Source: a virus. From it: a DNA stretch of 53,142 nucleotides. The stretch lies in the IMG/VR virus record IMGVR_UViG_3300034682_000455, positions 1 through 53,142 of that record; one strand, given 5' to 3'. Positions 1-53,142 of this stretch are shown here, piece after piece (within the stretch, counting starts at the first letter, position 1; each line of letters begins with the position of its first letter). The translations under genes and the position numbers were made by a program. Below the pieces are notes generated by a model, which worked only from the letters and a program-made list of their open reading frames with translations, was not told the DNA's origin and made no database searches.

Positions 1-1101
1 TCAACGGAGCGGCTTCACCTTTTTCCCGATCTTGTGGCGGATGTAATGGGCTGTCATGCCCTCCGTCGTGTGTCCTAGCAGGGCCTGAGCCTCACGGATG
101 CCAGAGCTGTCATCGACGGCAGTTGCTGCTGTAGCGCGAAGGTCTCGGAACTGGAACTCTGCCTTGGGAATGCCTGCCGCTTCTCTGGCTTCGTCAAAGC
201 GGTCGCGCAGCATGTGCTTGGTCAGGGTGTGGCCTGACTCATTGACCAGTAGAGACAACGCTCGCACCTTGAATTGCGCCTTGTAGGCTTGGATTTCCGA
301 CAGCAGCTCGGAAAGCTCGCCGCTGATTTCAATGCGCAGCTTGGCCGCAGTCTTGCCCTGGCGCACATGAAGCAGTCCCTGTGAGATATGGCTCTCGCTC
401 ATGCGCAACACATCTGCTGGTCTTTGGCCTGTCAGGTGGGCCAGCCGCAAAGCGAACTGCAGCGGTGCAGATGCGTGCTCCATGATCCTAGCCAGCATTT
501 CATCGCTGACCACTACATCGCGGCCTTGCTCTTTGAATCCGCGGATGCCTGAGCATGGGTTGCTTGCTTTGGTCAGCCCTTGTTCGCGCGCGAAGTTCCA
601 CATGTGGGAGAACAGAGCTTTCTCTCGGTTGGCTCTGACTTGGCCGATGTTTGCTGGAATATCCGATTTGGGCCGTCCTGAGGCCACACGCTCGGCATTT
701 TTGGCTTCTGCCTGCTTGCGTGCTTCAGCAGTCCTCCAGTCCATGTACTGGCGCACGTGAAGGGGCTCGATGCTGTCGAGCGGTGCAGGAGGATCGCCAA
801 AGAATTTAAGCAGCCATTCCAGTTCTTTTTCGTTGTCGGAGCGTGTGCGTACAGCCTTGGTAGGAAAGACCTTGGCTTTGTACTGCACGGCGAGTTCAAC
901 GAAATTGCTGAGGCTGCCGGCTTCGCGCTGGGCAGTGGTCAGCTCAGCCCACTTCTGAATGGCAACAACATAATCCGAACCCAGTGCAATCTCCTTGCGC
1001 GGCTTGCCACCAGTATCGAGGTAGTAGTGGATCTTTTGCCCGCGCTCACGCGCGCGCATGCCCTTTGGTAGGTTTGCCCATCGGCTCGGTTTTCGGCCCA
1101 T
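1..1101 (-). CDS. int: Phage tyrosine-recombinase integrase
   Basis: This 366-residue protein should catalyse integration and excision of the prophage. The N-terminal part (about 1-180) looks like an arm-binding and SAM-like core-binding region. The catalytic domain follows, with the first Arg at R227 (TGQRPADV), a likely catalytic Lys at K250, the box FRDLRATAAT with R319 and R322, H344 in LLGHTTEG and the nucleophile Y353 in HYIR. The usual His of the HxxR box is Arg here, a variant I recall from other phage integrases. The stop codon is exactly at base 1, so the gene is complete and the attachment site should lie just left of the window. The DUF4224 gene ends one base before its start codon, so the two are likely co-translated. 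Confidence 0.95.
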   Translation of the reverse strand: MGRKPSRWANLPKGMRARERGQKIHYYLDTGGKPRKEIALGSDYVVAIQKWAELTTAQREAGSLSNFVELAVQYKAKVFPTKAVRTRSDNEKELEWLLKFFGDPPAPLDSIEPLHVRQYMDWRTAEARKQAEAKNAERVASGRPKSDIPANIGQVRANREKALFSHMWNFAREQGLTKASNPCSGIRGFKEQGRDVVVSDEMLARIMEHASAPLQFALRLAHLTGQRPADVLRMSESHISQGLLHVRQGKTAAKLRIEISGELSELLSEIQAYKAQFKVRALSLLVNESGHTLTKHMLRDRFDEAREAAGIPKAEFQFRDLRATAATAVDDSSGIREAQALLGHTTEGMTAHYIRHKIGKKVKPLR

Positions 1102-1102
1102 T

Positions 1103-1321
1103 TCAGTTCACCCCCACAACTCTTGGTGACCACCGTGCGGTTTCTGGCTTTGGCGGTTCTTCTTTCCGGCCTTCAACGACACCGCGAGTCACAACTGGGT
1201 GGCCAGTGGCGTTGACGCGAAATGGTATTCCCATGGATCGCAGTTGCTCAATTTGGCGGGATTTGTGCTTTCGTCCAGTAAGCACTTTGAGCTCATCCTC
1301 ATGCAGGAATAGATTGCTCAT
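1103..1321 (-). CDS. DUF4224-like small phage protein beside the integrase
   Basis: This 72-residue protein has the look of DUF4224: an acidic FLHEDEL start, then LTGRKHKSRQIEQLRSMGIPF and a VNATGHPVV segment. DUF4224 proteins are commonly found directly upstream of phage integrase genes, and a role as a recombination directionality factor or integrase partner is plausible but not shown. It overlaps the integrase region by a one-base gap, and its start (AUG at 1321) follows a terminator-like hairpin by about 15 nt. An AAGGAAAUC-type ribosome site is not visible; GGAGA lies about 7 nt upstream (AATGGAGATTTCC). Confidence 0.75.
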   Translation of the reverse strand: MSNLFLHEDELKVLTGRKHKSRQIEQLRSMGIPFRVNATGHPVVTRGVVEGRKEEPPKPETARWSPRVVGVN

Positions 1322-1340
1322 AAGGAAATCTCCATTAAAA

Positions 1341-1362
1341 AGCCCCGCTCAGTGGCGGGGCT
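1341..1362 (-). terminator. Terminator-like hairpin upstream of the DUF4224 gene
   Basis: AGCCCCGC and GCGGGGCT form an 8-bp perfect stem with a 6-nt loop, followed on the minus strand by a run of five T. The stop codon of the 25-residue gene lies in the loop. The next start codon is only about 15 nt past the T-run. Confidence 0.7.
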
Positions 1363-1426
1363 GGGGTTGGTGCTTTTCTTCGTCGCGCTGCTTGCGCGCT
1401 TTGCGTATGTCGCGTTTGCGGGTCAT
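1349..1426 (-). CDS. Very small basic protein (25 residues)
   Basis: The reading frame encodes MTRKRDIRKARKQRDEEKHQ followed by PQPRH, a highly charged helix-like peptide. Its AUG overlaps the stop codon of the preceding 47-residue gene (ATGA), and GAAGGAATC precedes the start, so translational coupling is likely. No function is recognised. The stop codon falls in the loop of the hairpin at 1341-1362. Confidence 0.45.
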   Translation of the reverse strand: MTRKRDIRKARKQRDEEKHQPQPRH

Positions 1427-1566
1427 GTGTGATTCCTTCTCTTGCAAAATGAAAACTTCACCAAACAAAAGTCGTTATTCGCAGGATCCTGTTTGTAGGC
1501 AAGAAGAAGTAGCCTGGGCCATCTAGCTTTTACTTGGCGAAGTCTTGCTTGCTGCTTCTTGGTCAT
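1423..1566 (-). CDS. Small basic hypothetical protein (47 residues)
   Basis: This frame starts MTKKQQARLRQVKARWPRLL and ends KRRNHT. It overlaps the stop of the 216-residue gene by ATGA at its start and overlaps the 25-residue gene by ATGA at its end, the packing expected of a phage operon. The protein is basic and has no recognised domain. The coupling is the main evidence that it is real. Confidence 0.45.
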   Translation of the reverse strand: MTKKQQARLRQVKARWPRLLLLAYKQDPANNDFCLVKFSFCKRRNHT

Positions 1567-2213
1567 GCGCTTCGCTCCTGATGCCCATGTGCGCCCAGCG
1601 CATCCATCCCCTGCGCTGCTGGCTGGGTGGCGGCAAATGGGTCTGGCTGCGCGGCGTCAATCGCCTCCAGGCGATCACGGGCTGCGCCATACATGCGCCT
1701 CAACGTGGAGATCGATGTGTGCATGGCTTCGTAGTGGCTGCGCACCTCAAACTCAACGTCATTCACCACTGCTGCCGGCAATTCCAAGCGCAATGCGTTC
1801 AACACACTCTGCAAACGCTCTGGCAGCTTCCCATCCCACTCGCTGGCCTGCGCTGGCACTCCCTCTGCGGGGTGCGCGGGGGCTGCAGCGAGCATGGCGG
1901 TATAGCGCGCTGCAATCCCGGCACGCTCCAAAAGAATTGGCCGAAGCTCTGGTGCTAATCCAGCTACGGCATCTACTTCGCCCTCTGACATGATCGCGCC
2001 TACCATTGCTTCCGTTGGCTTTGCCGGCACCATCTGCCATCCATCTGGAACGGCGGGCTGCACTGCCTGCGGTGCTGCTACCTGCTTGCGCAGCGGCTCC
2101 ACGCCACCGGCGCCGATGGCCTCCAGCTGGGATTCCAGCTCGGCAATGCGCGCAGCCTGCGCAGCCAGCAGGTCATCTTTGCTTGCGAATTGGCTCATTG
2201 TTAAATCTGTCAT
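1563..2213 (-). CDS. Phage protein with coiled-coil N-terminus and DGWQMVPAKPT motif
   Basis: The 216-residue protein opens with a predicted coiled coil (SKDDLLAAQAARIAELESQLEAI) and then has a DGWQMVPAKPTEAMVGA segment, a pattern that recurs in many phage early proteins of unknown role. A later YTAMLAAAPAHP segment fits the same family. The start at 2213 is chosen because GGAGAA lies 8 nt upstream (CACGGAGAACACCACC); the open frame extends further upstream but without a better site. It sits between a 38-residue CxxC protein and the small basic genes, all on the minus strand. No reaction can be assigned. Confidence 0.7.
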   Translation of the reverse strand: MTDLTMSQFASKDDLLAAQAARIAELESQLEAIGAGGVEPLRKQVAAPQAVQPAVPDGWQMVPAKPTEAMVGAIMSEGEVDAVAGLAPELRPILLERAGIAARYTAMLAAAPAHPAEGVPAQASEWDGKLPERLQSVLNALRLELPAAVVNDVEFEVRSHYEAMHTSISTLRRMYGAARDRLEAIDAAQPDPFAATQPAAQGMDALGAHGHQERSA

Positions 2214-2230
2214 GGTGGTGTTCTCCGTGG

Positions 2231-2347
2231 TCAATGCCCGCAGGGCAGGCCTTCGCCCTCGGCGGGCTCTTGGTGGACAGGTGCGCCGCAGCTGCCGCAG
2301 CGCTTGATGGGGGTGGGCTGCTGGCCCTGGATGGGTGGTGTGCTCAT
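2231..2347 (-). CDS. Small CxxC protein (38 residues)
   Basis: The peptide MSTPPIQGQQPTPIKRCGSC continues with GAPVHQEPAEGEGLPCGH. It has one CxxC pair plus a C-terminal CGH, which could bind zinc. GGAGCG lies 4 nt upstream of the AUG at 2347, directly after the T-rich tail of the hairpin at 2366-2383. It is followed after 17 nt by the 216-residue gene. Small zinc-knuckle peptides are common in phage early operons; function is unknown. Confidence 0.5.
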   Translation of the reverse strand: MSTPPIQGQQPTPIKRCGSCGAPVHQEPAEGEGLPCGH

Positions 2348-2365
2348 GTGCGCTCCAAAAAGGAA

Positions 2366-2383
2366 AGCCCGCTGACGCGGGCT
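2366..2383 (-). terminator. Terminator-like hairpin downstream of the Dam-type gene
   Basis: AGCCCGC and GCGGGCT form a 7-bp stem with a TGAC loop; the minus strand continues with TTTCCTTTTT. It ends the methylase gene (2404) and lies about 18 nt before the start codon at 2347. Confidence 0.7.
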
Positions 2384-2403
2384 GGGGTTGTTGTTTGCTC
2401 GAG

Positions 2404-3264
2404 CTAGATCTCCAGCGCCCGCTGAAAAGCGGGTGGCGCTGCCAGGCGTTGCTGGCAGGCGGCGTTGATCCACAGGACTTCTGTTTTGACGGCAGTGCCG
2501 CGGCCGGCAGAGATGCGGCTGCCAGTGGTGTGCGCCTGCCAATCCGCCAATTCACGCTCGTACAGTTCGGAGGCATAGCCGCACAGAACGACCATGCCCT
2601 GCAGGTTCTTCAGCACACCCAGCAGTTCCATGTGCTGCTCGTCGGTCATCTCGTGCCGGTAGCAGCCTTGCACCACATTGCGCTGTGAGCGTGTTCCAAA
2701 GACGTAGGGCGGATCCACAAAGTGCAACGTATCTGGCGTGTCGTGCTGCTGCATGACCTCGATCGCAGGCCTGTTCTCGATAAGCACCCCTTGCAGGCGC
2801 TCGATGACGGCAGGAAGCTGGCCAGGGTATCGAGTCCAGAGGTGCTGGGCCGTGCCATAGAGCCGGGCCGTGTCAATGCGAAAGCCCGTCACCCCCTTGG
2901 TGGCGCCGGCTGACCCGAAGCCCATACCTGCACGCACCGCTGTGCGCCGTGCGCGCTCAACAGGATCGGTGCAGTCCTCATAGGACAGATCGAACTCAGC
3001 TCGTGCATAAGGCGTGAGGTGCAGCAACTGGATAAGCTGTTCTGCTTGCTCTGGATCGCGCAGCACGCGAAAGAAGTTCGCTATGTCGTCGTCCAAGTCG
3101 TTGTAGACCTCGGCGTAGGCGCGTGGTTTCTGGAGCAGCACACCGGCCGCTCCACCGAACGGCTCGACATAGACCCGATGGTCTGGGAAAAACTGCATCA
3201 CCCAAGGCGCCAGCCTGAATTTGGCGCCGTGGTAGCGAAGGGCGGGGGATTCGACTTTCGTCAT
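2404..3264 (-). CDS. Dam-family (D12 class) DNA adenine N6-methyltransferase
   Basis: The 286-residue protein should transfer a methyl group from S-adenosylmethionine to adenine in DNA. It has the N-terminal RYHGAKFRLAPWVMQFFP segment with YVEPFGGAAGVLLQK (SAM-binding motif I of the D12 class), then NDLDDDIANFF, and the catalytic motif IV in HFVDPPYVFGTR (DPPY). The C-terminal GYASELYERELADWQ segment also fits the family. The start at 3264 is set by GGAGG 5 nt upstream. It probably protects phage DNA against host restriction or affects regulation, which is inference. A hairpin separates it from the upstream cytosine-methylase remnant. Confidence 0.92.
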   Translation of the reverse strand: MTKVESPALRYHGAKFRLAPWVMQFFPDHRVYVEPFGGAAGVLLQKPRAYAEVYNDLDDDIANFFRVLRDPEQAEQLIQLLHLTPYARAEFDLSYEDCTDPVERARRTAVRAGMGFGSAGATKGVTGFRIDTARLYGTAQHLWTRYPGQLPAVIERLQGVLIENRPAIEVMQQHDTPDTLHFVDPPYVFGTRSQRNVVQGCYRHEMTDEQHMELLGVLKNLQGMVVLCGYASELYERELADWQAHTTGSRISAGRGTAVKTEVLWINAACQQRLAAPPAFQRALEI

Positions 3265-3284
3265 CAAGCCTCCAGAAAGAAGAA

Positions 3285-3305
3285 AGCCCACCGTGGTGGT
3301 GGGCT
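3285..3305 (-). terminator. Terminator-like hairpin upstream of the Dam-type gene
   Basis: AGCCCACC and GGTGGGCT form an 8-bp stem with a 5-nt loop, followed on the minus strand by TTTCTTCTTTC. The methylase start codon lies about 20 nt further on. Confidence 0.65.
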
Positions 3306-3311
3306 GGTTGA

Positions 3312-3467
3312 TCAGGCTGCGTACAGCAGCGCCTCATGTCGAAAGTTCGACCGCACCAGGGCGGCGGCCACCGGCGGAGGGACGCTGTTGCCGACCATCC
3401 GCACCTGGGCGGTGGTCGAGAGGGCGATGCGTGGCAGGTCCAGCGGATTGCCGGGGGGCTGCTTGTT
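3312..3467 (-). pseudogene. C-terminal remnant of a cytosine-C5 DNA methyltransferase
   Basis: Directly after the stop codon of the HNH-like gene, and in the same frame, 51 codons read NKQPPGNPLDLPRIALSTTA then QVRMVGNSVPPPVAAAL and VRSNFRHEALLYAA before a stop. The QxRMxGNSVPPPVAxAL segment is the C-terminal motif of Dcm-type cytosine-C5 methyltransferases. The catalytic PC motif, the SAM-binding motif and the target recognition domain are all missing. There is no usable start codon in this frame, so I read it as the 3' stump of a methylase whose front part was replaced by the HNH-like gene. It could be expressed only by stop-codon readthrough. Confidence 0.7.
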
Positions 3468-3953
3468 TCATGCCTTTGCCTTCCGTGGCCGCTGCTTGCC
3501 GGTCATGGGTTTCCCGCGGCAGAGAGGCCGCGATACGGCGAGCTCCATAGAGGCGCCGGCCTTGAGACGGCGCCAAAGGGTGCCGGTCTGCATTCCATAA
3601 ATCTCTGCCCATTCCGCGATGGCCAGCGACTTGCCCTGGAACTCGATCAGCACGTTGTTCGCTCGGTTACGGGCCTGCTGCTTTGGCGTTGCCCACACGC
3701 AGTTCTCCGGTGCATAGGGGCCATTGCCGTCAAGCCGCTCAATGGACATGCCCACCGGTGCTGGTCCCATGTCCTGCAGGAACATCTGGAAGTCGGACCA
3801 GCGCAGGCATACAGCAACGCCAAGCGCGCCGTAGCGCTGGTAGCTGACATGCATAGGGTTGGAGCACCGGGCACGCATGCCGCGCCAGATTGATCTGGTG
3901 CGCTTAATCGCGTGGCCCAGGTCCAGGCCAAGGGTGAAGTTGTCACGTTTCAT
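3468..3953 (-). CDS. HNH/AP2-like phage endonuclease or DNA-binding protein
   Basis: The 161-residue protein contains GMRARCSNPMHVSYQRYGA, VAVCLRWSDFQMFLQDMG and MSIERLDGNGPYAPENCVWA, which together match phage HNH-like proteins of the type YGxxGIxVCxRW...DRIDxxGxYxPxNCRWAT. The C-terminal part (about 95-140) looks like a helix-turn-helix (SLAIAEWAEIYGMQTGTLWRRL), often paired with such nuclease domains in homing endonucleases. The start at 3953 follows a hairpin tail, and the ribosome site CTGGACG is weak. It lies in frame immediately before the cytosine-methylase remnant, which suggests a selfish insertion. Activity is unproven. Confidence 0.7.
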   Translation of the reverse strand: MKRDNFTLGLDLGHAIKRTRSIWRGMRARCSNPMHVSYQRYGALGVAVCLRWSDFQMFLQDMGPAPVGMSIERLDGNGPYAPENCVWATPKQQARNRANNVLIEFQGKSLAIAEWAEIYGMQTGTLWRRLKAGASMELAVSRPLCRGKPMTGKQRPRKAKA

Positions 3954-3972
3954 GGGCGTCCAGAAAGAAAAA

Positions 3973-3991
3973 AGCCCGCGTTGGGCGGGCT
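3973..3991 (-). terminator. Terminator-like hairpin upstream of the HNH-like gene
   Basis: AGCCCGC and GCGGGCT form a 7-bp stem with a GTTGG loop, followed on the minus strand by TTTTTTCTTTC. The HNH-like start codon lies about 20 nt past the stem. Confidence 0.7.
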
Positions 3992-4077
3992 GTTGGCGAA
4001 ATTTGACCGCAGTCGATATCAACTGCGTGTGTGATCAACTGGTGTTTGCACATCCCGTGCACAGACAAAGGACGGAA

Positions 4078-4290
4078 ATGACTTCACGCACATCCATCAC
4101 AGTTAAGTCAGAAAGCGGTGCCGTGTTTAAGCTCAAGAGGACGGTTGATTTGGTTCCAGCTCAGCCGAGAGGCGCAAAGGCTCAACAGCTGAAACCAATC
4201 CGCTATGAACTCGAATCGGGAGAGCCGGTAGAGGAGATCGGCGTGAACAAATGGAGGCACCCCATAAGCGGTGAAGAGCTGCACCTGTAA
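4078..4290 (+). CDS. Small hypothetical protein (70 residues)
   Basis: This plus-strand frame starts MTSRTSITVKSESGAVFKLK and ends in PISGEELHL, a soluble-looking, beta-rich small protein. AAAGGACGG lies just upstream of AUG 4078, which fixes the start; the open frame runs further upstream into the HNH-like gene on the opposite strand and is not believable there. With the next gene it forms a short plus-strand pair inside an otherwise minus-strand arm, suggesting an independent small unit. No family is recognised. Confidence 0.55.
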   Translation: MTSRTSITVKSESGAVFKLKRTVDLVPAQPRGAKAQQLKPIRYELESGEPVEEIGVNKWRHPISGEELHL

Positions 4291-4339
4291 GCTGCTTTGC
4301 TTTTCAGACCGCTGCATGTTGGGCGCGTAGACTTCGTCC

Positions 4340-4600
4340 ATGGCCAACATCTACGACTCCATGGTCAGTGCCCTGCGTGAGCACTGGAAGGCGAACGACA
4401 ACGCATACCCCCAGCGGTTTGAGCTGACCCAGGTCACGCTGGAAGCGCTGGTGGCTGCGCGAAAGCTGGTCAACGACACCATGAACTTCAAGAAGTACCC
4501 TGGCTGGGAGCAGGAGTTCCTGGGCGTGCCGCTGGTGCTGTCGACCGAGGGGGACGCCATGATTGCCAAGGACGGCACGCGCGTTCCGCTCAGCGCTTGA
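4340..4600 (+). CDS. Hypothetical phage protein (86 residues)
   Basis: The protein starts MANIYDSMVSALREHWKAND and contains VTLEALVAARKLVNDTMNF, then a short beta-rich end (VPLVLSTEGDAMIAKDG). It follows the 70-residue gene by 49 nt on the plus strand and converges on the 121-residue minus-strand gene, overlapping it by 11 nt at their 3' ends. No clear ribosome site precedes AUG 4340. No known domain is recognised and function is unknown. Confidence 0.6.
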   Translation: MANIYDSMVSALREHWKANDNAYPQRFELTQVTLEALVAARKLVNDTMNFKKYPGWEQEFLGVPLVLSTEGDAMIAKDGTRVPLSA

Positions 4601-4955
4601 TCGGCTGCTTGGCGCTGGCAGGCTCTGGCACGGCCACAAGCCAGACGCGGCCCAATTTATCCTTGCACGCCGGGTAGTGGCTGGCTGCCTGCACGGCCAG
4701 GTTCTTCTTGCGCTTGCGCTTGATCCAGTGGCGTAGAGCGTTGCCGATCGCGCCGGTGTGCTCGGGCTCGCACTTGATGCACTGGCCGGGCTTCATGGAC
4801 TCAAACAGCTCGTCGTAGCGGCCAGGGCCCATGCTGCGCTTTTGTGGCGGTGGATCGTCGGCAACCTCCAGGTCTTCGATGTGGATGGTGGAGCGCTGAA
4901 CGCTCTTGGCCCGCGGCTTGGTGGTGTTGAAAGGGTCGTTTGCTTTGGCAAGCAT
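4590..4955 (-). CDS. Hypothetical phage protein (121 residues)
   Basis: The protein starts MLAKANDPFNTTKPRAKSVQ, has a central GRYDELFESMKPGQCIKCEPE segment and a basic RHWIKRKRKKNLAVQAASHYP stretch, then VWLVAVPEP. The order of these elements recalls small DNA-associated phage proteins, but I cannot name a family. GGAGATACACCC sets the start at 4955. It lies downstream of the 289-residue recombination-associated gene in the same direction, after a hairpin at 5024-5044. Confidence 0.6.
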   Translation of the reverse strand: MLAKANDPFNTTKPRAKSVQRSTIHIEDLEVADDPPPQKRSMGPGRYDELFESMKPGQCIKCEPEHTGAIGNALRHWIKRKRKKNLAVQAASHYPACKDKLGRVWLVAVPEPASAKQPIKR

Positions 4956-5023
4956 GGGTGTATCTCCATCAGAAAAATCAGGACAGAGCCCCTAGGGCCC
5001 TGTGCTGATTGCTCTCAAAAGAG

Positions 5024-5044
5024 AAGCCCGCACGTGGCGGGCTT
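5024..5044 (-). terminator. Terminator-like hairpin after the 289-residue gene
   Basis: AAGCCCGC and GCGGGCTT form an 8-bp stem with an ACGTG loop, followed on the minus strand by CTCTTTTGAG. A second, imperfect dyad (CAGAGCCC / GGGCCCTG) lies at 4984-5002, between this hairpin and the next start codon at 4955. Confidence 0.6.
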
Positions 5045-5064
5045 GGTGGTGGTGCGTGAACGGA

Positions 5065-5934
5065 TCAGGTTGTTTCCTGGCCCACGGGAAGCTGGGACAC
5101 GATTTCAAAGCTGGCCTTGTCGGTCTCGTCGTCAAGCGCCGTGATCTTGATGATCAGCAGCAAACCCGATTCGGTTTCGATGTCCAGCTCCTCGCCAACC
5201 TGCAGCGGGCTTTCAGCGCCCGTCGCTTCCAGCAGGTCATCGATGCTGTCGAACTTCTCTTCATCACAGCCGCGTGACCAGACCTGGCCCATGGCTGCAG
5301 CAGCGAAAGCGTCTTCCGGGGATTGGCCGTCCTCTTCCAGTTCACGCTGGTTGGGATCCTTGCCAGCAGCAGGCTGTGTGTCGGGCTTGCCAGCGCGGTA
5401 TCCCTTCTTGGCCACCTGGGCCGTGGCCGGTGCCAGCAGCTTGATGAAGATGGGTTCTTCCGAGGCCAGGCCCGACAGCTCACCGTAGAGGATGTTGTCC
5501 TGCAGCTCCTCGCCGTTGTACTGGATGGTGCCTTTGACCTCGACGCTGCCACCTTCGAAGATTTCGTACTGCAGGTTGGCCAGCACCGCGTCCTGGAAGT
5601 CCACGTAGTCGTCCTGTGTGCCGAAGTCCCACACAAAGCGGTAGCCCCGCAGCTTCAGGCCCTTCTGGTAGTGGTACGTGGTGGGCAGGTTGGGCTGACG
5701 CAGGTTGGGCAGAGGAATCAGCTCGTCGGGAAGCAAAGATTCTTGCTGGGCGTCTGCCGCATGGTTGCAGAAGTGGTGTTCACGCAAGCCGGCCTGGATC
5801 AGGTCGAGCAGCTTGTTGTCGCCCTTGAGGATGAAGGCCAGATCAATGGCGCGTACTTTCTCCTCGCCGTGCAGTTCCCGGCGGGGGTTGGCGTTGGTGA
5901 TCGTGACCTGGGTGGGCTCTACGAGTTGGAACAT
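5065..5934 (-). CDS. Hypothetical protein linked to the phage recombination genes
   Basis: The 289-residue acidic protein starts MFQLVEPTQVTITNANPRRE and continues GEEKVRAIDLAFILKGDNKLLDLI. It has a central beta-rich part (YVDFQDAVLANLQYEIFEGG) and an acidic C-terminal part with EELDIETESGLLLIIKI. AAAGGAAA upstream of AUG 5934 supports the start. It is placed after the HU, exonuclease and RecT genes in one direction, so a supporting role in recombination or DNA replication is possible. I recognise no domain that would prove it. Confidence 0.65.
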   Translation of the reverse strand: MFQLVEPTQVTITNANPRRELHGEEKVRAIDLAFILKGDNKLLDLIQAGLREHHFCNHAADAQQESLLPDELIPLPNLRQPNLPTTYHYQKGLKLRGYRFVWDFGTQDDYVDFQDAVLANLQYEIFEGGSVEVKGTIQYNGEELQDNILYGELSGLASEEPIFIKLLAPATAQVAKKGYRAGKPDTQPAAGKDPNQRELEEDGQSPEDAFAAAAMGQVWSRGCDEEKFDSIDDLLEATGAESPLQVGEELDIETESGLLLIIKITALDDETDKASFEIVSQLPVGQETT

Positions 5935-5960
5935 TCGGCGGTTTCCTTTAGGAATTAAAA

Positions 5961-5984
5961 AAGCCTGCTGGTTAGAGCAGGCTT
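5961..5984 (-). terminator. Terminator-like hairpin after the HU gene
   Basis: AAGCCTGCT and AGCAGGCTT form a 9-bp stem with a 6-nt loop, followed on the minus strand by six T. The next start codon is at 5934, about 25 nt beyond. Confidence 0.75.
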
Positions 5985-6009
5985 GCAGTCGTTGCTACGT
6001 TTTTCGCTG

Positions 6010-6282
6010 TCAGTTCAGCGCATCCTTCAGGGCCTTGCCCGGGGAGAACTTGGGCACACGCGCTGCAGCGATCTTGACGGGCTCGCCGGTGCGGGGGTTC
6101 CGGCCGGTACGCGCCGCGCGCTTGCTCACCTCAAAGGTGCCGAAGCCCGTCAGCTGGACCTTGCCACCCTTCTTCAGCGTTTGGCGCACAGCGGAGAGCG
6201 TGGCCTCCAAGGCGCGGGCGGCACCCATCTTGGACAGGTCGGCGTTATGGGCAATGTGCTCAATCAGTTCGGTTTTGTTCAC
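6010..6282 (-). CDS. HU-family DNA-bending protein
   Basis: This 90-residue protein is the full length of a HU subunit. It has the N-terminal [18 protein letters not shown] dimer helices and the signature [20 protein letters not shown] at about residues 46-65, followed by GEPVKI and the arm with the [15 protein letters not shown] end. HU proteins bind and bend DNA non-specifically as dimers. The start is GUG at 6282, with AGGAG 7 nt upstream. It sits between the exonuclease gene and the 289-residue gene, each separated by a hairpin, and may help recombination, replication or packaging. IHF-like specificity cannot be excluded. Confidence 0.92.
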
Positions 6283-6308
6283 GGTTTTCTCCTGTTGAAA
6301 AAAGGGAA

Positions 6309-6329
6309 AGCGCCCACTATGTGTGCGCT
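6309..6329 (-). terminator. Terminator-like hairpin between exonuclease and HU genes
   Basis: AGCGC and GCGCT pair, continued after one mismatch by CAC/GTG around a TAT loop. The minus strand continues CTTTCCCTTTTTTC, and the HU start follows about 25 nt later. Confidence 0.6.
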
Positions 6330-6343
6330 GGTTGCTATTGTTT

Positions 6344-8158
6344 TTAGGCGGCGACTGCCTGGAGTTCGTCCGCCAGCTTGCGGTAGCCCATGGACAGCAG
6401 CAGCATCAGGCGGCGTGCGTTGGCGCTGGCGATCTGCACCGCGGCGCGCTCTTTGGTGAACGGGATCCCGTGGTGTTCCAGCGTGGCTGCGCTGATCTTG
6501 CCCAGGCCCATGCTTTCCATGCGGGCGTTCAACTGGCCCAGTGTCATGGTCTGGCCGTCGTCGGCAGCAGCACTGGTCTGCGCCGCGGCGATGGCCTGCT
6601 GCGCATCGATGCCGGCCACGTCCTCGACGGCCTTGTCCTGCACCAGGCCGGCCAGGTCCTGCGCCACCGGTGCTGCTAGCGTACCGGCCTGCTGTGCCTT
6701 GGCAATCTCTGCCTGCTCCTGCTGGGCCTGCTGCTGGATGCGCAGGCGCTCCTGTTCCGCTTCCTGCTGGGCTTTGGCCGCCGCCTCGAGCTCCAGGCGC
6801 GCGGCTTCCTCGGCGCGGATGCGCTCGCGCTCCTTGTCCAGGCGCGCGGCCTCGGCCTGCTTGTGGTTGCCGATGCGCAGGGAGGCCAGGGCCTGGAAGT
6901 CTTCTTCCGCCTTGGCGCCGACGGTGGAGAAGTCCGCGAAGAGGGCGATCCAGTCGCCATCTTCTTGCACCAGGTGCTCGCGGTTGACCTCCAGGCGGTA
7001 GGCCTGCTGATTGGCATCGTGCTTGGCATTGGTCAGGGCCACGGCCACCTTGTCGCGCATGCTGTCCAGCGACTTCAGGCCCTTGATCGTTTCCGCAAAT
7101 CCACCCGCAATACGAGGCAGCCAGTTGGCGCCCAGGCGCTGGTTCAGTGCTTGCACGTGCTGGTCAAGCTGCGCTTGTGCACCAGTCACGATCTCTGTGC
7201 GGCGGGCCTCCTTCTCTGCAGCCACCAGCTTTTCTGTGGCCAGCCGGGTGGTGCGCGCCAGGTTCTTCAGGTCGGCCACGGTGCGGCGCATCAATTCCAC
7301 ATCGCTGATCTGGGCCAGTGCACCATCTTCAGCGGCGGCCAGGGCCTCCTCGGCCTTCTTCAGAGCCTTGGCCGCAGCCTCCGCATCGGCAAACTCTTGG
7401 TCGGTCGCTGGCTTGGCAGGGATGCGGGCAATGAACTGGCGCAGCGCATCGCCAAAGGCATCCAGATTGCCGCCCACTGTCAGAGCACCGTTCACCTGAA
7501 CCACCACAGCGGGCAGGCTTTCAACCGGCGCGGCCACGGCTGGGGCAGGGCGTTCGGCGGTAGGGTCGTAGGCCTCGACCTCCTTGGCCAGCTGCAGCCA
7601 GCCTTCCTTGATCTTGGCGCGCAGGTCCGGGTTGGGCGTGTACCAGCAGTACCGCATCTCGATCAGATCGCCGCCGGGGCCCCACTCGCTGGTCATGAAA
7701 AGGATGCGCTTGCAGCCGGACACCATGGCCTGGTGCTCCATCTGCACCTGATACATCAGCGGCAAGTCGGCGCCCGTGCAGCCTTCCAGCATGACCTCTC
7801 GCAGGGTGTTGTTCAGCGTCTTGTGCTCGAACGCGGCATCGTGCATGAAGGTCAGACCGTCGAAGCTGGCCGACCACATGCCGTTGACACCCACGCATGG
7901 CGACAGTGGTTCGCTGATGATCTCCTCGGCCAGGGGGCGGGCCAGGGCTTCAAAGCGGTGACCATCGTCGAAGCGGCGCTGCGTGGCTGGATCCACTTCA
8001 CCAGTCAGGCCCGTGGCCAACTCCTTGATCAGCTGCGAGCGGCTTTTGTAGCTGCTGCAGCCCATCATGGCCGGCGCATCGCTGGCATTGAAGTGATGGG
8101 CGCGGTGGGCGTGCCACTCGGGACTGCCCTGGACGAGGGATACGGTTTGCATGCTCAT
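6344..8158 (-). CDS. YqaJ-type phage exonuclease with long coiled-coil tail
   Basis: The 604-residue protein has a YqaJ/lambda-exonuclease-type domain in about the first 190 residues: [20 protein letters not shown], then [16 protein letters not shown], the metal-binding [13 protein letters not shown] (Asp, and Glu-x-Lys) and [17 protein letters not shown]. It should resect double-stranded ends to feed the RecT partner. The rest is unusually long for this family, with an Ala/Gln/Glu-rich coiled coil (about 445-500) and a C-terminal helical part. Its AUG overlaps the stop codon of the recT gene (ATGA), so the pair is translationally coupled. Met3 is an alternative start. Confidence 0.9.
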
Positions 8159-9384
8159 GCTGCTTGCTCCAGTTCCGCCAGCTTGGCGTCAAAAATTGCG
8201 GTCAGTCGGTCGTGCTCGGCGTCGTCGGCGATGGCCTCGATCAGGCTGCCTAGCTCATACAGGCGGTCGATGTCGGTACAGGCCTTGATGTCGGCCTCCA
8301 GCTTGGCCGGCACCACCACGGGCGCGCCGTCATTTGGGTCTTCGCCGGTCTTGAGCGAGGCGGGGGCCATCTCCTTGACCGCTGCGTCCAGCTGCTCGAT
8401 CTGCGCGGCGGTAAGGGGCGCGATGGCGTTCAGCCAGCCCAGGGTTTCATCGCGGGTCTTGACGCCATCGGCGATGGCCTTGGCCCAGGCGTTCATGCCA
8501 GCATCGAATCGGGCCTGGTCGAAGGTGGTTGGAACCATCTCAGCCTCGCCCATGCTCTTGGGCACGGCCTGGGTGCCAGCATGGATGACGTTGCCGGCGG
8601 GATCCTGGACAAAAACGTCCTGTACCTCCTCGGCGGTGGGCAGCCCCATCAGCAGTTCGGGTGCGTAGATGCGCCCAAAAAATGCTGCGGTGCGGTATTG
8701 CAGCATCAGGTCGGGCATGGAGCGCCACTTGCTTCCGTTCTTCCCGTACCAACCTTCGTTTACGGCCATTTCCATGGTGACCGGCGGAGATTCCAGAATA
8801 GGTATGCCGTAGTGTTTGCAGCAGCCATAGATGCTGCCGTGGGCCTTCATGTCATCCAGGCTGAACTGGGGAATGGCCGTGCCTCGTTCTATGGTCCAGG
8901 CTACGCAGCGGGCATCCTTGATGCGGACTTCGTGCTTTTTCTCCTGCTTCACACGCCTGCCGTTTCCTCCGGTAACCCACTCGAAGGTGGAGTATGTGGC
9001 GTCGATCTCGGCTAGCCACTTGAGTTCGAAGCGCAAAGGGGAGAAGCGGCCGCAGCTGTTGATGGCAGCAATGATGAACTGGCTCGACCAGCTGGGGCGC
9101 CCTTCAATGATGTGAAGGTTCTGCATCACCATCAGCGGATTGGCTCGCAGACGCTGCGACATATCCAGAGCGATCATGCAGTTCGGTATTGCGGCCGGAT
9201 TGTCTTCCCAGGTGCTGTTCTCGCCGTAGCCTTTTTGGACACGCGCCTGATAAGCCGCGGGCACCATCGTGCTGCTGGCAAAGGCCTTGGCGCTGCGCTG
9301 CAGGAATTCAAAGCTGGCCAAATCGCCAAAGCCCATGGTGACGGGGAGGGCCGACGTTTCGGCCTGGGTGGTGACTGCATTCAT
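8155..9384 (-). CDS. RecT-family single-strand DNA annealing protein
   Basis: The 409-residue protein contains the RecT core in about residues 20-290: FLQRSAKAFASSTMVPAAYQ, NCMIALDMSQRLRANPLMVM, the strongly typical IIEGRPSWSSQFIIAAINSCG and MPDLMLQYRTAAFFGRIYAPEL. RecT proteins coat single-stranded DNA and anneal it to complementary strands with a partner exonuclease. The C-terminal 110 residues are an acidic extension longer than in classic RecT. The start at 9384 overlaps the stop of the upstream CxxC gene (ATGA), with GTGAGG as a ribosome site. The YqaJ-type exonuclease follows with the same overlap, the classic phage pair. Confidence 0.93.
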   Translation of the reverse strand: MNAVTTQAETSALPVTMGFGDLASFEFLQRSAKAFASSTMVPAAYQARVQKGYGENSTWEDNPAAIPNCMIALDMSQRLRANPLMVMQNLHIIEGRPSWSSQFIIAAINSCGRFSPLRFELKWLAEIDATYSTFEWVTGGNGRRVKQEKKHEVRIKDARCVAWTIERGTAIPQFSLDDMKAHGSIYGCCKHYGIPILESPPVTMEMAVNEGWYGKNGSKWRSMPDLMLQYRTAAFFGRIYAPELLMGLPTAEEVQDVFVQDPAGNVIHAGTQAVPKSMGEAEMVPTTFDQARFDAGMNAWAKAIADGVKTRDETLGWLNAIAPLTAAQIEQLDAAVKEMAPASLKTGEDPNDGAPVVVPAKLEADIKACTDIDRLYELGSLIEAIADDAEHDRLTAIFDAKLAELEQAA

Positions 9385-9623
9385 GCAAACCTCACTTGGT
9401 GGTTGTTTTTGCGAACGACGGGAAGCCGCTTGGGCTTTTTGGCTGGCTGCCCCAGGTGCCACCAGCCGCAGGCGGTGCACTTGTAGGCAGTCATGGGATG
9501 GCTGTGGGAGGCGCTGGATTTGCGGGCCAGCTTCTGGGCGCGCTCGTAGTCCAGAGGCTGCTTGCCGGTGGGGCAGCTCATGTGCAGCTGGAGATAACGC
9601 CAGCACAGGCAGTGCTGATGCAC
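9381..9623 (-). CDS. Small Cys/His-rich phage protein
   Basis: From a GUG start at 9623 the product has 80 residues with HQHCLCWRYLQLHMSC near the start and YKCTACGWWHLGQ in the middle, a metal-binding pattern (YxCxxCxxWHxG) seen in small phage proteins. I chose this start because the hairpin at 9646-9667 lies just upstream and GGTGGG precedes it. A longer form from AUG 9719 (112 residues, overlapping the preceding stop) is possible but would read through the hairpin. Its stop overlaps the recT start, so it is in the recombination operon. Confidence 0.6.
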   Translation of the reverse strand: MHQHCLCWRYLQLHMSCPTGKQPLDYERAQKLARKSSASHSHPMTAYKCTACGWWHLGQPAKKPKRLPVVRKNNHQVRFA

Positions 9624-9645
9624 ACGGTGGCTACCCACCAGAAGA

Positions 9646-9667
9646 AAGCCCGCACAGTGGCGGGCTT
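9646..9667 (-). terminator. Terminator-like hairpin upstream of the Cys/His-rich gene
   Basis: AAGCCCGC and GCGGGCTT form an 8-bp stem with an ACAGTG loop; the minus strand continues TTTCTTC. The presumed GUG start follows about 23 nt later. Confidence 0.65.
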
Positions 9668-9711
9668 CATGGGGCGTTTGCGCGGCAGGCGCTGGAGCGG
9701 GATGGGTGGGG

Positions 9712-9846
9712 TCATGCATGCTCCTTGCGAAGCACCACCACGGCCATGGCCTTGGGGAAGCGCTCCAGTGCATCGGCGTGCGCCGCATCGTTGCTGGGGA
9801 AGATGCCGTGGTACTGGGTGCCGGCCACCTTGATCAGAAATCGCAT
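9712..9846 (-). CDS. Very small hypothetical protein (44 residues)
   Basis: The peptide MRFLIKVAGTQYHGIFPSND continues AAHADALERFPKAMAVVVLRK. AAGGAGA lies about 8 nt upstream of AUG 9846, a strong ribosome site that supports it. The fold suggested by alternating strands and a helix is compact and soluble. It is followed by the Cys/His-rich gene and preceded by the Pro-rich 50-residue gene. Function is unknown. Confidence 0.6.
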   Translation of the reverse strand: MRFLIKVAGTQYHGIFPSNDAAHADALERFPKAMAVVVLRKEHA

Positions 9847-9859
9847 GCTGTCGTCTCCT

Positions 9860-10012
9860 TCAAATTGCGTCGGCGCTGCCTTCGAGCGCTTCGGGGTGCT
9901 GGGCCAGCAGCTCGCGCACTTCTTCAGGGGGCGCTGGCGGCGGGTACTGGGGAGGGGGCGTGTAGCCAAAGTCGGCCTCGGCCGGGCCAGGGGGGATGTC
10001 AAACATGTGCAT
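9860..10012 (-). CDS. Small Pro-rich hypothetical protein (50 residues)
   Basis: The frame encodes MHMFDIPPGPAEADFGYTPP, then a proline stretch (PQYPPPAPPEE) and a short helix VRELLAQHPEALEGSADAI. AUG 10012 overlaps the end of the 130-residue gene, and a second AUG two codons on is an alternative. GAGGTGG lies upstream. The coupling to its neighbours is the main support; no function is recognised. Confidence 0.5.
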   Translation of the reverse strand: MHMFDIPPGPAEADFGYTPPPQYPPPAPPEEVRELLAQHPEALEGSADAI

Positions 10013-10391
10013 GGGCTTGAACCACCTCTTCGTGATAAATGTCCAGGGCATGCTTCTGGCCGAACCATGTGGCCAGGACCTGGTGCAGCTTGGCCGCATG
10101 CGGGCTGGTCAGCAGCTCGGCAACCGCGGAGAGCGTGGCGTCGTCACCGCTCTCCATCGCGGCATCCAGGATCTCGAAGGGCGCCCACAATTTGCCGGTG
10201 CAGATGCAGTCCTTGGACCAGTCGGCGGGCTGCGTCATGGCCTGCAGGCGCTGCAGCACGATCAGAGGGGCCTGCCGTTCGGCAACCTCCCGCATGGCCT
10301 GGGCTGCTTCATGTTCATCCTCCCAGCGCGCGGCATCGGCGCAGGGGTTGCTGGTGGGGCCGAAGTAGCCCACCGGTTGACGTGCGGTCAT
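9999..10391 (-). CDS. Hypothetical early phage protein (130 residues)
   Basis: The protein starts MTARQPVGYFGPTSNPCADA and is mainly helical, with WEDEHEAAQAMREVAERQAP, a CICTGKLWAPFEILDAAM segment and VAELLTSPHAAKLHQVLATW. The start at 10391 is fixed by GGAGG 5 nt upstream; a longer frame upstream crosses the hairpin at 10413-10440 and is not credible. The overlap with the 50-residue gene downstream suggests an operon. I do not recognise the family. Confidence 0.6.
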   Translation of the reverse strand: MTARQPVGYFGPTSNPCADAARWEDEHEAAQAMREVAERQAPLIVLQRLQAMTQPADWSKDCICTGKLWAPFEILDAAMESGDDATLSAVAELLTSPHAAKLHQVLATWFGQKHALDIYHEEVVQAHAHV

Positions 10392-10412
10392 ACGACCTCC
10401 AGAAATAAAAAA

Positions 10413-10440
10413 GCCCGCTGGACATTGCTGCACAGCGGGC
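10413..10440 (-). terminator. Terminator-like hairpin upstream of the 130-residue gene
   Basis: GCCCGCTG and CAGCGGGC form an 8-bp stem around a 12-nt loop, followed on the minus strand by TTTTTTATTTC. A weaker dyad with a TTTCTTTTTTG tail lies just upstream at about 10478-10494. The start codon at 10391 follows about 22 nt after the stem. Confidence 0.7.
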
Positions 10441-10733
10441 AAAAGTCCACGGAACGTGAACCCCACAAAAAAGAAAGCCGGTGCCTTTCGGCGTGTCATG
10501 GGAATGCATGAGAGGGAGGGTGGAGATACCCACGACCCGGCTGGAAAAACGATCAAGTCAACTGTCAAGTGTTGGCTGACAGTTCACCAAATCGCCCTGC
10601 ATATCGCTGCAGGCGGCGGTGTTTTATGCCCACGGGGCGCTATCACTTACACGATGCTCTCCAATCTCATAGATTGCCATTCTGGTTTGGCCTAGCCGGA
10701 TCAATATCCGGCACCGTGCGCCGGGGGCGATGG
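10441..10733 (-). other. Gene-poor stretch with dyads in the leftward operon
   Basis: Between the genes ending at 10734 and starting at 10391 I see no convincing protein of normal size. The minus strand has a perfect 8-bp inverted repeat AACTGTCA / TGACAGTT with a 9-nt spacer near 10558-10582, followed by a T-run, and a second weak hairpin at about 10478-10494. These may be terminators. A doubtful 37-codon frame with a CTG start is listed separately. Confidence 0.4.
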
Positions 10734-10737
10734 TCAG
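10624..10737 (-). CDS. Doubtful 37-residue frame with a CTG start
   Basis: The frame reads LTIAPGARCRILIRLGQTRM then AIYEIGEHRVSDSAPWA. Its first codon CTG overlaps the stop codon of the 59-residue gene (CTGA), the same packing as the ATGA overlaps elsewhere in this operon. The composition is protein-like, with alternating hydrophobic and charged residues. However, no AUG, GUG or UUG exists at this end and an in-frame AUG would leave only 18 codons. I keep it only as a candidate. Confidence 0.2.
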   Translation of the reverse strand: MTIAPGARCRILIRLGQTRMAIYEIGEHRVSDSAPWA

Positions 10738-10913
10738 AGCTGTTGCTTTGCCTTCCGCCGTACTTCTGGATCGGTGTCCAGGCGCTGTGGCTTGCCTATG
10801 GCTTGCCGCTGCCGCTCTTTGGGGAACAGCGCGTCGAATGCATCCAGCACCGCTGCCTTGTAGCCAGCGAGCTGGGCCTGCTTGCGCTTGTCGTTGAGCT
10901 TTGTGACTTTCAT
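10734..10913 (-). CDS. Small basic hypothetical protein (59 residues)
   Basis: The protein starts MKVTKLNDKRKQAQLAGYKA and continues with LDAFDALFPKERQRQAIGK, a charged helical peptide. AUG 10913 overlaps the stop of the 95-residue gene (ATGA), so translation is probably coupled; there is no strong separate ribosome site. It is part of the first pair of genes read from the leftward early promoter. Function is unknown. Confidence 0.55.
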   Translation of the reverse strand: MKVTKLNDKRKQAQLAGYKAAVLDAFDALFPKERQRQAIGKPQRLDTDPEVRRKAKQQL

Positions 10914-11197
10914 GCGGCCACCAGTCGAGATGCACTCCAGCCATTGCGCTGCTTCCAAGCTGCACTTGCGCTAGCCATCTTCCCCATCGACAGCACTGCG
11001 CCGACAGACACCCTGAGCCGCTTCCCTTGGTAGACCTGGCGCAACACCTTTGATGCGCAGATGCAGCCTACATTGAATTCTTCCCCGTGCTCGTTGCGCA
11101 CCATCACGGCGCGAGTCAGGTTGGTCTTGCCGCAGCAGTCGCATACCGGGTAGTCGCTGGTGCCGGAGACTGTGAATGTGGTTCCTTCGATTGCCAT
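10910..11197 (-). CDS. Small zinc-binding early protein (CxCC / CIC motifs)
   Basis: The 95-residue protein starts MAIEGTTFTVSGTSDYPVCD and has CDCCGKTNLTRAVMV followed by EEFNVGCICASKVL, which looks like a treble-clef or zinc-knuckle with four cysteines (about 19, 21-22 and 45-47). The C-terminal half is helical and basic. AAGGAGCAAC precedes AUG 11197, which is a good ribosome site. As the first gene after the long early leader it may act early on the host or on transcription, but that is only suggested by position. Two perfect dyads lie directly upstream. Confidence 0.7.
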   Translation of the reverse strand: MAIEGTTFTVSGTSDYPVCDCCGKTNLTRAVMVRNEHGEEFNVGCICASKVLRQVYQGKRLRVSVGAVLSMGKMASASAAWKQRNGWSASRLVAA

Positions 11198-11684
11198 GGT
11201 GTTGCTCCTTGAAAACCAAAATCGCCTCTGTGAAGCGCCTTTGGTTTTCCCTCTGATGTCGCTCAGAGGGCAGCGCCGATTGCTCGGAGGGGTTTGCTGT
11301 TCTTGGTAGCCCTGTTCACCTCATTTGGAATTTGGCACGCCCCGATTTGGCGCCCGTGTTTTTAGCTCTCGCTGGGTACGGCACCCAGCGCGCGACGTTG
11401 AAAGCGTCTATGTGCATCGAAGCTGTTGAGGCTAAGGCGGCCTTGCCGAGTTGCTCCTTCGTCCGTGCCCTGCACGCGATCCCTGGACTCGCATCCGCTA
11501 CACACCGGTTCACCCGGCACCTGCGTTGATGGTTTGAACGTAGGGAGGTCGCTCGATCACTAGGCTCCCATCGACTGGTGCACCTGCTGCTGCGCTCCCG
11601 TTGGAGCTAACCCCGCCTTTGCTTCCTGTCGGCTTCGGCCCCGGATCGCTGGGCCTTGGGTGTTTCGCGGTTGGTGCTGCGATG
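11198..11684 (-). ncRNA. Long untranslated leader of the leftward early transcript
   Basis: From the expected start of transcription near 11684 to the first credible start codon at 11197 there are about 485 nt with no convincing gene. The stretch contains several dyads, including the pair at 11211-11270 and GCTGGGTAC / GTACCCAGC type symmetry near 11370-11390. A leader this long before an operon full of terminator-like hairpins suggests an RNA element that modifies RNA polymerase, by analogy with the put sites of phage HK022. That is inference. A 65-codon frame with a GUG start (11316-11513) is possible but not convincing. Confidence 0.4.
11211..11270 (-). other. Two adjacent perfect dyads just upstream of the first early gene
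   Basis: GAAAACCAAA (11211-11220) pairs with TTTGGTTTTC (11240-11249), 10 bp perfect with a 19-nt spacer. CCCTCTGA (11249-11256) pairs with TCAGAGGG (11263-11270), 8 bp with a 6-nt loop. They lie 14 and 52 nt before the start codon at 11197 in the direction of leftward transcription and may act in the RNA. Confidence 0.5.
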
Positions 11685-11690
11685 GGATGA

Positions 11691-11719
11691 AGTATCGGCA
11701 AACCGATAAATCATGTCAA
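11691..11719 (-). promoter_or_regulatory. Leftward early promoter (PL-like)
   Basis: On the minus strand TTGACA (11714-11719) is followed after exactly 17 nt by GATACT (11691-11696). The CI-type operator ATCGGTTTGCCGAT fills the spacer. The perfect -35 box and spacing, with the operator in place, make this the likely early promoter for the left arm. Confidence 0.75.
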
Positions 11720-11752
11720 GCGGTATTCCGATATTTTTATCAGTGTGCCGAT
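11694..11752. promoter_or_regulatory. Left operator cluster
   Basis: ATCGGCAAACCGAT at 11694-11707 is identical to the operator at 13655-13668. AGCGGTATTCCGAT at 11719-11732 and a weaker ATCAGTGTGCCGAT at 11739-11752 share the half-sites. These are likely CI and Cro binding sites. Confidence 0.7.
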
Positions 11753-11763
11753 ATACTGATTCC

Positions 11764-11985
11764 ATGAACAGACCACACACAGACGAAAAAAAGCCCGCTG
11801 AGGCGGGCGTTGTGACGGCTAGCTGCCAGCTGAACCAAAGTAATGATGGGCGCTTCTATGTAGAGGCTGTCACCAGCGATGGCCAAAGAGCACTATGTAG
11901 GATTCTTCAAAGTGGTGCCTCTGTAACCCTGTCGATCGAACAAGGTGGCGCAATAGCTACAGGTTTTTCTGTAGCCACGCAATGA
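11764..11985 (+). CDS. Doubtful small protein (73 residues)
   Basis: The frame starts MNRPHTDEKKPAEAGVVTAS and continues LNQSNDGRFYVEAVTSDGQR, with RALCRILQSGASVTLSIEQ at the end, a plausible beta-rich small domain. Against it, the first 15 codons cover the terminator-like hairpin at 11793-11808 and no good ribosome site precedes AUG 11764. A GUG at 11812 (after GAGGCGGG) would give a shorter 57-residue form without the hairpin. It converges on the Cas2-like gene and overlaps its end by 29 nt. Confidence 0.35.
   Translation: MNRPHTDEKKPAEAGVVTASCQLNQSNDGRFYVEAVTSDGQRALCRILQSGASVTLSIEQGGAIATGFSVATQ
11793..11808 (-). terminator. Terminator of the cI-side transcript
   Basis: GCCCGC and GCGGGC form a 6-bp stem with a TGAG loop, followed on the minus strand by seven T. 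It lies after the Cas2-like gene and just before the leftward early promoter, so it would insulate the two units. Confidence 0.7.
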
Positions 11986-12223
11986 CATCTTTGTGCAACC
12001 GCCCATACCAAGGAAGACTGAGTGTGATCACCGTGCAATTGTCATTGGCATCAAGCAAGTGCTCAAGGGATTTGAAGACCTGCTCCGGGCTTTTGTAGGT
12101 TGCAATTGCGTAGGATGATTCAGAGAGTTTTGCCCAGTCTGGGTAAAGCTTTTTGAGCGTCTCCAAAAAAGGCGGGCGGCGCACCTCTTTGTTTAGGTCA
12201 TACGTAATCAATAAAACTGCCAT
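11957..12223 (-). CDS. Cas2/SinR-like small protein (88 residues)
   Basis: The protein starts MAVLLITYDLNKEVRRPPFL and continues ETLKKLYPDWAKLSESSYAI, then SLEHLLDANDNCTVITLSLPW and ends DVIAWLQKNL. The pattern (YDL at the first strand, a helix, a W-x-x-L-S-S strand, a second helix with LDANDN and a strand) resembles the ferredoxin-like Cas2/VapD/SinR-like proteins, which include nucleases that use the Asp of YDL. AAAGGAGGGG lies just upstream of AUG 12223, one of the best ribosome sites in the window. It is on the cI strand with no CRISPR nearby, so it could be a lysogenic toxin or defence protein. Nuclease activity is inference. Confidence 0.6.
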   Translation of the reverse strand: MAVLLITYDLNKEVRRPPFLETLKKLYPDWAKLSESSYAIATYKSPEQVFKSLEHLLDANDNCTVITLSLPWYGRLHKDVIAWLQKNL

Positions 12224-12357
12224 ATCCCCTCCTTTGGTTGCAATTACTTCTTGGCTTTACGACGCCATCCACTCCCAAGCCGCCCACGCCACGCCCACCA
12301 CCCAGAAGGCGAAGGCATTTGCGAGGGCGCGGATTAGGGGTGATTTTCACTTTCTAC

Positions 12358-12942
12358 CTACGACCGAATGACACTTCCGTCAGGTAAGAAGGACAGATTG
12401 AAGCTTCCACAGTCCAGTACAAATCGCATAGATGTACCTGTTGCTGCACGTACCGAAGATGCGAGAAACAGATGTCTGTTTTTCGGTTGACGCTCTCTCT
12501 TGGTCAGCCTATCCATGAATGTAGGCGCCTCAAAAATCTCGACAGTGATTGCTACAGATTTGTTTGACGCGCCGAGTTGCTCATCCGCTGCCCATGAAAA
12601 CTCACCTAGATGATTGCCACGATAGGTTTCTAGTATGTCTGCAAGATAACGCTGCGCATCCGATGCACTGAATCTGAAGCCCAGCAGATCGGAGAACTCA
12701 CTAATTTGTGACTGGACGGCATATATTAGGTTGCTATCCCACTTTGGAATCATGGGGAGATATTCACGGCTACACGTACCGACCATGGACAAGGTCATTA
12801 AGTAATTCGCCATCTCAAGTGAATTTAATTCTGGCAGTGCGCGCTTCGCCAAGGTATTGAAATCAGTTTGAGTTACTGCAAGAACGCGTGAGCCAGCACG
12901 TAGGGCGATCATCTCGTAAACCCGATGAACTTGACGATCCAT
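12358..12942 (-). CDS. Unknown protein co-transcribed with the repressor
   Basis: The 194-residue protein starts MDRQVHRVYEMIALRAGSRV and contains LAKRALPELNSLEMANYLMT, FSDLLGFRFSASDAQRYLAD and a beta-rich C-terminal part (SMRFVLDCGSFNLSFLPDGS). No domain is recognised. Its AUG lies 4 nt after the cI stop codon, with no strong ribosome site, so it is probably coupled to cI and made in lysogens. Genes in this position often serve immunity, superinfection exclusion or defence. Its codons look less GC-rich than the surrounding replication genes, which hints at separate origin. Confidence 0.65.
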   Translation of the reverse strand: MDRQVHRVYEMIALRAGSRVLAVTQTDFNTLAKRALPELNSLEMANYLMTLSMVGTCSREYLPMIPKWDSNLIYAVQSQISEFSDLLGFRFSASDAQRYLADILETYRGNHLGEFSWAADEQLGASNKSVAITVEIFEAPTFMDRLTKRERQPKNRHLFLASSVRAATGTSMRFVLDCGSFNLSFLPDGSVIRS

Positions 12943-12946
12943 AGTG

Positions 12947-13606
12947 CTACTTTCTACGAAACTTCCGGCGGTGCTCAATCATGGTGCCAATCACAACCAG
13001 GTGGCGCTCATCGCTGCGCAGCACGGGGTAGTTGTCATTCAAGGGGACCAGCTCGAAAACTTCGTGCCCGGATTCGTCGATACCACGAACACGGTATTTC
13101 TTGAAGGTGGCCTCTTCCTTGGTGTTACGGGCGGCCACAAAGTCGCCTGGGTTGGGTGATACGTCAGGGTCTATGAGCACCCTGTCACCAGGCCGAAAGT
13201 CGGGGAGCATGGAGTCGCCTTCGATCTCCAAAAAGAACGACCACTGCGATGCATCGTCGTCTCCGAACTCCACATCGAAACCGTCGCCGGGTCCGTATGG
13301 AACGGCAATCTCTTTCAGAGCGCCGGCCTGGACGTGCGAGATCACGGGATATGGGCGCATGCCAAGTGGGACAGGCGTAACGTTCTGGTCAAACCCATCT
13401 TTCATCGATCCCTCGCCCGTGGCCAGCCAAAGCGCTGAGCACTTGAGTGCAGCCGCAATCACTGGAACGTGACTGGATCCGTTGGCAGTTTTTTCCAGCT
13501 CTGCAATCGTGGACTGGCCGATGCCGACCTTACTGGCCAGAACCTTCTGCGTCATTTTTGCGGCGGTGCGTGCCGCTCTAAGTCGTTGGCCGAACTCGGT
13601 ATTCAT
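12947..13606 (-). CDS. CI-type repressor with S24 self-cleavage domain
   Basis: The 219-residue protein has an N-terminal XRE helix-turn-helix (about 1-60: FGQRLRAARTAAKMTQKVLA, then KVGIGQSTIAELEKTANGSS) and a C-terminal S24/LexA-type peptidase. The catalytic Ser is in EIEGDSMLPDFRPGDRVLID and the Lys in TKEEATFKKYRVRG. It should hold the lysogenic state and be inactivated after DNA damage. The start AUG 13606 has no clear ribosome site; the mRNA may be nearly leaderless. Operators lie between it and cro. The unknown 194-residue gene follows directly. Confidence 0.92.
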   Translation of the reverse strand: MNTEFGQRLRAARTAAKMTQKVLASKVGIGQSTIAELEKTANGSSHVPVIAAALKCSALWLATGEGSMKDGFDQNVTPVPLGMRPYPVISHVQAGALKEIAVPYGPGDGFDVEFGDDDASQWSFFLEIEGDSMLPDFRPGDRVLIDPDVSPNPGDFVAARNTKEEATFKKYRVRGIDESGHEVFELVPLNDNYPVLRSDERHLVVIGTMIEHRRKFRRK

Positions 13607-13618
13607 GCTGCATAGCAT

Positions 13619-13668
13619 ACGGAATTCCGTTAGCGGTAAACCGCTTGTAAAAAGATCGGCAAACCGAT
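13619..13668. promoter_or_regulatory. Right operator cluster between cI and cro
   Basis: Three dyads are seen: ACGGAATTCCGT (13619-13630, perfect palindrome), AGCGGTAAACCGCT (13632-13645) and ATCGGCAAACCGAT (13655-13668). The last is identical to the left operator at 11694-11707. Confidence 0.75.
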
Positions 13669-13673
13669 ATAGT
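13645..13673 (+). promoter_or_regulatory. Rightward early promoter (PR-like)
   Basis: TTGTAA (13645-13650) and TATAGT (13668-13673) are separated by 17 nt, with the 14-bp operator in the spacer. The expected start of transcription is at or within a few bases of the cro AUG at 13681. Confidence 0.7.
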
Positions 13674-13680
13674 CCAGGCC

Positions 13681-13905
13681 ATGCAATGGAAAGACTACAT
13701 CGCGGCTATAGCCGAAAAGGGCGTCTCTCAGAGTCAGCTTGCGAAGAAAGCAGGCTGTGGGCAGGCAACTATTTCTGATCTTGCGTCTGGAAAGACGCGT
13801 GAGCCTCGCCACTCGCTTGGCTTGGCTCTGCTGAAAGTAGGCAAGCGCCTGGGTGTAAAAGCGCCTAAAGGTGTGACGCCAACCTCTGTAGCCACGGAGG
13901 CATGA
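13681..13905 (+). CDS. Cro-like repressor
   Basis: The 74-residue protein is a small helix-turn-helix regulator: MQWKDYIAAIAEKGVSQSQL, then AKKAGCGQATISDLASGKTR as the recognition region. It lies divergent from cI with the operators between, the classic Cro position. The -10 box ends 7 nt before its AUG, so the mRNA seems to have little or no leader and no ribosome site is visible. It should turn the switch toward lytic growth and head the right early operon. Confidence 0.82.
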   Translation: MQWKDYIAAIAEKGVSQSQLAKKAGCGQATISDLASGKTREPRHSLGLALLKVGKRLGVKAPKGVTPTSVATEA

Positions 13906-13908
13906 CCG

Positions 13909-14238
13909 ATGGCAGTCAAAGATTCCATCCCGATGTTCGCCCGCGGCATTGCTGGCCCGCTTGGCAAGTTGGATACCCCTGCCAAGACCAAGATCGACGC
14001 CCACACACATGAGCTGTTCTTGCAGCACTGTGCGATGCGTGGCACGGACACCAGCGCGGAGCTGCGAGATTGCATCTATGTGCTGATGTACGGAAAGACC
14101 TATCGGCAGATGGTGCTGGAGAAAGTGAACCATGACGCCAAGCGTATCGAAGTGCTGTCGCGCGTCATAGGTTCCTTTGGGGGCCCCGAATCCGATAACC
14201 ACAGCAGTGGACGAGATCTCGGAGGGACACCGGAATGA
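13909..14238 (+). CDS. Hypothetical protein after cro (109 residues)
   Basis: The protein starts MAVKDSIPMFARGIAGPLGK and contains DAHTHELFLQHCAMRGTDTS and LRDCIYVLMYGKTYRQMVLE, a helical protein that recalls ribbon-helix-helix or CII-position proteins without a clear match. AUG 13909 lies 3 nt after the cro stop. It ends by overlapping the next small gene (ATGA). The position (where lambda has cII) suggests a regulatory role, but the sequence does not show it. Confidence 0.6.
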   Translation: MAVKDSIPMFARGIAGPLGKLDTPAKTKIDAHTHELFLQHCAMRGTDTSAELRDCIYVLMYGKTYRQMVLEKVNHDAKRIEVLSRVIGSFGGPESDNHSSGRDLGGTPE

Positions 14239-14411
14239 CCGCAGCGCCTACAAAGCCGGGGAGTGCTTTCGACATCCCCACCCAGACATTTGCTCTGCAG
14301 CTGCAGCGCAACCGCAGCAGTGCCCACGCGCCAAAGGCCAGCCAGTATTTCCAGGTGACCAAGCCGCGCGATCCGTCGCACACGCACCGAATCACCAAGG
14401 CGGCGATATGA
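14235..14411 (+). CDS. Small hypothetical protein (58 residues)
   Basis: The frame reads MTAAPTKPGSAFDIPTQTFA, then LQLQRNRSSAHAPKASQYFQ and ends RITKAAI. It starts in an ATGA overlap with the upstream gene, with GGAGGGACACCGGA as ribosome site, and ends in an ATGA overlap with the next gene. The tight packing is the evidence for expression. No domain is recognised. Confidence 0.6.
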   Translation: MTAAPTKPGSAFDIPTQTFALQLQRNRSSAHAPKASQYFQVTKPRDPSHTHRITKAAI

Positions 14412-14587
14412 GCATGTTTCGCTACGCAAAAAAAATTCGCCTGCTGTCGTTGGCGCGACGTGCAGGCGATCGTTTGGCAACCGAGCTGACCCAAGGCCAA
14501 AAAACCAAGGCCCATCACTTTCAGGCGCGAATGTATCGACTGCTCCGTGTGGTGGCAATCCTGCGCGGACAGGAGGTCTCGAAGTGA
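14408..14587 (+). CDS. Small basic hypothetical protein (59 residues)
   Basis: The protein starts MSMFRYAKKIRLLSLARRAG and is rich in Arg and Lys, with a helical C-terminal part (ARMYRLLRVVAILRGQEVSK). Its AUG overlaps the stop of the preceding gene, and its own stop overlaps the GUG start of the replication gene. It may bind nucleic acid, given its charge, but that is inference. Confidence 0.55.
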   Translation: MSMFRYAKKIRLLSLARRAGDRLATELTQGQKTKAHHFQARMYRLLRVVAILRGQEVSK

Positions 14588-15555
14588 GCGATGCCGAAAA
14601 CACAAAAGCTACACGCACGCCCAGTCGGTACCGGAAGGTCGAGGTGCGCACCTGGGGCGATGAGAAGTTCCGCAGCCTCTCTGCGCTTCCTCCATGCGGC
14701 CAGGGCCTTTGGCTGTTCCTGATTACGGGCCCTCATACCGGCCCGATCCCTGGTCTTTTCCGCGCTGGGCGTGCCGCCATGGCCGAGGAATTGGATTGGG
14801 ACCTGGAAGCCTTCGACAAAGCCTTTCAGGAAGTCTCCCAACAAGGGATGGTGAAAGCCGACTTCAAAGCCCGCGTCATGTGGGTGCCGAACGCGATCAA
14901 GCACAACCGGCCGGAGTCCCCCAACGTGGTCAAGAGCTGGGCTGCTGAGTTCGACCTGATCCCAGAATGCGACTTGAAGCGCGAAGCATTGGAGCACCTG
15001 AGAGCCAGTGTTTATGCGCTCGGAGAGGCTTTCGGCAAAGCTTTCAATGAGACTTTCGGGAAGCCTTCTGGAAAGCCTTTGGCGAAGGCTATGCCTAATC
15101 AGGAACAGGAACAGGAACAGGAACAGGATAAAAAAGAACCTAACGGTTCCGTCGGCAGCGCCGACCTCCTGGGAGACAAGAAAAACCCCGAGGAGGGCGC
15201 AAAGCCAGGCCTGCCCATCTGCCCGGTGCAAAAGGTCGTGGACCTGTACCACGAAGTTCTGCCCGAGATGCCGAAGGTTCGCCTGCTCAGCGATGGCCGG
15301 CGCAAGGCCATCAGCAAGGTCTGGAAATGGGTTCTGACCACGGCCAAGACAGATGGCCAGCCCCGCGCCACCAATGCCGTCGAGGCACTGGATTGGCTGA
15401 AGCAGTACTTCACGATTGCCAGAGGCAACGATTTCTTGATGGGCCGGTCACCACGCACCGGTGAGCATGCCGGCTGGCAGTGCGATCTGGACTTCCTGCT
15501 GACCGATAAGGGCATGAAGCACGTCATCGAGAAAACCAAGAAGGTGGCGTCATGA
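14584..15555 (+). CDS. Phage replication initiator (O-like)
   Basis: The 323-residue protein starts at a GUG (14584) overlapping the upstream stop, with GGAGG 6 nt before. The N-terminal half (about 15-110) has features of a winged-helix replisome-organiser domain: KVEVRTWGDEKFRSLSALPP, GLWLFLITGPHTGPIPGLFR and VMWVPNAIKHNRPESPNVVK. A low-complexity middle (AFGKAFNETFGKPSGKP and QEQEQEQEQ) is followed by a helical C-terminal domain that may load the helicase. The gene is followed directly by the DnaB-type helicase gene (ATGA overlap), the usual O-P-type arrangement. Repeats in the middle may be the origin. Confidence 0.8.
   Translation: MSDAENTKATRTPSRYRKVEVRTWGDEKFRSLSALPPCGQGLWLFLITGPHTGPIPGLFRAGRAAMAEELDWDLEAFDKAFQEVSQQGMVKADFKARVMWVPNAIKHNRPESPNVVKSWAAEFDLIPECDLKREALEHLRASVYALGEAFGKAFNETFGKPSGKPLAKAMPNQEQEQEQEQDKKEPNGSVGSADLLGDKKNPEEGAKPGLPICPVQKVVDLYHEVLPEMPKVRLLSDGRRKAISKVWKWVLTTAKTDGQPRATNAVEALDWLKQYFTIARGNDFLMGRSPRTGEHAGWQCDLDFLLTDKGMKHVIEKTKKVAS
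15027..15089 (+). repeat. Candidate origin iterons inside the replication gene
   Basis: Related short repeats occur one after another: GGCTTTCGGCAAAG (15027-15040), GACTTTCGGGAAGC (15051-15064), TTCTGGAAAGCC (15066-15077) and TTTGGCGAAGGC (15078-15089). An array of CAGGAA hexamers and an A-rich stretch (GGATAAAAAAG) follow at 15100-15136. Lambda-type phages carry the origin as iterons in the O gene, so this may be ori. Confidence 0.5.
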
Positions 15556-16943
15556 ATGCTCCTGTTTTTGAACCCCTGGGCCACATGGAGTTTGAATCCG
15601 GCGACCGCGTGGCCATTGAGGCCGAACACGGCCTGCTGGGCATGCTGCTGCTGGACGAGCGTTTGTTCGACGTGGTAGCCGACCTGGTGCAGCCCAGCCG
15701 CTTTTCGGTGGACTTCGATGGCTCGATCTATGCCGCCATCAGCGCGATGGCCCACAGCGGCAAGCCCGTGAACGCCATCACGGTGTTTGAGCACATGCAG
15801 GGCAAGGGGGACCTGATGTACCTGAACGCGATGACCCAGGGCGCCTTGGCATCGCAGCGCATGGCCCGCCGGTATGCCGAGATCATCGTGGAGCGCAGCA
15901 AAGCCAGGCAGCTGGCATCAGTGGTGCTGGATGCCCGGGAGGTGGCGGCCGACGATAGCCTGAGCGTGACCGAGCGCATCGAGCAGGTGTCAGCAAAGCT
16001 GGCCAGCCTGGCGGAGGATGCTCAAAGCGAGGACTGGGTCAGCGCCGACACCGGCATGGACGAGTTCATGGCCGAGATGGACAAACGTGCCTCCGGCGCG
16101 CGGGACCAGTACCTGCCCACCGGTTTTGCCGACCTGGACGAGCAGCTGGACGGCGGCATGCGTGAGGGTGAGCTGATCATCATCGGCGCACGCCCATCGA
16201 TGGGAAAGACGGCGCTGGCGCTGGGTATTGGCGAGTACGCGGTCAAGCTGGGTAAGACGGTGGCGATGTTCAGCCTGGAAATGAAGCGTCAGAGCCTGTT
16301 TGAGCGCCGTGTCTCCAGTGAATCCGGCGTGCCGCTGGGCAAGATCAAGCGGCCCGATCGCATGACGAGCGAAGAGTGGTCGGATATGTGCACCACGGCG
16401 GAAGCCTTGAAAAAGCGACCGTTCTACGTAAACGACCGCTCCAGCCTGAACATCAACACCTTGCGCACCAAGGTGCGCGCACTCAAGCGGCGCCACGGCT
16501 TGCGCCTGCTGATCGTTGACTACCTTGGGCTGATGGATGGCTCCAACCCCAAGGACAACCGCACAACGCAACTGGGCGAGGTGACCCGCAACCTCAAGCG
16601 CCTGGCCAACGAACTGGGCATCACGGTGCTGCTGCTGTGCCAGTTGAACCGCGAGGTCGAGAAGCGCGTCGACCAGATGCCCGTCATGTCCGATTTGCGC
16701 GATTGCGGCGAGATCGAGCAGGACGCCGACATCGTGCTGTTCCCGCACCGGCCAATCCACTTGAAGCCCAGCCTGGGTGAGCCCTGGCGCTACTACGCCT
16801 GCCTGCGCGTGGCCAAGCAGCGTGCCGGCGCCACCGGCGACCTGAACCTGCGCTACTACGGCCCGTGTGTGCGCTTTGAGAACTGGCATGGGGACAAGCC
16901 CAGCGCCACCAGCGTTCACAACGGCACCCCCGACTTTGAATAA
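15552..16943 (+). CDS. DnaB-type replicative helicase
   Basis: The 463-residue protein has the DnaB N-terminal domain (about 20-130: AEHGLLGMLLLDERLFDVVA, FEHMQGKGDLMYLNAMTQGA) and the RecA-like C-terminal ATPase. Walker A is IIIGARPSMGKTALAL at about 210-222, followed by FSLEMKRQSLFERRVSSESG, Walker B in LLIVDYLGLMDG, and LLLCQLNREVEKRVDQMPVM with SDLRDCGEIEQDAD, all typical. It should unwind DNA at phage forks as a hexamer. It overlaps the replication initiator by ATGA. Full length for the family. Confidence 0.96.
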   Translation: MNAPVFEPLGHMEFESGDRVAIEAEHGLLGMLLLDERLFDVVADLVQPSRFSVDFDGSIYAAISAMAHSGKPVNAITVFEHMQGKGDLMYLNAMTQGALASQRMARRYAEIIVERSKARQLASVVLDAREVAADDSLSVTERIEQVSAKLASLAEDAQSEDWVSADTGMDEFMAEMDKRASGARDQYLPTGFADLDEQLDGGMREGELIIIGARPSMGKTALALGIGEYAVKLGKTVAMFSLEMKRQSLFERRVSSESGVPLGKIKRPDRMTSEEWSDMCTTAEALKKRPFYVNDRSSLNINTLRTKVRALKRRHGLRLLIVDYLGLMDGSNPKDNRTTQLGEVTRNLKRLANELGITVLLLCQLNREVEKRVDQMPVMSDLRDCGEIEQDADIVLFPHRPIHLKPSLGEPWRYYACLRVAKQRAGATGDLNLRYYGPCVRFENWHGDKPSATSVHNGTPDFE

Positions 16944-16960
16944 AACAGGAGCAAAGAACA

Positions 16961-17437
16961 ATGATCACACTTACTCTTCCGTACCCTGTGAGCGCAAATC
17001 GCTACTGGCAAACCCGTGTCATCAAGCCCAAGGGCGGCAAGTTTCACCAGGCCATGACCTACGTGAGCGCCGAGGCCAAGGCCTTCAAGGAAAACGTACA
17101 GAAACTGGCCATGTCAGCAGGCGTGCGTGCCCCTATCACCGGCCGCGTGGCCATCGCCTACACGCTGCACCCGCATTGCCCCCAGGATGCCCACCGACGC
17201 GCCAAGCGTGATCCTGTCGGCTGGGAGGACACCGTGCAGTGCATGGACCTGGACAATGCCCAGAAGGTGCTGCTGGACAGCCTCAAGGGTGTCGTCATTG
17301 AGGACGACAAGTGGGTGCGCAAGATTTCGGCCGAGCGCGGCACCCCAGTGGATGGCGGAAAGCTGGTCGTGACCATCACGCCTCTGGCCCCGGCTATGGC
17401 CGAGCAGCAGCAGGGCGACTTGCTCGGGGGGCACTGA
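16961..17437 (+). CDS. RusA-family Holliday junction resolvase
   Basis: The 158-residue protein starts MITLTLPYPVSANRYWQTRV, typical of RusA, and contains CMDLDNAQKVLLDSLKGVVI followed by EDDKWVRKISAERG, where the Asp residues of DLDN and the EDD group form the metal-binding active site of RusA. It resolves recombination intermediates by symmetric cuts. CAGGAGC precedes AUG 16961. It lies between the helicase and a DUF1367-like gene in the right early operon and fits with the RecT/YqaJ recombination system of the left arm. Confidence 0.93.
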   Translation: MITLTLPYPVSANRYWQTRVIKPKGGKFHQAMTYVSAEAKAFKENVQKLAMSAGVRAPITGRVAIAYTLHPHCPQDAHRRAKRDPVGWEDTVQCMDLDNAQKVLLDSLKGVVIEDDKWVRKISAERGTPVDGGKLVVTITPLAPAMAEQQQGDLLGGH

Positions 17438-17439
17438 CC

Positions 17440-17913
17440 ATGGGCCGCCTTGTTCTGACCAAAGGCCAAGACGGCAAGCTGCATGGCCTGGACCCCAAGG
17501 GCCAGCGTGCCTGGGACCGCTTCAAGGCCAAGCTGAAGTCGCTGGACTTCGGCGACACGCTGGGCTTCACCTTCTTCCTGCCGCGCGACCCGGTGAGCCA
17601 CCGCAGCTTTTTTCGCAAGCTACAGGTGCTGCTGGAGCGCACCGAGGCCTTCACCGAGCTGGATACCCTGCGCGCCTGGCTGCTGCTGGGGGCCGGCTAC
17701 TGCGACTACGTGCCCGGGCTGGATGGAAAACTGCGGGCCGTGCCCCGAAGCATGGCGTTTGACGCCATGGATCAGGCGGATTTCATGGAGCTGAACCGCA
17801 AGGTGGACGAGTTCCTCTACACCGAGCACGCCCTGGATGTGCTGTGGCCGGGGCTTGCCCACCAGCAGCAGTGGAGCTGCCTCACCTGCTTTCTGGAGGA
17901 TCTGCGCCGATGA
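17440..17913 (+). CDS. DUF1367-like phage protein
   Basis: The 157-residue protein has GDTLGFTFFLPRDPVSHRSF followed by FRKLQVLLERTEAFT, then VPGLDGKLRAVPRSMAFDAM with DQADFMELNRKVDEFLYTE, the order of elements known from DUF1367 (YdfU-like) proteins of lambdoid phages. The start AUG 17440 is 2 nt after the rusA stop. These proteins are usually found near ninB/rusA-type genes; their biochemical role is unknown. It overlaps the next gene by ATGA. Confidence 0.7.
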   Translation: MGRLVLTKGQDGKLHGLDPKGQRAWDRFKAKLKSLDFGDTLGFTFFLPRDPVSHRSFFRKLQVLLERTEAFTELDTLRAWLLLGAGYCDYVPGLDGKLRAVPRSMAFDAMDQADFMELNRKVDEFLYTEHALDVLWPGLAHQQQWSCLTCFLEDLRR

Positions 17914-18155
17914 CCTGCCAAGACTGCGCCCAAGCCCAGACCGCCAAGCACTGGGGCGGCTATCACGCTGACTGCCATGGCTGCCAGGTGCGATCCCTGG
18001 CCAGCGGCCCCGCCTACTTTTCGGCCGTGCAGGCGAACGCCATCACCGGCCAATACCGCGGCGCGCTGCAGGCGCTGTTTGGGGAGGGTTGGAAGCAGGC
18101 GCACGAAGAGGTGAAGGCCGAGCACGCGCGCCTGGCGGCTATGCCGGACCCCTGA
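17910..18155 (+). CDS. Small Cys-rich phage protein (81 residues)
   Basis: The protein starts MTCQDCAQAQTAKHWGGYHA and continues DCHGCQVRSLASGPAYF, giving CxxC...CxxC, a likely zinc ribbon, followed by a helical C-terminal part (GWKQAHEEVKAEHARLAAM). The AUG overlaps the upstream stop codon. It resembles the small zinc proteins that accompany RusA or nin-region genes. Function is unknown. Confidence 0.65.
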   Translation: MTCQDCAQAQTAKHWGGYHADCHGCQVRSLASGPAYFSAVQANAITGQYRGALQALFGEGWKQAHEEVKAEHARLAAMPDP

Positions 18156-18232
18156 AAAGCAAAAGGCCCACCGAAGTGAGCCTCCTGCCGAGCTGTACGC
18201 CCTAGACACGCCACAGTTTACAGGAGCCATGC

Positions 18233-18754
18233 ATGAGCCTCAATACAGATCGACGCACTAGCCGACAAATCATTTGGGACGCCATCCAAGAGATGGCAGC
18301 CATGGGGCAGGCCATCACCCGCAAAACCCTGCAAGAGGTGACGGGCCTGACCTATCACATCGTGGACGACCACGTTTCACGCTTCGTGGACGAGGATGGA
18401 ACGCTGCGCCGGGTCGTGGACGGGGTGTTTGAGCTGGTGAAGGGCTACGACGCGCCGCGGCCGGTAAGTGTCACGGACCTGGACGACGGGCAAACCATCA
18501 TTGAAGTGGGCGACCAAGAGATGCGCCTGTGGCCGCGTGAGGTGCGCAAGGTGGCGATGCGGTTGGCCGGCGAGGCCCAGCAGCTGGCCACCATGCAGTT
18601 GCAGCACGATGTGGCGCTGGCCACCCAGGGGCTGCAGCTGGAATTCCGTGCAGTGCAGCGCGAGATGGCTGCGCGGATCAAGGAGCTGGAAGAGTCGAAC
18701 CAGCGACTTCGAAAACAGGTGGCGGAACGGCCAGCGCAGGTGGCGTTGCTCTGA
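18233..18754 (+). CDS. Winged-helix protein with coiled coil, possible late regulator
   Basis: The 173-residue protein has a DNA-binding-like N-terminal domain (about 5-70: RTSRQIIWDAIQEMAAMGQA, RKTLQEVTGLTYHIVDDHVS, then a wing-like VDEDGTLRRVVDGVFELVKG). A beta-rich middle follows, and a long C-terminal coiled coil (about 110-165: EAQQLATMQLQHDVALATQG, KELEESNQRLRKQVAERPAQ). AGGAG lies 6 nt before AUG 18233. It is the last gene of the right early operon, the place of late regulators such as Q in lambda. It is the best candidate for the factor that reads the late-block motif, but this is inference from position and fold. Confidence 0.6.
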   Translation: MSLNTDRRTSRQIIWDAIQEMAAMGQAITRKTLQEVTGLTYHIVDDHVSRFVDEDGTLRRVVDGVFELVKGYDAPRPVSVTDLDDGQTIIEVGDQEMRLWPREVRKVAMRLAGEAQQLATMQLQHDVALATQGLQLEFRAVQREMAARIKELEESNQRLRKQVAERPAQVALL

Positions 18755-18758
18755 TCAA

Positions 18759-19067
18759 TTACCAGCGCGTATGCCGGTGCAGCTCAGCATCAAAGCGCCA
18801 TGCTTGGTACATGGTGTCTTTGTAGTACAGCCATGCGCCGTAAAGTATCGTCACTAGGGCAACAGCTTCAATAGCCAGAACAATCCAGATCGTTGTCGTT
18901 CCAAGGGGCACTTGAATTCGGCCCAAGGACGACAAGAAAATAAAAATCTGGGCAACAAAATAGCCAAAAAGACCGACACCAACCCCCACAGCCATGTGCA
19001 CAGGGCCCCTCCACCCCTCAAACTTATGTGCAATCCGTTCGGGTTCGAGTAAAAGATTCAAAAGCAT
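18759..19067 (-). CDS. Small membrane protein on the opposite strand (102 residues)
   Basis: The protein starts MLLNLLLEPERIAHKFEGWR and has two to three hydrophobic segments: VHMAVGVGVGLFGYFVAQIF with IFLSSLGR, then TTIWIVLAIEAVALVTILYG. The end is charged. The start at 19067 is fixed by AAGGAGG 5 nt upstream, and a longer frame is not needed. It runs against the late operon and lies between the last early gene and motif copy 1. I expect it to be a prophage cargo protein made in lysogens, possibly for superinfection exclusion. No family is recognised. Confidence 0.6.
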   Translation of the reverse strand: MLLNLLLEPERIAHKFEGWRGPVHMAVGVGVGLFGYFVAQIFIFLSSLGRIQVPLGTTTIWIVLAIEAVALVTILYGAWLYYKDTMYQAWRFDAELHRHTRW

Positions 19068-19148
19068 CTCAGATCCTCCTTGGGTGCATTCTGAGGTACA
19101 TGCTGTGAAACATGTGTTGTGCCTGCCAAACATGCTGGCCGTAAGACT

Positions 19149-19164
19149 CCCCCACTAGGGTTCG
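19149..19164 (+). promoter_or_regulatory. Late-block motif, copy 1
   Basis: CCCCCACTAGGGTTCG, ending 33 nt before the small terminase start codon. The G pair of the consensus core GGCTAGGG is replaced (CACTAGGG). It follows the counter-oriented membrane gene. Confidence 0.6.
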
Positions 19165-19197
19165 CTCCTGAGAAGCATCCTCGGAACACTCCGGGGC

Positions 19198-19878
19198 ATG
19201 GCAAGCAGTACAGGCAAAGCACCCACCCCCACAAAGCCCCAGGTTGACTGGGAGCGCATCGCGCTGGACTACCGGGCAGCAATCAAGACGCTGCGCCAGA
19301 TCGCTGACGAGCACGGCATCTCGCATGGCGCCATCAACAAGCGCGCCAAGCGTGATGGATGGGAGCGCGACCTGACGGAAAAGATCCAGGCCAAGGCTGA
19401 TGCGCTGGTATCCAAGGCTGCAGTATCCAAGACGGTATCCAAAGAAGGGCGAGCGGCTGAGACCGCTGTCATCGAGGCCAACGCCCAGACGCAAGCCAGC
19501 ATCCGCCTGGCGCACCGCGCCGACATCGATCGCACCCGACGCCTGTGCATGCGCATGCTGGCAGAGCTGGAGCAGCAGAGCGCCGCGCCCGAGCTGCTGG
19601 GCGAGGTGGCCGAGATCCTGGCCGGCGTCCCGCCGGAGGAGATGACCAAGGCCCAGCGCGCGAAGCTGGCCGACGCCGCCGCCCGTGCGGGATCGCTGCA
19701 GTCCCGCTCCAGCACCATGCGGTCCCTGTCCGAATCGCTCAAGAGCTTGGTTGCCCTGGAGCGCCAGGCCTATGGCATCAAGGAGGAGGCCGCGCCGCCG
19801 CCAGACCCTGGTGTGGCCTCTTTCTCGACCGCTGACCTTTTTGCGATGCGCGATGCGCTCAAGAAGGGAGCCGCATGA
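19198..19878 (+). CDS. Terminase small subunit
   Basis: The 226-residue protein has an N-terminal helix-turn-helix of the terminase small-subunit type: WERIALDYRAAIKTLRQIAD, EHGISHGAINKRAKRDGWER. A helical oligomerisation region follows. It should recognise the packaging site and present DNA to the large subunit. Its stop overlaps the start of the large terminase gene (ATGA). It is the first gene after late motif 1. The ribosome site is weak (CCGGGGC). Confidence 0.85.
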   Translation: MASSTGKAPTPTKPQVDWERIALDYRAAIKTLRQIADEHGISHGAINKRAKRDGWERDLTEKIQAKADALVSKAAVSKTVSKEGRAAETAVIEANAQTQASIRLAHRADIDRTRRLCMRMLAELEQQSAAPELLGEVAEILAGVPPEEMTKAQRAKLADAAARAGSLQSRSSTMRSLSESLKSLVALERQAYGIKEEAAPPPDPGVASFSTADLFAMRDALKKGAA

Positions 19879-20618
19879 ACGTCGACAACCTCTCACCCGC
19901 CCAGCGTGAAGCCATGCTGGCCTCCATCGAACTGGAGCTGTCCCGCCGCAAGATCGACAGCATGTACCCGGACACCGGGCCGCTGCGCCGCGAGCTGTAC
20001 CCCAAGCACATGGAGTTCTTCAAGGCCGGCGCCACCTACCGCGAGCGCTGCGCAATGGCGGCCAACCGCGTGGGCAAGACCGAGGGCATGGGCGGCTACG
20101 AAACCGCGCTGCACCTGACAGGCCGTTACCCGGAATGGTGGGAAGGGCGCCGCTTTGACCGGCCCGTGCGCTTCTGGGCTGCCGGCAAGACCAACGAAAC
20201 CACCCGCGACATCGTGCAGAACAAGCTGTTCGGCCCGGTGGTGGGCTCGGGCACGTCCAAGTGCTTCAGCGGCACCGGCCTGGTGTACGCCGACTGCATC
20301 GAGCGCGTGGGCTGGAAGCAGGGCGTGACCGACCTGGCCGACACCGTGTACGTCAAGCACGTCAGCGGCAAGTTCTCCGAGCTGGGCCTGAAGTCTTACC
20401 AACAGGGCCGGGGCAGCTTTGAAGGCACCGAGCGTGACGGCATCTGGCTGGACGAGGAGCCGCCGCTGGAGGTCTACAGCGAGTGCCTGATTCGCACGGC
20501 CACCACCAACGGCATCGTGTACATCACCTTCACCCCCCTGGAGGGCACCACCGGCACGGTGATGATGTTCCTGGAGGGCGAGCAGGAAGCCAAGGAGGAG
20601 CCACTGTGCCTGCAGTAA
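19875..20618 (+). CDS. Terminase large subunit, ATPase half (frame 1)
   Basis: The 247-residue product has the packaging ATPase motifs: a Walker A in CAMAANRVGKTEGMGG (about 58-73) and a Walker B in GIWLDEEPPLEVYSECLI (about 197-214), then a coupling motif in IVYITFTPLEGTTG. It stops at 20618 after QEAKEEPLCLQ. Large terminases are normally a single protein of about 450-550 residues. The nuclease half is in the next frame (-1) and starts inside this gene, so the protein is split or frameshifted. As it stands it would lack the nuclease domain. Confidence 0.85.
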   Translation: MNVDNLSPAQREAMLASIELELSRRKIDSMYPDTGPLRRELYPKHMEFFKAGATYRERCAMAANRVGKTEGMGGYETALHLTGRYPEWWEGRRFDRPVRFWAAGKTNETTRDIVQNKLFGPVVGSGTSKCFSGTGLVYADCIERVGWKQGVTDLADTVYVKHVSGKFSELGLKSYQQGRGSFEGTERDGIWLDEEPPLEVYSECLIRTATTNGIVYITFTPLEGTTGTVMMFLEGEQEAKEEPLCLQ

Positions 20619-21370
20619 GCGCATTCCGCTACCTGGTGACCGCCGGCTGGGACGATGTGCCCCACCTGGACGAAAAGACCAAAAAGGAGCTGTGGGCCAG
20701 CTCGCCCCCGCATGAGCGCGAGGCCCGTGCCAAGGGCATCCCGACGCTGGGCAGTGGCCGCATCTTCCCCGTGGAAGAGAACAGCATCAAGGTGCCGGCG
20801 TTTGCCGTGCCGCCGCACTGGGCCCGCATCAACGGTATCGACTTCGGCTGGGACCACCCGACCGCAGCGGTGCAGCTGGCCTGGGACCGGGACAACGACT
20901 GCATCTACGTGATCCAGGCGCACCGGCTGAGCCACGCCACGCCGGTGATCCATGCCTCCACCATCAAGCCCTGGGGCGACTGGGTGCCCACGGCCTGGCC
21001 GCACGACGGGGAGCAGCACGACAAGGGCTCTGGCGAGCAGCTGGCGCTGCAGTACGCCAAGGCTGGTTTGAAGATGCTCAAGCACCGCGCCACGTTTGAA
21101 GATGGCTCCAACGGTGTGGAGGCCGGCCTGATTGACATGCTGGACCGCATGCAGACCGGGCGCTGGAAGGTGTTTGCCCACCTGGGCGACTGGTTCCAGG
21201 AGTTCAAGCTGTACCACCGCAAGGACGGCAAGGTCGTCAAGAAGCTGGACGACTTGATGAGCGCAAGCCGCTACGCCTTGATGATGAAGCGCAAGGCCAT
21301 CACCCAGCCCAAGCCGCAGCGCCCGATAACCGGTGGCTGGGCGCCGCTGGATCAAGAAATGGGGTACTGA
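20606..21370 (+). CDS. Terminase large subunit, nuclease half (frame 2)
   Basis: The 254-residue product starts at GUG 20606 with AAGGAGGAG 5 nt upstream and reads MPAVSAFRYLVTAGWDDVPH. It continues with KGIPTLGSGRIFPVEENSIK, the RNase H-like nuclease start INGIDFGWDHPTAAVQLAW, then FEDGSNGVEAGLIDMLDRMQ and the acidic KKLDDLMSASRYALMM, the usual order of the terminase nuclease domain. The first catalytic Asp is in GIDFGW. A good ribosome site suggests that the two halves can be made as separate chains. A single-base loss in an ancestral fused gene is the alternative. Confidence 0.85.
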   Translation: MPAVSAFRYLVTAGWDDVPHLDEKTKKELWASSPPHEREARAKGIPTLGSGRIFPVEENSIKVPAFAVPPHWARINGIDFGWDHPTAAVQLAWDRDNDCIYVIQAHRLSHATPVIHASTIKPWGDWVPTAWPHDGEQHDKGSGEQLALQYAKAGLKMLKHRATFEDGSNGVEAGLIDMLDRMQTGRWKVFAHLGDWFQEFKLYHRKDGKVVKKLDDLMSASRYALMMKRKAITQPKPQRPITGGWAPLDQEMGY

Positions 21371-21371
21371 A

Positions 21372-23582
21372 ATGCAAGCAACCGCTAACAACGGGGGCGT
21401 GCAGCCCCAGGGCGCCGAAGCGCCAGCCATTGATGACCGCCAGACCCTGCTGCAGAACCTGCTGGCCAAGCGCCGCGAGGCGATTGCTGGGCGTGCTGGC
21501 TCGGGCATCGAAGAGGAGTGGACCGAGGACGAGGAGCACTACCAGGGCATCGATGATGCCAACCGGGCATTCCAGTCGGCCAACATGCTGTACCGCAGCC
21601 GCAGCAAGGCGCTGCTGTCGGGCCAGCAGCAGGGCCAGCAGCCCGCGCGCTCCGTGGTGTTCCTGAACATCACACGTCCGTATGTGGATGCGGCCAGCGC
21701 CCGGGTGGCCGACATGCTGCTGCCGACGGACGACCGCGCCTGGGAGATCAAGTCCACGCCGATTCCGACGCTCAGCCAGCTGCAGCTGACCAAACTGGCC
21801 GAGGCGATGCGAATGCCCAGCACGGATGATGTGCAGGATGCGATGGAGCAGCAGGCCAAGCTGGCCCAGGAGGCGGCTGCCAAGATGCAAAAGGCCATCG
21901 AGGATCCGCTGGTGGAGTCCAACTGGCACGGCGAGGTGCGTCAGGTGATCGAAGACTCTGCGCGCTGCGGCTCTGGCGTGCTCAAAGGCCCGTTCCCCGT
22001 GGTGCGGACGGTGCGCTTGACGCGCCAGGACCCGGTGACCCAGCTCAAGACACAGCACAAGGTGGACGAAATCAAGCCTGGCAGCAAGCGCATCGACTTC
22101 TGGAACCTGTTCCCGGATCCAGCCTGCGGCGAGAACATCCATACCGGCAGCTTCATTTTTGAGCGCGAGTACATCGGCAAGCGCCAGATCCTGGAATTGC
22201 TCAAGGATGCGAGCTATGACCGTGCGGAGTTGCTGGCCGTGCTGCGCGAGGGCCCGGCAAAGACCCGGGAGGGCACGGAGTCGGTCTACCGCCATGGCGA
22301 CGACGAGTTTGAAATGTGGATCTTCCACGGGCACTGCATGCGTCAGCAGCTGCAGGCCATGGGGGTGGAGCTGGACCACGACGCCGAGGAGCAATTGCCG
22401 GCCATGGCGGTGATGATCAACGACCGCCTGGTCAAGGCCGTGCTCAGTCCCTTGGAAAGCGGCGAGTTTCCCTATGACGTGCTGGCCTGGCAGCGCCGCC
22501 CAGGTATGCCCTGGGGGATTGGCATCAGCCGCCAGATCCGTACCGTGCAGCGCATGATCAATGCCAACACACGCGCCATGATGGACAACAGCGGTCTGTC
22601 TGCCGCACCGCAGATCGTGATCGGCAACGGTATCACGCCAGTGGATGGCGTCTTCTCGATCCGTCCCGGCAAGCTCTGGCGCGCGGAAGCTGGCAGCGAT
22701 GTGCAGGACGTGACCAAAGCCTTTGCCAGCTTTTCGGTGACCAGCGTGCAAAACGAGCTGATGAACATCATCCAGTTCGCCCAGAAGATGGCCGAGGACA
22801 CCACGGGCATGCCGGCGATGCTGCAGGGCATCCGTGGCGATGCTCCGCAGACCCTGGGCGGCATGCAGATGCAGAACAACAATGCCACCAGCGTGCTGCG
22901 CCGACTGGCCAAGCGCTTTGACGACTACATGACGCGACCGCACATCCAGCGCTATTTCGACTGGATGATGAGCTACAGCGACGACGACAGCATCAAGGGG
23001 GACTTCGAAATCGAAGTCCGCGCATCTTCAGCCCTGGTGGAGCGGGACGCCCAGCAGCAGTTCCTGATGTCGCTGCTGCAGGCTTCGGCCAACCCGGTGT
23101 ATGAGCTGGATCCGGCCAAGCTCGCGGCCGAGCTGTGCCGTGGTCAGCGCCTGGACCCGAAGAACTTCCAGCTGACAGAGGAGCAGAAGGCCCAGCGGGC
23201 ACAGCAGGGGCAAGACCCCACCATGCAGGCCAGGGCCAAGCTGTTCGGTGCGCAGGCAGAGAAGGCCCTGGCAGACGCCGAGCGTTTGCAGGCCCTGACC
23301 GTGGGCGCCCGGGTGGAGGCCCAGTACAGCGGGGTGCAAACTGCCCAGGTGATTGAGCAAATACCCGGCACCGCCACCACGGCCGATGCGCTGCTGCGTT
23401 CTGCCGGCGCCAAGGACATGGATGCCGCGCCCATCGTGCCCCAGGCCAGTGGAGCAGGGGAGGTGCCGGACATTGATATGCCCACGAACACCAACCCGCT
23501 GACGCCGGCCAATCCAGAAAGCCCCGCCGTAGGGATGCAGGCCGGCATCGAGACGCAGGCGAACGACGGCGTACGGACCTGA
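21372..23582 (+). CDS. Portal protein
   Basis: The 736-residue protein is of the size of podovirus portals of the P22/N4 kind. It has EEWTEDEEHYQGIDDANRAF, RSVVFLNITRPYVDAASARV near the front, KRIDFWNLFPDPACGENIHT in the middle, then PYDVLAWQRRPGMPWGIGIS with RQIRTVQRMINANTRAMMDN, all typical of portal proteins. The C-terminal 130 residues are helical and variable. It forms the ring through which DNA enters and leaves the head. The start AUG 21372 lies one base after the terminase stop. A strong terminator follows the gene. Confidence 0.88.
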   Translation: MQATANNGGVQPQGAEAPAIDDRQTLLQNLLAKRREAIAGRAGSGIEEEWTEDEEHYQGIDDANRAFQSANMLYRSRSKALLSGQQQGQQPARSVVFLNITRPYVDAASARVADMLLPTDDRAWEIKSTPIPTLSQLQLTKLAEAMRMPSTDDVQDAMEQQAKLAQEAAAKMQKAIEDPLVESNWHGEVRQVIEDSARCGSGVLKGPFPVVRTVRLTRQDPVTQLKTQHKVDEIKPGSKRIDFWNLFPDPACGENIHTGSFIFEREYIGKRQILELLKDASYDRAELLAVLREGPAKTREGTESVYRHGDDEFEMWIFHGHCMRQQLQAMGVELDHDAEEQLPAMAVMINDRLVKAVLSPLESGEFPYDVLAWQRRPGMPWGIGISRQIRTVQRMINANTRAMMDNSGLSAAPQIVIGNGITPVDGVFSIRPGKLWRAEAGSDVQDVTKAFASFSVTSVQNELMNIIQFAQKMAEDTTGMPAMLQGIRGDAPQTLGGMQMQNNNATSVLRRLAKRFDDYMTRPHIQRYFDWMMSYSDDDSIKGDFEIEVRASSALVERDAQQQFLMSLLQASANPVYELDPAKLAAELCRGQRLDPKNFQLTEEQKAQRAQQGQDPTMQARAKLFGAQAEKALADAERLQALTVGARVEAQYSGVQTAQVIEQIPGTATTADALLRSAGAKDMDAAPIVPQASGAGEVPDIDMPTNTNPLTPANPESPAVGMQAGIETQANDGVRT

Positions 23583-23601
23583 TCGACTCACCCCACCTTC
23601 C

Positions 23602-23639
23602 AGCCCTCCTGGTGCACAGCCTGGAGGGCTTGTTTTATT
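23602..23639 (+). terminator. Terminator after the portal gene
   Basis: AGCCCTCC (23602-23609) pairs with GGAGGGCT (23623-23630), followed by TGTTTTATT. Motif copy 2 comes 16 nt later, so the next block needs a new start or antitermination. Confidence 0.75.
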
Positions 23640-23654
23640 GGGGAGCGCGGCACG

Positions 23655-23672
23655 CCCCCGGCTAGGGATTCG
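23655..23672 (+). promoter_or_regulatory. Late-block motif, copy 2
   Basis: CCCCCGGCTAGGGATTCG, ending 33 nt before the start codon at 23705 and directly after the portal terminator. Confidence 0.65.
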
Positions 23673-23704
23673 TCTTTGTGGCGCCAAGCCAGAAACTGCC
23701 AGCC

Positions 23705-23920
23705 ATGACGAATTCGGCCATCGACTTCCACTCGCCAACCTGGCGTGCCATCGCGGACAAGGCGCAAGCACAGCTGGACACGTTGCGGGTGAAGAACGAC
23801 AGCCCAGCGCTGGATGCGATCCGCACGGCAGAAACCCGTGGCCGCATCGCAGCGTGGAAAGAGTTACTGGCGATGGCAGATGACAAGCCAGCCCCAGTGC
23901 AGGAGACCCCCGCCTATTGA
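23705..23920 (+). CDS. Small head-region protein (71 residues)
   Basis: The protein starts MTNSAIDFHSPTWRAIADKA and continues QAQLDTLRVKNDSPALDAIR with TAETRGRIAAWKELLAMADD, a helical protein. Small proteins of this shape (SPTW...L...ND...D...TA..RGRI...KELL) occur in front of scaffold and capsid genes in phages. A GUG at 23678 is a possible earlier start, but homologous-looking sequence begins at 23705. It is the first gene after motif 2. Confidence 0.6.
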   Translation: MTNSAIDFHSPTWRAIADKAQAQLDTLRVKNDSPALDAIRTAETRGRIAAWKELLAMADDKPAPVQETPAY

Positions 23921-23956
23921 GGCCGAGGTCGTTGAAACCACAGGAGTGCATGACGC

Positions 23957-24883
23957 ATGAACGTAGAAGACCAGCAAGCAGAGCGCGCAGCGTTCGAACA
24001 GGGATTTGCACAAGCTTCCGGGCAGCCCGCACCAGCCCCCGCCGCGCCTGCGGCCGAGGCGCAAGCGACCTCCCAGACTGAGCAAGCTCCTGCCGCGCAA
24101 ACCACTGAGCAGCCCGGTGAAGCGCCAGGCGCTGCCAGCACCACGGCGGAGGGTGCAGCGGCACCCCCTGCAGACGCTGGCCCAGCCGAAGGTGAAGACC
24201 CGGTGGTGTTCGGTGGCTACAAACGCAGCGAGCTTGAACGCTTGGTGGAGCAGGCCGGCAAGGTGACCGATCTGGCACAACAGCTGCGCAAGGCCCAGGG
24301 AAAGATTGGCGAACTCAACAGCAAGCTGCAAACCCAGGCCCCGGCGCAAACGACAGCACCGACGCAACAGAAGGTTGCGCCCGAGCTGCCGCCAGAGCTG
24401 GTGCAGTTCGAGCAGGACTTCCCGGAGTTTGCGACCTACGCCAAAGCGGTGATCGCCGCCCAGCAGCAGCCCACACCGGCAGCCCCGCCCGCCTCAGTGC
24501 AGCAGACCGTGGCCACGGTTGCAGCACCGGCGTCCGCCGAGCTAGACCCTGTGGCGATTGAGCTGGCCGTCATGGATCGCATGCACACAGGGTGGCGTGA
24601 GAAGGTGCAGGGGCCGGAGTTCAACTCCTGGCTGGCAGCCCAGACCGAGGCGGTACAGACCGCGTTCGGCGAGGCAGACACCGCCGATGCGCTGGCGGCC
24701 GTCATTGGTCAGTTCGATCAGTGGTCGAGCGCCAAGCAGGCCCAGGCCCAAAAGCAGCAAAAGGGCCAGCAGCGCCTGGCAGCCGCGGTGACGCCGCAAG
24801 GCAACGCGCCCAAGCCCCAAGCCACGCCTACCGAAACTGACGATTTTCATGCTGGCTTCCAGTCAGTGATGGGCCGACGCTAG
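23957..24883 (+). CDS. Probable capsid scaffolding protein
   Basis: The 308-residue protein is rich in Ala, Pro and Gln. It starts MNVEDQQAERAAFEQGFAQA, has a central coiled-coil part (KRSELERLVEQAGKVTDLAQ, LRKAQGKIGELNSKLQTQAP) and ends TDDFHAGFQSVMGRR. The composition, helical middle and position directly before the major capsid gene are those of scaffolding proteins in N4-gp56-type heads. The Pro/Ala-rich segments (about 22-70) are low complexity. It should guide procapsid assembly and be absent from mature heads. No sequence motif proves it. Confidence 0.75.
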   Translation: MNVEDQQAERAAFEQGFAQASGQPAPAPAAPAAEAQATSQTEQAPAAQTTEQPGEAPGAASTTAEGAAAPPADAGPAEGEDPVVFGGYKRSELERLVEQAGKVTDLAQQLRKAQGKIGELNSKLQTQAPAQTTAPTQQKVAPELPPELVQFEQDFPEFATYAKAVIAAQQQPTPAAPPASVQQTVATVAAPASAELDPVAIELAVMDRMHTGWREKVQGPEFNSWLAAQTEAVQTAFGEADTADALAAVIGQFDQWSSAKQAQAQKQQKGQQRLAAAVTPQGNAPKPQATPTETDDFHAGFQSVMGRR

Positions 24884-24899
24884 GCCCGAGGAGAAAACC

Positions 24900-25934
24900 A
24901 TGACTCAATTCGCTTCCGGCGCCCCGGCGCCACGCATCGGCAAGATCAAGGGCGAGATCCTCGCCCACGCGATTGCCACCGAAGTGCTGGGCATTTGCGG
25001 CCAGCAGCGCCCCCTGCCCAAGAACCAGGGCAAGACCGTGATCTTTCGCCGCTACCTGCCCTACGGTGCGACGAACACCAACTGGGACACGCGCAACCGT
25101 CCGGCGGTCGACGCCGCCGCGCACGAGCTGGTCGAGGGTGTCACGCCCACGGCCGACAGCCTCACGCCTCAGGACATCACGGCGGTGATCAAGCAGTACG
25201 GCTGCCTGTACCAGTTGACCGACCAGGTGGCCGACACCTATGAAGACGACGTGCCTGCGGAAATGAAGAAGCAGTGCGGCGAGCGTGTGGGCCTGCTGCG
25301 CGAGATGATCCGCTACGGTGGCATCAAGGCCTGCACGAATGTGTTCTTCGCTGGTGGTTCTAGCCGTGCCACGGTGGCCAGCAAGATCACGCTGAACCTG
25401 CTGCGCAAGATCAGCCGCAATCTGCAGGCCAACCATGCCAAGCGCATCACCGGCATCCTGGCGCCATCGGCCGACATTGCCACCCAGCCGGTGGAAGCGT
25501 CGTACCTGGTGTTTGTGCACACCGACGCCGAAGCCGATGTGCGTGATCTGGCTAACTTCGTGCACGTCAGCGAGTACGGCAGCCGCAAGCCGGTGCATGC
25601 CCAGGAGCTGGGTTCTTGCGAGAACTTCCGCTTCGTGACCTCGCCCGAGCTGGCGCCGTACCTGGCCGCCGGCGCCGATGTGGCCGCAACGGGCCTGATG
25701 GGCACCGGCAAGGTGGACGTGTACCCGTTCATCGTGGCCGGCGAGGACGCCTGGGGGCAGCTGGCGCTGCGCGGTGTGGACGCGATCGATCCGACCTACA
25801 TCCCCGTGGGCCAGAAGGACAAGTCCGACCCCCTGGGCCAGCGCGGCTACGTGGGCGCCAAGTTCTACATGAACATGACCCTGCTGAACGAGGGCTGGAT
25901 GGCCATCGCTGAGGCCGGCGTCTCCTCCCTGTAA
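24900..25934 (+). CDS. Major capsid protein, N4-gp56-like
   Basis: The 344-residue protein has the features of the N4-gp56 family of major capsid proteins: an early RIGKIKGEILAHAIATEVLG, VIFRRYLPYGATNTNW, then VKYDVTADQ-like QDITAVIKQYGCLYQLTDQV. The family end is KFYMNMTLLNEGWMAIAEAG. An FRFVTSPELAPYLAAGADVA part, which starts the insertion of the A domain, is also typical. It forms the head shell. GAGGAGAAAACC precedes AUG 24900, a strong ribosome site that suits a highly made protein. Confidence 0.88.
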   Translation: MTQFASGAPAPRIGKIKGEILAHAIATEVLGICGQQRPLPKNQGKTVIFRRYLPYGATNTNWDTRNRPAVDAAAHELVEGVTPTADSLTPQDITAVIKQYGCLYQLTDQVADTYEDDVPAEMKKQCGERVGLLREMIRYGGIKACTNVFFAGGSSRATVASKITLNLLRKISRNLQANHAKRITGILAPSADIATQPVEASYLVFVHTDAEADVRDLANFVHVSEYGSRKPVHAQELGSCENFRFVTSPELAPYLAAGADVAATGLMGTGKVDVYPFIVAGEDAWGQLALRGVDAIDPTYIPVGQKDKSDPLGQRGYVGAKFYMNMTLLNEGWMAIAEAGVSSL

Positions 25935-26006
25935 CCCAAGTCCCAGCGCACCCCAGGCGGGTGTGCTGGGCAGCCTTTCACCCCAATACCTCACAGGACG
26001 ACCAAC

Positions 26007-26477
26007 ATGCCTCCTCGCACACCCCGCACCAACACCCAGATCGATGCCGGCGCCGAATACCTGGGCCAAGAGCAACAAGGCGCCATTGGCGAAATCCGCA
26101 CGACCGCCGGCGTCGACGTGGTGGACAAGCCCCTGCCCAAGGGCGCGCTGGAGCTGGAGGCTTTCATGAACGAGCCCGTGACCATCCTGGTCAACCCAGC
26201 GACCGATCCCGACGAGCCGCGCCTGGTGCAGGTGGGCGTGAACGGCGTCAACCAGTTCCTGCCGCGTGGTGAGCAGATCACGGTCAAGCGCAAGTATGTG
26301 GAAGTCCTGGCCCGCGCCAAGCGCACCAACTTCTCGCAGACCCTGGATGAACGCCTGGGCGAGGGCATGAACCACCTGAAGGCCATGCACCTGCTTCGCT
26401 TCCCGTTTTCGGTGATCGAGGACCGAAACCCCAACGGTGGCCCCTGGCTGCGCGGCGTCTTGGCCGAAGCCCGATAA
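26007..26477 (+). CDS. Head-associated protein (156 residues)
   Basis: The protein starts MPPRTPRTNTQIDAGAEYLG and has LELEAFMNEPVTILVNPATD, then VQVGVNGVNQFLPRGEQITV with KRKYVEVLARAKRTNF. The beta-strand pattern with an EPVTIxVN start and RGEQITVKRxYVEVL is found in phage proteins next to the capsid gene. It may be a decoration or adaptor protein. It follows the capsid gene after 72 nt that hold a weak dyad (CACCC / GGGTG with flanks at 25945-25972). Function is not established. Confidence 0.65.
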   Translation: MPPRTPRTNTQIDAGAEYLGQEQQGAIGEIRTTAGVDVVDKPLPKGALELEAFMNEPVTILVNPATDPDEPRLVQVGVNGVNQFLPRGEQITVKRKYVEVLARAKRTNFSQTLDERLGEGMNHLKAMHLLRFPFSVIEDRNPNGGPWLRGVLAEAR

Positions 26478-26494
26478 GCTGAAAGCTGGCTGCG

Positions 26495-27145
26495 ATGAAG
26501 CTCAAAGACCTGATCGCGCTGTACCGGGCGCAGTCGTGCGACAACGCGGATCCTCCGCTGTGCAGTCCCGAGCTGCTGACCCTGTATGCCAACGAGGCCC
26601 AGGCGGAAGCCTGCAGGCGCAGCCACCTGTTGCTGGATTCAGAAGGCAGCATGTGCCGCCTGCAGGTGACGGCTGGCCAGCGCAGCGTTCCTTTGGCGCC
26701 CGGTGTGCTGATGATCCGGCGTGCATTTCTGGGCCTGCAGCCGCTGGAGAGCACATCCGCAGACTGGATGGATGGCACGTTTCCGGGCTGGCAAGCGCAG
26801 GTGCGTGTCGGTACACCGCTGTATTTGGTCAGTGGCCTGGACAGCGCCAAGTTGCACCTGTACCCACTGCCGCAGCAGGACGGCACCATCGAGCTGACAG
26901 TGAGCCGCCTACCGGCATTGCTTGAAGGTGAAGACAGCGTTCCCGAGATTCGGGAGGAGCTTCACCCAGCGCTGGTCGACTGGATGCTGTACCGCGTCTA
27001 CAGCAGCCAGGACACGGACCTGTACAACGACGCCAAGGCAGCGATTGCACTCAGGCGCTTTGAAGCCGAGTTCGGCCGCAAGACGAGTGGGCGCAACGAG
27101 CAGTGGCAGCGGGTGGCACAGGCGATGCCCGGTCCAATTGTGTGA
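26495..27145 (+). CDS. Head-tail adaptor protein
   Basis: The 216-residue protein starts MKLKDLIALYRAQSCDNADP and has LYANEAQAEACRRSHLLLDS, MCRLQVTAGQRSVPLAPGVL, then LHLYPLPQQDGTIELTVSRL and EIREELHPALVDWMLYRVYS. This order (helices, a beta sandwich, and IxxxxHxALVDWxLYRAY) matches phage adaptor proteins placed between portal and tail. It should bridge the portal ring and tail. Its stop codon TGA is the beginning of motif copy 3. Confidence 0.75.
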   Translation: MKLKDLIALYRAQSCDNADPPLCSPELLTLYANEAQAEACRRSHLLLDSEGSMCRLQVTAGQRSVPLAPGVLMIRRAFLGLQPLESTSADWMDGTFPGWQAQVRVGTPLYLVSGLDSAKLHLYPLPQQDGTIELTVSRLPALLEGEDSVPEIREELHPALVDWMLYRVYSSQDTDLYNDAKAAIALRRFEAEFGRKTSGRNEQWQRVAQAMPGPIV

Positions 27146-27161
27146 CCCCGGCTAAGGTTCG
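27145..27161 (+). promoter_or_regulatory. Late-block motif, copy 3
   Basis: ACCCCGGCTAAGGTTCG, starting in the stop codon of the adaptor gene. A terminator hairpin lies downstream, before the next start codon. Confidence 0.65.
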
Positions 27162-27188
27162 CGGATAGGTGGACGTTCCAATGAAATC

Positions 27189-27213
27189 AAGGCTCCCGAT
27201 GTGGAGCCTTTTT
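27189..27213 (+). terminator. Terminator between motif 3 and the 91-residue gene
   Basis: AAGGCTCC (27189-27196) and GGAGCCTT (27203-27210) form an 8-bp stem with a 6-nt loop and a TTTTT tail. It lies after the motif and before the gene it would serve. Confidence 0.75.
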
Positions 27214-27230
27214 CATTTACAGGAGCAAGC

Positions 27231-27506
27231 ATGACCAGCACCGCCAAAGCGACCAGCAAGACCAAGACCAGCGCACCTGCCAAGACTGGCCGGCAAACCA
27301 GCGTCGCACCAGCAGCAAAAGCCCAGGAAACCTCGCAGGCCCAGCAGCAGGCCGCTGAAGCACCAACCAGTCGCAAGTTCGAAAGCTCTGACGCGCTGGC
27401 GCATTACATCCAGCACAACCCTGAATTCGGCACGCGACCTTTGGATGAGCAGAACGAACTGCGTACCCAGCTGGTGCAGGCCAAGCGTGTCGAAGCGGTT
27501 GGCTAG
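27231..27506 (+). CDS. Small Ala/Thr/Lys-rich virion protein (91 residues)
   Basis: The protein starts MTSTAKATSKTKTSAPAKTG and its first 50 residues are low complexity (Ala, Thr, Lys, Gln). The last 40 residues form a compact part (SRKFESSDALAHYIQHNPEF, LDEQNELRTQLVQAKRVEAV). CAGGAGCAAGC precedes AUG 27231. It is the only gene in its block and is followed by the SulP cargo on the other strand. Function is unknown; a position between adaptor and internal virion proteins suggests a structural role. Confidence 0.6.
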   Translation: MTSTAKATSKTKTSAPAKTGRQTSVAPAAKAQETSQAQQQAAEAPTSRKFESSDALAHYIQHNPEFGTRPLDEQNELRTQLVQAKRVEAVG

Positions 27507-27712
27507 GGGAACTGGCCTGGTGGGAGCAAGCGCTTGATCCTCACGGAAGGGGATTTACTGGCTGACCTCAGCGGGACACACAGGCCGGACAATCACATCG
27601 ATTAAGCTGGGCGACGGGTCCGGCGGACCGGAAAACTATGCTGTGAGCGGCTGCTCTCGGCCAGAAGCTGACCTTGAGCCACAACTTAAGTAGTCCGCTC
27701 TAGGCTCGTAAC

Positions 27713-29194
27713 TTAATGAAGTTTTACGTAGCTAGTGCTTTCACTTTTTGGATAAACGGCGAACTGTTCGACCAACTTGGCACTTCTTGCATCTAGCCCT
27801 CGCACTTCGACCTTTGTTCCGCCGCGTCGTAGTTTGAACACTACCCGGTCAAGTGCCTCAACTGAGGTCAAATCCCAAAACTGAGTCTGGCTCACATCAA
27901 TACAGATGCGCTCCACCTGTTCAAGGTAGTCAAACCTAGCAATAAAGCTTTCAGAAGAGGCAAAAAATACTTGCCCAGAAACAAAATAGGTACGTTGTTT
28001 ACCGTCTGGGCTGAGGCTTGAGGTGACATCCAAAATACGGCGCACCTTGTGTGCAAAGAACACACCAGACAGAAGAACGCCAGTCAGCACTCCCTTGGCC
28101 AAGTCATGGGTTGCAACAGTCACAACGACGGTAGCGAGCATCACAACGCTGGATGTTTTGGGGTGGGCAACCAAGTCCTTGATAGAGCGCCAGTTGAAGG
28201 TGCCAATCGACACCATGATCATCACGGCGACCAAGGCGGCCATGGGAATCTGCTTCACCAAATCGCCAAGAAACACAACCAATATCAGCAACACTACACC
28301 TGCGGTCAGCGTAGACAAACGCCCACGCCCCCCAGACTTCACGTTAATGACCGACTGACCAATCATGGCGCATCCGGCCATACCACCCACAAAACCTGTA
28401 GCAACGTTGGCGATACCTTGGCCGACGCATTCACGGTCTTTGTTACTCGTAGTGTCTGTCATGTCATCCACGATGGTGGCCGTCATGAGCGATTCCAGCA
28501 GGCCCACGACACACAGGGTGGCGGAATACGGCAGGATGATTTGGAGCGTCTCCCAAGTGAAGGGGACATTGGGAATGAAGAAGCTCGGCAGGCTATCAGG
28601 GAGTGCGCCCATATCGCCAACCGTGCGAATGTCTAGACCGAGAACCACATAAGCGATGCTTAAAACAATGATGGCAACCAAAGGCGAAGGAACGGCTTTG
28701 GTGATGTAGGGCAAGCCATAAATGATGGCAAGCCCTGCAGCCGTCATCGCATAGACATGCCAAGTGACATTGGTCAGCTCCGGCAGTTGAGCCATAAAAA
28801 TCAATATGGCCAATGCATTCACAAAGCCCGTCACCACGGAACGAGAGACAAACTGCATGAGCTGGCCCAAGCGTAAGAAGCCTGCCAGCATTTGGAGCAC
28901 ACCAGCAAGAATGGTGGCAGCTAGCAAATAGTCCAGTCCATGCTCTTTTACCAGCGTCACCATCACTAAGGCCATAGCGCCGGTAGCGGCTGAAATCATG
29001 CCAGGCCGCCCGCCAACAAAAGCAATAAGTGTGGCAATCGCAAAGGAGGCATACAGACCCACCTTGGGGTCAACGCCAGCAATGATGGAAAAAGCAATGG
29101 CCTCCGGAATAAGTGCCAAGGCAACAACGACGCCCGCCAGCAAATCGCCACGGACATTAGAGAACCATACGGTTCTGATTTTTTCAATAGACAT
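27713..29194 (-). CDS. SulP-family anion (sulfate-type) transporter with STAS domain
   Basis: The 493-residue membrane protein has the SulP core in about residues 1-380: [40 protein letters not shown] with [19 protein letters not shown], and [20 protein letters not shown]. These are the SulP signature segments, with 10 or more membrane helices. A STAS domain is at the C-terminus (about 400-490: [20 protein letters not shown]). SulP proteins carry sulfate, bicarbonate or other anions; the substrate cannot be read from sequence. GAGGGTGG precedes AUG 29194. The gene runs against the late operon, is more A/T-rich than its neighbours and is unrelated to virions, so it is cargo from a bacterial chromosome. 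Confidence 0.93.
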
Positions 29195-29559
29195 AGGTAT
29201 ACCACCCTCAGCATAGAGGGGCAGAACGCACCAAAGCAACCTGCATGAAGGGCAGGAGTAGGCGCAATGAAAACGCGAGCAAGCCTATAGCTCTAGCTAC
29301 AGGCAAGACGAACAGGTGGGGCAAGAAGTAAAGCGTTCTTGCTGCGCTGGTGCCCAGATTAGGGCGGAGTGACGGAGCGGAAGCGTCCGCGAGGCAGGGC
29401 TGCGCCCCGGTAATCAACCGGTTGTTGCGTGAAGTGAGCAAGAGCAGCCATCGCAAGAATTTTAACTAGAAAAAACACATCCACACGATGAGCTTTAAGG
29501 ACTCCAAAGGGTCGATTCCTGTCGGTCAAATAGCTAGAGTTTGCTGAAGCCTGGGCAAG
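29195..29559. other. Gene-free flank between the SulP gene and motif 4
   Basis: I see no credible gene here. There are scattered dyads (CGGA / TCCG around 29372-29390 and ACCGGT at 29418-29423), A/T-rich stretches and no clear transposon ends. It is probably chromosomal DNA that came with the SulP gene, including its promoter. No direct or inverted repeat was found that marks the insertion. Confidence 0.4.
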
Positions 29560-29575
29560 CCCCCGCTAAGGCTTG
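29560..29575 (+). promoter_or_regulatory. Late-block motif, copy 4
   Basis: CCCCCGCTAAGGCTTG, a divergent copy lacking one G of the core, 56 nt before the start codon at 29632. It lies inside a dyad AAGCCT / AGGCTT. Confidence 0.45.
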
Positions 29576-29631
29576 GGCTCGTGGTTGCTGTTGCGCGAGA
29601 CTGCACCTCAAGCAACCAATGAGGTACCCCC

Positions 29632-30921
29632 ATGGCCACGTCCGTCCCTACACGCCGCGCACTGATCGACCAGATCCCCACAGAAGAAGACCGCCAGGCG
29701 CCGGCGGCACGACCTCAATCCGGCATCCATTCTTCGGAGCTGGGCCGCCAGGCTTTCAACACGGCCATGGCACTGCCGGGTGTCGGAGGAATTGGCAAGG
29801 TGGCCCAAACGGGCGGCCTGGTCAGCCGGGCGTTGAACTCCACCGCCGGTGTTGCCAACAAGGTGGCCACCGGCACTGTAGCGCTGGCAGCGTTGCCTGC
29901 TGGGGCTGAAGCACCCGAGCCAGCACCTGCTGCACAACCTGCAAGCGCCGCTGGCGCTGGACGTGGCACGGTTAACCCACCCACTGCCGGGGCGACCAGC
30001 CCTCTGGTGGAGGCATCCCGACAGGTTGCTCCGGGCATTTACCGCGCCGGCAACAGCTATGCCGGCACGGGTGATGCGGCCGTGAGTCTGGACCGCGAGC
30101 CAAAGGGGCCGCCATCTGCCCAGAACATGGCCGCCGCTGACCAGCTGGCCGCGAACCAGCAGATGGAGAGCATCAGCCGTGTGGCCACCAGCGGCAACGT
30201 CCCGCAGTCTCCGACCCAGGGGCTGATTGGCCGCGTGACGGCCACGCACAGCGGCAACGACTGGACCGCGCGTGAGATGCTGCGGCGCCAGAAGACGAAT
30301 GCCGACAGCCTGATCCATCAGTCGCACTGGGCGCCCAAGGGTTCCGCCAGGGCAGCACAAGCCTCCTACCAGAACGCTGCAGCGGAGGATATGGCCGCCA
30401 TGACCAGGGGGCAGACCTCGGCCGATGTGGAGGTGATGCGCCAAAACGCGGGCTTGATGGGTGAGCAGATGCGGCAGTCCGGCGCTGACCGGCGCGATGC
30501 CCGCCGCGGCTTGATCGATGCGGCCCGCCTTGGCATGGACCAAGAAACCCAGGGCTTTGCCACCCGTGCCGCGGCCCAGCAAGAGCAGCTGCGCAGCACC
30601 TTGCTGGACCCCAACGCCAGCACAGAGCAGCGCGCATTGGCGCAGCGGTCCCTGGCGGCCCTGGCCGGCAAGTCGGCGGCGGACCGTTTGCAGACGGTGA
30701 ACCTGCCAGACACCACGACCGATATGGGCGCGGTGGTGCGCGGTGGCCAGGCGCTGGTGCGCATCATGGAAGATGGTACGGCTCAGCAGGTGCCCGTTGG
30801 TGCACAGGCGGCGCAGCCTCTAACCAACCACGTGCAGGCGCTGCGTAAGGATCCAAAGCTGGCTGCGCAGTTTGATGCCCAGTACGGCCCCGGTGCCTCT
30901 GCCCGCTATCTGGGCAAATAA
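29632..30921 (+). CDS. Internal virion protein, Ala/Gly-rich (429 residues)
   Basis: The protein starts MATSVPTRRALIDQIPTEED and has a glycine/alanine-rich hydrophobic-helix part (about 40-90: NTAMALPGVGGIGKVAQTGG, KVATGTVALAALPAGAEAPE). A long helical C-terminal part rich in Arg, Ala and Gln follows (VMRQNAGLMGEQMRQSGADR, AAAQQEQLRSTLLDPNAST). Such composition and its place before the giant virion protein match ejection (internal) proteins of podoviruses. AATGAGGTACCCCC precedes AUG 29632. A strong terminator follows the gene. The role is inferred. Confidence 0.65.
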   Translation: MATSVPTRRALIDQIPTEEDRQAPAARPQSGIHSSELGRQAFNTAMALPGVGGIGKVAQTGGLVSRALNSTAGVANKVATGTVALAALPAGAEAPEPAPAAQPASAAGAGRGTVNPPTAGATSPLVEASRQVAPGIYRAGNSYAGTGDAAVSLDREPKGPPSAQNMAAADQLAANQQMESISRVATSGNVPQSPTQGLIGRVTATHSGNDWTAREMLRRQKTNADSLIHQSHWAPKGSARAAQASYQNAAAEDMAAMTRGQTSADVEVMRQNAGLMGEQMRQSGADRRDARRGLIDAARLGMDQETQGFATRAAAQQEQLRSTLLDPNASTEQRALAQRSLAALAGKSAADRLQTVNLPDTTTDMGAVVRGGQALVRIMEDGTAQQVPVGAQAAQPLTNHVQALRKDPKLAAQFDAQYGPGASARYLGK

Positions 30922-30942
30922 CCGAAACACGCCCGTGACAAC

Positions 30943-30965
30943 AACCCGCTTCGGCGGGTTTTTTT
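30943..30965 (+). terminator. Terminator before the giant virion gene
   Basis: AACCCGC and GCGGGTT form a 7-bp stem closed by TTCG, with seven T. Motif copy 5 begins 3 nt later. Confidence 0.85.
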
Positions 30966-30967
30966 GC

Positions 30968-30984
30968 ACCCCGGCTGGGGTTCG
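30968..30984 (+). promoter_or_regulatory. Late-block motif, copy 5
   Basis: ACCCCGGCTGGGGTTCG, ending 32 nt before the start codon at 31017. In this copy ACCCC and GGGGT form a 5-bp hairpin around GGCT. Confidence 0.65.
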
Positions 30985-31016
30985 CGCGTATGGATGGCGC
31001 TGGGCAAAGTGGGTGC

Positions 31017-34000
31017 ATGAGCACACAGAACCCCTTTGCAGATCCCAATTTTGGGCGCAGTGATGCACCGGTGAATGGGCAGCCTTCAGCCAGCAATCCG
31101 TTTGCAGACCCTGACTTTGGCAAGGCACCAGCCACCCCCAGGCGCTCCCTCCTGGCCGCCATCAACGACACCGTGATTGAAGGCGCCAACGCGGCAGCCG
31201 GCACTGCATCAGCGGTTGCTAACTTTGTGCGTCCTGGCAATGCTGCCTCGCAGTGGATCGATAAGAACATTGTCGAGGCCGGCGAAGCCGCGCAGTCCGA
31301 TGTGGTCAAGGCCGAGAAGGCGCGCTACAGCCAGGAAATGCAGGACGCCGATGGAATGGGCGGCGAGGTCGGGGCCACGCTGGGCTACGTGGCGCGCAAT
31401 CCGTTGCTGGCGGCGGCACAGGGTGCAGGCTCCTTTGCCACCCCGGGCGTGGCCATCAAGGGGGCAACCGCTGGGGCGCGTGCCCTGGGCCTGGGCACTA
31501 AGGGCACGACCCGGGCTGGCTTGGCTGCTGGCGCGGGTGTCGGGGCGGCTGGCGCCGGCGGCGATGCCGCGGGCACGGCCTACGAACTGTCCCGGGAAGG
31601 CGGGGCCACCGACGAGCAGGCCCTGGCAGCCGGCCGCAGTGCCAGCGTGCTGCCAGGCCTGATCGGCGCGGCCGGCGGCCTAGTGGGGGCGGAGCGCCTG
31701 GTGGCCGGCGCCGGAGGTTTTAAGGGCGGTCTGGTGGCCCGGGCCCTGAAGACTGGCGCCGTGGAGGGTGCTCAGGAGGCCCTGGAAGAAGGCGTGACCC
31801 AGTACGAGGGCCAGCGCGCGGCCGTTCCGTTCAATCCTGAGTTGGACCCCATGAAGGGCGTGGCCGGCGCCGCCACCATGGGTGCCGTGCTGGGCGGCAT
31901 GACCGGTGCTGGTGCTTCGGTGCTGACACCTTCGCAGCACCTGGGCATCGATCGCGCCAACGGTCCTTTGTCGAGAGTGGCAGCTGACGCCGTAGACAGC
32001 GCCCCCGCCGCAGAGCCTGCGCCAGAGCAGCCGCCAACACCGCTGCAGCTGGCCTACAACCCCGACCCCATGATTGTGTTCCCCGATGGAACCACGGGCA
32101 CGCGGGCTCAGCTGGACGCCTACATCGAAGGCTTGCCAGAAGACCAGCGGATTGCCGCACGCGCCCGCTTGATGGGGATGGCGCCGCAAGCGGCTGACTC
32201 GCACTTGCCGCCAGAAGGCTGGCAGGAGCAGTACCAGGACCAGCCGGTGCGCGAGCTGCCACCGGTGGCCAACCCGCTGGCCGATATGCAGCAAGCCGTG
32301 CGCGAAGCCACCGACTACACGGACGCCGGCAAAGTGGAGGCGGTGCGTGGCGAGTTGGAGGATGCCTGGCTGGCGCTGAACGTGGGGGAGGCCCAGCCGG
32401 TGGCCGCCGGCCAGGCCAGCAACGAAGCCCAAGCCCCCCAGGATGCCGACCCTGCCGACCTGACTACAGAAACGAATGCCCGCCTGCGCGCTGGCCGTGT
32501 GGCCAGTGGCGTGCGCAATGCATTCGACGGTGGGGCACCCAACACCTTGCGCGTGATCCAGCACGTGAACCAGGGGCTGCGCACGATTGGTGAGCAGCCG
32601 CTGACATCCCCAGAAATCGCCCGCATCCGCCGCCTGGCCGACGCCCGCACAGCGTTCGCAGGCCTGAACCAACGCGCCGATTTGCCTGCGGATCCAGCTC
32701 CGGCCGTCGATGCGAATGCCGACAACAGCGCCATGGAGGCGCTGATTCCCGAGCGCCCCGCGCTGCAGCCGGCCATGGAGCAGGGCACGCCCGGTGGCGC
32801 TGCAGCCCCGGCGCAGCGCACACCAGCCGGCAATGCTGACATCGCAGGGGATCGTGTCGGTGGCGAGTGGGTGGCATTTGGCCCCAGCTCCGGCACCTTG
32901 GGTGTCCCACGTGCCCGGATGCCCCAGGTCGATGCCGCACACCGTGGCGCCCTGGTCAATTACCTCAAGGGCCAGGGTATCGCCAGCGAGCAGGCCGAAG
33001 TGCCCGCTAACAGCCTGAAGCCGACCCAAGCGGAATTCTCTGAAGCCAAGGTGCGCAAGGCATCCAAGCGCACCGGCGGTGACCGCGCCATCTTGGTGTC
33101 GTCGGACGGCTACGTGGTGGACGGCCACCACCAGTGGCTGGCCAAGCGCCAGGACGGCCAGCCCGTGAAGGTCTTGCAGCTGCAGGCGCCCATTTCCCAA
33201 TTGTTGCCCCTGGTGGGCGACTTCCCCAGCGCCCGCACCGCAGAAGGTGCGCAGGCCACTTCCCAAGGACAGCCAAGCAATGGTCCCGCCACGCCTCTCA
33301 ACGATGAATCGCAAGCAGCAGCGCCGGATGCGCCGCAAGTTCAAACGCCAGGGTCTGCAGTCCCCCAGCAAGAAGGGGTAGCCGATGCCACGCAAACCAC
33401 TCAAGCCCAGCAGATTGGCGCGCAGCCTCAAGCGCAAGCAGCAGCGGGAGCACAAAGCGCAGAACCGCCGTCCGCACCGCAATTGGATGTCGCGCCAGGC
33501 GTAGCACGCAAGCGCACGGCCGGAGACAACGCCCGCAGCCGCAGCTATGACGCCAATCCCATGCGCGCATTCTTGGGCAAGCATGGAGTGTCATTGAACA
33601 GTCGCAGCGAGTTCGCCCCAGGCCTGCAAGAACTGCGCGGCACCATGGTTCCAGGCTATGGGCCTGTGTTTCGCAAAACAGGCAAACCCCTGGACTTGCT
33701 GGTGCACAACGCCATCGAAGAAGGTTTTTTGCCAGAAGGTGCCACGGATGCCGATCTGTACGAACTGATCGACCGTGCGGTGCGTCGCAGCGAGCGGGTG
33801 GACCCCATGTTCACTGCCGATGCGGCAGAGCAGCAGATGCGTGCAATGTTCGACCGTGAAGCCCAGCTGCAAATGGAGGCACAGCAGGCCATTGACGAAG
33901 AGGTGGCCGCTTACGAGGCGGTCCTTGCACAAGAGCTGGCAGACACGTACAGTGCACAGGAGCTGGAAGCGATTGACGCGGCAATTCCTTTTGATGCACC

Positions 34001-37000
34001 CAGCAATGTGAGCACAGCGGCAGCGATGCGTGCCCTGGGTTTTTCAGATCAGGAGATTGAAGATGCAATCCGCAACGAACGACAACAAGCGCAGCCAGCA
34101 AGCACAGGCCCTGGCCAAACTGATGGCACTCGCACCGGCAGCCCGCAAACGGGTGCTGGAGCAGGCCAAGGCATTGAAAGCACAGGCCAAGAGCTAAGCA
34201 CCTACACCCGCGAGGAGGTACTGGCGCGCCAAGCAGCGCAGTCCCTTTCGCAAGCGGAGCAGGCCAAAGCGGACCGCGAAGCCGAGCTCCGCGACCAGGC
34301 AGAGCGCAATCAGCGCGAGATCCAAGCACGCCAAGCAGCCAGCGCCGAGAATTTCCAACTGGGTCAAGACCCCATGGCTGGACTGTCGGGGCAGACCAGT
34401 ATCTTTGATGCCCCAGCGCAGCCAGAGGGGCAGGCCGAGCCAGCCAAACCCGCGCCCACCCCAAAGACAGCCGATACCTCACGCCCAGCGCAGCGCATCG
34501 AGGATGTGGGCGAAAAAATCGGTGGTGCCCGCAAGGATGTGTGGTCTGGCTTCCGTGACGACATCGGCGCCGTGCCGGACGATGCGATTGCCGAGCAGCC
34601 CCTGTCCAAGGTCTGGCCACAGCCGGATTACCAGAAGCTGATTGATGCCGGCCACGATGCCGGCACGGTGGCCATGGTGCGCTCGCTGCGCGATGCCATC
34701 CCTACCAAGCCCCGCCAGAGCTTCAAGGTCCACCGCTGGGCAGCGCAGGTCAAGGAGCTGCGCGCCTTTGCGCTGGAGATGCTGGACGGCCAGATGCCGC
34801 ACCAGAAGCTGCGCACGGAACTTCTGAAGGCTGGCAGCCGGGATCTGCGTGGCATTGCAGGTCGGGCGGAGCTGTACGAGGCGGTGGGCCATGGCCAGAG
34901 CCTTGAGGGGATTACCTTCGGCGAGCACTTCTACACGCTCTACAAAGGCAAACCCAACGTTACGCTGTGGGCTGTGGAGCAGGCAGCCAATAGCAGCAGC
35001 TTTGGCAACTGGCCCCGTGAGCTGGCCACCGGCGACACCAAGGAGCAGGCGCTGGAGGCGTTCAAGAAGCTGCATGCCAACCAGGCCAAGCAAGAAGCCA
35101 AGGCCAATGTGCCCAGCTTTGACATTTGGTCCACTCGCCGCACGGGTGAGATTCATGTGGGCAAGAAGATCGGCCGCAACTACGCCGAGCTGGCCGGCCC
35201 GTTCAAGACCGTGCGTGAAGCCCGCGAGTACCGCGACCAGAACTTGGACGCGCTGACCACCAAGCTGGAGAAGTACAAAGAGGTTCCGGTGGAGCGCGCC
35301 GACACCAACCGGCCCCGCGTCGGCCAGGACATGCGCCAAGGCCTGGATGTGACCCCCGAGCAGTTCCGCGAGGCCTTCGGCTTCCGGGGCGTGGAGTTTG
35401 GCAACTGGGTGGAGCAGGGCCGCCGCCAGCAGGATCTCAACGATGCGTTCGACGCGCTCATGGACATGGCAGCAGTCTTGCAGCTGCCACCCAAGGCCAT
35501 TTCCCTGAATGGCGAGCTGGGCCTGGCCTTTGGCGCCCGGGGGGCTGGCGGCAAGAATCCGGCGGCTGCCCATTACGAGCGAGGCAAGGTGGTGATCAAC
35601 CTGACCAAGAAGTCGGGCGCCGGCAGCCTGGGCCATGAGTGGTGGCATGCCGTGGACAACTACTTTGCCCGTATGCGCGGCCAGGCCGATGACATGTTGA
35701 CGGAAGCCAGCGATGTAAGCGTGCTCTCCCGTGGCCCAGCCAAGACGTTTGCCCCGAATGCGAATGTTCGGCCGGAGATGGTCCAAGCGTTTGCCGAGGT
35801 CATCAAAGCCATCAACAACACCAGTTTGCGTGCCCGCGCCGCGGTGCTGGATGCCCGCCGTGCCAAGGAATACTGGGGCACTGACCCCGAACTGAGCGCC
35901 CGCGCCTTCGAGAGCTACCTGATAGCCAAGCTGGAAGACCAGAACGCCAGCAACGATTACCTGGCCAACGTGGTGGACGAGCAATTCTGGGAGGCGCAGG
36001 CCGCCCTGGGCATGCGGCTGGAAGGCAGCTACCCCTATGCCAAGGCCGGCGAGGTGCCTGCCATCCGCGCCGCCTTTGATCATTTCTTCCACACGGTGGA
36101 AACCAAGGAGACGGACAAGGGCGTGGCCATGTTCAGCCGGACAGAGCGCCCGGCCGTCTTCAACACCACGGCAGTCCAGATGCGCCGGGCCATGGTGCAG
36201 CGCACGGTCGGCAGCTTGACCCAGGGCTGGGGCCAGAGCCCCCGCATCACGGTGGTCGACAGCATGAATGACCCGCGCGTGCCCGAGGCTGTGCGCGAGG
36301 CCGACCAGGCGCAGCGCTCCCAGGGCGCCACCGGCGAGCCCGAAGGCTTCTGGTATCAGGGGCAGGTGTACCTGGTGGCCAGTGCGCTGCCTACTTCAGC
36401 GGATGCCACCCGGGTGCTGTATCACGAGGTGCTGGGCCACCATGGTCTGCGGGGGCGGTTTGGCGCCGAGCTGGACAAGGTGCTGGATCAGGTCGCCAAG
36501 CTGCGCCCCAAGGACGTGGCCGCGAAGGCGTCAGAGTACGGCCTGGACATGGGCAATCCTGATCACGTGGCCTATGCCGCCGAGGAAGTGCTGGCCGAAC
36601 TGGCCCAGACCCGCCCTGACCTGGGTTTTGTGCAGCGCGCGATTGCTGCGATCCGCAATTTCCTGCGCAGCCATGTGCCAGGCTTCAAGGCGCTGGAGTT
36701 GACCGATGCCGACATCGTGCAGGGCTATCTGCTGCCAGCGCGTGGCTGGGTGGAGCGTGGATCTCCTGCAGAGGCTTCAGGTGCGGCAGAGCCCGCGTTT
36801 GCACGTCATCCTGGGTTCAGTGCCGCCGTGGATGCAGCGATCAAAGCCGGCCAGCTGGGCGAGGTTGGTAACGGGCAGCACATTGAAATTGCGACCTTGC
36901 CGACTGCATTGTCCGCCGCAGGGATTCCTGAAGGCAATCTGAGAACTTCTGCCAAAGTGCTGCAGAAGGTGGTGTTCGATCATGGCGTGACGCCAAGCGT

Positions 37001-39917
37001 TCTCAAGCGCTTACCCGAACTGCTGGAAACACCGGTTATGGTGCTGCGCTCTGACTCCGTGGATGGGCGCTTTGTGGTGGTGACTTCTGAGATGGTGCGC
37101 GGTTCGCCGCTGGTGGTGGCCATCAGCCCGGAGGTGACGCGCGGGAATGTGGCGCTGAATTTTGTGCCGAGCCTGTATCCCAAGGAGGACTTGAAGGCTA
37201 TCCAGCGATGGCTGAATGGAGGGCGAGACGGCAAGCGGTTGCTGGCGTATCTGGACCAAAAGCAAAGCCCTGAGTGGTTCGGGTCAACAGGGCTCCAATT
37301 GCCAAGCGAATACCGCACCACCCAGGGCTTGCAAGCTCGAAATGTAGCCACACAGGCCGATGCTGTCAATGACGCGCCCCCAGGGCAGGCCATGTTCAGC
37401 CGCTCCCAGCCAGCAGACGCCATCCGCTCCAGCATGGGCAGCCTGACGGCCGACCAGGAGCGGGCCTACCTGGCCGTGGCCGGGTATGACAAAGTGCCCA
37501 CGCTGCGCGAGCGATTCGATCAGCTGCGCGCCAACCTGGGCCTGCGCATGAAGCAGGCGATGGTCGACCAGTTCGCCCCGATTGCGCAGCTGGACCAGAA
37601 CGCCTACATGCTGGCGCGCATGTCCAAGGGCAGCGACGGCACCCTGGAGGCAGCGTTGCTGTACGGCCGCCCGTTCCTGCGCGATGGCGTGCCGGATGTG
37701 GACGTGAAAGAGGGCGGCTTTGCCAAGGTGCTGGCCGGCCTGCAGGGTGAGCACGACCGCTTCCTGATGCACGTGGCGGCCCAGCGCGCAGAAAACCTCA
37801 AGGCCCAGGGCAAGGAGAACTTGTTCAGCGATCAGGACATCACCAGCCTGAAGACGCTCAACGATGGGCTGATGCCGGACGGCAGCAGCCGCAAGCAGGC
37901 CTATGCCAAGGCCCTGGCCCAGCTCAACAGCTTCAACGAGAGCGTGCTGCGCATAGCCAAGGAATCCGGGCTGATTGATCAGGACGCCTACGACCTGATG
38001 CGCGACCAGCCCTATGTGCCCTTCTACCGCCTGATGGAGGAAGAGGGCGGCCTGCAGGGGCCCAGCTTCTCCAAGGGGCTGACCAACCAGAAGGCCTGGA
38101 AGAAGCTCAAGGGCGGAACCGAGCAGCTCAATGCCGACTTGCTGCAGAACATGCTGCTCAACTGGGGCAATCTGTACGCCGCATCGGCCCGCAACCGCGC
38201 CGCGCTGGCCACCATGGATGCGGCCGACAAAATGGCCGTGGCCTACAAGGTGCCCAGCGACACCAAGGGCGCTGCCAAGGTGATGCGCGACGGGGTGACC
38301 GAGCACTGGATGGTGGAGGATCCCTACCTGCTGGAGGCCATCAGCGCGCTGAACTACCAGGCCAGCCCCCTGATGAAGCCGCTGGCCAAGGCCAAGCAGT
38401 GGCTGACCTGGGGCGTGACGGTGAACCCCACCTTCAAGGTGCGCAACCTGATCCGTGATGTGGTGTCCTCGATGGCCATGGCTGATCTGAGCTACAACCC
38501 GGCGGCCAACGTCGCCAATGGCTGGAAGCTGACGGCGCGCGATTCGCAGGTCTATGCCTCGATGCTGGCTTCCGGCGGCGTGATCAAGTTCGGCACGCAA
38601 GAGCAAACCGACCGCGCCCGCAAGCAGGTGGCCAAGCTGTCTGGCGTGATGCTGGACCAGAACGGTGCCCAGAAGTTGTGGTCGCAGGTCAAGGCGCTGT
38701 ACGCGGTCTATGACGAATTTGGTGACCGGACCGAGAACATCAACCGCGCGGCCCTCTATGACCGGCTGATCGCCAAGGGCCACAACCATGCCGAAGCCAG
38801 TTTCATGGCGCGCGACCTGATGGACTTCTCCATGGGCGGCAGTGCGCCTGTGGTGCGCTTCCTGACGCAATCGGTGCCATTCCTCAATGCCCGCCTACAG
38901 GGGCTGTACAAGCTCGGCCGCTCCGCCAAGGAAGATCCCCGCCGCTTCGCCACCGTGGCCATGGCGGTGAGCATGGCATCGCTGGGGCTGCTGGCGGCCT
39001 ATGCGGACGACGAGGACTGGAAGCGCCGCGAGGACTGGGACCGCGACAGCTACTGGTGGTTCAAGATCGGCGAAACCGCCTACCGGATTCCCAAGCCGTT
39101 TGAGGTGGGCGCCATCGGCACGCTGGCCGAGCGCACGGCCGAGGCGATGTTCAGCGAGGAGATGGACAGCAAGCGGTTCATGGAACGCATCAGCCACATG
39201 GTCAGCCAGACCTTTGCGTTTGACCCGATGCCCCAGGCGTTCAAGCCCCTGCTGGACATTTACGCCAACAAGGACAGCTTCACCGGCCGCGCGATCGAAA
39301 GCCAGGCCGACCAGCGGCTGCGCCCGGAGGACCGCTACAACGAGCGGACCTCGGAAGCGGCACGTTTCCTGGGCCAGGTGGGTTTGCCAGACCCCGCCCG
39401 ACTGATGAAGGGCGAGTATGCCGGCTTGAGCCCCAAGCAGATCGACCACCTGCTGCGTGGCTACTTCTCATGGATGGCCACGGCATCCACGGTGGCCACC
39501 GACATGTTGCTGCGCAACACCGTGGTGGATCGTGGCGAAAGCCCGGCAATGCGCCTGAAGGACGTGTTCCTGGTGGGCAACTTTGCCGAGGGCCTGCCAA
39601 CGGGCAGCAGCCGCTATGTCACCGCCATGTACGAGCAGTCCAAGTCGGTGGAGCAGGCCTATGCTGCGTACCGCGATGCGCTGGCCTCTGGCGACCATGC
39701 CAAGGCGAGCGAGATCATGGACAGCAGTGGTGAACTGATCCGCAGCCGCGGGGCCGTGAACACGGCCACCAAGCTGCTGGCGCAGCTCAACAGCCAAGCC
39801 AAGCGGGTGCAGGCTGACACGAACATGAGTTCGGACGAGAAGCGGGAGCGTTTGACGCGGATTGAGCAGCGCCGGCATGAGATCGCCAAGCGGGTGATGG
39901 GCAGCTCGGCTACTTGA
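31017..39917 (+). CDS. Giant polyvalent virion protein (2966 residues) with two HExxH domains
   Basis: The protein begins with two NPFADPxFG units, then a Gly/Ala-rich hydrophobic part (about 50-310). Around 640-745 is a ParB-like segment (RAILVSSDGYVVDGHHQWLA). About 1180-1400 has features of polyvalent-protein domains, followed at about 1440-1600 by an LPD1-like domain (FGFRGVEFGNWVEQG, LGLAFGARG) with the zinc motif HEWWH at 1540-1544. A second metalloprotease motif HEVLGH lies at 1803-1808. About 1940-2105 resembles a BECR-type phage nuclease or MuF-C domain (VMVLRSDSVDGRFVVVTSEM, less certain). The rest (about 2130-2966) has an LPD38-like helical part. It is probably ejected with DNA and acts in the host cell. 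Motif 5 serves it. Confidence 0.75.
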   Translation: MSTQNPFADPNFGRSDAPVNGQPSASNPFADPDFGKAPATPRRSLLAAINDTVIEGANAAAGTASAVANFVRPGNAASQWIDKNIVEAGEAAQSDVVKAEKARYSQEMQDADGMGGEVGATLGYVARNPLLAAAQGAGSFATPGVAIKGATAGARALGLGTKGTTRAGLAAGAGVGAAGAGGDAAGTAYELSREGGATDEQALAAGRSASVLPGLIGAAGGLVGAERLVAGAGGFKGGLVARALKTGAVEGAQEALEEGVTQYEGQRAAVPFNPELDPMKGVAGAATMGAVLGGMTGAGASVLTPSQHLGIDRANGPLSRVAADAVDSAPAAEPAPEQPPTPLQLAYNPDPMIVFPDGTTGTRAQLDAYIEGLPEDQRIAARARLMGMAPQAADSHLPPEGWQEQYQDQPVRELPPVANPLADMQQAVREATDYTDAGKVEAVRGELEDAWLALNVGEAQPVAAGQASNEAQAPQDADPADLTTETNARLRAGRVASGVRNAFDGGAPNTLRVIQHVNQGLRTIGEQPLTSPEIARIRRLADARTAFAGLNQRADLPADPAPAVDANADNSAMEALIPERPALQPAMEQGTPGGAAAPAQRTPAGNADIAGDRVGGEWVAFGPSSGTLGVPRARMPQVDAAHRGALVNYLKGQGIASEQAEVPANSLKPTQAEFSEAKVRKASKRTGGDRAILVSSDGYVVDGHHQWLAKRQDGQPVKVLQLQAPISQLLPLVGDFPSARTAEGAQATSQGQPSNGPATPLNDESQAAAPDAPQVQTPGSAVPQQEGVADATQTTQAQQIGAQPQAQAAAGAQSAEPPSAPQLDVAPGVARKRTAGDNARSRSYDANPMRAFLGKHGVSLNSRSEFAPGLQELRGTMVPGYGPVFRKTGKPLDLLVHNAIEEGFLPEGATDADLYELIDRAVRRSERVDPMFTADAAEQQMRAMFDREAQLQMEAQQAIDEEVAAYEAVLAQELADTYSAQELEAIDAAIPFDAPSNVSTAAAMRALGFSDQEIEDAIRNERQQAQPASTGPGQTDGTRTGSPQTGAGAGQGIESTGQELSTYTREEVLARQAAQSLSQAEQAKADREAELRDQAERNQREIQARQAASAENFQLGQDPMAGLSGQTSIFDAPAQPEGQAEPAKPAPTPKTADTSRPAQRIEDVGEKIGGARKDVWSGFRDDIGAVPDDAIAEQPLSKVWPQPDYQKLIDAGHDAGTVAMVRSLRDAIPTKPRQSFKVHRWAAQVKELRAFALEMLDGQMPHQKLRTELLKAGSRDLRGIAGRAELYEAVGHGQSLEGITFGEHFYTLYKGKPNVTLWAVEQAANSSSFGNWPRELATGDTKEQALEAFKKLHANQAKQEAKANVPSFDIWSTRRTGEIHVGKKIGRNYAELAGPFKTVREAREYRDQNLDALTTKLEKYKEVPVERADTNRPRVGQDMRQGLDVTPEQFREAFGFRGVEFGNWVEQGRRQQDLNDAFDALMDMAAVLQLPPKAISLNGELGLAFGARGAGGKNPAAAHYERGKVVINLTKKSGAGSLGHEWWHAVDNYFARMRGQADDMLTEASDVSVLSRGPAKTFAPNANVRPEMVQAFAEVIKAINNTSLRARAAVLDARRAKEYWGTDPELSARAFESYLIAKLEDQNASNDYLANVVDEQFWEAQAALGMRLEGSYPYAKAGEVPAIRAAFDHFFHTVETKETDKGVAMFSRTERPAVFNTTAVQMRRAMVQRTVGSLTQGWGQSPRITVVDSMNDPRVPEAVREADQAQRSQGATGEPEGFWYQGQVYLVASALPTSADATRVLYHEVLGHHGLRGRFGAELDKVLDQVAKLRPKDVAAKASEYGLDMGNPDHVAYAAEEVLAELAQTRPDLGFVQRAIAAIRNFLRSHVPGFKALELTDADIVQGYLLPARGWVERGSPAEASGAAEPAFARHPGFSAAVDAAIKAGQLGEVGNGQHIEIATLPTALSAAGIPEGNLRTSAKVLQKVVFDHGVTPSVLKRLPELLETPVMVLRSDSVDGRFVVVTSEMVRGSPLVVAISPEVTRGNVALNFVPSLYPKEDLKAIQRWLNGGRDGKRLLAYLDQKQSPEWFGSTGLQLPSEYRTTQGLQARNVATQADAVNDAPPGQAMFSRSQPADAIRSSMGSLTADQERAYLAVAGYDKVPTLRERFDQLRANLGLRMKQAMVDQFAPIAQLDQNAYMLARMSKGSDGTLEAALLYGRPFLRDGVPDVDVKEGGFAKVLAGLQGEHDRFLMHVAAQRAENLKAQGKENLFSDQDITSLKTLNDGLMPDGSSRKQAYAKALAQLNSFNESVLRIAKESGLIDQDAYDLMRDQPYVPFYRLMEEEGGLQGPSFSKGLTNQKAWKKLKGGTEQLNADLLQNMLLNWGNLYAASARNRAALATMDAADKMAVAYKVPSDTKGAAKVMRDGVTEHWMVEDPYLLEAISALNYQASPLMKPLAKAKQWLTWGVTVNPTFKVRNLIRDVVSSMAMADLSYNPAANVANGWKLTARDSQVYASMLASGGVIKFGTQEQTDRARKQVAKLSGVMLDQNGAQKLWSQVKALYAVYDEFGDRTENINRAALYDRLIAKGHNHAEASFMARDLMDFSMGGSAPVVRFLTQSVPFLNARLQGLYKLGRSAKEDPRRFATVAMAVSMASLGLLAAYADDEDWKRREDWDRDSYWWFKIGETAYRIPKPFEVGAIGTLAERTAEAMFSEEMDSKRFMERISHMVSQTFAFDPMPQAFKPLLDIYANKDSFTGRAIESQADQRLRPEDRYNERTSEAARFLGQVGLPDPARLMKGEYAGLSPKQIDHLLRGYFSWMATASTVATDMLLRNTVVDRGESPAMRLKDVFLVGNFAEGLPTGSSRYVTAMYEQSKSVEQAYAAYRDALASGDHAKASEIMDSSGELIRSRGAVNTATKLLAQLNSQAKRVQADTNMSSDEKRERLTRIEQRRHEIAKRVMGSSAT

Positions 39918-40209
39918 GCTTTTCCCAGCAAAAGGCAAGGAAGCTGGCCAGGAACACCAGACTGGCCAGCGCCAACGCCCACTTGAAGGTGATGATCAGC
40001 CAGCCCACAAACAAACACGCCCCAAGGCAGCCCCAGCCTTTGGCGCGTGATTGCTTAAAGCCATCCTTGACGATGACGTAGACAAGGAAGGCATAGAAAA
40101 ACAGGATCATCCCCAGGCCATCCCCTTGGCTGTATTCCATGTCGGCTTGCCAACTGGCGAGGGCAGCAGCTGGGCACAAGGCAAGGGCGAGGGTGGTTTG
40201 CTTGAGCAT
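39910..40209 (-). CDS. Small exported or membrane protein (99 residues)
   Basis: The protein starts MLKQTTLALALCPAAALASW, a good signal-peptide pattern with cleavage likely after ALA. Two hydrophobic segments follow (GMILFFYAFLVYVIVKDGF, CLGACLFVGWLIITFKWALA with LASLVFLASFLAF). It lies on the minus strand with its end overlapping the giant virion gene by 8 nt and is upstream of the antiporter cargo gene. No good ribosome site precedes AUG 40209. It may be a cargo gene for the lysogen envelope. No family is recognised. Confidence 0.5.
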   Translation of the reverse strand: MLKQTTLALALCPAAALASWQADMEYSQGDGLGMILFFYAFLVYVIVKDGFKQSRAKGWGCLGACLFVGWLIITFKWALALASLVFLASFLAFCWEKLK

Positions 40210-40368
40210 GCCGGATTATGTGGGCGGGCACTCTCGCAGTGCATTCCGCCCATCCTCCGGTGGCCTCGGTATGGTCGTAACAGAAGCCAATCCACTTCCA
40301 AATTAGATGGCTCTGCTTTCGACCCATAGCAGTCATTAGCTAGTGATAGAGGGCAAAGTTTTAGTGCT

Positions 40369-41448
40369 CTATCCTTTCTTTACTGGGCGGCGGATCAACA
40401 CAACAACCAGCGTCACGACCGTCAGCGGTACGACGAAGCTGAGCATGACGCCCGAGAATGCTGGCAGCGCATCGTGCTGCTGCGCGGCCATGATCAAGTA
40501 AGCCACGTATGCGACGTAGTAGCCCAGAAAGACCCCGCCTTCCCAGCGAGCGATCTCGCGACCAGTCATGAACACGGGGAGGCAGGCAAACGACACTGCC
40601 ACCATGACCCAGATGTCAAAGGCCAGCAGCGATGGAGCCATGTCCAACCCCAGGTCACCCGACACTAGGCCCGAGACACCCAGGCAGCCCAGAATGTTGA
40701 AGGTATTGCTTCCCACCACATTGCCTACTGCGATGTCCCGTTCGCCCTTGATGACTGCGGCGATGCTGGTGGCAACCTCGGGCATGCTGGTACCAGCGGC
40801 AACGATGGTCAGCCCAATGATCAGGTCGCTCACACCCATGGCCTTTGCGAAACTCACCGATGCTTGCACTAGGTACTCGGAGCCGAACACTAACGCAGCT
40901 AGGCCAGCGGCAATCAGCAGCAACTGAACCAGCAACCGATCGTCCCAGGCGCCGGGGGCAGAGGGTTTGATCTCACCCGCGTATTCGTCCTTGGCGAGCT
41001 GGGTTTCGCGCCGTGACTGCACGATCAGGAACACTGTGTAAGACACCAGCAGCACGAAGAGAAAACCGCCATCGAAAAACGAAAGTTGACCGTCCAACCC
41101 CAAGGCGAGCAAGAGAAAACATGCACCGATCATGATCGGTACCTCCTGGCGTATCAGCTGAATGTTGACCACCAGCGGTGCAATCAACGCGCTGATGCCA
41201 AGGATGAACAGAACGTTGAATATGTTGCTGCCCACCACGTTGCCAATGGCAATGTCGGTTTTCCCATCGAGCACGGCCCCCACGCTGACTGCAACCTCGG
41301 GTGCGCTTGTGCCGAGCGCAACGATCGTCAGTCCCACGACCAGCGGACTGATGCCAAACGACAGGGCCAGCTTGGAAGAGCCTCGCACCAACAAGCTGGC
41401 ACCCATGACCAGCAAGAAAAGCCCGCCGAGAAATAGAAGGATGTTCAT
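40369..41448 (-). CDS. Calcium/sodium antiporter (CaCA family, YrbG-like)
   Basis: The 359-residue protein has two inverted halves, each with the alpha-repeat motif: GTSAPEVAVSVGAVLDGKTD with IAIGNVVGSNIFN in the first (about 47-80) and GTSMPEVATSIAAVIKGERD with IAVGNVVGSNTFN in the second. It has about ten membrane helices and is full length for bacterial CaCA exchangers. Such proteins move calcium out in exchange for sodium or protons. The gene runs against the late operon, between the giant virion gene and the tail genes. It has no virion role that I know and looks like bacterial cargo. The upstream ribosome site is unclear. Confidence 0.93.
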   Translation of the reverse strand: MNILLFLGGLFLLVMGASLLVRGSSKLALSFGISPLVVGLTIVALGTSAPEVAVSVGAVLDGKTDIAIGNVVGSNIFNVLFILGISALIAPLVVNIQLIRQEVPIMIGACFLLLALGLDGQLSFFDGGFLFVLLVSYTVFLIVQSRRETQLAKDEYAGEIKPSAPGAWDDRLLVQLLLIAAGLAALVFGSEYLVQASVSFAKAMGVSDLIIGLTIVAAGTSMPEVATSIAAVIKGERDIAVGNVVGSNTFNILGCLGVSGLVSGDLGLDMAPSLLAFDIWVMVAVSFACLPVFMTGREIARWEGGVFLGYYVAYVAYLIMAAQQHDALPAFSGVMLSFVVPLTVVTLVVVLIRRPVKKG

Positions 41449-41633
41449 GACTGAGCACTGTAGCTAAGAATCAAGTGGCACAGCTTACCAGGCGCGTACC
41501 TTTATCGAGCCTCCATGCATGCCATAGCTCGCCATAAGTCCTCCTTATAGAGCGTCGGCTTCTGGCCGATAGTCGACGCACAACACCAGATGAAGACTGT
41601 ATAGCTTGGCCGTTACACCCAGAGCAATTTTGA

Positions 41634-41671
41634 AAGCCTCAACTGCGCATGCAGTTGGGGCTTCTTTGTTT
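41634..41671 (+). terminator. Terminator upstream of motif 6
   Basis: AAGCC-T-CAACTGC (41634-41646) pairs with GCAGTTG-G-GGCTT (41651-41663) around GCAT, followed by CTTTGTTT. Motif copy 6 begins 2 nt later. Confidence 0.75.
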
Positions 41672-41672
41672 C

Positions 41673-41687
41673 ACCCCGGCTAGGGGT
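41673..41687 (+). promoter_or_regulatory. Late-block motif, copy 6
   Basis: ACCCCGGCTAGGGGT, in which CACCCC and GGGGTG form a 6-bp hairpin around GGCTA. It lies 160 nt before the tail gene start at 41850. Confidence 0.65.
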
Positions 41688-41849
41688 GGCAGCAAGTGGC
41701 AGGCCTGGAGAGACTGGCGCCAGTTTCAGTAGGCCGGCCATTCCCATTTGCTTTTGGCGATCACTCCGCACGGATTGGTGGCTGCTGATTTTCCAAGTGC
41801 GCGGATCCTGGTCTGTGCACCTTCAGCAACCTCGTGAAGGAGTGCCACC

Positions 41850-42251
41850 ATGGCCGACACCCTGTACCCCAAAGGCAAGGAAAAACTGCTCCGCGCCCAG
41901 ATCAACATGGACAACGACACCATCTGCGCGGTGCTGCTGTCCGATGGCTACGTCTTGTCTGCCGCGCATGAGTTCCTGGCTAGCGTTGCCGCGTTCACGG
42001 TGGGCGATCCGGTGGAGCTGGCCGGCAAGTCCACTGCCGGTGGCGTTTTTGACTGCAACGACCCCGAGTTTCTGGCACTGCCCGCGGGCCAGGTGGCCCA
42101 GGCCGTGGTGATCTACAAGAACACCGGCGTGCCCGAAACCTCCGCACTGATTGGCTACTTCGACAACGTGACCGGCTTCCCCGCACAGACCAATGGCGGC
42201 AATTTGCTGGTGCGCATCAGCAACGGCGCCAACAAGCTGTTTGCCCTGTAA
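41850..42251 (+). CDS. Tail-region structural protein (133 residues)
   Basis: The protein starts MADTLYPKGKEKLLRAQINM and contains DNDTICAVLLSDGYVLSAAH, then VAAFTVGDPVELAGKSTAGG with QAVVIYKNTGVPETSALIGY and GGNLLVRISNGANKLFAL. The beta-rich sequence ending in a FDN...NGGNLLVRI...G pattern is typical of phage tail or decoration proteins that come before fibre genes. GAAGGAGTGCCACC precedes AUG 41850. It is the first gene of the tail block after motif 6. The exact role is unknown. Confidence 0.7.
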   Translation: MADTLYPKGKEKLLRAQINMDNDTICAVLLSDGYVLSAAHEFLASVAAFTVGDPVELAGKSTAGGVFDCNDPEFLALPAGQVAQAVVIYKNTGVPETSALIGYFDNVTGFPAQTNGGNLLVRISNGANKLFAL

Positions 42252-42263
42252 GGAGCCACTGAC

Positions 42264-43433
42264 ATGACGCACAAACTCGCTGCCCGTGTGGGGGCACAAA
42301 GCGCCGTGGTGGGCACCGCGGCCGTGACCTTTGGTGCTGCGCTGGCTGCGCACAAGGCCTTTGGCGCAGTGCTGGCCACGGGCGATACCACCGAATACCT
42401 GCTGTATGCGTGTGACGCTAATGGCGCGGCCACTGGCGCATGGGAAGTAGGCGTGGGGACGTACTACGGCCCCGACGATGTGGGTGGCGAGCGCCTGGAG
42501 CGCACCACCGTGCACGAAAACTCCGCCGGCACGGCCGTGGCCATCGACTTTGCGGCCGGGGACAAGCGCGTCGTGATCACGCCGCTGGCCTCGCGCCTGG
42601 CCATGATCCCGCCCGGTGGGGCCGAGGGCCAGATGCTGGCGCTGGATGCCACCACGGGCAAACTCAAGTGGGTGGACGCGCCTTCAGGCGGTGGTGGTAC
42701 GCCTTTGCTGCCGCTGCCCGACTACCGCTTGTTCCTGTTTGTGCGCGATGACGGCAGCGACACCAACACTGGGCTGGAGAACACAGCCGGTGGCGCCTTG
42801 AAAACGCTGGATGCAGCCTTGGCCAAGGTCTATACCTACGACATCCCCGAAGGCGACACTGTGACGATTACGTTCGGCAGTGGCACCTACTCCTGCTACG
42901 ACTTCCCGCAGCCCGCCAGCCACCCGCTGGAGTTCACGATCTCCTTGGAGCCTGATTCCGCCGCGACCGTGGTGTTTGACGTTCTGGGGCTTGGGATCAC
43001 CAAGCAGTTGGTCGAGGCCGAGAATGTTCGCATTTGCAAGTCCAACTTGAAGAACGCGGCGCTGTACGACATAACCTTGGGCGACGCTGTGGACGGCGTT
43101 TCAGACGCCACGCTCACTGTGAGCAAGGACGGCAATGTGGCCGTCTACGGCTGCACTGCTGTGGGGGACTGCCGCCAGCGCTTTGTGACGGAACAGGGCG
43201 CCAAGCTGGAGGTTTACACCTTGTCGTTCTCCGCCGGTTCGCACCACAGCACCGCAGTGTGTGAGCTGGGCCCCTTTTCAGAGATTGCCCTTGTTGATTT
43301 CACCGGAACAACCACCGGCAAGAAGTTCAACATGGCCAGTTTCAGCATCCTGCGCTCGCCGGGTGAGGGTGGTATGGCGGCGCTGCCCGGTGATAGCGAT
43401 GGCTATCTGCCCACTGCCGGATATGTGATCTAA
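42264..43433 (+). CDS. Probable tail fibre or spike protein
   Basis: The 389-residue protein starts MTHKLAARVGAQSAVVGTAA and its N-terminal 100 residues (TTEYLLYACDANGAATGAWE, VGVGTYYGPDDVGGERLERT) match the virion-anchoring domain found at the front of many fibre proteins. The rest is a beta-rich region with repeated strands (TVTITFGSGTYSCYDFPQPA, KLEVYTLSFSAGSHHSTAVC), suggestive of a parallel beta helix. It could bind the host surface. The gene is short for a spike, and a separate receptor-binding gene is not seen. Confidence 0.65.
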   Translation: MTHKLAARVGAQSAVVGTAAVTFGAALAAHKAFGAVLATGDTTEYLLYACDANGAATGAWEVGVGTYYGPDDVGGERLERTTVHENSAGTAVAIDFAAGDKRVVITPLASRLAMIPPGGAEGQMLALDATTGKLKWVDAPSGGGGTPLLPLPDYRLFLFVRDDGSDTNTGLENTAGGALKTLDAALAKVYTYDIPEGDTVTITFGSGTYSCYDFPQPASHPLEFTISLEPDSAATVVFDVLGLGITKQLVEAENVRICKSNLKNAALYDITLGDAVDGVSDATLTVSKDGNVAVYGCTAVGDCRQRFVTEQGAKLEVYTLSFSAGSHHSTAVCELGPFSEIALVDFTGTTTGKKFNMASFSILRSPGEGGMAALPGDSDGYLPTAGYVI

Positions 43434-43443
43434 GGCGCTGACC

Positions 43444-44295
43444 ATGGCTGTTGCGACCTCTGCCCTGGGCGTCCATGCCATTGCCGGCGGGGTGCCGGCC
43501 GCCGCCCCGGCGCCCAGCGTGGCGGCCGTGCTGCTGGATGCCGGCGCCCTGGGGGCCTGCGCCATCGGCTTTGCCGCCCTGGGCGCCGAGGTGCTGCAGG
43601 TGGCCAGCCCGCCACCGCCCGCCCAGGCGGTGCTGCGCAGCGCCGGCGCCATCGGGGCGTTGGCCATCGGTGACGGCGCCCTGGGGGCAGTGGAGCTGAC
43701 GGCCGGCACGCCCGAAGCTCCCACCCAGGAGGTCCACGCCCAGGGCCTGCTGGCCACGCGCTTCGGTGGCCCGCACACGGCACAGCCCTGGTATGGACCC
43801 GCCGGCGGCCTGGCCCCGGTGCGCTTTGGCGCCGCGGCGCTGCAGCTGCGGGCCGAGGGCCTGGGCCTGCAGCAGCCGTTGGCGCAGTTCGGCGGGGCCG
43901 TGGCCTCCCAGGTGTTCGTGCGTGAGCAGGGGATGGCGCCACAAACCCGGTTCCCCGGCGCTCTGCTGGTGCAGGTGGTGCACGCGGCCGGGGCTGCGCC
44001 TTCGGCCCGCATGGGGGGCCTGTCCGCGGGCAGCGTAGCCAGCCTGCAAGGTGCTGGGCCGCTGGCCCAACTGGGCCCGCTGTCGGCGCAGCTGGTGGTG
44101 CAGGCCCAGGGCATGGCCTCTCAAACCCGCTTCGGCGGCGCCACGGCGCTGGGCAAATCCGAGGCCATCACCGAGGGCTACCAAGGCACCCAGTACGGGC
44201 AGCTGGCGCTGGCGCGCACGACCGTGTTCGCGCATTCCCTGCCGCCGACCACGCGGTTTTCACGGCACCAACTGCAATGGGGGCAGCGATGCTGA
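43444..44295 (+). CDS. Structural protein with about 20-residue repeats
   Basis: The 283-residue protein is poor in charged residues and has repeats of about 19-21 residues around TRFGG or similar: LLATRFGGPH, LAPVRFGAAA, QPLAQFGGAV, APQTRFPGAL, APSARMGGLS, GPLAQLGPLS, ASQTRFGGAT and finally PPTTRFSRHQ. These suggest a beta-solenoid or multi-copy fold. The first 80 residues are Ala/Gly-rich. The start AUG 43444 follows the fibre gene by 10 nt. It overlaps the next gene by 7 nt. I do not recognise the family; a tail location is inferred. Confidence 0.55.
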   Translation: MAVATSALGVHAIAGGVPAAAPAPSVAAVLLDAGALGACAIGFAALGAEVLQVASPPPPAQAVLRSAGAIGALAIGDGALGAVELTAGTPEAPTQEVHAQGLLATRFGGPHTAQPWYGPAGGLAPVRFGAAALQLRAEGLGLQQPLAQFGGAVASQVFVREQGMAPQTRFPGALLVQVVHAAGAAPSARMGGLSAGSVASLQGAGPLAQLGPLSAQLVVQAQGMASQTRFGGATALGKSEAITEGYQGTQYGQLALARTTVFAHSLPPTTRFSRHQLQWGQRC

Positions 44296-45464
44296 CACTC
44301 AAGAAATTCACCGGCATCAACAACGTGATGCCCCTGGCCCGCCAGGGCAAAACCGAGCTGGCCAGCGCCCGCAATGTGGAAATCGGTCTGAGCGAGGAAG
44401 TCCGCCGCCGAGCAGGTTATGTGCGCCTGGATGACAACTGCCACAAGAATTTGTGGCAATCGCCGCATTTCATGCTCTTTACCTGTGGTGGCGACCTCAC
44501 AGCCCTGCACCCGGACGGTACCCGCGCGCTGCTGTATCCGGCGCTGGGCATGGTCCGGGTCTGGTACTGCGACCTGCCCGATGGCCGGGTGGGTTTCAGC
44601 AACGGGCTGATCTGCGGCATCACCGATGGGCGCAGCTGCATGCCCTGGGGCGTGCCGCTGCCCCAGCAGGCGGGGCAGGCCCAGGCCGTGGCCGGCGGGC
44701 TGGATGCCGGCACCTACCTGTATGCCCTGGCCCATGTGCGTGACAGCGACGGGCTGGAGGGCGGGGCGGTGCTGGGCGGCCAGGTCGAGGTGCCCCAGGG
44801 CGGCGGCATCCTGATCCAAGGCCTGGCGGTCGAGCCCGGCCACGGCACCCAGGTCTACCTGTCCAGTCCCAACGGCAGCCAGCTGTTCCTGGCAGGCTTC
44901 ACCCCCGGCGGGGCCTTCAGCTTCCTGGGCACGGCCGACAACCTGACCGTGCCCTGCCGCACCGAGCACCTGATGCCGGCCATGCCCGGGCGCCTGATGA
45001 CCTGGTGGAACGGCCGCGTGCTGGTGGCCGATGGCAGCGTGCTGCGCGCCTCCATGCCCTTCCAGCCCGAGCTGTTCAATGGCCTGGGCGACTTCTACCA
45101 GTTCACCGCGCCCATCACCGCCGTGCAGCCGGTGGACGATGGCGTGTGGGTGGGCACCGAGCGTGAGCTGGCATTCCTGGCCGGCAGCAGCTTTGACGGT
45201 TTGGCCTACCGCAATGTCAGCAACGAGGGCGTGGTGCTGGGCTCGGGCGTGAGCGTGCCGGGCGACATGGTGGGCTTGGGTGATGGCGGGCGCGGCTCGG
45301 GCACCGCCATGCTGTGCATCCTGGGCGGCAGCATCACCGCCGGCCTCAACAGTGGCACCCTGCGCCGCATCACCCAGGGCCGCTACCAGACGGCCGCGCG
45401 CGAAGTGGCCGCCACGTTCCGGCTTGAAAACGGGGTGCCCCAGTACCTGGCCGTGGAGCAGTGA
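44289..45464 (+). CDS. Tail hub- or tube-like protein (391 residues)
   Basis: The protein starts MLTLKKFTGINNVMPLARQG and has ELASARNVEIGLSEEVRRRA and GYVRLDDNCHKNLW at the front, typical of podovirus tail proteins that begin KFxGINNxxxxxxxxxxxLxxAxNVxIxxxGxxxRRxGY. The middle has beta-propeller-like segments (PGRLMTWWNGRVLVADGSVL, FYQFTAPITAVQPVDDGVWV). It may form the tail hub or tube. The start overlaps the previous gene, and the stop overlaps the AUG of the next gene, so the tail genes are coupled. Confidence 0.7.
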   Translation: MLTLKKFTGINNVMPLARQGKTELASARNVEIGLSEEVRRRAGYVRLDDNCHKNLWQSPHFMLFTCGGDLTALHPDGTRALLYPALGMVRVWYCDLPDGRVGFSNGLICGITDGRSCMPWGVPLPQQAGQAQAVAGGLDAGTYLYALAHVRDSDGLEGGAVLGGQVEVPQGGGILIQGLAVEPGHGTQVYLSSPNGSQLFLAGFTPGGAFSFLGTADNLTVPCRTEHLMPAMPGRLMTWWNGRVLVADGSVLRASMPFQPELFNGLGDFYQFTAPITAVQPVDDGVWVGTERELAFLAGSSFDGLAYRNVSNEGVVLGSGVSVPGDMVGLGDGGRGSGTAMLCILGGSITAGLNSGTLRRITQGRYQTAAREVAATFRLENGVPQYLAVEQ

Positions 45465-47545
45465 TGCTGAACAACCCGTTCTGGCTCCAGCTCGATGGCA
45501 CCCCGACCGAGGCGCGCCCCCCGGCGGCCCTGCGCGTGCTGCAGCGGCCGATTTCCAAGGCGCAGCTGGCCGGCGTGCAGCACCTGTATGGCCTGTTCGC
45601 TGCGCAGATGCGCCTGTCGGTGGCCCCCGGCCAGCAGTGGGAGCGCTTCTTGCCGGATGGCACGCGGGTGCTGCTGCGCTCGCATCGCGGGAAGGACGAG
45701 GTGCTGGTGTGGCCAGCGGACGGCGATAAAGACGAGCATGTATGGTTCTTTGCGCCGTACAACCGACTGCTTACTTTCAGCAATGTGCAAAAGCAGGGCT
45801 CGGTGCGCCGCTCAGACAGAAGTGTTCGCAGCGTTCAGTCCTTGGACGGGGTGCTGTCCTCTTGGGAAGTCGTCGTCGGCACTGGCACCGTCAACAACGC
45901 GAAGCTATCGAAGTTGGCGCGGACCGAGAAAGAGCAAGCCACCGGGTACACCCACGTTAAGGCGTGGTCACACAATGGGGAGGACAAATGGCGCTACCTT
46001 CCCGGACTGGTGGATAAAAGGAATGTGTATCTAGGCACGTACCTGCATGGCAAGGTGAGCGCCAACGCAACAACGGGGCAGACTATTTCTGTAACCGGCG
46101 CCGCGCCCGTAGTCATCCCAGGCACGCGCCAGCGGCTGATGACGCCAAACACCAATTTGATCGCCTTGCCGGGACTGCCAGCGCCCAAGCCGCCTACCCA
46201 GTTGCTGGCTGCGCCCGTGGGCTTGCGCAATAAGGCCATCGTGTACGGCACCTCTCGGATGTATGACACGCTGACCAACACTGCGATTGGTGTTGGCATC
46301 CACCCTTACGCGCCAAACCTGCATGACCCACTTGGCAAGCGCGCATTGTTCATCGTGGAATGTGCGATTGAAGGCACGGCCCCCTATGCGAACTTGAACC
46401 CGGGTGGCGCGGCGTCTGTGGCCGGGACGAGCTACCACGACTATGCGGTGGTGCGTGTGCGCAGGCAGAACCCCAACAAGGCGCCTAAGACAAGCGTTCT
46501 TTTCGCGGGCAAGCTGGAATTTGTGTGCAACGCGCGCACCGCTTGGGTCTATTTCGCGCGGTATGTGACCTTCTCACCGGACGGCTCCAAGGTGTGCGTG
46601 GCCATCCACATGTACGCCGACTGGCAGCTGGCTGCGCGTGCGCACACCCTGCAAGACATTCGGGACAGCCTTGGCGTGGCTGCAGCGTGGGAGTTCACGC
46701 TATCGGGCGGCACTCAAAAAGACTGGCCGACGAGCCAGATGCGGCAGGTGGTCAGCCCGAGCGACCACAAGACAACTACCACTGTGGTGCAGCCCAAGCA
46801 GGTCTATTTTCGGGAGGCATCCGTATCGGAGGGGACCAGTACCATCACGGCGTATGGACCTAACGACGAGTATTTAAACGGCCAGTCGCGGTATTACGGG
46901 TCACAGAGCTTTGCCTATGTAGATCGGCTGACGGACGACTTTGTATCGGTGGTGGAGGAAAAACCACTGATGGCGGAGTACGGCAAAGACAGCACGCTCA
47001 AGGTCATCACAAACCGCATCACCCAGCAGACGGAGCTGACTGACCTCAAGCCCTACACGACCAAGCCCGCCTTTGTGGAGTATGACTGCATTTTGGGTGT
47101 GTCGTGGTACGTGCGGCCACCGGACTTTGTGGAGAGCTACGACTACTCGTTTGAGCAGAGCATCGAGCGAAGCATTCTGAGCAACGGCGCCCCGGTCTAT
47201 AGCGCCAAAACAACCCGGACTTATCGCCGGGGGGTGAAGGGCACCTTCACAGCTTCGCTGACGAATCCGCCGTGGACGGCCACTTACGAGTACCTTGATT
47301 ACACGCAGCCCCAGGCACTACCTACCGCCGATTCATTCAGGACAGTGCCCTTGGGCTCCAACAACACATTCATTGTGCTGGGGATGGCCAGATCGGGCGA
47401 TGGGCAGAACACGCGATTGATGGCCGTGGATCAGGTGCTAACAACGCTGGATGTGCTGCCCAAGGATTCCACGGGGCGCTATTGGTATTCGTGGAACCCC
47501 ATCACCGACGAAATTTCTTCCGGGGAGGGCACCGCTTGGTGCTGA
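45464..47545 (+). CDS. Large tail structural protein (693 residues)
   Basis: The protein starts MLNNPFWLQLDGTPTEARPP and continues LRVLQRPISKAQLAGVQHLY, QMRLSVAPGQQWERFLPDG. The rest is beta-rich with no recognised domain (VVIPGTRQRLMTPNTNLIAL, KAIVYGTSRMYDTLTNTAIG). Its AUG at 45464 shares a base with the stop codon of the preceding gene. Position and size suggest a tail or hub component. The middle (about 45750-47540) appears less GC-rich than the flanking tail genes, so it may have been exchanged. Confidence 0.65.
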   Translation: MLNNPFWLQLDGTPTEARPPAALRVLQRPISKAQLAGVQHLYGLFAAQMRLSVAPGQQWERFLPDGTRVLLRSHRGKDEVLVWPADGDKDEHVWFFAPYNRLLTFSNVQKQGSVRRSDRSVRSVQSLDGVLSSWEVVVGTGTVNNAKLSKLARTEKEQATGYTHVKAWSHNGEDKWRYLPGLVDKRNVYLGTYLHGKVSANATTGQTISVTGAAPVVIPGTRQRLMTPNTNLIALPGLPAPKPPTQLLAAPVGLRNKAIVYGTSRMYDTLTNTAIGVGIHPYAPNLHDPLGKRALFIVECAIEGTAPYANLNPGGAASVAGTSYHDYAVVRVRRQNPNKAPKTSVLFAGKLEFVCNARTAWVYFARYVTFSPDGSKVCVAIHMYADWQLAARAHTLQDIRDSLGVAAAWEFTLSGGTQKDWPTSQMRQVVSPSDHKTTTTVVQPKQVYFREASVSEGTSTITAYGPNDEYLNGQSRYYGSQSFAYVDRLTDDFVSVVEEKPLMAEYGKDSTLKVITNRITQQTELTDLKPYTTKPAFVEYDCILGVSWYVRPPDFVESYDYSFEQSIERSILSNGAPVYSAKTTRTYRRGVKGTFTASLTNPPWTATYEYLDYTQPQALPTADSFRTVPLGSNNTFIVLGMARSGDGQNTRLMAVDQVLTTLDVLPKDSTGRYWYSWNPITDEISSGEGTAWC

Positions 47546-47551
47546 ACTGAT

Positions 47552-47986
47552 ATGACCACCATCTGCATGAACACCCTCAATGGGGCAGTCACCGAGTTTG
47601 ACTGGAATTTTCAAAGCATCACCCCCACGCACGCCGGCGATGTGACCGGCCTGTATGCGCTGGGCGGCGATACCGATGCGGGCCGGCCGATTGACGCCAG
47701 CTTTATGACGCCATTGCTGCAGTGGCAGAGCAGCCTGCGCAAAGCCATGAGCGCGGTCTATTTCTCCATGTCCGGAGCGGGCGTGGGCAACTTGCATGTG
47801 CACGGCAAGGTGGGCCAGTGGGCCTATCCCTTCGCGGTGCGCGCTTCGGAGGTGTCCCGGGCTTCGCCGGGCCGCGGCATCTGCGAAAGCTACCTGGCCT
47901 TCGGCTTCAGCAACAAGGAAGGCGCGGCCTTCTCGATTGATGCCGTCGAGGTGGCCACCGTGGCATCCAACAACCGGAGGATCTGA
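47552..47986 (+). CDS. Hypothetical tail-region protein (144 residues)
   Basis: The protein starts MTTICMNTLNGAVTEFDWNF and contains THAGDVTGLYALGGDTDAGR, SMSGAGVGNLHVHGKVGQWA and GRGICESYLAFGFSNKEGAA. It is a compact beta-rich protein without a known domain. The gene follows the large tail gene by 6 nt and is followed by the coiled-coil gene after 2 nt. A structural role is likely from position only. Confidence 0.65.
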   Translation: MTTICMNTLNGAVTEFDWNFQSITPTHAGDVTGLYALGGDTDAGRPIDASFMTPLLQWQSSLRKAMSAVYFSMSGAGVGNLHVHGKVGQWAYPFAVRASEVSRASPGRGICESYLAFGFSNKEGAAFSIDAVEVATVASNNRRI

Positions 47987-47988
47987 AC

Positions 47989-49830
47989 ATGGCAACCAAC
48001 CCCCAAGACCTGCAAAGCGCGGCCGAGCTGGTCAACAGCACGTTTGCGCTGGCCAAGGACTATGCTGACGCGGCAGAGGCCAAGCTGACCACCTTCACCC
48101 AGGCCCTGGAAACGTCGATCTACGCGCCGCCCACGCTGAGTGTGACCTGGCAGACCATGGCACCGCCCACGCTGGAGCAAGCACCCGCGGCGCCGGCCAT
48201 GCCCAACATCGCCTACAACCCGGCGAACGTGGGGGGCACGCCCGCACCATTGGCCGAGGCCATCCCCGACATTGACATTCCCGAGTTCACGGACACCCTG
48301 CCGCCGCTGGTCTTTCCGGCCGCGCCGGCGATCAATTACGGGGTGGTGCCCACCGTCCCCGCGGTGGGCAATGTGCCGGTGCCCGCCGCCCCGAGCGTCA
48401 GCATGCCGGGCGCGCCCACGTTCCTGGAGCTCAAAGCCGTGGCTTTCAGCGGGGTGAATCTGCGCGAAGACTGGCTGGACAAGCTGCAAGACGCCCCCCA
48501 GCTGGAAATCCTGGCCCCCACGCCCTACAGCTACCAGCGGGGCCCCGAGTACGCATCGCAGCTGCTGGACAACCTGAAGGCGGTGCTCAACCGCCGCATC
48601 GCCGGCGGCAGCGGCCTGGCCCCGGCCGTGGAGCAGGCCCTGTGGGCGCGGGCCCGTGACCGCGAGGCCGCCATTGCCCGCACCGGGGAAACCGAGGTGC
48701 TGCGCTTGCATGAGGCCCGGGGCTTTGTGCTGCCCAGCGGGGTGATGGCCGAGCAGCTGCGCCAGGCCAACCGCGACTACCTGGGCAAGCTCAGTGACTT
48801 GAGCCGCGACATTTCGATCAAGCAGGCCGAGCTGGAGCAGCAGAACCTGCGCGAAGCGATTGCCCAGGGCATGCAGCTGGAGGCCCAGCTGATGGACTAC
48901 AGCTGGAAGATCGAGCAGCAGACGTTTGAAGCCGCCCGCCTGATGGCCGAGAACGCGATTGCGGTGCACAACGCGCAGCTCGAGCAGTTCAAGGCGCTGC
49001 TGCAGGGCTACGAATCGTATGCCAGCGTCTACAAGACCATCATCGAAAGCCAGCTGGCCAAGGTCGAGGTCTACAAGGCCCAGCTGGCGGCCGAGCAGTC
49101 CAAGGCGGACATCAACCGCTCCCTGGTCGAGCGCTACAAGGTGCAGATCGAGGCCGGCATGGCCGAGGTCGAGATTTACCGCGCCCAGGTGGCCGCAGCG
49201 CAGACCCTGGTGCAGCTGGAGCAAGCCAAGATCGGCGCCGCCGGCGAGCAGGTGCGCGCCTATGTGGCGCAGATGAACGCCGAGACTGCCAAGATGGAAA
49301 TCTACAAGTCGGGCGTGCAGGCGGAAGCCACCAAGGTGGAGGTGTTCAAGGCCCGCGGGGCGGTGTATTCCACCCAGGTGCAGGCCCAGGCTGAGAAGTC
49401 GCGCGCCCTGGTGTCGCGCTTTCAGGCGCTGGCCCAGGCCAAAAGCTCCGAGTGGGAGGGCTACCGTGCCCGGGTGGCGGCTGAAGGCCTGCGCCTGGAT
49501 GCGCTGGGCAAGCAGTCGGCGGCCATGCTGGACGCCTACCGGGTGGCGAATGCGGCCATCCAGTCCAAGGCCGAGCTGCAAACCAAGGTGTGGGAAACCA
49601 GCATGCGCCAGTACGAGGCCGGCATCCAGGTGTCGCTGCAGACCGCGCGCATGAACAACGAGGCCGTGATCGCCGCCAACAACGCCCGCGCCGACGCGGC
49701 CAAGGTCGGCACCCAGGTGTTTGCCCAGCTGACGGCATCGGCCATGAACATGATGCACACCAGCGCCGGGATCTCGGGTTCTGCCAGCCGCAACGAGAGC
49801 CACAGCTACAGCTACGAGGGCACATCCTGA
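47989..49830 (+). CDS. Long coiled-coil virion protein (613 residues)
   Basis: The N-terminal 150 residues are Pro/Ala-rich with repeated short hydrophobic units (APPTLSVTWQTMAPPTLEQA, FPAAPAINYGVVPTVPAVGN). The rest is almost all helical with long coiled coils in about 250-560, built of imperfect units such as AKVEVYKAQLAAEQSKADIN, MAEVEIYRAQVAAAQTLVQL and TKVEVFKARGAVYSTQVQAQ. The protein would form a rod, either a tail needle or an internal protein. AACCGGAGGATCTGAAC before AUG 47989 is a good ribosome site. Motif copy 7 begins 8 nt after the gene. Confidence 0.6.
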   Translation: MATNPQDLQSAAELVNSTFALAKDYADAAEAKLTTFTQALETSIYAPPTLSVTWQTMAPPTLEQAPAAPAMPNIAYNPANVGGTPAPLAEAIPDIDIPEFTDTLPPLVFPAAPAINYGVVPTVPAVGNVPVPAAPSVSMPGAPTFLELKAVAFSGVNLREDWLDKLQDAPQLEILAPTPYSYQRGPEYASQLLDNLKAVLNRRIAGGSGLAPAVEQALWARARDREAAIARTGETEVLRLHEARGFVLPSGVMAEQLRQANRDYLGKLSDLSRDISIKQAELEQQNLREAIAQGMQLEAQLMDYSWKIEQQTFEAARLMAENAIAVHNAQLEQFKALLQGYESYASVYKTIIESQLAKVEVYKAQLAAEQSKADINRSLVERYKVQIEAGMAEVEIYRAQVAAAQTLVQLEQAKIGAAGEQVRAYVAQMNAETAKMEIYKSGVQAEATKVEVFKARGAVYSTQVQAQAEKSRALVSRFQALAQAKSSEWEGYRARVAAEGLRLDALGKQSAAMLDAYRVANAAIQSKAELQTKVWETSMRQYEAGIQVSLQTARMNNEAVIAANNARADAAKVGTQVFAQLTASAMNMMHTSAGISGSASRNESHSYSYEGTS

Positions 49831-49837
49831 CCGTGTG

Positions 49838-49854
49838 ACCCCGGCTAGGGTTAT
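49838..49854 (+). promoter_or_regulatory. Late-block motif, copy 7
   Basis: ACCCCGGCTAGGGTTAT, the last two bases differing from the consensus. A terminator lies between it and the holin gene, as with copy 3. Confidence 0.65.
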
Positions 49855-49906
49855 GCGTTTGCCACCCTGGCCGAGACACTGCCCCCCAGAAGGCAGTCCA
49901 CCCCCC

Positions 49907-49932
49907 AACCGCCGCCTTCGGGCGGTTTTTTT
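49907..49932 (+). terminator. Terminator between motif 7 and the lysis genes
   Basis: AACCGCC (49907-49913) and GGCGGTT (49921-49927) form a 7-bp stem with GCCTTCG between, then seven T. It lies 14 nt before the holin start, so lysis genes need readthrough or a promoter inside. Confidence 0.8.
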
Positions 49933-49945
49933 ACGCCCGAACACC

Positions 49946-50212
49946 ATGAAAGTCGAAACAGCCATCGAAGCCGCCAACGCCGCAGCCATCGGCAGCAAAA
50001 CCACCCTGGCGGGATCTGCAACGGCAGGTGTGGGCTGGGCCACCTCCAGCGCGTTCTTTGGCTGGGTGGGTGTGATCATCGCGCTGCTGGGCCTGGGGGT
50101 GAACTACTACTTTCGGCGCAAGGAGCACGAGCTGCGCTTGCGCGATGACGCGCGCAAGGAGGCCGAGCACCTGGCGCGCATGCAAGCCATTCAGGGAGGG
50201 TGCGATGTCTAG
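49946..50212 (+). CDS. Probable holin
   Basis: The 88-residue protein starts MKVETAIEAANAAAIGSKTT and has one or two hydrophobic segments (TLAGSATAGVGWATSSAFFG, GWVGVIIALLGLGVNYYF) followed by a very charged tail (RRKEHELRLRDDARKEAEHL). Size, charge pattern and place right before the endolysin are typical of phage holins that permeabilise the membrane to time lysis. Its stop region overlaps the endolysin start by 8 nt. No ribosome site stands out. A pinholin is possible since the endolysin has a SAR domain. Confidence 0.75.
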   Translation: MKVETAIEAANAAAIGSKTTLAGSATAGVGWATSSAFFGWVGVIIALLGLGVNYYFRRKEHELRLRDDARKEAEHLARMQAIQGGCDV

Positions 50213-50675
50213 CAAAGCCAAACTGATCGCCGCCATCGGCGCGGCCGCCACCGCGCTGGTCGTGCCGCTGGTGGCTAAGTACGAGGGCACCGTGCTGCGC
50301 ACCTACCGCGACCCCATCGGCATCATCACCGCGTGCACCGGCCACACCGGGCCTGCGCTGCGCATGGGTCAGACCTTCACCCGCCAGCAGTGCGAGGTCC
50401 TGCTGTACCAGGACTTGGCCCAGCACGCCGATGCCCTGGGCTGTATCCGCCAGCCGCTGACAGACGGCCAGCGCGCCGCCTTCCTCAGCTTTGCCTTCAA
50501 CGTGGGGGAGGGTGCGTTTTGCCAATCCACCCTGGTGCGCAAGGCGAATGCGGGCGACCTGCAGGGCGCGTGCGCAGAGCTGAGCCGCTGGACCTATGCC
50601 GGTGGCCAGCAGCTGCCCGGCCTGGTACAACGCCGCGCGGCAGAGCGCCAGCTGTGCGAAGGGGGGCTGGCATGA
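50205..50675 (+). CDS. SAR endolysin, GH24 lysozyme
   Basis: The 156-residue protein has an N-terminal hydrophobic signal-arrest-release-like segment (LIAAIGAAATALVVPLVAKY) followed by the lysozyme catalytic triad of T4/P21-type enzymes: E27 (KYEG), D36 (YRDPIG) and T42 (ITACTGHTG), with the family spacing E-x8-D-x5-T. FLSFAFNVGEGAFCQSTLVR is also typical. It cuts peptidoglycan after release from the membrane. AGGGAGGG precedes AUG 50205. Its stop overlaps the Rz start (ATGA). Confidence 0.92.
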   Translation: MSSKAKLIAAIGAAATALVVPLVAKYEGTVLRTYRDPIGIITACTGHTGPALRMGQTFTRQQCEVLLYQDLAQHADALGCIRQPLTDGQRAAFLSFAFNVGEGAFCQSTLVRKANAGDLQGACAELSRWTYAGGQQLPGLVQRRAAERQLCEGGLA

Positions 50676-51160
50676 GTGCCCGGGCCCTGGCGGCCGCCGT
50701 GGGCGCGGCCTTGGTGTTTGGGGCGGGCTGGGTGGCCAACGGCTGGCGCCTGGATGGTCAGCACGCCGCAGAGCTGGCACAGCGTGACCGTCAGGCCCTG
50801 GCCGTGGCCGAGCAGGTCATGGCCATCGGGCGCGCAGCGAATGCCGCCATCTCAACCGCAGACGCGAAAGCTTGGAAAGGACTGGAAGATGACAAGAAAG
50901 AGCTACGCCGCCTGCGCGGTTGTGTCGCTGATGGCACTTGCGGGGTGCGCCTCATCGCCGGCCAAAGTGATCACGGGCCCAGCAATCCAGGCGCCGGCAG
51001 CGTGGGCCATGACACCGTCGAACTCGATCCAGACGTACAACGCCGTGTTCTCGAACACCGAGAAGCTATCGGGGAAGACGCCAAAAAATTAGAGTACCTG
51101 CAGGCGTATGCGTTGCAGTGCTGGCGGGCCATCAACGGTGAGGATGGACCTACTCGGTAA
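50672..51160 (+). CDS. Rz-like inner-membrane spanin
   Basis: The 162-residue protein starts MSARALAAAVGAALVFGAGW, a membrane anchor, followed by a long helical part (DGQHAAELAQRDRQALAVAE, ISTADAKAWKGLEDDKKELR) that suits an Rz i-spanin. The C-terminal part has DGTCGVRLIAG and QRRVLEHREAIGEDAKKLEY. Together with Rz1 it disrupts the outer membrane at lysis. The start overlaps the endolysin stop. It carries the Rz1 gene inside in another frame. Confidence 0.8.
   Translation: MSARALAAAVGAALVFGAGWVANGWRLDGQHAAELAQRDRQALAVAEQVMAIGRAANAAISTADAKAWKGLEDDKKELRRLRGCVADGTCGVRLIAGQSDHGPSNPGAGSVGHDTVELDPDVQRRVLEHREAIGEDAKKLEYLQAYALQCWRAINGEDGPTR
50889..51092 (+). CDS. Rz1-like outer-membrane lipoprotein spanin (embedded)
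   Basis: This 67-residue frame lies fully inside the Rz gene, in a different frame. It starts MTRKSYAACAVVSLMALAGC, and LMALAGC is a lipobox, so Cys20 is the likely lipidated residue. The mature part is short and Pro/Ala-containing (ASSPAKVITGPAIQAPAAWA), as in Rz1 proteins. Nested Rz/Rz1 pairs are well known in phages. AAGGACTGGAAG before AUG 50889 supports translation. Confidence 0.85.
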   Translation: MTRKSYAACAVVSLMALAGCASSPAKVITGPAIQAPAAWAMTPSNSIQTYNAVFSNTEKLSGKTPKN

Positions 51161-51423
51161 TTGGCTTCGCTGAATGCAAACGACCCGAAACGGTCCTTTG
51201 AAGCTGCGGTTTCCGATCGTCTGTTGGCTGGCCGTATCCGAACGTCGACAATCCGTGCTCCGCACTGCCAGCACCCACCCTCAAAGCACCTACCGCATTT
51301 GGGATATGGGCGAAGCAATCGTAGCGGAATCAGGTCGCTTCTGATACGGGATATTGCGCCACGAAGAGGTCGGCTCATCCGTACTGAGCGGTTTGGTGCC
51401 GCTCACCGGTTTGACCAAGACAA
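51161..51423. other. Junction region after the lysis cassette
   Basis: No gene is seen in these 263 nt. There is a short dyad GACC / GGTC (around 51180-51200, GACCCGAAACGGTC). The base composition changes here, and the next gene is unrelated to phages, so the right prophage end may lie in this gap. The attachment site cannot be proven, because the left end is outside the window. Confidence 0.4.
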
Positions 51424-53142
51424 CTATTCCTTCGCTGTAGAGGCAGGTCCGCGGAGAATCAATCCATAATCCTCGCGCAGCTCACGATCAACTAGGTGGA
51501 ATCGTTCCAACCCGAGGCTGGTCCAATGAGACTCTTCGATATGTTCCAGCACGATGATTTGAAAGCCTCCATGTGCGTCCATTTCTTTGACGAAATCGTT
51601 GAGTTCCCTTAGCACGACTTCAAGGCTGAGGATATCGTCGGTTGGCTTACCGTCGGTCCAATACGGCGTACTGGGTTGGTCCAGCACCAAGAACGATGGC
51701 ATCCAAGGTACACGCTGAAGTTTGGCGATCTCGTGCAGTGCAAGAAAATAGGCGACATGCAGGTAGAGGTAGTTCGACGCACTGCCAATGTCCGGCATTT
51801 TCTCAGTCTGCGAGAGATCTGGGGAGTACAGGGTGATCAGGCGGTCCCGTTCGGCAAGATGCGCGGAAAAGCCCTCATAACCTTTGAGTTTCAGCCGCGT
51901 CAACCGTGAATTGATGCGTCGGTTGAGTTCTTCCTTGGTGTAGGCGGTCTTCTGCTGGTTAGCGTCGACTGCTTCCTGCAGTTCTCGGATGGGCGCATCG
52001 AGGTCGTCGTTGATAACTGGTTGGTGCAGGTCGTCGCGTCTGGCATAGAGCTCAAGCTTCGACTCGAGCCGACCAAGATAACGGTGGTAGGTCTGCGGAC
52101 TCAGGCGCATCGCCTCACTGTGCCGTAATTCCTCCTGTCTAGCTCGTAGATCGTCGATGCGCTTTTCGTTAGCATCGATCAGCGTTTGTACCTCCTTGAG
52201 AAAGGGGAAGGTGTCCCGGCTGCGGATGGTTCGCTGGATATCGTCCAGTTCCGTCGTGAGGCGCGAAACCACCTGATGGGCTAAGAACGACGGAAATACC
52301 TGTTCTAAATTGGTGCCGAATATGCTGGCTGGTTTAAGTGCATCGGCCATGTTCCTTAGCACGTCTTTATGGTGGTCTCCGTTTTCAACGAAAGCCACCA
52401 ACCGGCGGTTCTTCGTGCGTAGCTCAAAAATCTCGGCTTCGATTCGATCTGCTTTATCGAGTTGTGCTGGCAAGATATCTGCCATGTCGAGCGCTAGCCG
52501 AAGTGCAGCGATCTGTTCCGTAGGCTTATCCGGGAAGTTGTCGATCAGGCCGAAAGACATCGCTTCCCGGCCGAGCTGCTCAAGCTCGTCGGAGAACGCG
52601 TGGACCGCCTTGTCATAAATCCCAAGTTTTCTCGCCTGTGCGGCCTTCTTGCGTTCGAGGTCTGCCAGTTGACTGCGCGCGAGCGCTGTCTTGACGTTCT
52701 CTGCACCGATGGCCATGCGAAAAGTTCGTTCAATCCCCTCCTGATATCGTCCATCACTTGGACGGATGTACAGATAATCCGGGGCGATGATGGTCGTCTG
52801 ATCCTGGTAACAATGCGCCAGGAAGTTGCGAAACGAGACCTTCTGACCAGCCTGGATGAACTTGCCGCCGTAAGGAACCTTCAACTCGGGATCGATCCCG
52901 AAAGCCTTGTTGAGGACCTTCTTGAGGTTATCGATACGGATGTTCGGTGTAGGCCGTTCTGGGATGATTCCATCCTCGCTGAAGTAGGCTCGCGCTTTGT
53001 CCTGTTGCGCCTCCGAAGGGCGGGCAATGACCAGTTTCTTGTCGTCGATGGTCAGCCTGATGCCATACCAGTCGACCTTGGAATCGATATTGGTCTTGGA
53101 TATACCCTTGGTTTCACTGGCCAGCAGGCAATAATCAATGAT
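51424..53142 (-). CDS. DUF3732-like ATPase, partial (5' end outside the window)
   Basis: The frame is open to the right edge: it runs IIDYCLLASETKGISKTNID through WYGIRLTIDDKKLVIARPSE to NFLAHCYQDQTTIIAPDYLY, with a long coiled-coil centre (for example LADLERKKAAQARKLGIYDK) and a C-terminal Walker B-like SFLVLDQPSTPYW. These features match DUF3732 proteins, ABC/SMC-type ATPases that I recall as parts of multi-component conflict systems. The Walker A region lies beyond the edge. A UUG at 52884 is only an internal codon, not the true start. The gene faces the prophage. The expected partner genes would lie to the right. Base composition is lower in GC than the phage. Confidence 0.75.
   Translation of the reverse strand: MIDYCLLASETKGISKTNIDSKVDWYGIRLTIDDKKLVIARPSEAQQDKARAYFSEDGIIPERPTPNIRIDNLKKVLNKAFGIDPELKVPYGGKFIQAGQKVSFRNFLAHCYQDQTTIIAPDYLYIRPSDGRYQEGIERTFRMAIGAENVKTALARSQLADLERKKAAQARKLGIYDKAVHAFSDELEQLGREAMSFGLIDNFPDKPTEQIAALRLALDMADILPAQLDKADRIEAEIFELRTKNRRLVAFVENGDHHKDVLRNMADALKPASIFGTNLEQVFPSFLAHQVVSRLTTELDDIQRTIRSRDTFPFLKEVQTLIDANEKRIDDLRARQEELRHSEAMRLSPQTYHRYLGRLESKLELYARRDDLHQPVINDDLDAPIRELQEAVDANQQKTAYTKEELNRRINSRLTRLKLKGYEGFSAHLAERDRLITLYSPDLSQTEKMPDIGSASNYLYLHVAYFLALHEIAKLQRVPWMPSFLVLDQPSTPYWTDGKPTDDILSLEVVLRELNDFVKEMDAHGGFQIIVLEHIEESHWTSLGLERFHLVDRELREDYGLILRGPASTAKE

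Follow-up and report, generated by a model that had tools for sequence, protein, structure and literature searches.

The GC-rich motif that occurs seven times in the window (the whole stretch of DNA that was analysed, a 53-kb virus record of 53,142 nucleotides) is, at each copy, one half of a two-part signal, and this signal is very likely the phage family's own late promoter. It is proposed, with a probability of about 0.75, that the seven sites are activator-dependent late promoters, which would be used by the host RNA polymerase with its main sigma factor, with the phage protein phrog_8117 bound at the first block of the signal, and which would give mostly leaderless mRNAs.

The record encodes an integrase, RecE/RecT, a CI-type repressor, DnaB, terminase, portal, capsid and endolysin, together with a giant protein having LPD and MuF-C domains. 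Two cargo-like genes are located between late blocks, a sulfate permease/STAS protein (27713-29239, minus strand) and a sodium/calcium exchanger (40369-41448, minus strand). The right end of the record carries a gene for a DUF3732 protein (51424-52884, minus strand) with a match at E 9e-50 to LmuB from the Lamassu anti-phage system. The large terminase is encoded by two ORFs in the window (19875-21370) and, with about the same split, in genomes G007, G008, G010, G013, G015 and G019; it is a single ORF in G001, G005, G017 and G018. The split might represent a true two-part enzyme, a programmed frameshift or repeated decay.

In the alignment with relatives, the first block (Box 1) has the form CCC-N3-YAGGG-TTCG. 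It is followed by exactly 18 nt, mostly unconserved, and then by the second block (Box 2), GGnAnACT. The first-pass annotation had described the Box 1 copies as seven near-identical sequences in one orientation, three of which end 32-33 nt before a start codon. These positions and the shared orientation were borne out: all seven copies are on the late strand, many more than chance would give, and copies 1, 2 and 5 end 33, 32 and 32 nt before the ATG codons at 19198, 23705 and 31017, respectively. The second block 18 nt downstream, the coincidence of the start codon with the predicted transcription start and the conservation in dozens of related phages go beyond that annotation. The putative promoters and two associated features are as follows.

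18233..18754 (+): candidate late activator phrog_8117, 173 aa, upstream of and next to terS; the corresponding gene of phage F116 is F116p37
19149..19191 (+): putative late promoter 1; Box 1 at 19149-19164, Box 2 GGAACACTC at 19183-19191; target terS, ATG 19198, with the predicted transcription start at or next to this ATG
23655..23698 (+): putative late promoter 2; Box 1 at 23655-23671 (GGGATTC), Box 2 CAGAAACTG at 23690-23698; target ATG 23705 of a 71-aa protein preceding the head genes; terminator-like hairpin at 23618-23630 upstream
27145..27188 (+): putative late promoter 3; Box 1 at 27145-27161, weak Box 2 AATGAAATC at 27180-27188 (hexamer TGAAAT); target ATG 27231 (91 aa), preceded by AGGAG
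27189..27210 (+): terminator-like hairpin, overlapping the predicted start of promoter 3
29560..29603 (+): putative late promoter 4; Box 1 TAAGGCTTGG, the most diverged copy and longer by one base; Box 2 GCGAGACTG at 29595-29603; target ATG 29632, preceded by GAGG
30968..31011 (+): putative late promoter 5; Box 1 at 30968-30984, Box 2 GGCAAAGTG at 31003-31011; target giant protein, ATG 31017; terminator at 30943-30960 immediately upstream
41673..41716 (+): putative late promoter 6; Box 1 at 41673-41689, Box 2 GAGAGACTG at 41708-41716; target ATG 41850, preceded by AAGGAG; terminator at 41634-41663 immediately upstream
49838..49881 (+): putative late promoter 7; Box 1 at 49838-49854, Box 2 GAGACACTG at 49873-49881; target holin-like gene, ATG 49946, after a hairpin and T-run at about 49907-49932

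A consensus search allowing up to three mismatches recovered six of the seven copies, all on the plus strand, and no other match (mean of 0.3 in shuffled sequence). When both strands were scored with a matrix derived from relatives, all seven copies were within the top eight positions of the window; the only other position among these eight, 25947 on the minus strand, is without Box 2. The late genes are free of internal copies, in line with the first-pass annotation, and the matrix hits were not inside genes.

Box 2 has the two bases characteristic of a sigma70-type −10 element. A-11 and T-7 are present at offset 20 in 89% of 136 dereplicated sites, which were picked by Box 1 alone, in comparison with 10% at the neighbouring offset and 0-4% at the others. 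In low-GC phages, the hexamer drifts, for example to TAACAT or GATCAT. With a Box 2 matrix built only from other phages, the single-site p values of six window copies are between 0.00004 and 0.003, and copy 3 is weak. Jointly, the seven copies outscore each of 500,000 random sets, also if the random positions may shift by one base. Judged from these sequence patterns, Box 2 behaves as a −10 element with the consensus NANACT, and would serve the polymerase as such.

The −35 region is poor. TTCGMC, located at a distance of 18 nt, agrees with TTGACA only in TT, and TTCG is altered in window copies 2 and 4. A plain sigma70 promoter scan gave no excess of hits and none at the sites, which is expected for activator-dependent promoters. 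If transcription is assumed to start 7 nt past Box 2, the centre of CCC-N5-GGG is near −42, in agreement with the class II operator position (−41.5). Box 1 is an imperfect dyad, and such a dyad near −42 matches a class II activator dimer, which would contact RNA polymerase. Box 1 would be the operator of a phage activator, adjoining the poor −35 element (TTCG).

The position of the start codons is closely tied to Box 2. Among the 71 sites with a nearby ATG, the distance from the last T of Box 2 to this ATG is 6-8 nt in 65, and 7 nt in 43. A gap of 6-8 nt is where host RNA polymerase is expected to begin. A Shine-Dalgarno four-mer is properly placed in only 2 of the 65 such genes, compared with 243 of 570 other ORFs, the starts of which are longest-ORF guesses. 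The start-codon position together with the absence of Shine-Dalgarno sequences argues for leaderless initiation at most late blocks, where transcription would begin at or next to the ATG. To our knowledge, it would be unusual for a proteobacterial phage to express its main virion genes from leaderless mRNAs. The sites without a nearby ATG mostly have, as judged by eye, a leader with an AGGAG-type sequence ahead of the next start; transcription of these blocks would start further upstream and give a short leader with a Shine-Dalgarno sequence. It should be mentioned that promoter 5 puts the start of the giant protein at ATG 31017 (2966 aa), within the longest ORF (30990-39917). The recorded start of terS in Pseudomonas phage F116 is also downstream of the ATG adjoining its site.

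A repeated motif in front of start codons is known from Cluster K mycobacteriophages. Their 13-bp Start Associated Sequences, GGGATAGGAGCCC, are located 3-7 bp from the start codon, mostly of non-structural genes, are nearly missing from host chromosomes and have a proposed role in translation (PMC3203893). The motif described here is likewise oriented, repeated and scarce in host chromosomes. However, it has two blocks and −10 character and is not accompanied by Shine-Dalgarno sequences, and Box 1 has another sequence, ending 32-33 nt before the start. Given the start-codon position and the scarcity of Shine-Dalgarno sequences described above, a function of the motif as a translation signal seems unlikely.

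The motif is kept by related phages. In 65 loci fetched via the capsid protein, plus the window, it recurs at matching gene boundaries, with 96 occurrences in the forward orientation and one in reverse. Most near-complete relatives have 4-7 sites per phage, all on one strand, and reversed controls give 0-1. Acidovorax phage AP1 also has the sites, Pseudomonas phage F116 has them in a more diverged form, and the source assemblies of the relatives are from Comamonas, Delftia, Curvibacter, Aquabacterium and Hydrogenophaga. Among nine host genomes, the strict pattern is missing in five and is confined to 1-2 contigs each in the remainder, prophage contigs included. A host regulon was rejected, since the sites are not scattered across host chromosomes. 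No published account of the motif was found in the searchable literature, to which subscription papers such as the F116 genome paper do not belong; the paper on the F116-like phage phiC725A does not mention promoters.

The most plausible ligand of Box 1 is encoded just upstream of terS. Among the non-structural genes of the window, phrog_8117 alone is shared by all motif-bearing genomes and missing from the four motif-free genomes (G018, G020, G021 and MW202426). This includes phage 8P, whose fetched stretch stopped short of phrog_8117 and whose copy was found by a separate search. Several structural genes share this presence pattern, and the motif-free side of the comparison consists of four genomes only. 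A survey seeded with this protein rather than with the capsid protein gave 50 dereplicated relatives. Of these, 39 are followed by a complete two-part site no more than 3 kb downstream (0 in reversed and antisense controls); the other 11 have no scoring site within the stretch searched. The AlphaFold2 model of phrog_8117 (mean pLDDT 83) combines a winged helix with three strands and a helix of 65 residues. In a fold search, only the N-terminal domain was matched, by generic winged-helix structures and never at E <= 0.001, and no Mor/C or Ogr zinc-finger domain was matched in Pfam at E <= 1. The fold and the linkage suggest that phrog_8117 might bind DNA, most likely at Box 1, and it is likely to be the activator of the late promoters.

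The C-terminus of phrog_8117 is also of interest. It ends in a QVALL tail in the window, and in QMDLL, QLDLL, QMSLI, QLALL, QVALPL and the like in relatives. The consensus for binding to the beta clamp is QLxLF, usually at the C-terminus (PMC4549789). Of the 50 relatives, 21 have a strict clamp-like tail (0.4% of other coding-like ORFs do) and 34 have a loose one (background 4.8%). It is conceivable, although we hold this only tentatively, that the QxxLL tail tethers the activator to the host beta clamp and thereby couples late transcription, with its mostly leaderless virion mRNAs, to replication.

The tail would also fit a replication protein. The same promoters might depend on another factor, such as an as yet unrecognised sigma factor of phage or host origin or some other regulator; phrog_8117 would then have another role, for example as a clamp-bound replication or recombination accessory. 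Such an assignment would be compatible with the presence pattern that phrog_8117 has in common with structural genes, and DNA binding by this protein is itself deduced from its fold and linkage. On the other hand, its linkage to adjacent sites in 39 of the 50 dereplicated relatives speaks against this reading, a Sigma70_r2 protein is absent from 14 phage records (the control was positive in 10 genomes), and the sites in host genomes are limited to few contigs. Dependence on another factor seems rather unlikely. A phage sigma factor in particular was rejected, as none was found with Sigma70_r2 in the 14 records.

The preferred reading, that phrog_8117 activates host RNA polymerase at these sites, is also consistent with the arrangement of terminators. 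Copies 2, 5 and 6 are directly downstream of terminator-like hairpins, and terminators between several blocks mean that those blocks would have to restart from their own promoter. The hairpin at promoter 3 is kept in relatives (L008, L043 and L065), with a pair change in one. Because it overlaps the predicted start, incoming transcripts would end there, whereas the RNA of promoter 3 would be without most of the 5' arm. By its predicted position, this hairpin could halt incoming but not outgoing transcripts. At copy 7, a hairpin with a T-run is located between the promoter and the holin gene, so that readthrough would be needed; this hairpin is not accounted for by the promoter model.

The terminator-like hairpins that follow copies 3 and 7 would be in keeping with an antitermination or RNA element, in which the motif acts within the transcript as a loading site or a structured leader. 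The hairpins noted earlier at copies 5 and 6 would point in the same direction: these copies can indeed fold short ones, but a conserved feature they are not. The stem pair −13/−7 is a C-A mismatch in 13 of 136 sites, with C kept and no compensation, and an RNA hairpin was rejected on this absence of covariation. In addition, the −10 character of Box 2 at a single offset and the coincidence of the predicted transcription start with start codons speak against action within the transcript, and Rfam gave no match, which makes an RNA element quite improbable. The promoter was therefore selected over the antitermination site and RNA element also offered by the first-pass annotation, since the fixed 18-nt link to a −10 element, the start codons without Shine-Dalgarno sequences, the sites following terminators and the restriction to one strand all favour it.

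A promoter for a phage single-subunit RNA polymerase, with the start at GGG, has very little probability. CACTAGGG has a superficial resemblance to T7-class promoters. Box 2 and the position of the start codons would be left unexplained, however, and no RNA polymerase is present among the scanned window proteins; a dedicated Pfam search for a single-subunit polymerase gave 0 matches, but its control was likewise silent. Finally, a module-boundary sequence retained for recombination between phages, with no role in expression, would explain why the sites recur at the same module boundaries across phages, but a pair of short blocks set at a constant distance across unconserved sequence, the −10 pattern and the start geometry indicate a promoter rather than homology and make this explanation hardly credible.

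The proposed mechanism, in which host RNA polymerase with its main sigma factor would read all seven late promoters, resembles known late regulons. The late promoters of phage Mu, of which there are several, have poor −10 and −35 elements and are read by host RNA polymerase, and each has a site for the activator C next to or over the −35 (PMC4461284). The promoters described here are similar in their multiplicity, the poor −35, the activator site near it and the proposed use of host RNA polymerase. They differ in the operator and the activator, the candidate having no Mor/C domain, as well as in the mostly leaderless starts and the clamp-like tail. In P2 and 186, a multi-promoter late regulon is controlled by one small phage activator (Ogr/B); Ogr has a zinc finger and binds near −55. 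A multi-promoter late regulon with a single small phage activator, here a candidate, is common to both, whereas the candidate has a winged helix and the operator is near −42. Because the operator and the activator family differ and the defining domains are absent, the system is not filed under Mu C or P2 Ogr.

T4 late transcription involves gp55, gp33 and the gp45 clamp, that is, the phage's own clamp and a sigma-like factor, which act at a simple −10-type late promoter (PMC2988020), and its late regulators carry C-terminal clamp-binding segments (PMC2988020). A late regulator, here a candidate, whose C-terminus resembles a clamp-binding segment, with a possible coupling to replication, would be the point of likeness. 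The present system differs in having an operator near −42, no sigma domain in the 14 records and at most the host clamp. Possibly, though with less than even odds, it is a temperate-phage counterpart of clamp-activated late transcription in T4, achieved via a sequence-specific DNA binder and the host clamp.

These results provide a readable late-promoter code for a large and little-studied group of temperate phages (prophages from Comamonas, Delftia and their relatives, as well as Acidovorax phage AP1 and Pseudomonas phage F116). The code corrects gene starts, and a single candidate master regulator, phrog_8117, is named. If the clamp tail works, replication-coupled late transcription would have evolved outside the T4 family.

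Follow-up and report, generated by a model that had tools for sequence, protein, structure and literature searches.

The window analysed here is the whole of a 53,142-bp virus contig, in which a single frame on the + strand (31017-39917) stays open for 2,966 codons and encodes one protein, P0001, in agreement with the first-pass annotation. Should an in-frame ATG upstream, at 30990, serve as the start, this 2,966-aa product would be 9 aa longer. The leftward genes include an integrase (1-1101) and RecE/RecT-type genes, and the rightward genes comprise a DnaB-like helicase, TerS, TerL, a portal-type connector, the major head protein, other head genes and a 429-aa gene. P0001 itself is preceded by head genes and the 429-aa gene, which frequently accompanies the polyvalent gene in its relatives too, and followed by genes for head closure Hc3 and an endolysin. 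Judged from this sequence, the phage is temperate and P0001 is one of its late genes; it is probably short-tailed. Since a Comamonas jiangduensis contig contains a stretch 90% identical to the phage, a Comamonas-like host is likely. A megablast search of the P0001 gene against phage records gave zero matches.

Several other features of the contig can be mentioned here. The large terminase subunit (19875-21370, +) consists of two overlapping ORFs in different frames, the first half matching the 261-aa family phrog_31467. The split also occurs in G001, the record of the nearest relative L003, and a single 516-aa frame is found in G002, the record of L002; it may represent a natural split gene or a programmed frameshift. 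A complete gene for a SulP-type sulfate permease with a STAS domain (27713-29239, -; Pfam 206 bits) lies on the opposite strand within the late region. It has a GC content of 51.7% versus 62.1% for the contig and no counterpart in the fetched relatives, and has the appearance of host cargo picked up not long ago. A complete gene for a sodium/calcium exchanger (40369-41448, -; Pfam 222 bits), on the opposite strand just 3' of the polyvalent gene, has no counterpart in the fetched relatives either. Finally, a terminator-like hairpin that leads into a run of T, AACCCGCTTCGGCGGGTTTTTTT (30943-30965), can be read from the sequence between the 429-aa gene and the polyvalent gene. The main features are as follows.

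29632-30921 (+): 429-aa gene, matching phrog_11341; similar ORFs in many relatives' loci
31017-39917 (+): polyvalent protein gene P0001, single open frame with Pfam LPD5, LPD1, MuF_C and LPD38
32832-33344 (+): ParB/sulfiredoxin-like segment, residues 606-776, with GYVVDGHHQW; phrog_11358 (E 1e-28) and phrog_2859
34485-35396 (+): LPD5 region, residues 1157-1460; Pfam LPD5 1313-1453, E 9.7e-39; AF2 pLDDT mostly >85
35397-36107 (+): zincin 1, residues 1461-1697, Pfam LPD1 most likely being its C-terminal half; from the CLCA_X span and the order of AF2 elements
36174-36776 (+): zincin 2, HExxxH type, residues 1720-1920; alignment A7; AF2 helix-strands-helix-helix
36975-37268 (+): MuF_C/PBECR (BECR-fold) domain, residues 1987-2084, lost in L003; Pfam E 2.6e-16; invariant His1989
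37554-39896 (+): LPD38 region, residues 2180-2960, with a hydrophobic stretch at 2644-2662; Pfam LPD38 2665-2851, E 4.2e-37

Domain HMM searches along the chain, proposed in the first-pass annotation as a check, returned four Pfam domains, all far above cut-off: LPD5 at 1313-1453, LPD1 at 1611-1697, MuF_C at 1987-2084 and LPD38 at 2665-2851. With two zincin-type domains in the same chain, P0001 combines well over the at least two unlike domains that define a polyvalent protein, and it is encoded among the virion (late) genes, as is typical of this class. Its earlier assignment to a known class of phage proteins is well supported; the class was described by Iyer et al. 2017 (PMC5512222). The ParB-like segment noted near residue 700 fared less well: phrog_11358 and phrog_2859 do match at 606-776, but they are of unknown function, and Pfam ParBc_2 reaches 12.3 bits, below its cut-off of 23.6. 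According to PMC5512222, polyvalent proteins carry 1-5 zincins, with more than one in about 8% of zincin carriers, and processing of the chains by their own zincins had already been proposed there. The polyvalent class, two zincins per chain and the idea that the chain is cut into pieces are all already published. The residues on which the two zincins of P0001 depend are listed below.

35634-35648 (+): HEWWH, residues 1540-1544, with Asp1547; conserved in relatives
35910-35912 (+): Glu1632, proposed third zinc ligand of zincin 1; invariant E483 in alignment A4, in model helix 474-492
36423-36440 (+): HEVLGH, residues 1803-1808; H, E and H invariant in 35 relatives
36585-36587 (+): Glu1857, proposed third zinc ligand of zincin 2; invariant E138 of A7, in model helix 699-716

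HEWWH, as first reported, is a true HExxH motif, and of 118 non-redundant relatives nearly all retain HEW[WF]H and the Asp after it. In the zincin 1 alignment (A4, 58 sequences), the H, E, H and D residues and two later Glu residues (1625 and 1632) are invariant, and a near-invariant His1519 (AAHYE) lies in the second predicted strand. Zincin 1 thus displays the HExxH, the Asp three residues on (HEWWHAVD) and the His near strand 2 that mark the phage-type zincin clade in PMC5512222, together with a Glu in a later helix. In the AF2 domain model (mean pLDDT 82.9), an N-terminal helix is followed by three strands, then by the HEWWH helix and finally by the helix of Glu1632, the latter inside Pfam LPD1. 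Glu1632 is the proposed third ligand, and Glu1625 (E476 in A4), which is likewise invariant, is an alternative candidate. In the relative L010, an apparent third protease-like site follows zincin 1, with an HExxH copy (HEMFH) and a later HExxxH copy.

The HEWWH motif had been placed within an LPD1-like region. It actually lies upstream of Pfam LPD1, and yet the two appear to form one unit: the NCBIfam family CLCA_X (NF041907), in which HEWWH and LPD1 make up a single unit of about 250 aa, spans both at 1434-1692. P0001 differs from this family in that it scores below the cut-off (142 versus 260 bits) and has the unit built into a giant chain as one of its domains. LPD1 is classed among the domains of unknown function in PMC5512222. 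Because the predicted Glu1632 helix falls inside LPD1, because CLCA_X covers both parts, and because several relatives have inserts between the HEWWH half and the LPD1 half, LPD1 most likely makes up the second half of zincin 1 and supplies its third ligand.

The second motif, HEVLGH, is found where it was first described, but it is not a second HExxH: with four residues between the histidines it is an HExxxH, a published zincin variant with a clade of its own (PMC5512222). Residues H1803, E1804, H1808 and E1857 are invariant over 35 sequences with about 28% mean identity (A7), and in the AF2 model they occupy the two expected helices, so that zincin 2 combines the HExxxH variant with a Glu in a later helix. 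Across relatives the site is of HExxxH type in most and HExxH in a few. Both zincins are modelled, mostly with high confidence, in the expected order of N-terminal helix, strands, HEx2-3H helix and Glu helix. A Foldseek search of the multi-domain AF2 model against the PDB gave no zincin among the matches listed, none of which was significant, and PDB profile searches with both zincin alignments found no zincin. Common descent of zincins 1 and 2 was also considered; a profile comparison aligns their HE columns with 4% probability only, and such a relationship is therefore not claimed. Both proteases look functional, as their active-site signatures are near-invariant in dozens of relatives.

The BECR-type nuclease suspected near 1940-2105 corresponds to MuF_C, that is, the PBECR/BECR nuclease fold, which scores far above cut-off (60.1 versus 27.6 bits). 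Its His1989 is invariant in 7 relatives, and the S/T-G-L-Q end is seen only in the rows that reach that far. With Foldseek, the top PDB match of the domain model is a Salmonella toxin-antitoxin toxin, not significant, with a HigB2-HigA2 complex further down; these toxin matches are consistent with the BECR domain only. Judging by the active-site residues conserved across relatives, the domains of P0001 are not chance matches.

The C-terminal third ends in LPD38, as anticipated, with 128.5 bits against a cut-off of 27, and phrog_18222 matches the whole protein with 1,750 bits. Homologues of this third, for which 79 loci were collected, include podovirus proteins and are spread over phages of Achromobacter, Aeromonas, Vibrio, Escherichia, Bacillus, Pelagibacter and others. 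A Foldseek search of the AF2 model of the LPD38 region against the PDB gave no meaningful match. An HEx2-3H motif is present in 71/71 LPD38-region proteins of at least 1,500 aa, as compared with 5.3 in shuffles (maximum 11), and long proteins that have neither the zincin 1 nor the zincin 2 family contain another HExxH instead. In the small podovirus HTVC010P of Pelagibacter, the LPD38 region stands alone as a 504-aa protein with a small neighbour; this cargo-free homologue has no HEx2-3H, and no HExxH was found in the surrounding genes. A zincin thus seems to be a near-obligatory companion of LPD38 whenever cargo is carried, a link added by the present analysis.

A connection with the virion is provided by JC1 gp69, a protein with an LPD38 end that was found in CsCl-purified virions with 51 unique peptides (PMC9144972). 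In Escherichia phage PTXU04, gp25, which consists of zincin 2 and the LPD38 region, is needed for plaque formation and falls within a set of proteins toxic on expression or interfering with infection (PMC11879866); when four virion bands were assigned by peptide mass fingerprinting, gp25 was not one of them (PMC6563267). From the gene position of P0001 and its relatives, JC1 gp69 in particular, we infer that P0001 too is located in the virion. The domains, their conservation, the gene position and the virion-proven LPD38 relative give good support to the view of P0001 as a polyvalent package, probably carried in the virion, that combines two proteases with a nuclease-like domain.

The organization of the chain becomes clearer from its relatives. 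For the LPD5-zincin-LPD1 block, the best 80 of 433 relatives in IMG/VR and the best 80 of 211 in bacterial genomes were fetched. The nearest phage, L003, is 93-100% identical to P0001 over most of the chain, and three stretches are replaced or lost: residues 837-1136, the loop 1556-1615 and the PBECR stretch 1916-2095, so that MuF_C/PBECR is absent from L003.

33525-34424 (+): module, residues 837-1136, replaced in L003; 6-23% identity versus about 97% on either side
35682-35861 (+): variable loop linking the HEWWH and Glu helices, residues 1556-1615; 46% identity to L003 versus 93-95% in the flanks

Near-identical phages thus swap whole modules as units, the nuclease included, and the PBECR nuclease is dispensable. 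The loop 1556-1615 in L003 resembles the version found in L005.

A short motif recurs in the linkers between these modules, at the following positions in P0001.

36129-36140 (+): MFSR, residues 1705-1708, junction motif where the zincin 1 fold ends; model strand 554-556 ends here, and pLDDT is <50 from local residue 558
36795-36806 (+): variant junction motif AFAR, residues 1927-1930, before PBECR; FSR in L015 and L034
37392-37403 (+): MFSR, residues 2126-2129, junction motif in the linker, predicted to be disordered, that leads to the C-terminal third; pLDDT <50 over local residues 1-32

MFSR occurs twice, once directly behind LPD1 (1705) and once ahead of the LPD38 region (2126), both copies being at the edge of, or inside, low-confidence AF2 segments. 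In non-redundant linkers, the pattern x[FY]S[RKQL] is present in 25/54 after LPD1 (shuffles 1.4), in 23/60 after zincin 2 (shuffles 3.3) and in 23/39 before the LPD38 region (shuffles 1.6). Among about 300-355 dipeptides, FS ranks first in each of these three linkers. Upstream of LPD5 there is no enrichment (3/65 linkers versus 2.6 in shuffles). When all proteins are pooled, the strict motif is found 102 times outside the mapped domains and 20 times inside, the best permuted control reaching 41 outside. Counted as independent occurrences over whole proteins, the excess is modest (36 versus 28 for the next permuted pattern), and the claim therefore rests on the linker windows with their shuffles. 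The motif and the windows were picked after viewing the same sequences as were counted, and shuffles overstate independence, even after removal of redundancy, because the relatives share descent. An outside set of phage and plasmid records has the motif at a junction in 3/6 extra proteins, which is a small set. At the zincin 2/LPD38 joint of PTXU04 gp25 no junction motif is present, and no clear one was found in JC1 gp69, nor in BcepIL02 gp70, where it was sought beside the zincin that this protein contains.

P1 DdrB, tried as a positive control for the motif, gave no support: its processing to about 76 kDa is reported, yet it has no motif near residue 700, and the nearest one, RFSY at 757, would predict a larger product. 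A DNA recombination site is disfavoured as well, since the Ser at motif sites is encoded by both AGY and TCN codons, which points to selection at the protein level. No described cleavage motif for polyvalent proteins was found in the open-access literature, and the examined text of PMC5512222 describes no junction motif. The recurrence of x[FY]S[RKQL] at three junctions downstream of the first protease is new.

In the reading that we prefer, the LPD38 third would be the virion or ejection part, which would load the chain into the particle and carry it along when the DNA leaves. All that lies N-terminal of this part would be exchangeable cargo: the ParB-like segment, LPD5, zincin 1 including LPD1, zincin 2 and PBECR. 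One or both zincins would cut the chain in cis at the hydrophobic-[FY]-S-[RKQL] joints (MFSR 1705, MFSR 2126 and the variant AFAR 1927), and cutting would free the cargo from the ejection part. The domains, their conservation, the swapping of modules and the enrichment of the motif are observed; packaging and ejection, zinc binding, cleavage and its timing, and the roles of the freed pieces are what we infer from them. Taken as a whole, this reading seems to us a real possibility, at somewhat less than an even chance. The narrower proposal, that hydrophobic-[FY]-S-[RKQL], common to unrelated joints of LPD5/LPD38 polyvalent proteins, is the site recognized and cut by the resident zincins, so that exchangeable cargo is split by protease sites in an injected protein in a polyprotein-like strategy, is tentative and, on the sequences, rather unlikely to be right. 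We know of no LPD38-region protein that has been seen cleaved, which counts against cutting in cis. So does the zincin-bearing N4 virion RNA polymerase, which is reported to be packaged unprocessed (PMC5512222).

Alternatively, the zincins may act as effectors that cleave proteins of the host once inside the cell, those of defence for example; the chain would then remain whole, and the FS motif would serve as a docking or packaging signal or as a structural end-cap. Zincins do act as effectors in other conflict systems, and Iyer et al. 2017 (PMC5512222) keep this option open; moreover, near-identical phages have exchanged the loop between the HEWWH and Glu helices, the pattern expected of an arms race over substrate. 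However, some zincin is found in every long LPD38-region protein while the families differ, and this fits a general role tied to cargo better than a single target in the host. The motif after LPD1 directly follows the predicted terminal strand, as an end-cap might, but in the C-terminal linker it lies in predicted disorder, so a pure structural end-cap fails there. We consider this alternative unlikely, if a serious one. Self-processing would be favoured over host-targeting proteases because a zincin accompanies cargo-carrying LPD38 and because a recurrent motif marks the joints.

P0001 could also be mainly a structural or ejection protein, its zincins being peptidases of the wall or of capsid maturation that would help it through the cell wall or help to open the particle. 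Related giant proteins with lytic transglycosylase domains (BcepIL02 gp70, SLT), the 504-aa stand-alone LPD38 region of HTVC010P and the need for PTXU04 gp25 in plaquing (PMC11879866) are in line with this idea. Its probability is low, however, as neither zincin could be tied to peptidoglycan peptidases in Pfam or solved structures, and polyvalent zincin clades are distinct from other zincins according to PMC5512222. That the zincin domains are inactive relics or scaffolds with no need of zinc, as the unusual HExxxH spacing might suggest, is very improbable, given that two different families of low overall identity both have near-invariant catalytic and ligand residues.

Phages and prophages widely encode polyvalent proteins, in which self-cutting by the zincins has been a question since 2017. 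The joint motif, the near-obligatory zincin and relatives that lose single modules make the self-processing idea readily testable at the bench. If it is true, cargo pieces could be read from the flanking motifs in the sequence, which would aid the search for new phage anti-defence enzymes.

In its general design, P0001 resembles the polyvalent proteins of Iyer et al. 2017, which (PMC5512222) are late-gene products with zincins of the HExxH-with-Asp and HExxxH types, PBECR, LPD1, LPD5 and LPD38. What is new here is the correction of the HEVLGH motif, the re-reading of LPD1, the link between zincin and LPD38, and the junction motif. The Bcep22-like DarB-type giants JC1 gp69 and BcepIL02 gp70 are likewise podovirus proteins with an LPD38 end and an HExxH site upstream of the C-terminal region; their cargo consists of SLT, methylase/helicase and LPD3, whereas that of P0001 consists of LPD5, two zincins and PBECR. 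PTXU04 gp25 shares with P0001 a zincin 2 family domain followed by the LPD38 region, but is shorter (2,197 aa) and lacks LPD5, zincin 1 and LPD1. Short-tailed phages of E. coli encode large LPD5 proteins (phrog_616 type, matching P0001 residues 1134-2105) that have LPD5, zincin 1 and LPD1 in the same order as P0001, at 32-38% identity; tblastn reported no match of theirs to the P0001 LPD38 region.
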